Of a DNA stretch of 64,000 nt, positions 1 through 64,000 are shown piece by piece. The DNA comes from Reticulascus tulasneorum (lineage: Eukaryota; Ascomycota; Sordariomycetes; Glomerellales; Reticulascaceae). Position numbers and translations under genes: made by a program. The stretch is from contig LSAX01000012.1 in assembly GCA_001557505.1 (NCBI GenBank), positions 1-64,000 on the forward strand. The letters run 5' to 3'. The notes beneath the pieces are model-generated. The model was not told where the DNA came from. It saw only the letters and a list, made by a program, of their open reading frames with translations, and made no database searches. How positions within the stretch are numbered: the stretch's first letter is position 1; every line of letters starts with the position of its first letter.

Positions 1-76
1 CCCTAACCCTAACCCTAACCCTAACCCTAACCCTAACCCTAACCCTAACCCTAACCCTAACCCTAACCCTAACCCT
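1..76. repeat. Telomere repeat array (CCCTAA)n
   Basis: Twelve perfect CCCTAA units followed by a final CCCT, starting at base 1. Read on the other strand this is TTAGGG, the telomere repeat of most filamentous ascomycetes. The C-rich strand running 5' to 3' into the window places the physical chromosome end to the left, so everything here is subtelomeric. The array may have been longer in the cell, since assemblies usually truncate telomeres. Confidence 0.97.
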
Positions 77-2293
77 CTGCGTATACTGGCACTGCAAACA
101 AATCAATGTATAAAACTTAATATTTAACCTAATCAAATGGGCTAACGCTTGGGGGATCGGTTGGGCTATGGTTCCTGGGTTATTTCGACCTGTTTTGAAT
201 GATTTTGGGCTCTATGTGTGTGGGTTTGGTGGGGTTGGGGTTAACTGATAAACGACGTTTCTGGGGCACGGACCAAACCTTATTCTCACCATACAAAAAA
301 AACCCATAAACCACGTTTATGACGATAACTAATGTTAGGTGCCGTTATCTTCGGCCGCAGCGAGACGTTCCCTTGGAGATGGCCAGACCAAGGCGACCCG
401 AAACAGGAAGATGCTACCGAGACAGAGGCAGTGGACAACGACGAAGATGTCGACAGGAGCCTTATGAATAGTAACTCTGCAGTATCAGGCATGTCACCTA
501 CCTCTAACCTGTCGTGAGCGATAACAACCCTCACACCGCTAACTACCACTGCCCCGTCAAGATATAGCTCCCAAAGTGAGCCTGGGGAAGTTATAAACCC
601 ACTTCCTAAAGGGCATGATAGAGACCAGTTTATATTACCTACACAGTCACCGCAACCAGCACATAAAGTCCGAAATTTTTGGAAGTCCTTGAAAGTCTTC
701 TCGGTTACCAAGCGATAAAATACTATATACAGTTGGTCGAAGAAGTTTGTGGCTGTGTATAATGCATGGCCTGGATAGACCGATTATGAAACGCGGTTCG
801 AGATATTGACTCGTCGCATAACCATGCATATATTAGCTTTGCGGCCGAAGACTCAAGAAAACTCGAAGTTTCCCAGCTCAAGAACCTTAAAGAAGCATGG
901 CAGATTATGCGAGATCAGCTTGATATGAGGTTGTGGTTGTCCTAGAGTAGGTTCCCGTTGGGTCTCTTATCTTCATATCTGGTGGGGAAATTAAATATAC
1001 CTTGCTTAACGAGTACTATGTCAAAGTGAGCTGTCAGCTGTGGCATTCTATCGCTTTAAACTATGCAATCTTGCCATGTGTCCATGCTCTCAGGAATAAA
1101 TGCTTTAGTGGCCATAGACCACCCTCGGAAGACTGCGACTGAGAAGCTACAGACTCTCATGACGAATGCTGTCCAACGACAAATCCGGGGATGAAATCAG
1201 CCACGGTGGGCGGAGCTACGCAAAACACCGTCCTCGCCATACCCAAAATAGCCGGTAGAGGATATGGAACAACACCCATGCAATGGAAGGGCTGTATAAG
1301 ACTTCGGCATTTGAATGGTGCTAACGTTGGGTATTCTCGTGTAGGATGTATAAGTAACTGATAACTGTGCCTCCAAATTTTTCGAAGGACTCGGAAGCAT
1401 AAATCCCGTCCCGTCATAATTGTTGGGTAGGTTCAGTGCTGTCAATGATCGATCGATAGAAATCCGAGACTGGCAAACCGGATGGAACCCCATCTCAGCA
1501 GGTCAGTCAACGTGCCAATACAGAACGAATTTTGTGGGCTCTGTGTTCTCGACCATGGCTGCTCAGAGAAGGAGGAATATCAACAACACACACAAAACTT
1601 AAGCTGTTATAGTCGCAGACCTTAATTACACTTGCTGCAAAGGTTGGTATCTACGGTATTAGAGAGACATGTCTAGCTTCGCGTCCGGCTACTCAACAAA
1701 TACTCTTGTTTCAGATGTTGGAGCTTTATAATTTTTGGCTTCGTGTTCAAGGTATTATATTTCAATGCCTCCACATTATAATAACTTTTGACGAACAGAG
1801 TGATAAGAGGTAGATGGAGTGACCCGAAGGCGCACCTACCGCCGACACTAGCGTCATAATGGGTAGCATGCAAGGAGCAGTAATTAGCGTCCAATGGCCA
1901 TATGGGGTCAATCGTAAAAGCATCTCTTTGGAAGTGTGTTTTATTCCGAGCAGCGGCAGGTAATCAACCCTACCAGGGTATGCCCATAATCTGGTACTCG
2001 ATTGGGTCCCACGTATCCTGGGATCCCTCGCCGCAAAAGAGCAGCTGCTTCCCCGTTCTCACATCTAATTATAACCCAATCCTAACCTATCTCAGTCATT
2101 TTGGGGTTGCATTGCAGGCAGTAGGATCGTCAGCTAGCGTCAGGCTGAACCACAGGAAGCAACACATGATTTTGAGATATTCGCAATATTCAAGCTACAA
2201 ATATCAATCACGACCCGACGATAGCGCTCGGACGACACTTGATTCAAATTTCCTAGCGCTTCCTTCCTCGTGGTTTCAAGGCGAGAAGGCTTT
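77..2293. other. Subtelomeric stretch without a supportable gene
   Basis: About 2.2 kb between the telomere array and the P450. Roughly 160-245 is G/T-rich on the plus strand. Short open frames exist on both strands (the longest is 141 codons, 286-711 minus), but none shows a recognisable domain, a coherent splice model or a convincing start. I see no tRNA, no long terminal repeat and no tandem array. Confidence 0.5.
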
Positions 2294-4115
2294 ATGATGT
2301 TGCCCGCCATGAAAACTCGCTTACTTCTGTCGCTGGCCATTGTTAATTCACTTCTCAAAGCGTCACCCGCCGAACTGCTAACTTTACATGGGTTGAAGAC
2401 AGCTCTAGTATTCTTTTGCGTTGAGTGTACAATCCTCAAGATATATCTCATCTTTGTGTATCCCTACACCTTCTCGCCCCTCCGCCATCTTCCGGGACCC
2501 AAGGTGCATACATCCTCGAAGCATTCCCAAACTTCGCACTAACATTCTACAGGATCATGACTTCCTCCTTGGTCACTTCCGGAAACAGATCAACGTGGGT
2601 CCCAACGAGCCCTTTCTGGGTTGGATGCAGAAATGGCCAGACGCAACAATGATCCGGTACTTCGGCTTCCTCAATTCAGAGATGATCCTCGTCACGGACC
2701 TCGATGTCTGCAAGGAGGTTCTTGTCCGACAGCCCTACGCATTTGTCAAGCCGGCTTTCTTCAGCAGACTTCTCTCGCCGATACTTGGCAAAGGTTTGCT
2801 TTTCAGTGAGGGCGAGGAACACATGCGGATCCGCCGGAAGCCCAATGCGGCGTTCTCGATTACTAATATTAAGAAATTGATTCCGGTGTTTCAAGAGAAG
2901 GCTGGAGACTTGTCTGTAAACTTTGATCATCAAACCGATGCCAATGGCGGCATTGTGGAGGGTGAGTTTTGTTCTAGGGGCATGGCATGATGGATAAAGG
3001 CCCTAGATGACCTGCTAATCTGTGGCAGTCGTGTCAATGTATGCCAGTGCGACGCTCGATATCATTGGTGTCGCAGCTCTCGGTGTAGAGCTACGAAATC
3101 TAGACTCCAAGACGCCTTTCCATGAATGCTACAGTCGTATTTTCGATCCAAGTCCGATTGGCATGATTCTGTTGGGTTTGAACACGCTCTTCCCCGTTCG
3201 CTGGATTCCAATCGGGGAGAACAGGCGATTCAAGGATGCAACTGCGACTATTCATCGGCTCACTCGTGGGATCATTCGGCAGAAAAGGAGCGATATGGCT
3301 TCAGAAGTAGGACTTCAACATGCACAAAAAAAAGACCGCCGCGATCTTTTGACATTTATGCTAGAGGAGACGTTTGACCCTAACGAGGGATGGACGGAAG
3401 ATAATCTTCTTGACCATGTACGTCCAAGGCTTTACATTATTGTAGGATTGAGCTGATTTCAAAACTCTATTAGATGCTGAACTTTTTGCTAGGCGGCTAT
3501 GAGACAATTTCCACCTCATTGACTTGGTGCACGCATGCGTTAACGCTTTACCCTGATATCCAAGAACGGCTCCGCGCTGAGATCCAGGAGATGTTGAGAA
3601 GCCATACAAATCCTGGATATCAAGAGATTGAGAGCCTCAAGTATCTCAACAACTTTTGCCGCGAGGTCTTCCGTTTCTATCCTCCCTGTTGGTGACCACT
3701 CCCGCCTTGTACATGAAACATTTGCAGCTGACCGAAAATTATAGCGATTAGCGTACCTAGGGACACCGTAAGGGACATTATCATTAACGGTGTAACAATT
3801 CCCAAAGATACGACAGTCATGATCGTGTCTACAGTCATTCATAGGCATCATCGGATCTGGGGCGAAGACGCCGACGAGTTCAACCCTGATCGGTGGGACC
3901 GACCAGGGATTGACCCGCAGGCGCTTATCACCTTCATCTCGGGACCTAGGGTTTGCATTGGAAGAGTCCTCGCTGATTTGGAGTTTAAGTCGATTCTGAT
4001 AGAGCTGTTAAGCAAGTTTAAGTTCAAGGAAGTGCAAAGGCATGTTGAGTTGATTAAAGTTGGGCCAGTGCTTAGACCTAAAGGGGGCCTGAGAGTTAAA
4101 ATTAGTAGAATTTAA
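2294..4115 (+). CDS. Cytochrome P450 monooxygenase, five exons
   Basis: Haem-thiolate monooxygenase, probably ER-anchored and probably oxidising a small molecule or peptide; the substrate is unknown. Proposed exons are 2294-2503, 2553-2961, 3029-3417, 3474-3687 and 3745-4115. They total 1593 bp, exactly 530 codons plus stop, with GT..AG introns of 49-67 bp, and the frame is kept at all four joints. An N-terminal hydrophobic anchor (about residues 33-55) is followed by the proline-rich hinge LPGPK (66-70). The I-helix has GGYET (343-347), the K-helix ExxR is E400-V-F-R403, then comes FNPDRW, and the haem loop is FISGPRVCIG with the iron-ligating Cys at 478. ATGs at 2294, 2297 and 2309 compete as start; I took the first. 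It lies next to the NRPS relic and shares strand with the dehydrogenase. A role in tailoring the giant NRPS product is possible but not shown. All hallmark motifs are intact. Confidence 0.9.
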
Positions 4116-4966
4116 ATTATTTAGGAATATACTGTGACCTAGCCGTCATGTCCCTTCACTCTTGCTACAACTCCTAGGCCGTAGGCCCTAATACGAGATT
4201 TGTATGCCCAGGCGGATGCAGCCCTACTTATATACTTGTGGTCCAACCTCTCTTTTCAGCCAAGTACTGGTACAAGGCTCGAGGACACTGAGAAACCCCT
4301 TCTAGTATTCTGGACAGGAGATATGGAAGCTTGATCAGTTTGGCCTAGTTGTGTGAGGTTGTTCATGTATAGCTGTGCCAAGGTATCTAAGCAAGAATAG
4401 CAAAGGCGACGTTATACACCCATTACTCTTTCAAACCCAGATTTTTCTATCTAGATCCACGACCAGTAGTTTACGGCAGCCCAGTTATCGAGTTACATTA
4501 AAGCGCCGGAGGATGTTGAAAATATCAAGAATTAGATCCGTCGGCCTGATACAGTAATTGTTTGACCAATATGGCCCATCCCAGTAATTGAACGTTAGCG
4601 ACGAAGACCAAATGGAGAAGGGGTACAAGGTAGAAAGCACGGAGACAGTATGGGCAGGAAAATGCATAAAACAGCGCCCTCGTCGTTTCGTGGACGCGAC
4701 AATGCCAGTCGTGGCCTTGGAAAATCAAAGCAGCGAGGAACTCTCGTAGCCGTCGTGCCCGCCCTACTCGCATTGGCCAGCTACGCCACTATCTAGTGCG
4801 CCACATATCTGCTTGCAGCTGCGCGTCATGCACAGTCTCCTTGCTTTTCTTCGTCTAGAAAGATTTAAATTGCCTCCTAACAATTAGACATATCCTCATG
4901 TTATATATAATCTTTGTTATTATCTGGAGATTGCCCGTGGCCGTCGGGTAATACTGCGTTAACCTA
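4116..4966. other. Intergenic stretch, nothing recognised
   Basis: About 850 bp between the P450 stop and the decayed fragment. Only short frames are present on both strands. I see no domain, repeat or RNA gene. Confidence 0.4.
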
Positions 4967-5323
4967 TTAGTATCGGTGTATTGCTGCTGGAAAGATAAAT
5001 CGTACAATATCCTGAGTGTACTTCTCGTTGGTGCGCAGCACGAAAGCGTACACGCAGTTCGCAAGATAGATGAGTTCCATGTTTCGCTTCTCTAGTGGCG
5101 CAAGGCTTTTGTCAGTTTTGTCAACCCGACGGGCGGCCAACAGATATTCTGGAAGCCTGGATATGTGGGCAGCCGCGGCGACGACCTGCGAACCCCAGAG
5201 CGATTTCAAAATGAAATTCTACTCCCAGGCTTACTTCTGGTATCCGAAATGGAGCAGCGAGTTTCTGCACACATCTTTGCCGAGCTTCTTCATAATGAAG
5301 CCGGTGTAGAACTGAATGACCTG
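4967..5323 (-). pseudogene. Decayed coding fragment, family not recognised
   Basis: One minus-strand frame from 5323 down to 4967 reads as helical, protein-like sequence (it passes FYTGFIMKKLGKD, then SLWGSQVVAAAAHISRLPEY, then MELIYLANCVYAFVLRTNEK). It is broken only by two nearby stops, TAA at 5231-5233 and TAG at 5219-5221. Each stop would be a Gln codon (CAA, CAG) before a single C-to-T change. Coding-like sequence in another frame continues upstream to about 5650, where it abuts the NRPS relic, so this may be the tail of a larger dead gene. I do not recognise the family. It could also be chance; the evidence is the protein-like composition and the paired transition-type stops. Confidence 0.35.
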
Positions 5324-5593
5324 TCGGCCTAGCGCTGCAGGTCATGGGTTCATAGCCTTGCTCTCGTAGTCACACTTGCTCTCAAATCTGCTGCTGCTAT
5401 CCCTGTCGCTATTAGTATGGCTGCGGCGACACTGCGGCTGTCAAAGAAGCCGCTGTCATTCTCATTGCCCCAGCTTGCCACGCCAGCTTCTGCATCGGGG
5501 ACAAGCCGGTCGATGTGTCCCAAGACGGCTCACTGCTCGGCCCGGTCTCGTGCAAGCAGTAGCCCCAAGAGGGACATCTCACGGCCAAAGCTC

Positions 5594-7732
5594 TTAAACC
5601 GCGTTTTCAATCGCCGGTCCTCGGCTAGTTGCTCCTTGTAGGAATTGTGATATAGTACGTGGTCGTCCCGTCACATGATCACGGAGGTAGGTTTTCTGTA
5701 TCTGCGTTGCAGGATAGACATCTATAACTTTGCCGTGGTGATGCTCAACTTGCGTTGAGATTTCACGTTGGACAAAGTTCAAAGGATTCTCAAAAGGTAG
5801 TAGCTGGAATGGATCGCTATGTGCCATTTGTAGTGGTCTACAATCCGCTCTATATAATCGATTAAGCTGAAGCTTATTCACGAGGTCAATAGGCACAGGG
5901 TAATCGAATATCTGTCTGACAGGGACGCGTATTTCCAACCGGAGGCTGAGGCGTGTTGCGAGCTTTGTGACCAGGAGCGAATGGCCGCCGAGGTCGAAGA
6001 AACTGTCGGTGATGCCGACGTCAACGTTGGCGTTGACGCCAAGGACATCAGCAAACTCCTCGCATAGCGCCGTTTCTATCTCGCTACGTGGGGCCACGTA
6101 TACGGAGACCGGTTTTGTCCTCGGCGCAGTCTTGGATCTCCGAGCAAGCTCTCGCCGATCGACCTTGCCATTAGAATTAAAAGGCATCTGGTCAAGCACC
6201 AGGATCAGAGCCGGGAGCATGAAGCGCGGGAGGAGGCTCTGCAGTCGATTCCATATTCCCTTTTCAATCTCTGTTACGAACTGTTCTTCCCAGTCTCGTT
6301 GGTGCTTGGTATTGTCACTCCGTTCCCAATCCTAGGTAGTGGAGATCTCTCGTCGGACCGTGACAAAAGCAATCGTTTCCAGCTCTTGATCATCTTGCGT
6401 CTTCTGCACGACGACGGCCGCATCGCAGACAGCATCATGACTAAGCATCGCGTGCTCTTCCTCAGCTGGCTCGATTCGATCACCTCGGATCTTGATCTGC
6501 TGATCTATGCGGCCATAGAACCCTGGGATCATATCGTGCAAGCAGTAACGCTGAGTTATTGGCCAGATGGTAGTTGAGCAAAAGGGGACGATCGTTGCAG
6601 GGTACGAATCTATCTGATCCTGCAACGACTTGATGAAGCCTAGAACACGGTACTTGTGGAAGATCACCAGTAGTGACGACCAGCACGGTTTGGAATCCAC
6701 AAGCCGCGAACCGAACTCTCCCGAGCGACGAATATTGTGAAGACCTATCCGTTCAAACTCGCGCATAGCAATGTCGTGGGCGGTGATTGCTTGCATAAGA
6801 TCTGATCTGGATTGGCGAGGATCGCAAAGTACACGGATTGGCATGACTACTCGTGCTGAGCCATGCATCGGCTGCTTTCGCTCCCCGAACAACAAGGGCC
6901 GTTCTTCGATGACGCCAAAGAGCGCTTCAGAAGCGTGCGTATATCGAGCAAGGAGAAGCGCGAGCGCTGCCCAACAAATAATCGTATTATCCCAGTTCTG
7001 CTGACCTGAAACTGGATACGATATTCAATGCTCTGCCGTCGCATCGGGACGAGGCACAGTCAACGGAGACGGCATAGCAGGGAATGCAGAGGCATCTAAG
7101 CCGTCAAAGTGTTGCTGCCAAAAATTCACTGTGCCTTCTGGATCTTTAGCCAGGGGGTTTGCTAGTATTTCAGCTCCCAGGGACGGAGAGCTTTGAATTT
7201 CCCCACCGTCGTAGACAATAAGTACTTTTTGAAGGATAAGCCCTTGGAAAGTGTTGTCTACTAAAGCTTGAATGAATATCCAGATAAGTAGTGTTTGCTC
7301 TGTGCTCGGGTTCTTGAGAACGGCGAATCGATTGCATTGAGCCCCAGTAAGAGCAGCGATGACCTCTTCTTCGGCGACGGCCTGGTACATGTCCTGACTC
7401 TCCAAGTACAACCAGGTAAAGCTCTCCGACAGCACGACTTGAAAATGATTGCCAGATTTCGACGTGAACATGTGAGTTCGTAAGGCCGGGGTACAACGCA
7501 CAACCTCCTTCCAAGCTGCCGCCAAGCGCTCGACATCGACATTCTTCTGGATCTTGTAGACGGCATGGCTGACAGCACGTTGATCGTCGGTGGCAGCCCA
7601 ATCCATCACGTCGCGTTGGAACGGAGTACTTGGCAGGATGTTCTCGATCATGCCTAAGTCTAAGCCAAAATGCTGCATCGCTTGCATGTAAGGATCTTCC
7701 TGGTACTTGTCGGCATCGCTAGCCATGACCAA
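5594..7732 (-). pseudogene. Collapsed NRPS relic: C1, A tail, T, truncated terminal C
   Basis: A single minus-strand frame runs from 7732 to 5594 and is interrupted by two stops: TGA at 7025-7027 and TAG at 6332-6334. The first part (7732 to about 6560) matches the N-terminal condensation-like domain of fungal cyclodepsipeptide synthetases (ILPSTPFQRDVMDWAA near the start). Its usual catalytic His is replaced, reading IQALVDN where HxxxD is expected. It then jumps directly to the adenylation C-terminal subdomain ([14 protein letters not shown]), so the A-domain core of about 400 residues is missing. A complete carrier domain follows ([17 protein letters not shown]), then the opening of a terminal condensation domain (FQLLPFENPLNFVQ), which breaks off near 5665 into unrelated sequence. 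Aligned with the giant NRPS downstream, the TAG stands where a Gln codon is expected (CAG to TAG). The TGA would be CGA before a C-to-T change. The pattern suggests a multimodular synthetase that collapsed by internal deletion and was then mutated. Confidence 0.85.
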
Positions 7733-7808
7733 TTCTTTGATGGCTAGTCTTGTTGAACTGATTTCATGTTGCTAGGTGATGCCATCTTGATGCACCAAGG
7801 TATTTGAG

Positions 7809-7821
7809 TGTATGTGTGTGT

Positions 7822-7852
<31 letters not shown>
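7809..7852. repeat. TG dinucleotide microsatellite
   Basis: About 44 bp of nearly pure TG with two TA interruptions, lying 77 bp upstream of the relic's first codon. It creates a spurious His-Thr repeat frame on the minus strand. Confidence 0.95.
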
Positions 7853-8040
7853 ATGACCCCAAACATAGGGGATGTCGCACATATTATAATTAGCTTGACG
7901 AGCTTCAAGATTCATTACCCCAAATATTAAACTTGCCAGAGCCACCGCAGCATTGCAGGACTGCAGTTTCAATCAAAGTGGCGCACAGGTGATCGCCCAG
8001 CACCCACTGGTCACTTCATCACATGTATCGGGTCCACTGA

Positions 8041-8155
8041 CAAGCTATCTGGAGGTAAGGCAGCCGTCACATCATTCGTTGGATTGTTGTTGGATCGTTA
8101 TTGGTTCTATCGTTCAAGCTCTCCGGAAGCGAGGCAGCCGTCAAATCATTTGTTG
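8041..8155. repeat. Two-copy 41-bp direct repeat, period 74
   Basis: Bases 8041-8081 and 8115-8155 match at 34 of 41 positions by eye. Both start with CAAGCT and share GGCAGCCGTCA and ATCATT. The arrangement is a short imperfect tandem duplication. Its role is unknown. Confidence 0.7.
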
Positions 8156-8534
8156 CTTTTGGCTAGTTCCATTCAATGTCGTTCTACACTTCAAATAAAG
8201 TCTTGCAACTGGTAGGGTACGATTATGCGGCCTCTGTACATGGAGGGAGGATTCACGGGCAGACGTCTGCTGGTTGTCACGGCGAATCATGGGCACATTT
8301 CGCCATCTACACAACACCACCCCTTGCGGGCAGAAGGACAAGAATCCCAAGCCAAAACTTTGAGAGACCATACATGGTGGAGCAGTGTGAGCAAGTCCGA
8401 CTAATCACAGTTGACGTGCTGCCGCCCACAATGTGCGCCGGTTCCAGGGATGGCCTCAGAGAGAAGGCTTGTTGTGATGTAATCTTGACTATCACAGTTC
8501 GGCCGCCGTCGAAGGTCACGATTCCGACAACAGC

Positions 8535-9178
8535 CTAATAATGAGCCATCTTCTCTTCTCGTTTTGTAGGCTCTTTCTGCTCTTGCAGATTCGAGGGCTT
8601 TGTTCTTGTGTTCTCCTTTTTTGCGATATAGGTTCTCCCCTCGTCGCCATACCCGAAGTGACACTCGTCAGAGAAGAAAATCGGCTCCCAGTCTTTAGGC
8701 CCTGGCCGCTCTACAAGCCGAGCTTTACACCATTCAACACGAACTACAGCCTCTTCCTCATCAACGTAATCAACCGTTTTAGTTATCCTTTTATGTATTT
8801 TCCTCCTCTGAAGGGCGGTTGCGACGGTATGTGGATGTGGGTAGGTTTCAAAGTCAATATCGGCTGCAGCCGCCACCGTGTCAAGTGGTATCCGCTTTGC
8901 CTCAAACCCCTCATTCTCGTATAATTCCTCGATCTTATCAAGAGCAGAATCGTCTAATATTCGCTTCCGGCCTCGAGTCTCTCTGGCAATTCAGCGTTGT
9001 TGTGTAGTGTACGGTCAGAAGTAGTCGGGTCGCGAAGAATCCTACGCCAAGTCCATTCTGAACTCCGAAAATACTCTTGTAGCTGTTGCGTCTCATACGG
9101 GATCCCGTAAAACTCAAGGAATTCGTAGGCGCCTCGAATACGGGCCTTTTTAGGCGTATCAATTGGTAAATGGCCCAT
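8535..9178 (-). mobile_element. Broken Tc1/mariner-type transposase
   Basis: The frame starts at an ATG at 9176-9178 (MGHLPIDTPKKARIRGAYEF) and has an N-terminal helix-turn-helix-like region. It continues to about 8970, where a one-base slip is needed to reach the frame that runs through GRKRILDDSALDKIEELYE and on to 8535. The second part contains WEPIFFSDECHFGYGDEG, which carries the first catalytic Asp of the DDE domain of Tc1/mariner transposases. The later Asp and Glu motifs are not readable below 8535. I could not identify terminal inverted repeats or the TA target duplication. The element is inactive and marks this subtelomere as tolerant of insertions. The family call is secure; the sub-family is not. 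Confidence 0.8.
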
Positions 9179-9559
9179 CTTGCTCGTTGGGGGTGTTTGG
9201 TGCGTTGAAAAGGGGTGTACGAGAGCGTGTTTTGGTTGGTGTTTTGGTGGGGACGGCCGAGCCTGATTTTTTCGATCCACTTGACCCTCAAACTGACAGC
9301 AAATCTACGGGTCTGCAGCTGCCTTTAACGGACGATATTCCAGTTCACAGGGCAGCTATCGACGAACGGACTGGTGTTGGGGCATGGTCTAGACAACAGG
9401 ACTCCAATAGTAAGTATAGTTTAGAGCCTCGCAAGGCTAGGATAAACAAAGATATTAATTGGCAACATTGGCATGAGATACCGCATGGCGCCAAGGTTGA
9501 TCTGCTCCCAGAACTGTATGTACGAAGTTTTCAATCTACGTAAGCAAATGCATCGGCCA

Positions 9560-9813
9560 AAAGGATCTCCGGCGTTGGCCAGGGCTTAAGCATCTTACCA
9601 CCTTTTTCACATATAAAAAATCGGCAATTTTTCTAAAGCCGTGGCCGGCGCTCAACACTCACACCGGTATCTCATCCGTGAGTGCAAAGTTCTCGACACG
9701 CACGCGCGAATTGACTGGCCATGAAGTTGCCTAGCGTTAGCCATGGCTTCTGCATGTCTCTGGTCTTTTCACTAATGATATCCCGGCCAATTGCCCGAAG
9801 CTGTGGCTTGCGC
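9560..9813. repeat. Diverged ~158-bp repeat, left pair of copies
   Basis: A partial copy (about 9560-9660) and a fuller copy (about 9667-9813) share anchors with the copies near 13.7 kb: TATCTCATCC near the start, TAGCCATGGCTTC in the middle, CGGCCAATTGCCC near the end, and GTGGCCGGCGCT at the end of a unit. The copies are heavily mutated. No coding capacity or terminal inverted repeat is evident. Confidence 0.6.
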
Positions 9814-12800
9814 TCATAGATCACCAGGCAGGGTCTCTAGTAATTATGGACTGCCCCATGTCATTATTTTAATATTATTAAAGCAAAAATAATAATCAAT
9901 AAAAACATCATTCTATATCTGTACTTGTGCTGTAGTCGTAATGGTAGAGTCCATACACGCCTCTTTCATTGCTTTTTCTAAGCTCCTCGCTTGCACCGAA
10001 GGACTTACACTTGTTATGTCTACGACACCATTGCCATACATGTTAGTCAGAGCAGCAGCTACGTAGTCAACTAGGCGCAGCTGGTCTCTCTAGTCCATCC
10101 CTCACAATCTCTGACAGCAGGGAACGCAAGGCCTAGCTTCATACGGCTAAGATGGGATTGTAGAGAAGATAATTATGCTCTCTGGAATAGTAATATCTAA
10201 GAGGGAGGACTCTCCTAGTATATGTTCCAGGTTAAGGGGAGGCAGATGGCTGGCGTGTACAAGGCTTGCAATTGGTATAGGGATCCTTGATATCGCACTA
10301 AGCTCTTGTGACCACGCTAGATTCTGTTGTAGAAATGAGGGCGGAGCGCAGATAGTTGACCACGAGAGTCCAAACACGCTGATATAAGCCTGTTTGTGGC
10401 TTGGCGTATTTTTACCAGTCCATTAGTCTGCATCTTGAGAAAAGATTAGTTGATCATTCTTACATGGACTTTATGAATCTCGAGCTATTTTGTTCGTGTT
10501 ACTATGGCAACTGCGAGCCTGACAGATAACGGGCCGAGTTACACTAATTAATTCAGTAACATTTTGTGTAACAGCTCCTATCGCAGGCAGCACTAGGCCA
10601 ATACATAGACCAATGATAGCCATAGCCTATGTGAGTATAGTTGAATCATTTTCAGCGTAACTATTATCTTTATTAGTTAAGACTGTTGCAGAGGTTCCTC
10701 TTGGTTCTAAACCCCCCCCCTTTTTTTAAAGTCCCGGGCCGTGCTAAGCTGATTGTTCATAGTATGACCTAGCCGTTGGCTTTGTTGAACTGGACGGGAC
10801 ACCTAACTTTGTATTCAGCTTCTGGGATGACGTTGTCATTCTTTCCGTAGGCTATAAAAAATGGCAACTCGCTTTGGAATCATCCTGTAACAGATCTGCT
10901 GTCATGAGTGCAATGTCCTTGCCTTGGTATGCCATGGAGAGGAATTAGTTAACAAATCAGGAGTTCCCCTAGGGGGCTCATGTCCATTTCAGCTGGCGAA
11001 TATGTGGCTAAATAGCCATGGACACAGAGGCAACTTTGACGGAAAGGATTAGGAGGGCTAAATAAATGTAGCACTAACTAAGGCATTTCCATCATATTTT
11101 CGACTTGGCAAAGTTTAGGCTTTATAGGTTTTTAAATAGCGTCTAAGATGAAGTCCGGGACGGACGTAGTCACACCATCACACGGTCAAGCAATCAGAAT
11201 TGGGGAACAATGGCAAAATATTTATGATATTTCAACTCGATTGGCTTTACCAACACATTTCTGGTCCGGCTCGTATATCAACTGTTTGCGGTAGCCGCGT
11301 ATAACTTACTGTCTTACCAGCTCTAAGATTCTAAACACAATCGCCACCGATCTGGATGTCGAATATCTGCGGTCTCAGCGTCAATCAAGCATGAAAATGG
11401 GCACCGCGCTCTCCTCTGGCTGTCCATATGTCGCAAGCGGGATGCAGCGCCGTGACTGGCCTCATGGCATATACATAACGCAAGACATCAGAGACAATGC
11501 TCTAGTTTAGCTCTATACATTCAAACGGCCATGTGGGAAAGTGTTAATTACTATAGATGTGATCGATTATCTCTCGATCGATCGTAATCATATTCAGGAT
11601 TAACGGCGGAGTGATGGAAATATTCAGGGCTAGCACGCTAGTAAAGATTCCTGCCTGCGTCAGTTGCTTCGCCCCCGCGTGGATCATCCTTGACGGTCGC
11701 TTCTGTTCCGTACCGTACACCTACCATCTCCCTCTGGTTGACAAAGCAGCTTTTGGGTAGGATCATAGTTCCTTAGTGCGTGTTTCTTTACTTATTATAG
11801 CCGATGGGACGGCACGCTTGGATAACTCATAATATCTCACCGCCCAATCGAAGATAACGCACATTCAAATCTGTATAAATGATATTAGAGCCATTTGAGG
11901 ATCAGAAAAAGCGAGAGTAAAATAGAGCATACCTCAGTACGGGAAACTCTACATAACGATAATTCGGAAGAGAGCGCGCAACTAACACCACCATCATTGA
12001 CAATTGAGCTTAAGCCCAGTCTCCAGCAATTTCTTGTCTGGAAACAATAATCTGGCTAAAATTCTAAACTTTGGGTATTCTTATGTGTAAGGATTAAATG
12101 TAACACACTATACTTCTTCTAAATTTACTCCCTTAATCTTAGATGAGCATTCATTGCACGTGATGACTGAGCATCTAATTTATGTCCTCCATCGATGGAC
12201 GTATCTTTTGGCCCCTATGCTGGAAGTTGACGGGGAGGTTTCAATTTCACGATGTCCTATAACGACATAATCCTGGCCATACCGGATGCCTACCTTCCTT
12301 TCCTTAGTAGCTTCTTTGTGCGTATAAATTTGCTTAGGTAGTTAAGAACAACAGATGACGAAGGGAAATCGCCATTGAGAGTGAAGCTCGTACGCGATTT
12401 ACTTGTTTTCCCCTTGACAGACTAGGCGTACTAACATTTGAAGCTGCTTCTGGCGCTGGTGGCAGCAATAAACCCGATCTTCTTGGTTTTCGTCTACTTG
12501 ACAGATCAGCGTTATACTTCCGCCTCCATTGCAGCAGCAACATTGCGTATCGTCGCTGGATCGAATAGTGCCGTGCAATGGGCCGATCATGCCCTTCTGC
12601 TCGAATTTGGCACTGATGTAGGCATAATATGACCCGCGGGTTATTGACGATGGGCAGAGGTCTCGCATTGTAAGACAACTCGGGCACTTGATCAAACAAT
12701 TACAGAGTCATACGTTCGATTTACCCGTACGTGAGTTAACCGTCATTACGCAATAGGACTGAGCAGAAATTAATAAATGGAATTCAAGCCGGCTTCAAAC

Positions 12801-13681
12801 AAGTGATACCTGCATGCACGACGTAATAGCCAAAAAGGCTGCAGATACGCCTAGTAAAACTGCTGTATCTGCTTAGGATGGAGAGTAGTCGTGCGCTGAG
12901 ATAGAACGTCAGTCATCATGCCTTGCCTGTCTCTTGAATGGGATCTAGGACTGGCAGAACCATTGTGCTTTGAGTACTCTAAATGAACGGTCGTTACAAT
13001 GCTCACTGCGCTCAAAGCTGGTCAGTTGTTCCACTTATTGACCCGTCGTACTCATTGGCCAAGATTGCCCAGATCTATGGGCAAACTTCTGCGACGGCCG
13101 CTCTCACATCCAACCTTCACCATGTAGAGTTCATTCAGATCTTGAATGCACTCATCGTGTTTTGATCGCAAAAGCCTGGATCGGTCGGCAGGCCCGACCT
13201 CAGTCATAGCATCAGTCGCGGCGACATCCGACTGTCTGGCCCATCGTGCCGTCCAGGGCATTGATTTCAGCAAATTGCTAACCGTTTTCACTAACTCATA
13301 AAATGTACAATATGGCTGCGCGAACCGCGGGCCGGCTAGGTCTGTGGGTTAAAGCCTGGACCAATGTGGAATTCGTAGATCTCATGTGCGAGCCGGTGAT
13401 GAAGGATGGCAATGCAACTACACGAGCCAGCGCTTCGAGATCTTGAAGGGCGTGAAAATGTAAGAGCAATTCGACTACAAGTACCTGCCCGATGGAAACA
13501 GTTTCTCAGGACGGTATCTTGGATTCCTGCAAAGCGCCCAAATAAGCGAGGCTGTCCCACGGTGAGGCGCCACCTATACAAGGGCGATCAGCTTTCAGGC
13601 GGAAAGTCGATTTCAAGGGTTCGTGAAGCCGCAAATTCTTCGCCCGCATGGCTTGGCATTGGCCTGAAGGCCACCTACATC

Positions 13682-13933
13682 AGTATCTCATCCCGCGAGC
13701 ACAAAGTGATCAATACGCGCATGCGGATATATTGGCCGCGAAATTGTCCAGTTTTAATCATGGCTTCGGCATCTCGCCACCTTTTCCACATGCAAACCGG
13801 CCAATTGCCCTAACCTGTGGCCGGCGCTAGACAAATACACGGCTGTCTCATCCTGCGAGCGGGAAGTTGACACAATACATTGGCCGTGAGGTTGTCTAGC
13901 GTTTAGCCATGGCTTCGGTGTCTTTCTACTTTT
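13682..13933. repeat. Diverged ~158-bp repeat, right pair of copies
   Basis: One full unit (about 13682-13828) and a second partial unit (about 13840-13933) sit in tandem with a 158-bp period. Anchors shared with the copies at 9.6-9.8 kb are TCTCATCC, ATGGCTTCGG, CGGCCAATTGCCC and GTGGCCGGCGCT. The function is unknown; the family looks like an old dispersed element. Confidence 0.6.
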
Positions 13934-15454
13934 TATTAGCCTTTATAAAAAAGAAACTTAATCCCAATTAAACTTAACTAGTAGGTAAAACCGGCACATT
14001 TCATATTAGAGCTTCAAGAGGGTTTTTTTTCCCCCAGTCAGCACGGACCATCGCTCTAAGGTCGATGGTCCAAGCTTTCTGAACCTAAAATACCTAGTAT
14101 ATAAAGGCATTATACAAGTTCTTTTTTATTAACAAGGAACTAGAAAATACTTATTGAAGCTCCAAAAATAGAGGACGACTAAGAAGTGTTGGAAGTGTTG
14201 GGTAAACATGGCGGTGCGTGAAGAAGGGATATTCAGACTGTTTGCCCGCAAATCCATTGCCGCCGAATAATTAGAGTATTGCATTTTGCAGATCCACCCT
14301 TGGTACTCGAATTACTAGCAATTTCTGTCGTCCGGCATGTCTGCTAAATATACCTCTTACTAATAGACCATCATCATGTATATCGCAAACCACCTAAGAT
14401 CAAATGTCATCTAAAGCCACCTACCATAAGAGCTTATAGAGTTTGTCGGAGCTTTATTTGTCGAGGTTCTGAAAAAGTACAGTTTCCTAGAGAACCTATC
14501 TTACCTTACGCTCCTTCTAAGGTGAAACACGGTATCTTCCAGAGGAAAAACAGGTATACCGTTAGTTGGCTTGGAAATCCTTAGGAAAGAAACCCTTGGA
14601 GAGCTCAAAAATGTCAAATACTGGCAAAGAGGAGTCGCTAGCTCCTTCGCGGTCTATCTCCTTCGTTTAGGTGATGAAGCCATTCCTCTCGGGACATCGT
14701 GATGAGGGAATGCTATGCCCACCATCAAGATTCTCCATAGGTCCCCAACTGAAACTCAGTCAATAAATCGGTCGGGTCATAGTCGCCTTCCAAGTTCAAT
14801 TTGCTACGATTGTCTACAGGTTGTATTATATACATCGTCTCATCCTTTAGGCTGTTAGTATGGTCGCATGTGTACCGACTAACTGCTGCCTGCGGGTGAT
14901 AGGCTACCTACCTAGCGAAAGACACAGACATGGCATGTAATTCCAACAAGAACGGGACATCAGCCCCACACACACGATCTCCAGTAGGGGGAGCAACGCG
15001 GAACTTCTTTTCTTTTCCTTGTAGTATACTGGTCATGAGCAACGTAGCAAGTGGATCTAGAGCTCGGTGGCAGCGTAAATAGCATTAATGGCCAGTGTGT
15101 CAGTGAGGCGAATGGCTTTTGTCCCCCGCCATTTGATGGGATTCTAATCTGTACATTAGCGGCGAATCCTACAGGACACAGCAGACACATTGGTTGATCA
15201 GACGGAATCGGAATCAATAAGTTTTTGGCACTTAAAATAATAAACTTGGCTCGGAGCTCACCACGCCTAATCAGCACTATTAGAGAGCAACCTCTATGGT
15301 TTGTTGAATTGGTAGCTTGCTTGTTCGTTCCAGGATCTCAGCGGGGCGTCGGTTCGGACGTACAGACACGCCTTTAAGTGCGCGGCAAACTACCTTATTT
15401 CAGTGTCACAACCCCTTTAGATTCATTTTACCTCGTATTGAAGGTCCAAAAACC

Positions 15455-16666
15455 ATGCAGGTAGACTAGACTAATGCTACGATTGTCAGGCATCGAACGC
15501 GGTAGGTTGGAGGCTAATCCTGACTCAGAAACGCCGGGTAAACTCCACCGCCTCGAAACATCATATCGTTGTTTTGGATCAATGTTTTCCGGTCCATCCG
15601 TCCTTCGACTTCGACTACACCATCGAATTTTACTCATCCACTCGACCAGACCAACTTCCTTCTCGCGTAGTAGATGCTACTATTATTATCGTCTCCGACA
15701 CACAAGTAACTCGTGAGGGCATCCTCGCGGCTAAAAACCTTCAGCTTGTGGCCACCAACACTACCGGAACCGATACAATTGACAAGGATACACTTCTTGA
15801 CCTCGGCATCGCACTATGTAATACGCCTGCACAGAGTACCGAATCTGTAAGTGAACACGCCTTAGCATTGTATTATGGATTACGGAGAAACTTGTTGGGG
15901 ATGCACCGGATGACGATGGACGGAAATGCGTGGGCGTGGTCTGGAGACAGTCAGTCGAGAATGCAGTGTATTGGCAAGCCACCTCGCACGAATGCTGAGG
16001 AGATAATGTTCGTGATTGGATATGGAGCTTTGGGTAGGCTTTATCCGTCTTTATTAAACCGAGTTGTACTAACGAAAGTTGGGAAAAGGCAAGAATCTCG
16101 AATGTTTAGGCAAAGCACTAGGTATGCAAGTGCTTATCGCGGAGCGGAAAAATGCCCTCGAGGCCCGTCCCGGCCGATTGCCCTTTCTGCAATGCCTGAA
16201 GCAGGGTACCTTGATTATTGTCGCTGTACCTCTCAACGAAACCACGCGCGGCATGATAGGCACCTCCGAACTCGCTGCTGGAGATCCCAGCTCCCTCTAT
16301 ATTAATGTTGGACGCGGCGGCATCATCGACGAAATCGCTCTCGTCAGCGCTCTCAGGCAGGGCAAGATTGGTGGTGCTGCGACAGATGTCTACACGGAAG
16401 AACCGGCTACGAAGGCAAATTCGCCTCTGTTAGATCCGTCCATCCCGAATTTGCTGCTTTCGCCGCACTTGGCGTGGTACTCGAAACGGACACTCGAAAA
16501 CACACGACTCGCTCAGAAGGCCAATCTTGAGGGATTTGTTGCGGGGGAAATGATCAATGTTGTGATTCCTCCCATGGAGAACACAAATGGCCCAAATTCA
16601 AAGGTAACAAATATTTCGTTACGTTATCTTCAGAAGGAATCTCAACAAGTGGACGTGCTTATTTGA
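15455..16666 (+). CDS. D-isomer-specific 2-hydroxyacid dehydrogenase
   Basis: NAD(P)H-dependent reductase of the formate/glycerate/CtBP superfamily, interconverting 2-keto acids and D-2-hydroxy acids in the cytosol. Proposed exons are 15455-15460, 15529-16033 and 16089-16666, giving 1089 bp (362 codons plus stop). The second exon encodes the family N-terminus (HHIVVLDQCFPVHPSFDF) but has no in-frame ATG before the catalytic core. A 6-bp first exon (ATG CAG, with A at -3) spliced through a 68-bp GT..AG intron with an internal CTAAT restores a start in frame. The second intron (55 bp) has a perfect TACTAAC. The Rossmann motif is GYGALG (166-171). Catalytic residues are Arg246 in NVGRGG, Glu275 in the TEEP turn and His297 in SPHLAWYS. 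It converges on the giant NRPS with 1.1 kb between stops. I infer that it supplies a D-2-hydroxy acid starter. It differs from the ketopantoate-reductase-type enzyme of the enniatin/beauvericin pathways. The family is secure; substrate and 5' exon are inferred. Confidence 0.85.
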
Positions 16667-17805
16667 GAAAAATGAAGAGTTAGGACAATATTGCGAGCGA
16701 GCGAGGCTTTCTGCCGTTTTGTTTATATCTAGATCACTTTTCTTCAAGCTTTCAATGTGAATACCGGCACTTTACCAGCGTGTGTTAACAAGATAGAATA
16801 TTTATCATAACGTGCGGTGCGTGCTCTTTTCTCGGCCATTATAATGCTTTTCCAGAACGACACCAAGCTATGTTCGGGCAAATAAGGCAACGTTTGCATC
16901 GTTTAACAACACCTACCTCTCCGCGACTTATATGTTTTCAATGCAGCAATGAGGAACATATCGCACCAAATTGACAAAGCAGAATAGAGACAAGGAACGT
17001 ATAAAGACAACTTCAAGCTAACATAGCTTAACGAGGTAGTTATAACTAGGCGGAATCTCCACACACAACAATGTGAGCTGGCAATTATGGGAAGCAGAGA
17101 ATGCCGTTATAATTACCCCAAGTACCCTGAACAAATGATAAATTTTATAATGAACAGTAACCCATCAAACTAAAGCAGTTAGAAGATTTAGCTGACGAAT
17201 TGGCCCAACAGGTTCCCGTAGATCTATCAGTTGAACCAAGGTAGTCTTGGAAACGATGGCAGAACGAGAAGTCGAAGCCGCGCAACCTAGACGACCAATA
17301 ATGGGAAGCAAATGAGCTTATTCTGGACACGCTTCCCTTGGACCAGAAGATGAAGCTCTTCTATTTCACGTGCTCGAGTGTTAGGTCGTTTGTATTCTTT
17401 AGAGCATTTGACATCCTTGCTTTTCCAGCCCACATATCAGGCCAGTCAACCGCTCCCGACCTGATCATGCAGCTCAAACTCTCGTTGCCCAGCTTTACGT
17501 GAGATCATACGAAATCTTTCGGCTCTACGAACTGCCAGAAAATATCGTACAAAGAGGATACTGGGGACGAAAAACGGTTGGTGCTTCTGTGGATCCGAAG
17601 AACGAGGGTGCCAGGTATGGTTTCTGAAGTCGGACATTTGAAGTTAATTACTATACCATCATTCCAACAACTAAATTTGTTATAATAGCCACCTATATGC
17701 AAAGACGCAACTTGACTCTGCGGCTTCTCGTTGTAGTCAAGCCAATGCCTCGCGCTAGCCCATTTCAATCAGTCTAGTTTATTACACTGCCGCAATAGTT
17801 TCCAT
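16667..17805. other. Convergent intergenic region
   Basis: About 1.1 kb between the stop of the dehydrogenase and the stop of the giant NRPS, presumably holding both 3' ends. Only short frames without domains are present. No terminator-like or RNA structure could be recognised by eye. Confidence 0.4.
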
Positions 17806-19239
17806 CTACAGATTGTGTAAAGCCGAATTCAAGCTGGAAATTCTCTCGAGAAGCTCTTCAAACATTTGACTCACAGTCTCCTCTCCACAAAGTCGTCGAG
17901 CCACGGTTATACCAACCCGTACGTGAAGGCCATCAGGTTCAGGGACTCCTACTATTTCCACGTCATATAGCGGTGCTTCGTCCAGAGATCCTCTATTAAG
18001 ATCAGCATTATACTCGCTGGGCTCGCGTGTTTGAACATCTCCAGAAAAGCCCTCCAGCCGAATTCGTTGATCTTGAAGTGAACTCTCAGCATGTAACGCA
18101 AAGTTGTGATACGCCGTACAGCAACCGTAGCGTGTAGTCGCATCCGACCAATCTGTGCAGTTCTCCTTGAGCTCGTCAAATCCCAAAGTCTCAAAAGGCA
18201 GGCTGTCGACATATTGATCCTGTACCTTGCGGAGCAACTCTTGAAGGCTGACGTCCTTATCTACGCAAACGCGCACAGGCACATCATTAGTACAAGGACC
18301 AACGGTATCCTGGGAGCTGAGCGGTAAACACTGCCGTCCAGATACAACACGACCAAAGAGAACATCTCTTGATCCGGTTTGAGTTGAAAGCACTAGAGCG
18401 CAAGCGGTGGTAAATATTGTTGCCTCTGTGATGCCGTCTGCATTCACCTGGAAAGGGTTCTTAATGAGCTTCTCCACAAACCAGGCGCCACCCAGCCTGA
18501 CTTGTTCTTGGAGAGTAGCGCTAGTGCTTTTCAAGACTGTTATCGATGAACGCTGTAGAACAGAACGCCAGAATTCGTAACCATCTTCGCGACTGTCGAC
18601 CATGTGTTGAACATACCGAGCAAACTTGGGCGCTTTTGGGACATGGTTGCCATTGTAAAAGGCATGAAGAGATCGCACAATTTTCTCGAAGCTCAAGCCA
18701 TCGTACAATGCATGAGACATGCGAAGGACAAGTCGCACGGTTGATGCCCGATTCTTTAAAATGTTAATGCGTAGTAACGATTGTCCTAGCTGGAGAGGCT
18801 CTTGTCGATCCAGATCCCATAACGCACTAGTGGCTCCGGTGACATCTTCCTCGACATTAATAACCTCAATAGGCACTTCAAGATACTCCAGAACCACCTG
18901 ATAGAATACACCGTGAACTGACAAGAACACTGTTCTGAAGATATCGAAATGCTGGACTAGGGCAACACAGGCGCCAGTTAGCCTAGCACAGTCCGAGTCA
19001 GGCGGAAACTCTATAAAGAAAAGCGGCGGAGCACGCGGGTGTCCAGTTGCAGGGTCTTGGAGAAAGACTTGTTGTGTGCGCGTAGCCGGATACACGTCCA
19101 GAAATCTGCCGTGGTGGTGGTTTTCAAGCTGCGGAAGGATCTCATGCTGGACAAAGTTGTGCGGATCTTGAAATGGCAGCAGCTGGAATGGAGCACGGTT
19201 TGCTCTTTTTAAAGCTCGATTGTTCGTATTGTGACTGCC
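17806..19239 (-). other. Terminal condensation-like (ring-closing) domain of the NRPS
   Basis: About 478 residues after the last carrier, opening with [18 protein letters not shown] and [10 protein letters not shown]. The active-site motif is SHALYDGLS (SHxxxDG), where elongation domains have HHxxxDG. Domains of this type cyclise and release the chain in fungal synthetases that lack a thioesterase. This one could close an amide or ester ring, depending on the first unit. Confidence 0.88.
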
Positions 19240-22200
19240 CAGCTGATTAATACGAATTTTGCTAATGAGGTCCAAAGGCGACGGCTGATGGAAGATGTCT
19301 TTGACAGACAGGGATGTATCGAGCCGGCGGCTGATGCGAGCCGCAAGCTTCGTCGCCATGAGCGAGTGTCCACCGAGGTCAAAGAAGTTGTCTGTAATCC
19401 CGACCTCCACTCCGAGCACATCAGCAAACTCCGAGCAGAGCAATAACTCGATCTCGTTGCGTGGGGCTACGCGTGCAGACGTCGACTTGTTGCGTGGCGC
19501 GATCTGGGCCATCCGAACAAGCGCTGTCCGGTCAACTTTGCCATTGGCGTTGACGGGTAGATGATCTAACGCCATGATACGCGCGGGTATCATGTAAGCT
19601 GGGAGTAAGATCTGTAGCTGTTCACGGATCTGTGCCTCGATCCGACGGCTCTGTAGCCGCCGGAGCGGTCGGTTTGTGAGTTGGTTCAATGGTCTTCCAG
19701 ACTCATCAGTTGGGAACCGTAGAAAGACACGTCTTCCTGTTACGACAGGCGGATGACGGTGGAACACAGCATCGAGTGCACCGTTCTGAGACCACTGCCG
19801 CGCCCAGCTAAGCTCTACGCTAAAGCCCATCTCTTGACCGAGTTGTACGAGGTCGGTGGCGGAAAGCGATGGATAGCGACTGGCTGCAGATCGGATTGTC
19901 GGTAACCAGGCTCCAATATCCTGTGTGGTTTGCGCGTCGTTGTCTTCTTTCTCAAGTGACTCGACGATTTGTCTCTCCAAGATGGTCTTCTTATAAGGGA
20001 TGTTGCTGACAGCCACCTCCAGGACATCCGGCGACTTCTGTAGAAGTCGGCGGAGGGCTTGGCTGTCTAACTGGGATGCTCTGAAGTTGACCCAGGCGTC
20101 TGGCTCGATTATATGCACAGGTTGCGCATCAGACAGGTGTATGACAGCCGAATATCGGTATGAGCTGAGCTCATTTGTGGCAGTCATCTGCTTCGGCAGA
20201 ATTTCCACATGTTTAACTCGACCAGATAGCTGAGTTACTAGCCCCGTAAAGAAGGCTGGATCGATAAGTAACTCTTCTTCACGTTCTTCTATTTCTGCCA
20301 TCTTCTGGCGAACCTCATCCTTAGTCGCTTTATCACCTAACGTGAAGAGTGCTCTGCTTGCGAGAAAGTCCTTATTAAGTGCATAAGATCGTATATCGCC
20401 GAAGAATAGACGTTTGACGCCTGGGATTTTGGTAAGAGTATCGATGACGTCTGCTAAGTACTCAGGTGTAGGGAAATATTGTACCACTGAGTTTAGTATG
20501 ACCAAGTCTGGGTGAAGTCCGTCGAGCCGAGCTACGTCTGTTGCTGTACCGATATGTACTTCGGCTTTCCCTGCTAGATATGGGGCAGCCTTGATTACGT
20601 CGTTGACAAAGATAGTGGCCGAACTTGAAGGTTCGAGCCCGACATAACTTTGCAGCCCTTCCCCGAGGTTAAAGAGAACCATACCGGTACCTGTTCCTAT
20701 TTCTAGCACATGGCCTGCCGTCTGGCCGTCTAGGATTGTCTGAATGGTGTCGTCAAGCCACTCCTGCATTTCTACCTTATCAATGGTACTGCCATCGTAC
20801 ATAGATGTCCAGCCCATAAAGTCGCTGCCAACGGCGGATTGGTCGATAGTATTGATGTCTGTATAGGTGCTGGTTTCGAAGTGGTTCCCCCACCCCTCGA
20901 CTTGCCCACTTGCCTCGTTATTTTGGTTAGACTGGTTATCCCGGGCTGCGACAAAAGCGACTAATTCCGGGTCTTGGCCTTCTTCCTTCCGCATGACGAC
21001 AGCTGCATCACGAATGATGTTAGAGCTGAGCATGGCGCGTTCCACCTCAGCCGGCTCGATCCGATGGCCGCGGATCTTGATCTGCTGGTCCATGCGGCCA
21101 AAGAACTCGATCTGGCCGTCTTTTGGTCGGTAGCGTACGCGATCACCCGTCCGGTACCCTCGCACGAGCTGGCCGTCGATGTTGAGCGATATAAATCGGT
21201 CTCGGTCCAACGCTGAGTCTGTATACCCTCGAGCGAGCCCGTCGCCTGTGACGACAAGCTCTCCCATGACGCCAAGAGACACCAGCTGCTGGCGTGGGTC
21301 CATGATAAACGCCCCGGAGTTGCTGACTGCCCGACCAATTGGAACGCCGTTTACAAAAGATTCATGGTCGCCGATATTATATATCGTGCTAAGGATTGCG
21401 TTTTCCGTCGGACCATAGGCGTTATAGACGCCACCCCGTATAAGTGTTTTCGCTTGGACCGCGTCACAACTATCAAACCGATCGCCAGCGGCGAATAGGA
21501 CGTCTAAACAGCCTAGAACGGTTGGCATATCTGCCAGACACCGCTTGATTAGCGATGGCGTAAGCATGGCTGCGCAGACTTGTTCGCGCTCGAAAACAGC
21601 CCCGAGAGCCTTCAAGTCAATGGTGGTAAAATAATCGATACAGACCACTGTTCCTCCGTTTAGAAGCGCGCTATAAATTTCCCATATCGATGCATCGAAG
21701 GCAATGTTCGATAAGTGGGCCACATGAGCGCCTCGTGGCAGTTTAGAGACGACGTTGCTTTGCTTCACGAGTCGTACAATGCTACGGTGCTCGACCATTA
21801 CGCCCTTAGGATAACCTGTAGAGCCAGATGTGAAAATGACGTAGGCGAGGCTCGTTGCAGAAGGGTGCTCGATGTCACCAATATCAACCACTCCATGATG
21901 GTCAAGGATATCGTCAATCCTCATTAGATCTACGTCGGGCATCTGCAGGTCTGGAGTGACGACCTCGCCGCCGAGCAGCACAAGCTTATGTCCAGCAACA
22001 GCCGACAAGATCGCCTTGATGCGAGCTTCGGGAACATTGACATCAAGTGGCAAGTAAGCCAGGTTCGCCTTGAGGATACCAATGAAGGCAACGACTGTCT
22101 GGCATGACCGTGGAGCCAGCACGCCGACAAGCGTCTCGGCCATCATGCCTCGCCGGCGAAGCCAGCCAGCCATTTCGTCTGATTTTTGGTCCAGCTGAGC

Positions 22201-25200
22201 ATATGTCAGCTGCTCTGACGAGTCCGTTACAGCTATCGTATCCGGGAATGCGGCCACCTGCGCGCGGAAGATATCAACGACACTCGACTCGCGTGGATAG
22301 TCAGTTGTCTCGATGTCGAGCAGGTCCATGCTGCGAAGCTCCGATATCCCGTCGGTGAGCGGCATCGACGCGATCAGCATGTCTGGTTCTTCGAGCCCAC
22401 GACGTAAGATCTCTTGGAATACGGCGACCATGGCCTGGATAGTCTCAAGCTCGAACAAGTCTGTAGCAAAGAGAACGTTGCCAACCAGCCTCCCGGCGTC
22501 TTGGAACAGATGGAATTCGACATCGAACCGAGTAGTCACGGCAGTAGGTATCAGCTCGCCTGTCACGCCCTCCAGCCGTATTCTCCCGAGATCCTTTTGA
22601 GAGTGTACGGCAAACATGAGCTGCACCAGCGGATTTCGGGACGTGTCTCTTGATCCTGGAAGGAGGGCCGATACGATGCGCTCGAACGGCACATCTTGGT
22701 TGGCGAATGCGGCTGTTGTCGTAGACCGAGTCTGCTGTACTAATCCGACAAATGTGTCATCTTCCCCGACTGTAATCCGCATACACTGAGTATTGACAAA
22801 AAATCCGATTATATTTTCCAGTTCTGGCCGGTTACGATTGGCAATAGGTGTGCCGACACTCCCATCTTTAGCACCCGTGAGGCGGTAGTGGGCAGCGCGA
22901 AATGCCGCCAGCAATGCCACGAATGGCGTTACTTGATGAGCTCTACAAAACGTCTGGAGGTTCTCGTACACTGAGTTATCGATTACCAGCTGGACCACGC
23001 CAGCCTGACTTGAGAGCACGGCTGGCCGAGGCCGGTCTGTAAGAAACTCGGCGGGAGAGCTGTCGGCGAGCTGGCTAGTCCAGTACTCAAGCTGGCGTTG
23101 GTGCTCGGTTACCTGGTCTTCTTGCTTCTGCCACAAAGCAAAGTCGCGGTACTGGATTGGGAGCGGAGACACGTGCGATAGAGGGTCGTGACCTCGGAGC
23201 GCCGTAGCATAGAACTGGCCCAGTTCCTGACGCAGAACATCAATTGACCAGCCATCGGAAATTATGTGGTGCATGACGATGGAGAGGATATGATCATCAG
23301 CTCCTAGACGTAGCAGTGACACCCTCCATCCTGACTCGGATGTCAGATCGAATGGAGTTGTCTGCTCCTTCTGTAGCAACTGGATGTAGGTGTCGTCCTG
23401 ATCGGTAGGCACATCGATCAGTGTGAGCTGCTTTGGGACGTTCATTTGGATGAATTGCATGCCCATGCCATCTTGATCCATAAATCTTGTCCGTAGGGTT
23501 TCGTGGCGCTGTTCCAGAGCGTGCAGGGCAGTAGCGAGCGCGTCGACGTGAAGCGGGCCACGGAAGCGCACAGCGAGCGGCATGAGATACCATGTGGCTC
23601 CGAGGTTCAGCTGCTCTAAGAACCACAGGCGGCCCTGTGCGAACGACTGCTCAATAGGCCCCGAGTACACTGACGGGCGGATCGCACTATGCGGAGCTGA
23701 GCCTCGCATGATGGTAGCTGCAAGATCGAGAAGAATCGGCTGGTCGAAGATATCTTTGACAGATACTCGGGTATCAAGCCGGCGACTGATGCGGGCCGCA
23801 AGCTTCGTCGCCACGAGCGAGTGGCCGCCGAGGTCGAAGAAGTTGTCTGTAATTCCGATCTCCACGCCGAGTATATCAGTAAATTCCTCGCAGAGCGAGA
23901 TCTCAATCTCGTTCCGTGGTGCCACGCGTTTTGGAGCCACCTCACGTATCGGGGCAATCTGACTCCTCCGAGCAAGCTCGTGCCGGTCAACTTTGCCGTT
24001 GGCATTCAAAGGCATTTGGTCTAGCACCGTAATCCGCACCGGAATCATGTAAGATGGAAGCACAGCATGTAGCCGATCGCGGATCGCTTTCTCCGTACCG
24101 CTTCCTAAAACAATGCCATTCTGGTCGACCCGGTCCTGGTTAACTGAGCTGCCACCTCTGGCTATGACAAACCCAATAATTTCTGGTTCATGGTTTTGTT
24201 CCATCCGAGGGATAACGGCAGCGTCGAGAACTATATCTTGGTTAAGCATGGCACGCTCCACCTCAGCAGGCTCGATCCGATGGCCGCGGATCTTAATCTG
24301 CTGGTCCATGCGGCCAAAGAACTCGATCTGGCCGTCTTTTGGTCGGTAGCGTACGCGATCACCCGTCCGATACCCTCGCACGAGCTGGCCGTCGATGTTG
24401 AGCGATATAAATCGGTCTTGGTCCAACGCTGAGTCTGTATACCCTCGAGCGAGCCCGTCGCCTGTGACGACAAGCTCTCCCATGACGCCAAGAGACACCA
24501 GCTGCTGGCGTGGGTCCATGATAAACGCCCCGGAGTTGCTAACTGCCCGACCAATTGGAACCCCGTTTGCAAAAGATTCACGGTCGTTAATATTATATAT
24601 CGTGCTAAGGGTTGCGTTCTCCGTCGGACCGTATGCGTTGTAGACGCCAGCCCGCACAAGCGTTTGCGCCTGGACCGCGTCGCGACCATCAAACCGATCG
24701 CCAGCGGCGAATAGGACGTCTAAACAGCCTAGAACGGTTGGCATATCTGCCAGACACCGCTTGATTAGCGATGGCGTAAGCATGGCTGCGCAGACTTGTT
24801 CGCGCTCGAAAACAGCCCCGAGAGCCTTCAAGTCAATGGTGGTAAAATAATCGATACAGACCACTGTTCCTCCGTTTAGAAGCGCGCTATAAATTTCCCA
24901 TATCGATGCATCGAAGGCAAGGTTCGATAAGTGGGCCACATGAGCGCCTCGTGGCAGTTTGGAGACGACGTTGCTTTGCTTCACGAGTCGTACAATGCTA
25001 CGGTGCTCGACCATTACGCCCTTAGGATAACCTGTAGAGCCAGATGTGAAAATGACGTAGGCGAGGCTCGTTGCAGAAGGGTGCTCGATGTCACCAATAT
25101 CAACCACTCCATGATGGTCAAGGATATCATCAATCCTCATTAGATCTACGTCGGGCATCTGCAGGTCTGGAGTGACGACGTCACCACCGATCAGCACAAG

Positions 25201-28200
25201 CTTATGTCCAGCAACAGCCGACAAGATCGCCTTGATGCGAGCTTCGGGAACATTGACATCAAGTGGCAAGTAAGCCAGGTTCGCCTTGAGGATACCAATG
25301 AAGGCAACAATAGTCTGGCATGACCGTGGAGCCAGCACGCCGACAAGCGTCTCGGCCATCATGCCTCGCCGGCGAAGCCAGTCAGCCATTTCGTCCGATT
25401 TTCTATCCAGCTGAGCATAGGTCATCTGCTCCGAGGCATCGGTCACAGCTATCGTATCCGGCAATGCGGCCACCTGCGCGCGGAAGATATCAACGACACT
25501 CGACTCGCGCGGATAGTCAGTTGTCTCGATGTCGAGCAGGTCCATGCTGCGAAGCTCCGATATTCCGTCGGTGAGCGGCATCGACGCGATCGGCAAGTCT
25601 GGTTCTTCGAGCCCACGACGTAAGATCTCTTGGAATACGGCGACCATGGCCTGGATAGTCTCAAGCTCGAACAAGTCTGTAGCAAAGAGAACGTTGCCAA
25701 CCAGCTTCCCGGCGTCTTGGAACAGATGGAACTCGACATCAAATCGCGTGGTCACGGCGGTGGGTAGCAGCTCGCCTGTCAGGCCCTCTAACTGAATTTT
25801 CCCGAGATCTTTTTGAGAGTGTACGGCGAACATGAGCTGCACCAGCGGATTCCGGGACGTGTCTCTTGATCCAGGAAGGAGGGCCGATACGATGCGCTCG
25901 AACGGCACGTCTTGGTTAGAGAATGCGGCTGTTGTCGTAGACCGAGTCTGCTGTACTAATCCGACAAATGTGTCATCTTCCCCGACTGTAATCCGCATAC
26001 ACTGAGTATTGACAAAAAATCCGATTATATTTTCCAGTTCTGGCCGGTTACGGTTAGCAATAGGTGTGCCGAGAATCGCATCTTCAGCACCTGTGAGACG
26101 ATAGTGTGTAGCGCGGAAGACCGCCAGCAATGCCACGAACGGCGTTATCTGATGAGCCCGACAGAACGCTTGGAGACTCTCGTGCACCGAGTCACCGATT
26201 ACCAGCTGGACCACGCCAGCCTGACTTGAGAGCACGGCTGGCCGAGGCCGATCTGTAAGAAGCTCCGCAGGAGAGCTGCTGGCCAGTTGGCTGGTCCAGT
26301 ACTCGAGCTGGCGTTGGTGCTCGGCTACCTGTTCGTCTTCCTTCTGCCACAAAGCAAAGTCGCGGTACTGGATTGGGAGCGGAGACACGTGCGATAGAGG
26401 GTCGTGACCTCGGAGCACCGCAGTGTAGAACAATCCCAGCTCTTGGCGTAGGATATCTATGGACCAACCATCGGAAATAATATGGTGCATGACAATAGAG
26501 AGGATGTGATCATCTTGTCCTAGGTGCAGAAGTGAAACCCTCCACCCAGGCTCAGATGTCAAATCGAAAGGACTCGTCTGCTCAATCTTTAGCTGCTCTA
26601 AATAGTTGGCATTTGGCTTGTCCAGGACGTTGAGAACTCTGAGCTCCTTGTTGCCGCTCGCTTGGATGATTTGCATGCCTACACCATCTTGGTCCTCAAA
26701 TCTTGTGCGCAAGGTCTCGTGGCGCTGTTCCAGGACGTGCAGGGCAGTAGCGAGCGCGTCGACGTGAAGCGATCCACGGAAGCGCACTGCGAGCGGCATG
26801 AGATACCATGTGGCTCCGAGGTTCAGCTGCTCTAAGAACCACAGGCGGCCCTGTGCAAATGACTGCTCGATAGGCCCCGAGTACGCTGACGGACGGATTG
26901 GATTATGCGGGGCCGAGCCTCGAAGGATAGTGGAACCGAGATCCCCAAGCACCGGATAGTCGAAGATATCTTTGACAGATACTCGGGTATCAAGCCGGCG
27001 GCTGATGCGAGCCGCAAGCTTCGTCGCCATGAGCGAGTGTCCACCGAGGTCAAAGAAGTTGTCTGTAATCCCGACCTCCACTCCAAGCACATCAGCAAAC
27101 TCTGAGCAAAGTAAGACCTCGATCTCGTTGCGTGGGGCTACGCGTGCGGACGTTGATATATTGTGTGGCGCGATCTGGGCCATCCGAACAAGCGCTGTCC
27201 GGTCAACCTTGCCATTGGCGTTGACTGGTAGTTGATCTAACGCCATGATACGCGCGGGTATCATGTAAGCTGGGAGCAGGATCTGTAGCTGTTCACGGAT
27301 CTGTGCTTCGATCCGACGGCTCTGTAGCCGCCGGAGCGGTCGGTTTGTGAGTTGGTTCAATGGTCTTCCAGGCTCATCAGTCGGAAATTGTAATAAGACA
27401 CGTCTCCTTGTTCCGACAGGCGGATAACGGTGGAACACAGCATCGAGTGCACCGTTCTGAGACCACTGCCGCGCCCAGCTAAGCTCTACGCTAAAGCCCA
27501 TCTCTTGACCGAGTTGTACGAGGTCGGTGGCGGAAAGCGATGGATAGCGACTGGCTGCAGATCGGATTGTCGGTAACCAGGCTCCGCTGTCCAGTGTGGC
27601 TAGCGCGTCGTCTTCGTCGCCGTCATCAAGTGACTCGACGATTTGTCTCTCCAAGATGGTCTTCTTATAAGGGATGTTGCTGACAGCGACCTCCAGGACA
27701 TCCGGCGACTTCTGTAGAAGTCGGCGGAGGGCTTGGCTGTCTAACTGGGATGCTCCGAAGTTAACCCAGACGTCTGGCTCGATTATATGTATGGGTTGTG
27801 TATCGCCCACGTGTATAACAGCTGAATATCGGTATGAGCTGAGCTCATTTGTAGCAGTCATCTGCTTCGGCAGAATTTCCACATGTTTAACTCGACCAGA
27901 TAGCCGAGTTACTAGCCCCGTAAAGAAGGCTGGATCGACGAGCAACTCCTCTTCGCGTTCTTCCATGTCTGCCATCTTCTGGCGAATCTCATTCTTGGTC
28001 GCTGTATCACCTAATGCATAGAGTGCTCTGCTCGCGAGAAAGTCTTTGTTAAGTGCGTAAGATCGTATGTCGCCGAAGAATAGACGTTTGACGCCTGGTA
28101 TTTGGGTAAGAGTATCCACGACGTCTGCTAAGTACTCAGGTGTAGGGAAATATTGTACCACTGAGTTCAGTATGACCAAGTCTGGGCGGAGTCCGTCGAG

Positions 28201-31200
28201 CTGAGCTACGTCTGTTGCTGTACCGATATGTACTACGGCTTTCCCTGCTAGATATGGGGTAAAATGGACGGTCTTGTTGACGAAGTCGGTGGCCGAACTT
28301 GAAGGTTCGAGCCCGACATAACTTTGAAGCCCTTCCCCGAGGTTAAAGAGAACCATACCGGTACCTGTTCCTATTTCTAGCACATGGCCTGCCGCCTGAC
28401 CGTCAAGGATTGTCTGAATGGTGTCGTCAAGCCACTCCTGCATTTCTACCTTATCAATGGTACTACCATCGTACATAGATGTCCAGCCCATAAAGTCACT
28501 ACCAACGGCGGATTGGTCGATAGTATTGATGTCTGTGTAGGTGCTGGTTTCGAAGTGATTCCCCCACCCCTCGACTTGGCTGCTTGCCTCGTTTTCTTGG
28601 GTAGACTGGTCATCCCGGGCTGCGACAAAAGCGACTAATTCCGGGTCATGGTCTTCTTCCTTCCGCACGACGATGGCCGCATCATAGATGATACTACAGG
28701 TGAGCATGGCATGCTCCACCTCGGCCGGCTCGATCCGGTGGCCGCGGATCTTAATCTGCTGGTCCATGCGGCCAAAGAACTCGATCTGGCCGTCTTGTGG
28801 TCGGCAACGTACACGATCACCTGTCCGGTACGCTCGCACGAGCTGGCCGTCAATCATTACCTGAACAAAACGGTTTTGGTCTAACTCTGAGTCCGAATAC
28901 CCTCGAGCGAGCCCATCGCCTGTGACGACAAGCTCTCCCATGACGCCAAGAGACACCAGCTGCTGGCGTGGGTCCATGACAAAAGCCCCGGAGTTGCTGA
29001 CTGCCCGACCAATTGGAACCCCGTTTGCGAAGGATTCACGGCCGTTAATATTATATATCGTGCTAAGGGTTGTATTCTCCGTCGGACCGTAAGCGTTATA
29101 AACCCCAGCCTGTACAAGTGTTTTCGCCTGGACTGCGTCACAACTATCAAACCGATCGCCAGCGGCGAATAGGACGTCTAAACAGCCTAGAACAGTTGGC
29201 ATATCTGCCAGACACCGCTTGATTAGCGATGGTGTAAGCATGGCTGCGCAGACTTGTTCGCGCTCGAAAACAGCCCCGAGAGCCTTCAAGTCAATGGTGG
29301 TAAAATAATCGATGCAGACCACTGTTCCTCCGTTTAGAAGCGCGCTATAAATTTCCCATATCGATGCATCGAAGGCAATGTTCGATAAGTGGGCCACATG
29401 AGCGCCTCGTGGCAGTTTGGAGACGACGTTGCTTTGCTTCACGAGTCGTATAATGCCACGGTGCTCGACCATTACGCCCTTAGGATAACCTGTAGAGCCA
29501 GATGTGAAAATGACGTAGGCGAGGCTCGTTGCAGAAGGGTGCTCGATGTCACCAATATCAACCACTCCATGATGGTCAAGGATATCATCAATCCTCATTA
29601 GATCTACGTCGGGCATCTGCAGGTCTGGAGTGACGACCTCGCCGCCGAGCAGCACAAGCTTTTGTCCAGCAACAGCCGACAAGATCGCCTTGATGCGAGC
29701 TTCGGGAACATTGACATCAAGTGGCAAGTAAGCCAGGTTCGCCTTGAGGATACCAATGAAGGCAACAATAGTCTGGCATGACCGTGTAGCCAGCACGCCG
29801 ACAAGCGTCTCGGCCATCATGCCTCGCCGGTGAAGCCAGTCAGCCAATTCGTCCGATTTTCTATCCAGCTGAGCATAGGTCATCTGCTCCGAGGCATCGG
29901 TCACAGCTATCGTATCCGGGAATGCGGCCACCTGCGCGCGGAAGATATCAACGACACTCGACTCGCGTGGATAGTCAGTTGTCTCGATGTCGAGCAGGTC
30001 CATGCTGCGAAGCTCCGATATCCCGTCGGTGAGCGGCATCGACGCGATCAGCATGTCTGGTTCTTCGAGCCCACGACGTAAGATCTCTTGGAATACGGCG
30101 ACCATGGCCTGGATAGTCTCAAGCTCGAACAAGTCTGTAGCAAAGAGAACGTTGCCAACCAGCCTCCCGGCGTCTTGGAACAGATGGAATTCGACATCGA
30201 ACCGAGTAGTCACGGCAGTAGGTATCAGCTCGCCTGTCACGCCCTCCAGCCGTATTCTCCCGAGATCCTTTTGAGAGTGTACGGCAAACATGAGCTGCAC
30301 CAGCGGATTTCGGGACGTGTCTCTTGATCCTGGAAGGAGGGCCGATACGATGCGCTCGAACGGCACATCTTGGTTGGCGAATGCGGCTGTTGTCGTAGAC
30401 CGAGTCTGCTGTACTAATCCGACAAATGTGTCATCTTCCCCGACTGTAATCCGCATACACTGAGTATTGACAAAAAATCCGATTATATTTTCCAGTTCTG
30501 GCCGGTTACGATTGGCAATAGGTGTGCCGACAGTCGCATCTTCAGCACCCGTGAGACGGTAGTGCGTAGCGCGGAATGCCGCCAACAGTGTCACGAATGG
30601 CGTTACCTGATTAACCCGACAGAATGCCTGGAGATCCTTGTACATTGAGCCATCGATCGCCAGCTGCACCACGCCAGCCTGACTTGAGAGCACGGCTGGC
30701 CGAGGCCGGTCTGTAAGAAGCTCGGCGGGAGAGCTGTCGGCGAGCTGGCCGGTCCAGTACTCGAGCTGGCGTTGGTGCTCGGCTACCTGTTCCTCTTGCT
30801 TCTGCCAGATGGCAAAGTCGCGGTACTGGATCGGGAGCGGCGAGACGCTTGACAAAGGATCCTGACCTCGGAGCGCCGCAGCGTAGAACTGGCCCAGTTC
30901 TTTGCGTAGAACGTCAATTGACCAGCCGTCGGAAATGATGTGGTGCATGACAATGGAAAGGATATAATCATCATGTCCTAAGCGTAGAAGCGACACCCGC
31001 CACCCCGGCTCAGATGTCAGGTCGAAACAAGTTGTCTGCTCATCCTGTAACTGCTCTAAATAGTTGGCATTTGGCTCGTCCAGGACGTCGAGAACGTTGA
31101 GCTTCTTGGTGCCGCTCGCTTGTATGATTTGCACGCCCACACCGTCTTGCTCATCAAATCTTGTGCGCAGTGTCTCGTGGCGTTGCTCAAGAGCGTGCAG

Positions 31201-34200
31201 AGCAGTAGCCAGCGCGTCGACGTGAAGCGGTCCACGGAAGCGCACTGCGAGTGGCATGAGATACCACGTGGCTCCGAGGTTCAGCTGCTCTAAGAACCAC
31301 AGGCGACCCTGTGCAAACGACTGCTCTACTGGTCCAGAATACACTGACGGTCTGATGGGATTATGCGGGGCCGAGCCTCGCATGATGGTAGCGGCAAGAT
31401 CGGCAAGTATCGGCTGGTCGAAAACATCTTTGACAGATACGCGGGTGTCGAGTCGACGGCTGATGCGAGCCGCAAGCTTTGTCGCCATGAGCGAGTGTCC
31501 GCCAAGGTCGAAGAAGTTATCATTGATTCCAACCTCCACTCCGAGCACATCAGCAAACTCCGAGCAGAGCAACACTTCGATCTCGTTGCGTGGGGCTACG
31601 CGTGCAGACGTCGACTTGTTGCGTGGCGCGATCTGGGCCATCCGAACAAGTGCTGTCCGGTCAACTTTGCCATTGGCGTTGACGGGAAGTTGGTCCAAGG
31701 CAATGATGCGCGCGGGTATCATGTAAGCTGGGAGCAGGATCTGTAGCTGTTCACGGATCTGTGCCTCGATCCGACGGTTCTGTAAACGCCGGAGGGGTCG
31801 GTTTGTGAGATGGTGTAATGGTCTTCCAGGCTCATCAGTCGGAAATTGTAATAAGACACGTCTCCTTGTTCCGACAGGCGGATAACGGTGGAACACAGCA
31901 TCGAGTGCACCGTTCTGAGACCACTGCCGCGCCCAGCTAAGCTCTACGCTAAAGCCCATCTCTTGACCGAGTTGTACGAGGTCGGTGGCGGAAAACGACG
32001 TAGAGCGACTGGCTGCAGCTCGGATTGTCGGTAACCAGGCTCCGCTGTCCAGTGTGGCTAGTGTGTCGTCTTCGTCACCGTCATCAAGTGACTTGACCAT
32101 TTGTCTCCCCAAAATGGTCTTCTTATAAGGGATGTTGCTGACAGCGACCTTCAGGACATCCGGCGACTTCTGTAGAAGTTGGCGGAGGGCTTGGCTGTCT
32201 AACTGGGATGCTCCGAAGTTAACCCAGACGTCTGGCTCGATTATATGTATGGGTTGTGTATCGCACAGGTGTATAACAGCTGAATATCGGTATGAGCTGA
32301 GCTCATTTGTAGCAGTCATCTGCTTCGGCAGAATTTCCACATGTTTAACTCGACCAGATAGCCGAGTTACTAGCCCCGTAAAGAAGGCTGGATCGACGAG
32401 CAACTCCTCTTCGCGTTCTTCCATGTCTGCCATCTTCTGGCGAATCTCATTCTTGGTCGCTGTATCACCTAATGCATAGAGTGCTCTGCTCGCGAGAAAG
32501 TCTTTGTTAAGTGCGTAAGATCGTATGTCGCCGAAGAATAGACGTTTGACGCCTGGTATTTGGGTAAGAGTATCCACGACGTCTGCTAAGTACTCAGGTG
32601 TAGGGAAATATTGTACCACTGAGTTCAGTATGACCAAGTCTGGGCGGAGTCCGTCGAGCTGAGCTACGTCTGTTGCTGTACCGATATGCACTTCAGCTTT
32701 CCCTGCTAGATATGGGGCAGCCTTGATTGCGTCGTTGACAAAGATAGTGGCCGAACTTGAAGGTTCAAGACCGACATAACTTTGAAGCCCTTCCCCGAGG
32801 TTAAAGAGAACCATACCAGTACCTGTCCCTATTTCTAGCACATGGCCTGCCGCCTGGCCGTCTAGGACTGTCTGAATGGTGTCGTCAAGCCACTCCTGCA
32901 TTTCGGCCTTATCAATGGTACTACCATCGTACATAGATGTCCAGCCCATAAAGTCGCTGCCAACGGCGGATTGGTCGATGGTATTGATATCTGTGTAGGT
33001 GCTGGTTTCGAAGTGGTTCCCCCACCCCTCGACTTGCCCACTTGCCTCGTTATTTTGGTTAGACCGGTCATCCCGGGCTGCGACAAAAGCGACTAATTCC
33101 GGGTCATGGTCTTCTTCCTTGCGCACGACGATGGCCGCATCATGGATGATACTGCAGGTGAGCATGGCATGCTCCACCTCGGCCGGCTCGATCCGGTGGC
33201 CACGGATCTTGATCTGCTGGTCCATGCGGCCAAAGAACTCGATCTGGCCGTCTTGTGGTCGGCAGCGCACGCGATCACCTGTTCGGTACGCTCGCACGAG
33301 CTGGCCGTCAATCCTTACCTGAACAAAACGGTTTTGGTCTAACTCTGAGTCCGAATACCCTCGAGCGAGCCCGTCGCCTATGACGACAAGCTCTCCCATG
33401 ACGCCAAGAGACACCAGCTGCTGACGTTGGTCCATGACAAAAGCCCCGGAGTTGCTGACTGCCCGACCAATTGGAACCCCGTTTGCGAAGGATTCACGGC
33501 CGTTAATATCATATATCGTGCTAAGGGTTGTATTCTCCGTCGGACCGTAAGCGTTATAGACGTGAGCCCGTACAAGTGTTTTCGCCTGTACCGCGTCATG
33601 ACTATCAAACCGATCGCCAGCAGCGAATAGGACTTCTAAACGACTTAGTATGGTTGGCATATCTGCCAGACATCTCTTGATTAGCGATGGCGTAAGCATG
33701 GCTGCGCAGACCTGTTCTCGCTCGAAAACAGCCCCGAGAGCCTTCATGTCGATGGTGGTAAAATAATCGATGCAGACTACTGTTCCTCCGTTTAGAAGCG
33801 CACTGTAGATTTCCCATATCGATGCGTCAAAGGCAATGTTCGATAAGTGGGCCACATGAGCGCCTCGTGGTAGTTTGGAGACAACATTGCTTTGCTTCAC
33901 GAGTCGTATAATGCCACGGTGCTCGACCATTACGCCCTTAGGCCGCCCTGTAGAACCAGATGTGAACGTGACGTAGGCGAGGCTTGTTGCTGAAGGTCGA
34001 TGGGCGGTGTTTGCAACGTTAGCCATTTCACGATGGCCAAGGGCATCGCCGATACACACCAGCTCTGCGTCCGGCAATTGGACGTCCGGAGTAGCTACGT
34101 CGCCGCCAACCAGCACAAGCTTATGTCCGGCAACAGCAGACAAGATCGTCTTGATACGAGCTGCGGGAACATTTACATCAAGCGGTAAATATGCCAGGTT

Positions 34201-37200
34201 CGCCTTGAGAATTCCCATGAAGGCAATGATAGTCTGGCATGACCGCGGAGCCAGCACGCCGACAAGTGTCTCGGCCTCCATCCCACGCTGGCTCAGCCAG
34301 ACAGCCATCTCGTCTGATTTTTGGTCAAGCTGAGCATAAGTCAACTGATCTGACGAGTCTGTGACGGCTATCTTGTCCGGGCAGGCAGCCACTTGATCGC
34401 GGAAGACATCAACCACGCTCGACTCGCGCGGATAGTCATTTCTCTCGATGTCGAGCATGCCCATGCTTCGAGACTCCGATATCCCGTCAGTGAGTGACAT
34501 CGACGCGATTAGAGTTTCGGGTTTATCGATCCCACGACGTAGAATCTCTTGGAAGACGGCGACCAAGGCCTGGATGGTCTCAAGCTCGAATAAGTCTGTA
34601 GCAAAGAGGACGTTGCCTCCCAGCCTCCCAGCCTCCTGGAACAGATGGAACTCAACATCGAACCGAGTGGCTATTGTAGTTGGCATGGGCTCCCCAGTAA
34701 GGCCCTCCAACCGGATTCTCCCAAGGTCCTTTTGAGAGTGCACGGCAAACATGAGCTGTACCAACGGGTTCCGTGACGTGTCCCTTGATCCAGGGATAAG
34801 GGCAGACACGATGCGCTCGAACGGCACATCTTGGTTGGCAAATGCCGCTGTTGTCGTAGACCGAGTCTGCTGTACTAGTCCGTCGAATGTGTCATCTTCC
34901 CCGACTGTGATCCGCATACACTGAGTATTGACAAAGAATCCTATCATGTTCTCTAACTCTGGCCGGTTGCGGTTAGCAATAGGCGTACCGATGGTGGCAT
35001 CTTCCGCACCCGTGAGACGGTAGTGGGCAGCGCGGAACGCCGCCAGCAGTGTCACGAATGGCGTTACCTGATGAGCCTTACAGAACGCCTGGAGACTCTC
35101 GTAATCCGCACCATCAATCGTTAGCTGGACCATGCCAGCATGGCTTGAAAGCATGGTTGGGCGAGGCCGGTCTGTAAGAAGCTCGGCGGGAAAGCTGCCG
35201 GCGAGCTGGTTGGTCCAGTACTCGAGCTGGCGTTGGTGCTCGGTTACTTGTTCTTTTTGCTTCTGCCACATGGCAAAGTCGCGGTACTGAATCGGGAGTG
35301 GTGCCACTTGTGACAGAGGGTCCTGACCACGGAGTGCGGCGGCATAAAACAATCCGAGCTCTTTCCGTAAAACGTCAATTGACCAGCCGTCGGAAATGAT
35401 GTGGTGCATGACAATGGAAAGGATATAATCATCATGTCCTAAGCGTAGAAGAGACACCCTCCACCCCGGCTCAGATGTTAGATTGAAGGGAGTCGTCTGC
35501 TCATACTGCAGCTGCTCTAAAGAGTCGGCATTCTCCCCCGCCGGTACGTTGATAACTCTGAGCTTCTTCGTGCCGCTCTGTTGGATTATTTGCATACCCA
35601 TACCAGCTTGCTCCTCAAATAGCGTGCGTAGTGTCTCGTGGCGGTTCTCCAGAGCGTGCAGAGCAGTAGCCAGCGCGTCGACGTGAAGCGGTCCACGGAA
35701 GCGCACTGCGAGTGGCATGAGATACCACGTGGCTCCGAGGTTCAGCTGCTCTAAGAACCACAGGCGACCCTGTGCAAACGACTGCTCTACTGGTCCAGAA
35801 TACACTGACGGTCTGATGGGATTATGCGGGGCCGAGCCTCGCATGATGGTAGCGGCAAGATCGGCAAGTATCGGCTGGTCGAAAACATCTTTGACAGACA
35901 CGCGGGTGTCGAGTCGACGGCTGATGCGAGCCGCAAGCTTTGTCGCCATGAGCGAGTGTCCGCCAAGGTCGAAGAAGTTATCATTGATTCCAACCTCCAC
36001 TCCGAGCACATCAGCAAACTCCGAGCAGAGCAACACTTCGATCTCGTTGCGTGGGGCTACGCGTGCAGACGTCGACTTGTTGCGTGGCGCGATCTGGGCC
36101 ATCCGAACAAGTGCTGTCCGGTCAACTTTGCCATTGGCGTTGACGGGAAGTTGGTCCAAGGCAATGATGCGCGCGGGTATCATGTAAGCTGGGAGCAGGA
36201 TCTGTAGCTGTTCACGGATCTGTGCCTCGATCCGACGGTTCTGTAAACGCCGGAGGGGTCGGTTTGTGAGATGGTGTAATGGTCTTCCAGGCTCATCAGT
36301 CGGGAATTGTAAGACACATCTCTTTGTTCCGCCAGGCGGATGACGGTGGAACACAGCATCGAGTGCACCGTTCTGAGACCACTGCCGCGCCCAGCTAAGC
36401 TCTACGCTAAAGCCCATCTCTTGACCGAGTTGTACGAGGTCGGTGGCGGAAAACGACGTAGAGCGACTGGCTGCAGATCGGATCGTCGGTAACCAGGCTC
36501 CGCTGTCCACTGTGGCTTGCGCAGCATCTTCGCCGCCGTCATCAAGTGCCTCGACGATTTGTCTCTCCAAGATGGTCTTCTTATAAGGGATGTTGCTGAC
36601 AGCCACCTCCAGGACATCCGGCGACTTTTGTAGAAGTTGGCGGAGGGCCTGGATATCTAACTGGGATGCTCCGAAGTTAACCCAAGCGTCTGGCTCGATC
36701 ACATGCATAGGTTGTGTATCGCCCATGTGTATGACAGCCGAATATCGGTATGAGCTGAGCTCATTTGTGGCAGTCATCTGCTTCGGCAGAATTTCCACAT
36801 GTTTAACTCGACCAGATAGCCGAGTTACTAGCCCCGTAAAGAAGGCTGGATCGACGAGCAACTCCTCTTCGCGTTCTTCCATGTCTGCCATCTTCTGGCG
36901 AATCTCATTCTTGGTCGCTGTATCACCTAATGCATAGAGTGCTCTGCTCGCGAGAAAGTCTTTGTTAAGTGCGTAAGATCGTATGTCGCCGAAGAATAGA
37001 CGTTTGACGCCTGGTATTTGGGTAAGAGTATTGACGACGTCTACTAAGTACTCAGGCGTAGGGAAATATTGTACCACTGAGTTCAGTATGACCAAGTCTG
37101 GGCGGAGTCCGTCGAGCTGAGCTACGTCTGTTGCTGTACCGATATGCACTTCAGCTTTCCCTGCTAGATATGGGGCAGCCTTGATTGCGTCTTTGACAAA

Positions 37201-40200
37201 GATAGCGGCCGAACTTGAAGGTTCAAGACCGACATAGCTTTTCAGCCCTTCCCCGAGGTTAAAGAGAACCATACCAGTGCCAGTTCCTATTTCTAGCACA
37301 TGGCCTGCCGCCTGGCCGTCTAGGACTGTCTGAATGGTGTCGTCAAGCCACTCCTGCATTTCGGCCTTATCAATGGTACTACCATCGTACATAGATGTCC
37401 AGCCCATAAAGTCGCTGCCAACGGCGGATTGGTCGATGGTATTAATGTCTGTATAGGTGCTGGTTTCGAAGTGGTTCCCCCACCCCTCGACTTGCCCACT
37501 GGCCTCGTTCTTTTGGTTAGACTCGTTGTCTCGAGCTGCGACAAAAGCCACCAATTCCGGGTCTTGGTCTTCTTCCTTGCGCACGACGACGGCCGCATCA
37601 CGGATGATACTGCAGGTGAGCATGGCATGCTCCACCTCGGCCGGCTCGATCCGGTGGCCGCGGATCTTGATCTGCTGGTCCATGCGGCCAAAGAACTCGA
37701 TCTGGCCGTCTTTTGGTCGGTAACGTACGCGATCACCTGTTCGATACCCCCGCATGATCTTCCCGTCGATGCTGATCGAGATAAAACGGTCTTGGTCTAA
37801 CGCCGAGTCTGTATACCCTCGAGCAACTCCGTCTCCAGTCAAGACAAGCTCGCCCATCACCCCAAGTGGTAGCAGATTCTGTTTAGTGTCCGTTACAAAT
37901 GCACCCGAGTTGCTAATAGCGTGGCCCACAGGGACCCCATTAACACAGCGCTCTCCATCATGCATACGATAAAGCGTGCTAAAAACGGTATTTTCAGTGT
38001 GGCCGCACACATTGATAATTTCTCCCCTTACTAGCCTAGCTGCTGAAATCGCGTCGTGGGGGTCTAGACGATCTCCAGAGGCCAAAAGAATATCCAACCC
38101 TGTAATAACGGCAGGCGAGTCCGTAAGGCATTGTTTTAAGAAAGCTGGTGTAAACATAGCTGCCCGAATCGCCTCTCGCTCAAAGATCTCATATAAGAAA
38201 GATAAATCTAGAACTGAAGTATGGTTAACACATATAAGAGATCCGCCGTTTAGAAGTGCCGTATAGATTTCCCACGTCGCCGCATCAAAGGCAAGATTCG
38301 CTATGTGGGCCACTGGGACTACTGCCTGAACGTTTGAGATGACATTCGTATTTTTCACAAGCCGCACAATGCCGCGGTGCTCTATCATGACGCCCTTCGG
38401 GCGGCCGGTTGAGCCGGAAGTGAACATGACGTATGCAAGACTTTCCGCAGAAGGTTCGTCGACGGTGTCCGCGTTATCAAACGCTTCACGATGGCCAAGA
38501 GCATCGCTGATATACACCGGCTCCACGTCCGGCATCTTGACATTCAGAGCATCTACGTCGGCGCCTAGCAGCACAAGCTTATTTCCAGCGACAGCCGACA
38601 AGATCGTTTTGATGCGAGCTGCGGGAACGTTGACATCCAGCGGTAAATATGCCAGGTTCGCTTTGAGGATGCCCATGAAGGCGATAATAGTCTGGCATGA
38701 CCGCGGAGCCAGCACACCAACAAGCGTCTCGGCCTCCATCCCACGCCTGCGAAGCCAACCAGCCATCTCGTCTGACTTTTGGTCAAGCTGAGCATAAGTC
38801 AGCTGCTCTGACGAGTCCGTCACAGCTATCGTATCCGGGCAGGTGGCCACCTGATCGCGGAAGACATCAACGACACTCGAGTCGCGCGGATAGTCAGTTC
38901 TCTCGATGTCGAGCATGCCCATGCTGCGAAGCTCCACCATCCTGTCGGTGAGCGGCATCGACGCTATCAGTGTTTCGGGCTTAGCGAGCCCACGACGTAG
39001 GATCTCGTGGAAGACGGCGACCATGGCCTGGATGGTCTCGAGGTCGAACAAATCTGTAGCAAAGAGGACATTGCCGACCAGCCTCCCGGCCTCTTGGAAC
39101 AGATGGAACTCAACATCGAATCGTGTGGTCACGACGGTGGGTAGCAGCGCGCTTGTCAGGCCCTCTAACTGGATTTTCCCGAGATCCTTTTGAGAGTGCA
39201 CGGCAAACATGAGCTGTACCAGCGGATTCCGGGACGTGTCCCTCGATCCAGGGATAAGGGCCGACACAATACGCTCGAATGGAACGTCCTGGTTGGCGAA
39301 TGCGGCTGTTGTCGTAGACCGAGTCTGCTGTACTAATCCGTCGAATGTGTCATCTTCCCCGACTGTAATCCGCATGCACTGAGTATTGACGAAGAATCCT
39401 ATCATGTTTTCTAGCTCTGACCGGTTACGATTGGCAATAGGTGTGCCAACAGTCGCATCTTCAGCACCCGTGAGACGGTAGTGGGCAGCGCGGAATGCCG
39501 CCAACAGTGTCACGAATGGCGTTACCTGATGAGCTCGACAGAACGCCTGGAGATCCTTGTACATTGAACCCTCGATCGCCAGCTGCACCACGCCGGCATG
39601 ACTCGAGAGCACGGCTGGCCGAGGCCGGTCTGTAAGAAGCTCGGCGGGAGAGCTGTCGGCGAGCTGGCTTGTCCAGTACTCGAGCTGGCGTTGGTGCTCG
39701 GCTACCTGTTCCTCTTGCTTCTGCCAGATGGCAAAGTCACGGTACTGGATCGGGAGCGGCGAGACGCTTGACAAAGGATCCTGACCTCGGAGCGCCGCAG
39801 CGTAGAACTGGCCCAGTTCTTTGCGCAGAACGTCAATTGACCAGCCGTCGGAAACAATGTGGTGCATAACGATGGAGAGAATGTGATCATTTTGTGTTAG
39901 CCGAAGAAGCGACACCCTCCACCCGGGCTCTGACGTCAGATCCAAAGAAGTGGTCTGCTCAAGATGCAATTGTCCCATATAATTGCCATTCTGCTCGGCC
40001 GGCACGTCGAGAACGTTGAGCTCCTTGGTGCCGCTCGCTTGTATGATTTGCATGCCCACACCATCTTGCTCCTCAAACCTTGTGCGCAGGGTCTCATGGC
40101 GCTGTTCCAAAGCGCGCAGTGCAGTAGTCAGGGCGTCGACTTGAAGCGGTCCACGGAAGCGCACCGCGAGTGGCATGAGATACCACGTGGCTCCGAGGTT

Positions 40201-43200
40201 CAGCTGCTCTAAGAACCACAGTCGGCCCTGCGCGAACGACTGCTCAACCGGTCCAGAATACGCTGACGGGCAGATAGGATTATGCTGGGCTGAGCCTCTC
40301 ATGATGGTAGCGGCAAGATCGGCAAGTATCGGCTGGTCGAAAACATCTTTGACAGATACGCGGGTATCAAGTCGACGGCTGATGCGGGCTGCAAGCTTCG
40401 TTGCTAGCAGCGAGTGTCCGCCGAGATCGAAAAAGTTGTCAGTGATACCGACCTCGACTCCTAGCATATCAGCAAATTCCTCGCATAGCGAAGTTTCTAT
40501 CTCGTTACGTGGAGCCACACGTATGGACACCATTTCATGTAATGATGTGATTTGGGCCTTCCGAGCAAGCTCTCTCCGGTCGACTTTGCCATTAGGATTG
40601 AGAGGCATTTGGTCCAGCGTCACAATCCGCGCCGGCACCATATAGGATGGGAGTATGGTATATAGCAGATCACGGATCTCTTTCTCCATTTGGCTTGTTA
40701 ATCCTTCGACACTGTCATTATCGACCCAGTCCTGATTACGAGAACTATATGACTGGGCTGTGATAAAACCAATCATTTCTGGTTCTCGGTCTTCTTCCTT
40801 CCGGACAACAAGGGCCGCATCGCGGACGATATTGCAGTTGAGCATGGCGTGCTCAACTTCGGCCGGCTCGATCCGGTGACCACGGATCTTGATCTGCTGG
40901 TCGATTCTGGCATAGAACTCGATCTCTCCATCTTTTGGCCGGTAGCGCACTCGATCACCTGTCCGGTACGCTCGCACGAGCTGGCCGTCGATGCTTACCC
41001 GAATGAAACGATCATTGTCCAACACCGAGTCCGTATACCCTCGAGCGAGCCCGTCGCCTATGACGACAAGCTCTCCCATGACGCCAAGAGACACCAGCTG
41101 CTGACGTTGGTCCATGACAAAAGCCCCGGAGTTGCTGACTGCCCGACCAATTGGAACCCCGTTTGCAAAAGATTCACGGTCGTTAATATTATATATCGTG
41201 CTAAGGGTTGCGTTCTCCGTTGGACCGTATGCGTTGTAGACGCCAGCCCGCACAAGCGTTTGCGCCTGGACCGCGTCGCGACCATCAAACCGATCGCCAG
41301 CGGCGAATAGGACGTCTAAACAGCGTAGAACGGTTGGCATATCGGCCAGACACCGCTTGATTAGCGAAGGCGTAAGCATAGCTGCGCAGACTTGTTCTCG
41401 CTCGAAAGCAGCCCCAAGAGCCTTCATATCAATGGTGGTAAAATAATCGATGCAGACCACTGTTCCTCCGTTTAGAAGCGCGCTATAAATTTCCCATATC
41501 GATGCATCGAAGGCAATGTTCGATAAGTGGGCCACATGAGCGCCTCGTGGCAGTTTGGAGACGACGTTGCTTTGCTTCACGAGTCGTACAATGCCACGGT
41601 GCTCGACCATTACGCCCTTAGGATAACCTGTAGAGCCAGATGTGAAGATAACGTAGGCGAGGCTTGTTGCAGAAGGTTGCTCGATGTCACCAATATCAAC
41701 CGCTCCATGATGGGCAAGAACATCGTCAATCTTGACCAGATCCACCTTGGGCATCTCCATGTCTAGAGTGGCGACATCACGGCCGAGCAGCAAAAGCTTT
41801 TTTCCAGCAACAGCCGACAAGATCGCCTTGATGCGAGCTTCGGGAACATTGACATCAAGTGGTAAGTAAGCCAGGTTCGCCTTAAGGATACCAATGAAGG
41901 CAACAATAGTCTGGCATGACCGTGGAGCCAGCACGCCAACAAGCGTCTCGGCCATCATGCCTCGCTGGTGAAGCCAGCCGGCGATTTTGTCTGATTTTTG
42001 GTCCAGCTGAGCATATGTCAGCTGCTCTGACGAGTCCGTTACAGCTATCGTATCCGGGAATGCGGCCACCTGCGCGCGGAAGATATCAACCACGCTCGAC
42101 TCGCGCGGATAGTCAGTTCTCTCGATGTCGAGCAGACCCATGCTGCGAAGCTTCGCAATCCCGTCGGTGAGCGGCATCGACGCGATCGGCAAGTCGGGCT
42201 CTTCGAGTCCACGACGTAGGATCTCTTGGAAGACGGCGACCATGGCCTGGATGGTCTCGAGGTCGAACAAGTCTGTAGCAAAGAGGACGTTTCCGACCAG
42301 CCTCTCGGCCTCTTGGAACAGATGGAACTCAACATCGAACCGGGTGGTCGCCACTGTGGGTATTAGCTCCCCTGTCAGGCCCTCTAACTGGATTCTCCCG
42401 AGATCCTTTTGAGAGTGCACGGCAAACATGAGCTGCACCAGCGGATTTCGGGACGTGTCTCTTGATCCAGGAAGGAGGGCTGATACGATGCGCTCAAACG
42501 GCACATCTTGGTTGGCAAATGCCGCTGTTGTCGTAGACCGAGTCTGCTGTACTAGTCTGTTGAATGTGTCATCTTCCCCAACGGTGATCCGCATACACTG
42601 AGTATTGACAAAGAATCCTATCATGTTTTCCAGCTCTGGCCGGTTACGATTGGCAATAGGTGTGCCAACAGTCGCATCTTCAGCACCCGTGAGACGGTAG
42701 TGGGCAGCGCGGAATGCCGCCAACAGTGTCACAAATGGCGTTACCTGATGCGCCCGACAGATTGCCTGGAGATTCTCGTGCTCCGCACCATCAATCATCA
42801 GCTGCACCACACCAGCATGACTCGAGAGCACGGCTGGCCGAGGCCGGTCTGTAAGAAGCTCGGCGGGAGAGCTGTCGGCGAGCTGGTTGGTCCAGTACTC
42901 AAGCTGGCGTTGGTGCTCGGCTACCTGTTCGTCTTGCTTCTGCCACAAGGCAAAGTCACGGTACTGGATCGGGAGCGGTGCCACGCTTGATAGAGGGTCT
43001 TGACCTCGGAGCGCCGCAGCATAGAACTGACCTAGTTCTTGACGCAGAACGTCAATTGACCAGCCGTCGGAAATGATGTGGTGCATTACAATAGAGAGGA
43101 CGTGATCATCAGGTCCGAGCCGATGAAGCGCCACCCTCCACCCCGGCTCAGATGTCAGGTCGAAAGGAGTCGTCTGGTGCAGCTGCAACTGCTCTGAATA

Positions 43201-46200
43201 GTTACCATTCCGCTCGGCCGGCAGGTTGAGAACTCTGAGCTCTTTGGTGCCGCTCGCTTGTATGATTTGCATGCCCACACCGTCTTGATCCTCGAACCTT
43301 GTGCGCAGGGTTTCGTGGCGCTGTTCCAGAGCTCGTAGTGCAGTAGCCAACGCGTCGACGTGAAGCGATCCACGGAAGCGCACTGCGAGTGGCATGAGAT
43401 ACCACGTGGCTCCGAGGTTCAGCTGCTCTAAGAACCACAGGCGGCCCTGTGCAAACGACTGCTCTACTGGTCCAGAATACACTGACGGTCTGATGGGATT
43501 ATGCGGGGCCGAGCCTCGCATGATGGTAGCGGCAAGATCGGCAAGTATCGGCTGGTCGAACACATCTTTGACAGACACGCGGGTGTCGAGTCGACGGCTG
43601 ATGCGAGCCGCAAGCTTCGTCGCCATGAGCGAGTGTCCGCCAAGGTCGAAGAAGTTATCATTGATCCCGACCTCCACTCCGAGCACATCAGCAAACTCCG
43701 AGCAGAGTAATACCTCGATCTCGTTGCGTGGGGCTACGCGTGCAGACGTCGACTTGATGCGTGGCGCGATCTGTGCCATCCGAACAAGCGCTGTCCGGTC
43801 AACTTTGCCATTGGCGTTGACGGGTAATTGGTCTAACGCCACGATCCGCGACGGTATCATGTAAGCTGGTAACAGGATCTGCAGCTGTTCACGGATCTGT
43901 GTCTCGATCCGACGGTTCTGTAACCGCCGGAGCGGTTGGTTTGTGAGATGGTGTAATGGTCTTCCAGGCTCATCAGTCGGAAATTGTAATAAGACACGTC
44001 TCCTTGTTCCGACAGGCGGATAACGGTGGAACACAGCATCGAGTGCACCGTTCTGAGACCACTGCCGCGCCCAGCTAAGCTCTACGCTAAAGCCCATCTC
44101 TTGACCGAGTTGTACGAGGTCGGTGGCGGAAAGCGATGGAGAGCGACTGGCTGCAGCTCGAATTGTCGGTAACCAGGCTCCGCTGTCCAGTGTGGCTAGC
44201 GCGTCGTCTTCGTCGCCGTCATCAAGTGACTTGACCATTTGTCTCTCCAAGATGTTCTTCTTATAAGGGATGTTGCTGACAGCGACCTCTAGGACATCCG
44301 GCGACTTTGTTAAAAGTCGGCGGAGGGCCTGGATATCTAACTGAGATGTTCCGAAGTTAACCCAGACGTCTGGCTCGATTACATGTATAGGTTGTGTATC
44401 GCCCATGTGTATGACAGCCGAATATCGGTATGAGCTGAGCTCGTTTGTGGCAGTCATCTGTTTTGGCAGAATTTCCACATGTTTAACTCGACCAGATAGC
44501 CGAGTTACTAGCCCCGTAAAGAAGGCTGGATCGACGAGCAACTCCTCTTCGCGTTCTTCCATGTCTGCCATCTTCTGGCGAATCTCATTCTTGGTCGCTG
44601 TATCACCTAATGCATAGAGTGCTCTGCTCGCGAGAAAGTCTTTGTTAAGTGCGTAAGATCGTATGTCGCCGAAGAATAGACGTTTGACGCCTGGTATTTG
44701 GGTAAGAGTATCCACGACGTCTGCTAAGTACTCAGGTGTAGGGAAATATTGTACCACTGAGTTCAGTATGACTAAGTCTGGGCGGAGTCCGTCGAGCTGA
44801 GCTACGTCTGTTGCTGTACCGATATGCACTTCAGCTTTCCCTGCTAGATATGGGGCAGCCTTGATTGCGTCGTTGACAAAGATAGCGGCCGAACTTGAAG
44901 GTTCAAGACCGACATAGCTTTTCAGCCCTTCCCCGAGGTTAAAGAGAACCATACCAGTGCCAGTTCCTATTTCTAGCACATGGCCTGCCGCCTGGCCGTC
45001 TAGGACTGTCTGAATGGTGTCGTCAAGCCACTCCTGCATTTCGGCCTTATCAATGTTACTACCATCGTACATAGATGTCCAGCCCATAAAGTCGTTACCA
45101 ATGGCGGATTGGTCGATGGTGTTGATGTCTGTGTAGGTGCTGGTTTCGAAGTGGTTCCCCCACCCCTCGACTTGCCCACTTGCCTCGTTCTTTTGGTTAG
45201 ACTCGTTGTCTCGAGCTGCGACAAAAGCCACCAATTCCGGGTCTTGGTCTTCTTCCTTGCGCACGACGACGGCCGCATCACGGATGATACTGCAGGTGAG
45301 CATGGCATGCTCCACCTCGGCCGGCTCGATCCGGTGGCCACGGATCTTGATCTGCTGATCCATGCGGCCAAAGAACTCGATCTGGCCGTCTTTTGGTCGG
45401 TAACGCACGCGATCACCTGTTCGGTACCCCCGCATGATCTTCCCGTCGATGTTGAGAGAGATAAAACGGTCTTGGTCTAACGCCGAGTCTGTATACCCTC
45501 GAGCAACTCCGTCTCCAGTCAAGACAAGCTCGCCCATCACCCCAAGTGGTAGCAGATTCTGTTTAGTGTCCGTTACAAATGCACCTGAGTTGCTAATAGC
45601 GTGGCCCACAGGGACTCCATTAACACAGCTCTCTCCATCATGTATACGGTAAAGCGTGCTAAAAACGCTATTTTCAGTATGGCCGCATACGTTGATAACG
45701 TCTCCCTTCACTAGCCTAGCTGCTGAAATCGCGTCGTGGGGGTCTAGACGATCTCCAGAGGCCAAAAGAATATCCAACCCTGCAATAACGGCAGGCGAGT
45801 CCGTAAGGCATTGTTTTAAGAAAGCTGGTGTAAACATAGCTGCCCGAATCGCCTCTCGCTCAAAGATCTCATATAAGAAAGATAAATCTAGAACTGAAAT
45901 ATGGTTAACACATATAAGAGATCCGCCGTTTAGAAGTGCCGTATAGATTTCCCACGTCGCCGCATCAAAGGCAAGATTCGCTATGTGGGCCACTGGGACT
46001 ACTGCCTGAACGTTTGAGATGACATTCGTATTTTTCACAAGCCGCACAATGCCGCGGTGCTCTATCATGACGCCCTTCGGGCGGCCGGTTGAGCCGGAAG
46101 TGAACATGACGTATGCAAGACTTTCCGCGCAAGGCTCGTCAATGGTGTCTGGAATATTCATCGCTTCATGATGACCAAGAGTATCGCTGATATATATCAG

Positions 46201-49200
46201 CTCGACGTCCGGTGTCTCGAGATCCAGAGTAGCTACGTCGCCAAGCAGCACAAGCTTATTTCCAGCAACAGCCGACAAGATCGTTTTGATGCGAGCTGCG
46301 GGAACGTTGACATCCAGCGGTAAGTATGCTAGATTCGCTTTGAGGATGCCCATAAATGCAACAATAGTCTGGCATGACCGAGGAGCCAGCACGCCGACAA
46401 GTGTCTCGGCTTTCATGCCTCGCCGGCGAAGCCAGCCAGCCATCTCGTCCGATTGTCGGTCCAGCTGAGCATATGTCAGCTCCGTCGACGAGTCCGTCAC
46501 AGCTATTGCATCTGGGAACGCGGCCACCTGATCGCGGAAGACATCAACCACACTCGACTCGCGCGGATAGTTAGTTCTCTCGATGTCGAGCAGGCCCATG
46601 CTGCGAAGCTCCGATACCCCGTCGGTGAGCGGCATCGACGCGATCGGCAAGTCGGGCTCATCGAGTCCACGACGTAGGATCTCTTGGAAGACGGCGACCA
46701 TGGCCTGGATGGTTTCGACCTCGAACAAGTCTGTAGCAAAGATGACGTTGCCGACCAGCCTTCCCGCCTCCTGGAAAAAGTGGAACTCAACATCAAACCG
46801 AGTGGCTAAGGCAGTTGGTATGGGCTCTCCATTGACGCCCTCTAGGTAGATTCTTCCAAGATCCTTTTGAGAGTGCACGGCAAACATGAGCTGTACTAGC
46901 GGGTTTCGCGACGTGTCTCTCGATCCAGGAAGTAAGGCTGATACGATACGCTCGAACGGAACGTCTTGGTTGGCAAATGCGGTTGTTGTCGTAGACCGAG
47001 TCTGCTGTACTAATCCGTCAAATGTGTCATCTTCCCCAACGGTGATCCGCATACACTGAGTATTGACAAAGAATCCGATCATATCTTCTAGCTCTGGTCG
47101 GTTACGGTTGGCAATAGGCGTGCCAACGGTGGCATCCTCCGCACCCGTAAGACGATAGTGAGCAGCGCGGAACGCCGTGAGCAGCGTGACGAATGATGTT
47201 ACCTGACGAGCTCGGCAGAAAGCTCGGAGACTTTGGTACCCCGAGCCCTCGATCACCAGCTGCACCACGCCGGCTTGACTTGAGAGCACGGCTGGCCGAG
47301 GCCGGTCTGTAAGAAGCTCGGCGGGAGAGCTGTCGGCGAGCTGGTTGGTCCAGTACTCAAGCTGGCGTTGGTGCTCGGCTACCTGTTCGTCTTGCTTCTG
47401 CCACAAGGCAAAGTCACGGTACTGGATCGGGAGCGGTGCCACGCTTGATAGAGGGTCTTGACCTCGGAGCGCCGCAGCATAGAACTGACCCAGTTCTTGA
47501 CGCAGAACGTCAATTGACCAGCCGTCAGAGATGATGTGGTGCATTACAATAGAGAGGATATGATCATCAAGCCCAAGACGAAGAAGTAATACTCTCCACC
47601 CAGGCTCAGACTTCAAATCAAAAGGAGTCGTCTGCTCCAGCTGCAACCGTTCTGTATGGTTGCCATTCTTCTCGGCCGTCACATTGATCACCCTGAGCTC
47701 TTTGGGGCCGGTCGCCTGGATGACCTGCATGCCCACCCCATCTCGCTCTATAAACCTTGTGCGCAGGGTCTCGTGGCGCTGCTCCAGAGCGTACAGGGCA
47801 GTAGCCAGCGCGTCGACATGAAGCGGTCCACGGAAGCGCACTGCGAGTGGCATGAGATACCACGTGGCTCCGAGGTTGAGCTGGTCCAAGAACCACAAGC
47901 GGCCCTGCGCAAACGACTGCTCTACAGGTCCAGAGTACACCGACGGATGGATTGATTTATGTGGGTCCGAACCTCGCATGATGGTAGCTGCAAGATCAGC
48001 AAGTATTGGCTGGTCGAAGATGTCTTTAACAGAGATATAGGAATCAAGTCGGCGGCTGATGCGAGCCGCAAGCTTCGTCGCCATGAGCGAGTGTCCACCG
48101 AGGTCGAAGAAGTTATCTGTGACGCCGACCTCGACGCCTAGTAGATCAGCAAATTCCTCGCATAACGAAATTTCAATCTCATTACGTGGAGCCACACGTA
48201 TAGACACCATTTCATGTAATGGTGCGATCTGGGCCTTCCGAGCAAGCTCTCGCCGGTCGACCTTGCCATTGGCATTGAGCGGCATTTTGTCCAGCGCCAC
48301 AATCCGCGCCGGGATCATATAAGATGGGAGCATAGTACGGAGTCGATCGCGGATTTCTTTCTCCAGACGATTCTCTAATCCATTAACACCATCGTTATCA
48401 ACCCATTCCTGGTTAGTAGAACTACCTCCCCGAACTAGGATGAACCCAACCATTTCTGGTTCTTGGTCTTCTTCCTTCCAAACGACAACGGCCGCATCAC
48501 GGACAATATCGCAGCTGAGCATGGCATGTTCCACTTCGGCCGGCTCGATCCGGTGGCCACGGATCTTGATCTGCTGGTCCATGCGGCCAAAGAACTCGAT
48601 CTGGCCGTCATTTGGCCGGTAGCGTACGCGATCACCCGTCCGGTACGCTCGCACCAGCTTGCCGTCGATGTTTACCTGAATGAAGCGATCTTGTTCCAAG
48701 ACCGAATCCGCGTACCCTCGAGCAAGTCCGTCCCCAATGACGACAAGCTCTCCCATGACGCCGAGAGAGACAACTTGTTGGCGCCTGTCCATGACAAACA
48801 CGCCGGAGTTACTGACAGCTCGACCGATAGGGACGCCGTTCGCAAATGATTCGTACTTGTTAATGCTATAGAGAGTGCAAATGTGAGTCTCGGTAGGGCC
48901 ATAAGCATTGTAAACACCGTTTTGCACAAGCGATCGTGCATAGATCGCGTCACGACCATCAAAGCGGTCTCCAGCAACGAACAGAACGTCTAGACCTGCG
49001 AGAGCCGCAGGCATGGTCGATAAACATTGCTTGAGCAATGCAGGCGCAAGCATGGCCGCGCGGATATTCTCTCGGATAAATACAGCCTCGAGAGCTTTGC
49101 TGTCCAAGGTTGTGAAAAAGTCAATGCATACCAGCGTTCCTCCGTTTAGGATCGTTGCCAGTATTTCCCAAACCGACACATCGAATGCAAGATTCGTCAC

Positions 49201-52200
49201 ATGCGCCATCGTGACTGCCCTCGGTAGCTTTGATACAACACTACTCTCCTTGACGAGCCGCAGAATGCTACGGTGCTCGATCATAACGCCTTTGGGCTTT
49301 CCCGTCGATCCAGAAGTAAAGAATGCGCATGCGAGAGTTGTCGCTGAAGGTCGCTGAGCGATGTCTACGACATGAAGCGCTCCATGCTGGCCAAGAGCAT
49401 CGCCGATACATACCAGCTCCAAGTCTTGCATATCGACATCCAGGGTAGCTACGTCGCCGCCAAGCAGCACAAGCTTATGTCCAGCGACAGCCGACAAGAT
49501 GGTCTTTATGCGAGCTGCGGGAACGTTGACATCAAGTGGTAAATATGCCAGGTTCGCCTTGAGAATTCCCATGAAGGCAATAATAGTCTGGCATGACCGC
49601 GGAGCCAGCACGCCAACAAGCGTCTCGGCCTCCATCCCACGCCGGCGAAGCCAACCAGCCATCTCGTCTGATTTTTGGTCAAGCTGAGCATAAGTCAGCT
49701 GCTCTGACGAGTCCGTCACAGCTATCATATCCGGGCAGGTGGCCACCTGATCGCGGAAGACATCAATGACACTCGACTCGCGCGGATAGTCGGTTTTCTC
49801 GATGTCGAGCAGGCCCATGCTGCGAAGCTTCGCAATCCCATCGGTGAGCGGCATCGACGCGATCGGCAAGTCAGGCTCATCGAGTCCACGACGTAGGATC
49901 TCTTGGAAGACGGCGACCATGGCCTGGATGGTCTCGACCTCGAACAAGTCTGTAGCAAAGATGACGTTGCCGACCAGCCTTCCCGCCTCCTGGAAAAAGT
50001 GGAACTCAACATCAAACCGAGTGGCTAGAGTAGTTGGTATGGGTTCTTCACTGAGGCCCTCTAACTGGATTCTTCCGAGATCCTTTTGAGAATGCAAGGT
50101 AAACATAAGCTGTACCAGTGGGTTTCGCGAAGTGTCCCTAGACCCAGGAAGGAGGGCCGATACGATGCGCTCGAATGGCACATCTTGGTTGGCAAATGCC
50201 ACTGTTGTCGTAGACCGAGTCTGCTGCACCAATCCGCCGAATGTGTCATCTTCCCTGACGGTAATCCGCATACACTGAGTATTGACGAAAAATCCTATCA
50301 TGTTTTCTAGCTCTGGTCGGTTTCGGTTGGCAATAGGCGTGCCAACGGTGGCATCCTCCGCACCCGTAAGACGATAGTGAGCAGCGCGGAACGCCGCGAG
50401 CAGCGTTACGAACGATGTTACCTGATGAGCTCGGCAGAACGCTCGGAGACTTTTGTACAGCGAGCCCTCGATCACCAGCTGCACCACGCCCGCATCACTT
50501 GAGAGCACGGCTGGCCGAGGCCGGTCTGTAAGAAGCTCGGCGGGAGAGCTGTCGGCGAGCTGGTTGGTCCAGTACTCAAGCTGGCGTTGGTGCTCGGCTA
50601 CCTGTTCGTCTTGTTTTTGCCACAAGGCAAAGTCACGGTATTGGATCGGGAGCGGGGCCACGAGCGATAGAGGGTCCTGGCCTCGGAGCGCCGTAGCATA
50701 GAACTGGCCCAACTCCTGCCGCAGAATATCGATTGACCAGCCATCAGAAATGATGTGGTGCATGACAATTGAGAGGATATGGTCGTCCTTCCCGAGCCGT
50801 AGTAGTGACACCCTCCATCCTGGCTCGGATGTCAGATCAAATGGAGTCATCTGCTCCTGCTGTAGCACCTGGAGGCGCCTGTCGTCCTGGTCGGTAGACA
50901 CATCGATTACTCGTAGCTCTTTCGTGCCCGACGCCTGGATAATCTGCATGCCCACACCATCTTGCTCCTCAAACATCGTGCGCAGTATCTCGTGGCGCTG
51001 TTCCAGAGCGTGCAAAGCAGTAGCGAGCGCGTCAGCTTGAAGTGGTCCACGCAAACGCATCGCAAGCGGCATGAGATACCACGTTGCTCCCAGGCTGAGC
51101 TGGTCCAAGAACCACAAGCGGCCCTGCGCAAACGACTGCTCTACAGGTCCGGAGTACGCCGACGGATGGATTGATTTATGCGGATTTGAACCTCGCATGA
51201 TGGTAGCTGCAAGATCAGCAAGTATTGGCTGGTCGAAGATGTCTTTAACAGAGATATAGGAATCAAGTCGGCGGCTGATGCGAGCCGCAAGCTTCGTCGC
51301 CATGAGCGAGTGTCCACCGAGGTCGAAGAAGTTATCTGTGACGCCGACCTCGACGCCTAGTAGATCAGCAAATTCCTCGCATAACGAAATTTCAATCTCA
51401 TTACGTGGAGCCACACGTATAGACACCATTTCATGTAATGGTGCGATCTGGGCCTTCCGAGCAAGCTCTCGCCGGTCGACCTTGCCATTGGCATTGAGCG
51501 GCATTTTGTCCAGCGCCACAATCCGCGCCGGGATCATATAAGATGGGAGCATAGTACGTAGTCGATCGCGGATTACTTTCTCCACATGACTCTCTAATCC
51601 GTTGACACCATCGTTATCAACCCATTCCTGGTTAGTAGAACTATCTCCCCGAACTAAGATGAACCCAACCATTTCTGGTTCTTGGTCTTCTTCCTTCCGA
51701 AGGATGACAGCAGCGTCACGGACAATATCGCAGCTGAGCATGGCATGTTCCACTTCGGCCGGCTCGATCCGGTGGCCACGGATCTTGATCTGCTGGTCCA
51801 TGCGGCCAAAGAACTCGATCTGGCCGTCATTTGGCCGGTAGCGTACGCGATCACCCGTCCGGTACGCCCGCACCAGCTTGCCGTCGATGTTTACCTGAAT
51901 GAAGCGGTCTTGTTCCAACGCCGAGTCCGTGTATCCTCGAGCAAGCCCGTCCCCTGTGACGACAAGCTCTCCCATGACGCCAAGAGACACCAGCTGCTGG
52001 CGTGGGTCCATAATGAAAGCCCCGGAGTTACTGACAGCCCGACCAATTGGAACCCCGTTTGCGAAGGATTCACGGTCGCGAATACTATATATTGTGCTGA
52101 GGATTGCGTTCTCCGTCGGACCGTAGGCGTTATAAACACCAACCCGTACAAGCTTTTGCGCCTGGACCGCGTCGCGACCATCAAATCGATCGCCAGCGGC

Positions 52201-55200
52201 GAATAGGACGTCTAAACAGCGTAGAACGGTTGGCATATCAGCCAGACACCGCTTGATTAGCGAAGGCGTAAGCATGGCTGCGCATACATGTTCTCGCGCG
52301 AACACAGCCCCGAGAGCTTTCATGTCAAGAGCGGTGAAATAGTCGACGCAGACCAAGGTTCCTCCATTTAGAAGCGCTCCATAGATTTCCCACATAGACA
52401 CATCGAATGCAATATTCGTCAAATGAGCCATCTTAACTCCCTTCGGGAGCTTTGATACAACACTTGTCTCCTTCACGATCCGTAGAATGCTACGGTGCTC
52501 GACCATGACACCCTTCGGCCGGCCTGTTGAACCAGATGTAAACATGGCATATGCAAGGCTTGTCGCAGACGGATGCTCAACGATGTTTGGGGAATCAATC
52601 ACACTATAGTGACCTAGCGTGTCACTAATCTGCACTAGCTCCACCTGCGGCATCTCGAAATCCGGAGTAGCTACGTCGCCGCCAAGCAGCACAAGCTTAT
52701 GTCCAGCAACAGCCGACAAGATGGTCTTGGTGCGAGCCACGGGAACGTTGACATCAAGCGGTAAATATGCCAAGTTCGCCTTGAGAATTCCCATGAAGGC
52801 AACAATAGTCTGGCATGACCGCGGAGCCAGCACACCAACAAGCGTCTCGGCCTCCATTCCACGTCGGTGAAGCCAGCCAGCCATCTCGTCTGATTTTTGG
52901 TCAAGCTGAGCATAGGTCATCTGCTCTGACGAGTCCGTCACAGCTATCATATCCGGATATGCGGCCACCTGATCGTGGAAGACATCAATGACACTCGACT
53001 CGCGCGGATAGTTAGTTCTCTCGATGTCAAGTAGGCCCATGCTGCGAAGCTCCGATACCCCGTCGGTGAGCGGCATCGACGCGATCGGCAAGTCGGGCTC
53101 ATCGAGTCCACGACGTAGGATCTCTTGGAAGACGGCGACCATGGCCTGGATGGTCTCGACCTCGAACAAGTCTGCAGCAAAAATGACGTTGCCGACTAGC
53201 CTCCCGGCCTCTTGGAACAGATGGAACTCAACATCGAACCGAGTGGTCGCAGCAGTGGGTATTAGCTCCCCTGTCAGGCCCTCTAACTGGATTCTCCCGA
53301 GATCCTGTTGAGAGTGCACGGCAAACATGAGCTGCACCAGTGGATTTCGCGATGTGTCCCTTGATCCAGGAAGGAGGGCCGATACGATGCGCTCGAATGG
53401 CACATCTTGGTTGGCAAATGCAGTTGTTGTCGTAGACCGAGTCTGCCGCACCAATCCGTCGAATGTGTCATCTTCCCCGACAGTAATCCGCATACACTGA
53501 GTATTGACGAAGAATCCAATCATGTTTTCTAGCTCTGCTCGATTACGATTGGCGATAGGTGTGCCAATAGTCGCATCTTCAGCACCTGTGAGACGATAGT
53601 GTGCAGCGCGGAATGCCGCAAGCAGGGCCACAAATGATGTTATCTGATGTGTTCGACAAAATGATCTAAGGTTCTCGTACACTGAGCCCTCGATAGCGAG
53701 CTGCACAATGCCGGCTTGACTTGAGAGCAGGGTAGGCCGGAGTCGGTCGGTAAGCAACTCGGCGGGAGAGCTGTCGGCGAGCTGGTTGGTCCAGTACTCA
53801 AGCTGGCGTTGGTGCTCGGCTACCTGTTCGTCTTGTTTTTGCCACAAGGCAAAGTCGCGGTACTGGATCGGGAGCGGGGCCACGCTTGCTAGAGGGTCCT
53901 GGCCTCGGAGCGCCGCAGCATAGAATAGTCCCAGTTCTTCACGCAGAACATCAATTGACCAGCCATCGGAAATGATATGGTGCATGACAATAGACAGGAT
54001 ATGGTCGTCGTCCCCGAGCCGCAGTAGTGACACCCTCCATCCAGGCTCAGATTTCAGGTCAAATAGAGTTGTTTGCTCCTGCCGTAGCGACTGGAGGTAG
54101 CTGTCGTCCTGGTCGGTAGGTACATCGAGCACCCTAAGCTCCTTAGTGCCACACGCTTGGATAACTTGAATGCCTACACCATCTTGCTCCATAAATCTCG
54201 TACGCAGTGTCTCGTGGCGTTGCTCTAGAGCGTACAGAGCAGTAGCGAGTGAGTCAACATGAAGATGCCCGTGCAAGCGCACTGCGAGTGGCATGAGATA
54301 CCACGTTGCTCCGAGGTTGAGCTGGTCCAAGAACCACAGGCGGCCCTGCGCAAATGACTGCTCGACCGGCTCTGAGTTCGCCGTTGAGTGGATTGCAATA
54401 TGCGGATTTGAACCTCGCAAGATTGTGGCAGCGAGATTCTCAACCACCGGATGGTCAAAGACTTCTTTGACAGACACGTGTGCATCAAGTCGGCGACTAA
54501 TGCGTGCTGCAAGCTTTGTCGCCATGAGCGAGTGGCCGCCGAGATTGAAGAAGTTATCTTCAATGCCGACCTCCACTCCGAGAACATCGGCAAACTCCTC
54601 GCATAATGATACTTCAATCTCGTTGCGAGGAGAAATAATCGTGCGTGTGCCCCTATTCTTCCCTGCTCCTAATCTCAGCCGCGACAGAGCCTGACGATCT
54701 ACCTTGCCGTTTGTATTAAGTGGCATCTGTTGAAGCACAATGATTCTTGACGGAATCATATATGACGGCAGAATAGCCTGTAGTGCAGTACGCAAGTTAT
54801 CCTCGATATTAGCTTCCAGATATGCCATCTTGACGTCGTCGTCTTCCGGATCGTCTGGCTGAGTAGGTTCTTTCACGTCGTCGACACCCTTTCGATTTAG
54901 CGCCACGACGCCTGTACCATCTCTTACTGTGATAAAGCTGACGAGCTCCATATCCTCCTGCACAGTTTCGTCTTGTCTTAATAAAGTAATCGCATCTCTC
55001 ACAGCGTTATGCCGCACTAAGACACGCTCTACCTCTGCTGGCTCAACGCGGTGGCCTCGAACCTTTACTTGAACGTCCATACGGCCATAGAACTCTAAGT
55101 ACCTGTCCTTCGGCCGATACCGGACGCGATCGCCGGTTCTAAAAGCCCTCACAGACTCTCCATTTATAGTTACCTGCACAAACCGATCATGGTCAAGCTC

Positions 55201-58200
55201 CGGGTCCGTATATCCACGTGCAAGACCGTCACCAGTTACAACGAGCTCGCCCATAACGCCGAGTGGAACAAGACGCTGCTGCGAATCCATAACATAAACC
55301 CCTGAGTTTTTAATGACACGGCCGACAGGAACGCCGTTAGCATACGAAATGTTAGGAGTTATGCGAAAGGAAGTCGTCAAGATCGAGTTCTCGCTTGGTC
55401 CATAACCGTTAAACACAGCCATTTTTACCAAGTCTCCAGCTTTTGCTGCATCACTTGGCGGAAAGCGATCTCCGAGAACATAAAGTGCATCAAGCTGACC
55501 TAGAGCTTGGGGGGCTTGGTCGAGAACTCTGGTAAGTAAGGCTGGTGTAATCATACCGACACGGACGCCCTCCTGCTTAAAGATGCTTGTAAGCTGTACT
55601 GTATCTAACACTGTCATAGTATCGATGCAGACCAACTTATGGCCGTTGAGTAGCGCAGTACATATTTCAAATATTGACGGGTCAAAAGCGAGATTTGTCA
55701 TATGGGCTACAGGTCCATATGCCGGCCGTTGTTTGACAACGTTGACTAAACTGCGATGTGGTACCATAATTCCCTTCGGACGACCTGTTGAACCAGAGGT
55801 GAAGATGACGTACGCGAGGCTTATAGCTGTAGGTTGCTGGGCGGTGTCTGTAAGTTTAACTAATTCATGGTGGCCAAGGGTATCGCCGATATATACCAGC
55901 TCCACGTCTGGCATCTCGATAGCCGGAGTAGCTACGTCGCCACCGAGCAACACAAGCTTACGTCCATCAACAGCCGACAAGATCGCCCCGATGCGAGCTG
56001 CGGGAACGTTGACATCGAGCGGTAAATATGCCAAGTTCGCCTTAAGAATCCCCATGAAGGCAACGACTGTCTGGCATGATCGCGGAGCCAGCACGCCAAC
56101 AAGCGTCTCGGCCTCCATCCCACGCCGGCGAAGCCAGCCAGCCATCTCGTCTGATTGTTGGTCAAGCTGAGCATAGGTCATCTGCTCTGACGAGTCCGTC
56201 ACAGCTATCATATCCGGGCAGGCGGCCACCTGATCGCGGAAGACATCAACCACACTCGACTCGCGCGGATAGTTAGTTCTCTCGATGTCGAGCAGACCCA
56301 TGCTGCGAAGCTCCGCTATCCCGTCGGTGAGCGGCATCGACGTGATCGATGTTTCGGGCTTATTGAGCCCACGATGTAGGATCTCTTGGAAGACGGCGAC
56401 CATGGTCTGGATGGTCTCAAGCTCGAACAAGTCTGCTGCAAAGACGACGTTGCCGACTAGCCTCCCGGCCTCCTGGAATAGATGGAACTCAACATCGAAC
56501 CGAGTGGTCGCAGCAGTGGGTATTTGCTCCCCTGCGAGGCCCTCTAACTGAATTTTCCCGAGATCCTGTTGAGAGTGCACGGCAAACATGAGCTGCACCA
56601 GTGGATTTCGCGATGTGTCCCTTGATCCAGGAAGGAGGGCCGATACGATGCGCTCGAATGGCACATCTTGGTTGGCAAATGCAGTTGTTGTCGTAGACCG
56701 AGTCTGACGCACCAATCCCTCAAACGTGTCATCTTCGCCGACGGTAATCCGCATACACTGAGTATTAACAAAGAATCCGATCATGCTTTCTAGCTCTGGT
56801 CGGTTTCGGTTGGCAATAGGCGTTCCAATGGTGGCATCTTCCGCACCCGTGAGACGATAATGTGTGGCGCGGAATGCCGCGAGCAGGGCCACGAACGATG
56901 TTACCTGATGAGCTCGGCAGAACGCTCGGAGACTTTTGTACAGCGAGCCCTCTATCACCAGCTGCACCACGCCGGCATCACTTGAGAGCACGGCTGGACG
57001 AGCCTGGTCTGTAAGAAGCTCGGCGGGAGAGCTGTCGGCGAGCTGTTTGGTCCAGAACTCAAGCTGGCGTTGGTGCTCGGCTACCTGTTCGTCTTGTTTT
57101 TGCCACAAGGCAAAGTCGCGGTACTGGATCGGGAGCGGGGCCACGCTTGCTAGAGGGTCCTGGCCTCGGAGCGCCGCAGCATAGAATAGTCCCAGTTCTT
57201 CACGCAGAACATCAATTGACCAGCCATCGGAAATGATATGGTGCATGACAATAGAGAGGATGTGATCATCAGGCCCAAGACGAAGGAGCGATACCCTCCA
57301 CCCAGGCTCTGACGTTAGATCGAAAGCAGTCGTCTGAACATGCTGTAACTGCTCTAAATAGTTAGGAGTTTGCTCGCCCAGTACGTTGAGAACTCTGAGC
57401 TGATTGGTGCCGCTGGCTTGGATGATTTGCATTCCCACACCATCCTGCTCCTCAAATCTCGTGCGCAGGGTTTCGTGGCGTTGCTCCAGAGCGTGCAGGG
57501 CAGTAACGAGCGCATCGACATGAAGGGGTCCGCGCAAGCGCACTGCGAGCGGCATGAGATACCATGTTGCTCCAAGGTTTAGCTGGTCTAAGAACCATAA
57601 GCGCCCTTGCGCAAACGACTGCTCGATTGGCCCTGAGTACGCAGTTGAGCGGATTTCACTATGCGGATTTGAGCCTCGCAGGATTGTGGCCGCAAGGTCG
57701 GCGAGTACAGGCTGGTCAAAGACGTCTTTGACGGACACATGGGTATCGAGCCGGCGGCTGATTCGAGCCGCAAGCTTCGTCGCCATGAGCGAGTGGCCGC
57801 CAAGGTCGAAGAAGTTGTCGGTGATGCCAACCTTGACGCCGAGCATATCAGCAAATTCCTCGCATAGTGAAATTTCGATCTCGTTACGTGGGACCACGTG
57901 TACAGACGCCACCTCACGCATCGGCGCGGTCTGAGCCTTCCGAGCAAGCTCTCGCCGGTCGACCTTGCCATTGGCATTGAGCGGCATTTTGTCCAGCGCC
58001 ACAATCCGCGCCGGGATCATATAAGATGGGAGCATAGTACGTAGTCGATCGCGGATTACTTTCTCCACATGACTCTCTAATCCGTTGACACCATCGTTAT
58101 CAACCCATTCCTGGTTAGTAGAACTATCTCCCCGAACTAAGATGAACCCAACCATTTCTGGTTCTTGGTCTTCTTCCTTCCGAAGGATGACAGCAGCGTC

Positions 58201-61200
58201 ACGGACAATATCGCAGCTGAGCATGGCATGTTCCACTTCGGCCGGCTCGATCCGGTGGCCACGGATCTTGATCTGCTGGTCCATGCGGCCAAAGAACTCG
58301 ATCTGGCCGTCATTTGGCCGGTAGCGTACGCGATCACCCGTCCGGTACGCCCGCACCAGCTTGCCGTCGATGTTTACCTGAATGAAGCGGTCTTGTTCCA
58401 ACGCCGAGTCCGTGTATCCTCGAGCAAGCCCGTCCCCTGTGACGACAAGCTCTCCCATGACGCCAAGAGACACCAGCTGCTGGCGTGGGTCCATAATGAA
58501 AGCCCCGGAGTTACTGACAGCCCGACCAATTGGAACCCCGTTTGCGAAGGATTCACGGTCGCGAATACTATATATTGTGCTGAGGATTGCGTTCTCCGTC
58601 GGACCGTAGGCGTTATAAACACCAACCCGTACAAGCTTTTGCGCCTGGACCGCGTCGCGACCATCAAATCGATCGCCAGCGGCGAATAGGACGTCTAAAC
58701 AGCGTAGAACGGTTGGCATATCAGCCAGACACCGCTTGATTAGCGAAGGCGTAAGCATGGCTGCGCAGACTTGTTCTCGCTCGAAAACAGCCCCGAGAGC
58801 CTTTATATCAATGGTGGTAAAATAGTCGATGCAGACTACTGTTCCTCCGTTTAGAAGCGCGCTATAGATTTCCCATATTGATGCGTCGAAGGCAATGTTC
58901 GATAGGTGGGCCACATGAGCACCTTGCGGTAGTTTGGAGACGACATTGCTTTCCTTCACGAGTCGTACAATGCCACGGTGGTCGACCATTACGCCCTTAG
59001 GATAACCTGCAGAGCCAGATGTGAAGATAACGTAGGCCAGACTTGTTGCAGAAGGTTGCTCAACTTTACCATTATCAACCACTGCATGATGGCTAAGAAC
59101 ATCGTCAATCCTGACCAGATCCACATCAGGCATTTGTACGTCTGGAGTGACGACCTCGTCGCCGAGCAGTACAAGCTTGTGTCCATCAACAGCCGACAAG
59201 ATCCCCTTGATACGAACGTCGGGAACATTAACATCAAGCGGCAAATATGCCAGGTTCGCCTTGAGGATTCCCATGATGGCAACAATCGTACGGCATGACC
59301 GCGGCGCCAGCACGCCAACAAGCGTCTCGGCCTCCATCCCACGCCGGCGAAGCCAACCAGCCATCTCGTCTGATTGTTGGTCAAGCTGAGCATAGGTCAT
59401 CTGCTCTGACGAGTCCGTAACAGCTATCATATCCGGATATGCGGCCACCTGATCGCGGAAGACGTCAACCACGCTTGACTCACGCGGGTAGTCAGTTCCC
59501 TCGATGTCGAGCAGGCCCATGCTGCGAAGATATGTTATCCCGTCGGTGAGCGGCATCGACGTGATCGGTGTTTCGGGCTTATCGAGCCCACGACGAAGGA
59601 CCTCTTGAAAGACGGCTATCATGGCCTGGATGGTCTTGAGCTCGAACAAGTCTGTAGCGAAGACGACGTTGCCGACTAGCCTCCCGGCCTCTTGGAACAG
59701 ATGGAACTCAACATCGAACCGAGTGGTCGCAGCAGTGGGTATTTGCTCCCCTGCGAGGCCCTCCAACTGAATTTTCCCGAGATCCTGTTGAGAGTGCACG
59801 GCAAACATGAGTTGCACCAGTGGGTTTCGTGACGTGTCCCTAGATCCTGGGATAACAGCAGACACGATGCGCTCGAATGGCACATCTTGGTTGGCGAATG
59901 CGGTTGTTGTCGTAGACCGAGTCTGACGCACCAATCCCTCAAACGTGTCATCTTCGCCGACGGTAATCCGCATACACTGAGTATTGACGAAGAATCCTAT
60001 CATATTTTCTAGCTCTGGTCGGTTGCGGTTGGCAATAGGCGTTCCAATGGTGGCATCTTCCGCACCCGTGAGACGATAATGTGTGGCGCGGAATGCCGCG
60101 AGCAGGGCCACGAACGATGTTACCTGATGAGCTCGGCAGAACGCTCGGAGACTCTCATAAATCGAGCCCTCGATCACCAGCTGCACCACGCCAGCCTGAC
60201 TAGAGAGCACGGTCGACCGGGCGTGGTCTGTAAGAAGCTCGGCGGGAGAGCTGTCGGCGAGCTGGTTGGTCCAGTACTCAAGCTGGCGTTGGTGCTCGGC
60301 TACCTGTTCGTCTTGCTTCTGCCACAAGGCAAAGTCACGGTACTGGATCGGGAGCGGGGCCACGCTTGACAGAGGGTCCTGGCCTCGGAGCGCCATAGCA
60401 TAGAACTGGCCCAACTCCTGCCGCAGAATATCGATTGACCAACCATCAGAAACGATGTGGTGCATGACGATGGAGAGGATATGGTCGTCGTCCCCGAGCC
60501 GTAGTAGTGACACCCTCCATCCTGGCTCTGACGTTAGATCGAAAGCAGTCGTCTGCTCCAGCTGCAACTGTTCTATATAGGTACCATTCTGCTCGGCCGG
60601 CACGTTGATCACCTTAAGCTCTTTGGTACCATTTGCTTGGATGACTTGCATACCTACACCATCTTGCTCCATAAACCTCGTGCGCAGAGTCTCGTGGCGT
60701 TGCTCCAGAGCGTGCAGGGCAGTAGCGAGCGCATCGACGTGAAGTGGTCCACGGAAGCGTACTGCGAGTGGCATGAGATACCACGTTGCTCTAAGATTTA
60801 GCTGGTCCAAGAACCATAAGCGCCCTTGCGCAAACGACTGCTCGATTGGCCCTGAGTACGCAGTTGAGCGGATTTCACTATGCGGATTTGAGCCTCGCAG
60901 GATTGTGGCCGCAAGGTCGGCGAGTACAGGCTGGTCAAAGACGTCTTTGACGGACACATGGGTATCGAGCCGGCGGCTGATTCGAGCCGCAAGCTTCGTC
61001 GCCATGAGCGAGTGGCCGCCGAGGTCGAAGAAGTTGTCGGTGATGCCAACCTCGACGCCGAGCACATCAGCGAACTCCTCGCATAGCGATACTTCAGTCT
61101 CGTTGCGTGGCGATATGCGCATGCGTATGCCCCCGTTCCTCGCCGTTCCCAAGGCTAGTTTTGACAAAGCCTGGCGGTCTACCTTGCCGTTCGTATTGAG

Positions 61201-64000
61201 TGGCATCTCGTCCAGGGCGATGATCCGCGAGGGAACCATATAAGATGGCAGAACGGCCTGTAACATAGTTCGTAAGTTGGCCTCCATCGTAAGATCCAGT
61301 TGTACCATCTGGACTTCCCGATCCTTTTGCCACTTCCGTTGCACATATTCTCTCGCGTGGTCGATGTTAGTGCTTTCTCTGATTGTGATAAAACTGACGA
61401 GCTCCATATCCTCCTGCACAGTTTCGTCTTGTCTTAATAAAGTAATCGCATCTCTCACAGCGTTATGCCGCACTAAGACACGCTCTACCTCTGCTGGCTC
61501 AACGCGGTGGCCTCGAACCTTTACTTGAACGTCCATACGGCCATAGAACTCTAAGTACCTGTCCTTCGGCCGATACCGGACGCGATCGCCGGTTCTAAAA
61601 GCCCTCACAGACTCTCCATTTATAGTTACCTGCACAAACCGATCATGGTCAAGCTCCGGGTCCGTATATCCACGTGCAAGACCGTCACCAGTTACAACGA
61701 GCTCGCCCATAACGCCGAGTGGAACAAGACGCTGCTGCGAATCCATAACATAAACCCCTGAGTTTTTAATGACACGGCCGACAGGAACGCCGTTAGCATA
61801 CGAAATGTTAGGAGTTATGCGAAAGGAAGTCGTCAAGATCGAGTTCTCGCTTGGTCCATAACCGTTAAACACAGCCATTTTTACCAAGTCTCCAGCTTTT
61901 GCTGCATCACTTGGCGGAAAGCGATCTCCGAGAACATAAAGTGCATCAAGCTGACCTAGAGCTTGGGGGGCTTGGTCGAGGACTCTGGTAAGTAAGGCTG
62001 GTGTAATCATACCGACACGGACGCCCTCCTGCTTAAAGATGCTTGTAAGCTGTACTGTATCTAACACTGTCATAGTGTCGATACAGACCAACTTATGGCC
62101 GTTGAGTAGCGCGGTACACATTTCAAATATTGACGGGTCAAAAGCGAGATTTGTCATGTGGGCTACAGGTCCATATGCCGGCCGTTGTTTGACGACGTTG
62201 ACTAAACTGCGATGTGGTACCATAATTCCCTTCGGACGACCTGTTGAACCAGAGGTGAAGATGACGTACGCGAGGCTTGTAGCTGTAGGTTGCTGGGCGG
62301 TGTCTGCAAGTTTAACTAATTCATGGTGGCCAAGGGTATCGCCGATATATACCAGCTCCACGTCTGGCATCTCGATAGCCGGAGTAGCTACGTCGCCACC
62401 GAGCAACACAAGCTTACGTCCATTAACAGCCGACAAGATCGCCTCGATGCGAGCTGCGGGAACATTGACATCGAGCGGTAAATATGCCAAGTTCGCCTTG
62501 AGGATTCCGATGAAGGCAACGACCGTACGGCATGACCGCGGAGCCAGCACGCCAACAAGCGTCTCGGCCTCCATCCCACGCCGGCGAAGCCAACCAGCCA
62601 TCTCGTCTGATTGTTGGTCAAGCTGAGCATAGGTCATCTGCTCTGACGAGTCCGTAACAGCTATCATATCCGGATATACGGCCATCTGATCGCGGAAGAC
62701 GTCAACCACGCTTGACTCACGCGGGTAGTCAGTTCCCTCGATGTCGAGCAGGCCCATACTACGAAGATCTGTTATCCCGTCGGTGAGCGGCATCGACGTG
62801 ATCGGTGTTTCGGGCTTATCGAGCCCACGACGTAGGATCTCTTGGAAGACGGCGATCATGGCCTGGATGGTCTTGAGCTCGAACAAGTCTGCAGCGAAGA
62901 CGACGTTGCCAACTAGCCTCCCGGCCTCTTGGAACAGATGGAACTCAACATCGAACCGAGTGGTCGCAGCAGTGGGTATTTGCTCCCCTGCGAGGCCTTC
63001 CAGCAGGATTCTCCCGAGATCCTGTTGAGAGTGCACGGCAAACATGAGCTGCACCAGCGGGTTTCGTGACGTGTCCCTAGATCCTGGGATAACAGCAGAC
63101 ACGATGCGCTCGAATGGCACATCTTGGTTAGCGAATGCGGTTGTTGTCGTAGACCGAGTCTGACGCACCAATCCCTCAAATGTGTCATCTTCGCCGACGG
63201 TAATCCGCATACACTGAGTATTGACGAAGAATCCTATCATATTTTCTAGCTCTGGTCGGTTACGGTTGGCAATAGGTGTTCCAATGGTGGCATCTTCCGC
63301 ACCCGTGAGACGATAATGTGTGGCGCGGAATGCCGCGAGCAGGGCCACGAACGATGTTACCTGATGAGCTCGGCAGAACGCTCGGAGACTCTCATAAATC
63401 GAGCCCTCGATCACCAGCTGCACCACGCCAGCCTGACTAGAGAGCACGGTCGGCCGGGCGTGGTCTGTAAGAAGCTCGGCGGGAGAGCTGTCGGCGAGCT
63501 GGTTGGTCCAGTACTCAAGCTGGCGTTGGTGCTCGGCTACCTGTTCGTCTTGCTTCTGCCACAAGGCAAAGTCACGGTACTGGATCGGGAGCGGGGCCAC
63601 GCTTGACAGAGGGTCCTGGCCTCGGAGCGCCATAGCATAGAACTGGCCCAACTCCTGCCGCAGAATATCGATTGACCAGCCATCAGAAACGATGTGGTGC
63701 ATGACGATGGAGAGGATATGGTCGTCGTCCCCGAGCCGTAGTAGTGACACCCTCCATCCTGGCTCGGATGTCAGATCGAACGGAGTTGTCTGCTCCTGCT
63801 CTAGCGCCTGGATGTAGCTGCCATCCTGACCAGTAGGCACATCGATCACTCTGAGCTGCTTTGGGACGCTTGTTTGGATGGCTTGCATGCCAACACCATC
63901 TTGCTCCATAAACCTTGTGCGCAGGGTCTCGTGGCGTTCCTCCAGAGCGTGCAGGGCAGTAACAAGCGCATCGACATGAAGGGGTCCGCGCAAGCGCACT
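17806..64000 (-). CDS. Giant cyclopeptide/depsipeptide NRPS, at least 12 modules, 5' end outside window
   Basis: One uninterrupted minus-strand frame of 15,397 codons enters at the window edge and ends at 17806. It is intronless over 46 kb, and the apparent first Met is just an internal GTG (Val) at the edge. Visible order: W1 C-A-T, W2 C-A-T, W3 C-A-T, W4 C-A-T, W5 C-A-T, W6 C-A-M-T, W7 C-A-T, W8 C-A-M-T, W9 C-A-M-T, W10 C-A-M-T, W11 C-A-T, W12 C-A-M-T, terminal C. All twelve elongation C domains keep HHI(V/I)SDG, all carriers keep LGGHSL, and all five methyltransferases keep the SAM motif LEIGTGTG. Epimerase and thioesterase domains are absent, so the residues should be L unless supplied as D units, and release is by the terminal C domain. 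Module identity to one another is extreme, like cyclosporin synthetase, but the module count and methylation pattern differ from it. At least one carrier or module must precede W1, giving a product of 13 or more units. The protein is cytosolic, in the enniatin/PF1022/cyclosporin class of fungal synthetases. Confidence 0.97.
19240..23672 (-). other. NRPS module W12 (C-A-M-T), last elongation module
   Basis: Aliphatic class, pocket DAWMFAAIL (Ile at 330, as in W2), with a methyltransferase at about 19700-20900. Its carrier (core at about 19345-19380) hands the finished chain to the terminal condensation domain. Confidence 0.9.
23673..26888 (-). other. NRPS module W11 (C-A-T)
   Basis: Aliphatic class, pocket DAWMFAATL, without a methyltransferase. 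Its A domain is nearly identical to those of W10 and W12, so the difference at this position should be the methylation state, not a different residue class. Confidence 0.9.
26889..31346 (-). other. NRPS module W10 (C-A-M-T)
   Basis: Aliphatic class, pocket DAWMFAATL, with a methyltransferase at about 27370-28590. Predicted to add the same N-methyl aliphatic residue as W9, directly after it. Its methyltransferase has a local replacement just after the SAM motif ([14 protein letters not shown]) relative to the other four. Confidence 0.9.
31347..35808 (-). other. NRPS module W9 (C-A-M-T)
   Basis: Aliphatic class, pocket DAWMFAATL, with a methyltransferase at about 31830-33040. Predicted N-methyl branched aliphatic residue. 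The carrier and the flanking start of the next C domain are almost identical to those following W8. Confidence 0.9.
35809..40265 (-). other. NRPS module W8 (C-A-M-T)
   Basis: Same A-domain class as W6 ([15 protein letters not shown], pocket DAWMLSVVF) with a methyltransferase at about 36290-37510. W6 and W8 differ from each other at only scattered positions, so they should install the same N-methyl residue on either side of W7. Confidence 0.9.
40266..43485 (-). other. NRPS module W7 (C-A-T)
   Basis: Aliphatic class, pocket DAWMFAATL. No methyltransferase: the A8-A10 linker is short and carries an NQDWVDN-like segment shared with the other unmethylated modules. Position 330 is Thr, as in W9, W10 and W11, whereas W2 and W12 have Ile there. 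Confidence 0.9.
43486..47940 (-). other. NRPS module W6 (C-A-M-T)
   Basis: Contains an N-methyltransferase at about 43960-45190 between A8 and A10 ([15 protein letters not shown] at its start, LEIGTGTGM for SAM binding, [13 protein letters not shown] after it). The A domain has an unusual A5 motif, NVCGHTEN, where NAYGPTEN is normal, and a pocket read as DAWMLSVVF. Shares this class with W8 only. The substrate is unassigned and should be N-methylated. Confidence 0.9.
47941..51160 (-). other. NRPS module W5 (C-A-T)
   Basis: The most divergent of the aliphatic-type A domains: [23 protein letters not shown], and TETHICT with one residue fewer than the others after the A5 motif. The pocket reads DVWMFAAIC; the final I-C pair is that of the phenylalanine pocket of GrsA, so an aromatic residue is possible but weakly supported. 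No methyltransferase. The carrier is nearly identical to that of W4. Confidence 0.88.
51161..54385 (-). other. NRPS module W4 (C-A-T)
   Basis: HHIISDGWS in C. The pocket reads DVWMFAAIL: the first half (FDVSMWE) is its own, while positions 278-331 lie within a tract identical to W2. Likely an aliphatic residue, related to but perhaps not the same as W2. No methyltransferase. Confidence 0.9.
51452..52284 (-). repeat. 833-bp tract identical to W2 (copy in W4)
   Basis: Partner of 57935-58767. The first mismatches are at 51451 and 52285. Confidence 0.9.
54386..57645 (-). other. NRPS module W3 (C-A-T)
   Basis: Same A-domain class as W1 ([15 protein letters not shown], pocket DPFMYLGIL) and nearly identical to it at DNA level, so the same substrate should be used at both positions. 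The A9-A10 linker carries an unusual acidic insert (DDPEDDDVK). The carrier reads [11 protein letters not shown], a conservative D-to-N change ahead of the phosphopantetheine Ser. No methyltransferase. Confidence 0.9.
54938..55524 (-). repeat. 587-bp tract identical to W1 (copy in W3)
   Basis: Partner of 61394-61980. Near-identity continues to about 55850. Confidence 0.85.
57646..60865 (-). other. NRPS module W2 (C-A-T)
   Basis: HHIVSDGWS in C. A-domain pocket read by eye as DAWMFAAIL, which resembles my recollection of the valine pockets in cyclosporin synthetase, so a branched aliphatic residue is likely. No methyltransferase. Its carrier domain is followed directly by W3. Its A tail and second pocket half share an 833-bp identical tract with W4. 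Confidence 0.9.
57935..58767 (-). repeat. 833-bp tract identical to W4 (copy in W2)
   Basis: Bases 57935-58767 match 51452-52284 without a mismatch by line-by-line reading (offset 6483). The tract covers the A-domain C-terminal subdomain and pocket positions 278-331. The flanks diverge abruptly on both sides, as expected of gene conversion. Confidence 0.9.
60866..64000 (-). other. NRPS module W1 (C-A-T), 5' edge cut
   Basis: The C domain lacks only its first residues at the window edge and keeps HHIVSDGWS. The A domain belongs to a distinct class: [11 protein letters not shown] at the A3 loop, FDPSIFE and NGYGPSEN instead of the usual NAYGPTEN. My by-eye pocket reading (GrsA positions 235, 236, 239, 278, 299, 301, 322, 330, 331) is DPFMYLGIL. 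There is no methyltransferase; the linker before A10 is a short charged segment. The substrate is not assigned, but it should be the same as in W3. Confidence 0.9.
61394..61980 (-). repeat. 587-bp tract identical to W3 (copy in W1)
   Basis: Identical to 54938-55524 (offset 6456), with only sparse differences for several hundred further bases toward 62300. It covers pocket positions 278-331 and the A7-A8 region of the distinctive NGYGPSEN class. Confidence 0.85.

Follow-up and report, generated by a model that had tools for sequence, protein, structure and literature searches.

The locus raises the question of what is made by a reading frame so long that it runs off the DNA in which it was noticed. 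The window (the whole stretch of DNA analyzed, 64,000 nt) is C4:1-64000, C4 being one of the 35 contigs of a 42.8-Mb host genome. Its only open reading frame of at least 250 aa is an intronless minus-strand frame, S1, which covers 17806..63999, amounts to 15,397 aa, and is still open at the window edge, just as an earlier sequence-only reading had described it. Taking the parts of the conclusion together, we find it highly probable that S1 is a single-chain linear (noniterative) cyclodepsipeptide synthetase for a 14-unit ring with one ester, that it is one of seven related subtelomeric enzymes, and that another of the seven, S5, is most likely the enzyme for a peptolide of the SDZ 214-103 type.

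Extent and domain anatomy of S1

Joining the window with the adjoining stretches of the host genome gave a frame of 17,604 codons from stop to stop (C4:17809-70620), in which codon 15 (C4:70578) supplies the first Met, for a protein of 17,590 aa. The sequence-only reading had taken the visible part for a giant fungal NRPS of at least 12 modules, had expected more protein upstream, and had proposed extending the contig and annotating the full protein. The extended frame bears this out, with 14 modules in all, two of which lie upstream of the window together with an N-terminal C-like domain.

The anatomy was read with Pfam and with profiles made from the domains of S1 itself. The protein holds 14 A domains, 14 carriers, 13 elongation C domains, and five methyltransferases, along with an N-terminal C-like stretch and a C-like tail of 478 aa; 12 of the A domains and the terminal C-like domain fall inside the window. 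The HHxxxDG motif is present in 13/13 elongation C domains, the GG[HD]S carrier serine in 14/14 carriers, and the SAM motif in all five methyltransferases, which sit in modules 8, 10, 11, 12, and 14, between the A core and T. A frame of 17,604 codons that keeps every one of these C-domain motifs and carrier serines is not a product of chance. The window edge cuts S1 within the module 3 C domain, which shifts the module numbers: methylation at positions 6, 8, 9, 10, and 12 of the visible part, as noted earlier, corresponds to the five modules just named, and domain searches along the frame found the same five methyltransferases. The main features of the window are as follows, with residue numbers referring to the stop-to-stop frame.

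1..75 (end approximate), plus strand: telomeric CCCTAA repeats; the window starts at a chromosome end
17806..64000, minus strand: visible part of S1; it starts within the module 3 C domain and ends with the stop codon at 17806-17808
17809..19242, minus strand: terminal C-like (CT) domain of S1, 478 aa past the last carrier, motif SHALYDG
20056..20896, minus strand: N-methyltransferase insert of module 14, residues 16575-16854
27730..28570, minus strand: N-methyltransferase insert of module 12, residues 14017-14296
32188..33028, minus strand: N-methyltransferase insert of module 11, residues 12531-12810
36646..37486, minus strand: N-methyltransferase insert of module 10, residues 11045-11324
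37801-38883, minus strand: A domain of module 10, same class as that of module 8
44326..45166, minus strand: N-methyltransferase insert of module 8, residues 8485-8764, SAM motif LEIGTGTG
45481..46554, minus strand: module 8 A domain (code DAWFLSVVF), with 74% identity to that of S5 module 6
55201-56256, minus strand: A domain of module 5, 97% identical to the module 3 A domain
61657..62712, minus strand: A domain of module 3, code DPFLYLGIL, predicted to take Pro or pipecolate

Among the Pfam matches in the last 5,000 residues of S1 there was neither a thioesterase nor a terminal reductase. The profiles made from its own domains revealed no epimerase or other extra C-like domain, so that any D unit would have to arrive ready-made. 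The terminal ring-closing domain seen by the sequence-only reading is present as the C-like CT tail with its SHALYDG motif, and it would act as a macrocyclization domain. The comparison drawn earlier with the size of cyclosporin synthetase also holds, as a passage of PMC6131563 gives SimA as 15,281 aa, against 15,397 aa for the visible part of S1. The further remark, that the module order and methylation pattern match no synthetase that could be named with confidence, stands in part: no full-length characterized match appeared, within a search that covered the best 120 of 525 protein matches. None of these 120 was longer than 7,989 aa, with candidates of up to 15,575 aa allowed. No Rfam family was found in the window, and a structure-library search by sequence returned general A-domain relatives only.

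The starter module

Taken from codon 15 onward, the N-terminal unit of S1 matched enniatin synthetase at 52.6% over 1,083 positions (E 0.0), bassianolide synthetase at 51.5% over 1,067 positions, and beauvericin synthetase at 49.0% over 1,088 positions. The N-terminal C-like domain, A1, and T1 of all five synthetases S1-S5 matched those enzymes at 49-54% over about 1,025-1,104 positions. In a database search for starter relatives, with the first 1,100 residues of S4 as the query, the best 120 of 1,567 matches were listed. The A1 residue at the 235 column is Gly, not Asp, in 5/5 synthetases S1-S5 and in 12/12 relatives chosen from the listed matches; the second A domains have Asp there in 12/12. 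Each of the seven synthetases of the family has one A1-type domain (72-100% to A1 of S1), and the next match in the genome falls to 42%.

A passage of PMC3688495 assigns D-Hiv to module 1 of the enniatin, beauvericin, and bassianolide synthetases. The A1 code GALYVVGSI is that of the bassianolide enzyme and of three of four enniatin/beauvericin enzymes with other names, the fourth having GALYIVGSF. The A1 code of S5, GALFIAGTI, is near this D-Hiv-type code; that of S1, GAVFVCATA, is unlike it, so the hydroxy acid of S1 may be another one. S1 also shows four traits of fungal N-methylated cyclodepsipeptide synthetases with an esyn1-type starter, namely, an N-terminal C-A-T homologous to enniatin synthetase module 1, no Asp-235 in A1, methyltransferases inserted in A domains, and a C-terminal CT with no thioesterase among the Pfam matches in the last 5,000 residues. 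Loading of a 2-hydroxy acid is the predicted starter chemistry, which the relatives support.

Predicted product of S1

Substrates for S1 and S5 were assigned from code classes together with the presumed structure of SDZ 214-103; the presumed Leu code was not found in print in a literature search. The elongation codes of S1 are as follows.

Modules 2, 4, and 14: DAWLFAAIL
Modules 3 and 5: DPFLYLGIL
Module 6: DVWLFAAIL
Module 7: DVWLFAA-I
Modules 8 and 10: DAWFLSVVF
Modules 9, 11, 12, and 13: DAWLFAATL

The class beginning with DPF has seven copies in the genome at 76% or above, the next match being at 69%. No methyltransferase stands beside the six copies that were read, nor, judging from the spacing and the lack of a PF08242 match, beside the seventh (S7 module 2). 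This suggests Pro or pipecolate, neither of which can be methylated in this way. The class of modules 8 and 10 is represented in S5 by its module 6 (74% identical to S1 module 8), which we take to be the Thr position of SDZ 214-103.

On these assignments, the order would run hydroxy acid - Val/Ile - Pro/Pip - Val/Ile - Pro/Pip - Ala? - ? for modules 1 to 7 and MeThr - Val/Ile - MeThr - MeVal/Ile - MeVal/Ile - Val/Ile - MeVal/Ile for modules 8 to 14. The product is likely a 14-unit cyclic depsipeptide of one hydroxy acid and 13 amino acids with five N-methyls. By its anatomy, S1 is a hydroxy-acid-started, N-methylating cyclodepsipeptide synthetase with 14 modules, and its product is a predicted one. 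Domain content and active-site motifs were observed directly; substrates and cyclization are inferred, along the following route. Module 1, of the enniatin-synthetase module-1 type, would load a 2-hydroxy acid, and the 13 elongation modules, of the cyclosporin/aureobasidin type, would add amino acids. Five of the residues would be N-methylated on the carrier by the methyltransferases inserted in the A domain, and the CT domain would join the chain end to the starter hydroxyl, releasing a 14-unit ring with one ester.

A subtelomeric array of seven synthetases

S1 is one of seven paralogous synthetases of a common A1 type that lie on one subtelomere of C4.

S1, C4:17809-70620, minus strand: 14 modules, 5 methyltransferases
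S2, C4:80999-120043: 10 modules, 4 methyltransferases
S3, C4:130698-172046: 10 modules, 6 methyltransferases
S4, C4:222080-255577: 8 modules, 5 methyltransferases; one in-frame TAG splits the frame
S5, C4:311041-355746, plus strand: 11 modules, 6 methyltransferases
S6, C4 about 400.8-469k, plus strand: 22,758 aa, 16 modules, at least 12 methyltransferases
S7, C4 about 490-564k, minus strand: 24,626 codons, 18 modules, at least 11 methyltransferases

S1-S5 were read directly (53 A domains and 26 methyltransferases). S6 and S7 were mapped by domain matches (16 and 18 A domains), their methyltransferases being PF08242 matches that agree with the C spacing of about 3.2 or 4.5 kb. Because the PF08242 search recovers 25/26 of the directly read methyltransferases and misses the divergent one in S2 module 5, the counts for S6 and S7 (12 and 11) are lower bounds. 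The array totals 87 A domains and 49 methyltransferases, the S6/S7 part of the latter again being a lower bound. In a C-domain search of the genome, 75 of 145 candidates were scored, and 75/75 lay on C4 in giant frames.

The unusual part is the seven-member array itself, with up to 18 modules in one protein. S6 (16 modules, 12 methyltransferases at least) and S7 (18 modules, 24,626 codons) would rank among the largest single-chain synthetases; a Trichoderma peptaibol synthetase has about 20,900 aa. The largest reported in a passage of PMC6131563 has 16,367 aa.

Several other genes and relics were observed in the same subtelomere.

Window 3019-4112, plus strand: cytochrome P450 of two exons, near the telomere
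Window 5597-7771, minus strand: synthetase-start relic with a C-like N terminus and a carrier, two in-frame stops, and no A core among Pfam matches
Window 15475-16663 and C4:120359-121528, plus strand: stretches with similar translations, downstream of S1 and upstream of S2; the flank may have been duplicated
C4:75036-75908, minus strand: oxidoreductase of the FAD-dependent DAO family, lying between S1 and S2; the pipecolate/sarcosine oxidase type would be a guess
C4:123307-124521, plus strand: 2-isopropylmalate synthase-like gene between S2 and S3, perhaps for precursor supply
C4:128394, 181594, and 258972, plus strand: recurrent open reading frames near synthetases with a similar coiled-coil-like stretch, that at 128394 without a Pfam match
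C4:184696-188394, plus strand: ABC transporter exons between S3 and S4, a possible exporter
C4:192840-193712, minus strand: pyrroline-5-carboxylate reductase-like gene between S3 and S4, which could feed Pro/Pip-type modules
C4:204196-209302 and 216794-220589, plus strand: two genes for NACHT (NLR-like) proteins; a frame of closely similar WD40 repeats comes after the first
C4:471-477k, minus strand: second PKS, lying between S6 and S7 and accompanied by a methyltransferase; it may belong to another Bmt-type pathway
C4 about 638-666k (minus strand) and 694-726k (plus strand): two further giant NRPS frames of another type, 10,248 and 11,406 aa, 37-42% to A1 of S1, with a PKS near 672k
C4:77913, 198558, 581684, 780229, and 815255-823557: simA-type A-domain fragments, most with stops, suggesting module birth and death in the same subtelomere

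Evolution of the modules

Within S1-S5, 40/48 C domains have their nearest relative in their own synthetase; label shuffles, which ignore relatedness among domains, gave a mean of 9.2 and a maximum of 23. For methyltransferases, of which 25 of the 26 were compared and the one at the S4 break was left out, the figure is 20/25 (shuffle mean, 4.3; maximum, 13). An elongation A domain has its nearest relative within its own synthetase in 34/48 cases; where another domain shares its nine-residue code (33 cases), the nearest relative carries that code in 28. Module 5 of S3 is a mosaic, with residues 601-800 at 86-95% to S2 and 47-69% to its S3 siblings, and residues 1101-1300 at 96-98% to S3 module 3 and 59-68% to S2. 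Taken together, the kinship of C domains and methyltransferases by gene, the kinship of A domains by code, and this mosaic support concerted evolution within genes and exchange of A regions between genes.

It is possible, although we would put it at slightly below an even chance, that the seven synthetases, of 8-18 modules, together form a natural combinatorial library for cyclic peptolides, built by repeated module duplication, homogenization of C domains and methyltransferases in each gene, and A-domain exchange between genes. Such a library would yield the SDZ 214-103 peptolide, several undescribed larger rings (including one of 16 units with 12 N-methyls and one of 18 units with 11 N-methyls), and one or more additional Bmt-type residues (S4; second PKS between S6 and S7). 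The array would also show how nature reprograms such enzymes, and rules for A-domain swapping in fungal NRPSs would be directly testable. Cyclosporin-type peptolides are valued, since heavy N-methylation lets large rings enter cells.

S5 as a probable cyclosporin-like peptolide synthetase

S5, read directly, consists of 11 modules, of which those numbered 2, 4, 5, 7, 8, and 10 hold a methyltransferase. SDZ 214-103, which we take to be [Thr2, Leu5, D-Hiv8, Leu10]-cyclosporin, predicts methylation at exactly these six modules when counted from D-Hiv. Modules 2, 3, and 10 share one code, module 4 differs, module 7 is unlike the others read, and module 11 is unlike the Leu type; the peptolide would presumably place Leu at modules 2, 3, and 10, Val at module 4, Gly at module 7, and Ala at module 11. 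Slight departures from the Leu code in modules 8 (DAWLFGAVM) and 9 (DAWLLGAVL) are a small point against the match. The genes beside S5 were identified by family matches.

C4:308656: ketopantoate-reductase-type (ApbA_C) gene, best of 5 in the genome
C4:357122-361867: PKS with a methyltransferase (PKS match at 357122-357927, methyltransferase at 361622)
C4:366881: P450
C4:370061: class IV aminotransferase (54.4 bits, fifth of six in the genome by score)

A passage of PMC6168864 describes SimG (PKS), SimI (P450), and SimJ (aminotransferase) as making Bmt in T. inflatum. Unlike the cyclosporin cluster, C4 holds no cyclophilin gene (0/17 genome matches). An SDZ 214-103-type cyclosporin peptolide is the most likely product suggested by the S5 modules when set against the expected pattern.

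The host lineage was gauged from the polymerase gene RPA2. Among the best 120 of 2,939 matches, the best named one was Colletotrichum plurivorum (87%), followed by metagenome proteins (85-86%), Sodiomyces (84%), Verticillium (83-84%), and Drechmeria, Thyridium, and Daldinia (83%). A Verticillium longisporum protein had the highest score, at 74%. These matches single out no sequenced species of that collection but suggest Glomerellales, of which Reticulascaceae, including Cylindrotrichum, is a family. To our knowledge, the SDZ 214-103 synthetase was studied as an enzyme and never sequenced, and the open-licence literature yielded neither the structure or gene of SDZ 214-103 nor an NRPS locus or genome of Cylindrotrichum or Reticulascaceae. 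The synthetase is named in a reference title within PMC2613160, and a passage of PMC3688495 states that Cylindrotrichum makes a cyclosporin-related compound.

Alternative readings of S1

Most of the array, S1 included, might be silent or decaying, its copies being recombination debris of one active peptolide gene. The in-frame TAG in S4, the A-domain relics with stops (C4:77913, 198558, 780229, and 815255-823557), and the N-terminal synthetase relic in the window at 5597-7771 would fit such a history. However, S1, S2, S3, and S5 are open throughout and keep HHxxxDG in 41/41 elongation C domains, and S6 and S7 are unbroken frames of 22,758 and 24,626 aa, so we consider general decay unlikely. 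Slightly less probable again is that S1 is a petriellin-type synthetase proper, making a 13-unit ring like petriellin A because a module is silent or passed over. Petriellin A combines one hydroxy acid with 12 amino acids and five N-methyls, and S1 has 1 + 13 modules with five methyltransferases; but every S1 module looks intact, and identity as the petriellin A synthetase was rejected on the one unit too many.

We give very little credence, much less than to either of these, to an all-amino-acid cyclic tetradecapeptide of the type of the verrucamides from Myrothecium verrucaria, for which a candidate NRPS has been proposed (PMC9258550). Verrucamides have the unit number of S1 and several N-methyls, and in three of four of them one rotation places both tested same-code pairs (modules 3/5 and 8/10) on equal residues. 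Yet with four verrucamides tried through 14 rotations, no more than 5 of the 11 pairs of S1 modules with a shared code fell on equal residues, and the residues given for verrucamides are all amino acids, against the hydroxy-acid-type starter A domain of S1; a verrucamide synthetase was rejected for the starter type and this pairing. Peptaibol synthetases have a terminal reductase and a PKS-type starter and are not known to carry methyltransferases; S1, with five methyltransferases, a CT domain, and no reductase among the Pfam matches in its last 5,000 residues, was not accepted as one. Cyclosporin synthetase (SimA) proper was also rejected, for S1 by its 14 modules and for S5, despite its 11, by the hydroxy-acid-type starter.

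Comparison with known synthetases

Read as a linear cyclodepsipeptide synthetase, S1 has petriellin A as the nearest compound among those found; it has one hydroxy acid, five N-methyls, and more than 12 units, as S1 predicts, but 13 units rather than 14; we know of no sequence for its synthetase. With the enniatin, beauvericin, and bassianolide synthetases, S1-S5 have in common the N-terminal C-like domain, A1 with Gly-235, and T1. Those enzymes are two-module, iterative, and about 3,100-3,200 aa long, whereas S1-S5 are long and linear. The aureobasidin A synthetase (Aba1) has nine units against 14 for S1 and 18 for S7; by description, it resembles the array in having a hydroxy-acid starter followed by duplicated simA-clade modules (in part after passages of PMC3688495).

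SimA of Tolypocladium inflatum is likewise a single giant protein of C-A-(M)-T modules with release by CT, and S5 also has 11 modules; the PKS, P450, and aminotransferase beside S5 resemble those described for Bmt in a passage of PMC6168864. SimA starts with D-Ala, whereas the array synthetases have a hydroxy-acid-type A domain. S5 lacks the module 3 methyltransferase of SimA, for which a passage of PMC3688495 lists modules 2, 3, 4, 5, 8, and 10 and one of PMC2613160 counts seven methyltransferases. S1 differs from SimA in its 14 modules and its methylation pattern. For the SDZ 214-103 synthetase of Cylindrotrichum oligospermum, the structure given above would call for the number of units, the starter, and each of the six methylation sites that S5 has. 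If S5 is that enzyme, a locus for a cyclosporin analogue would become available, beside six paralogues of one starter type.
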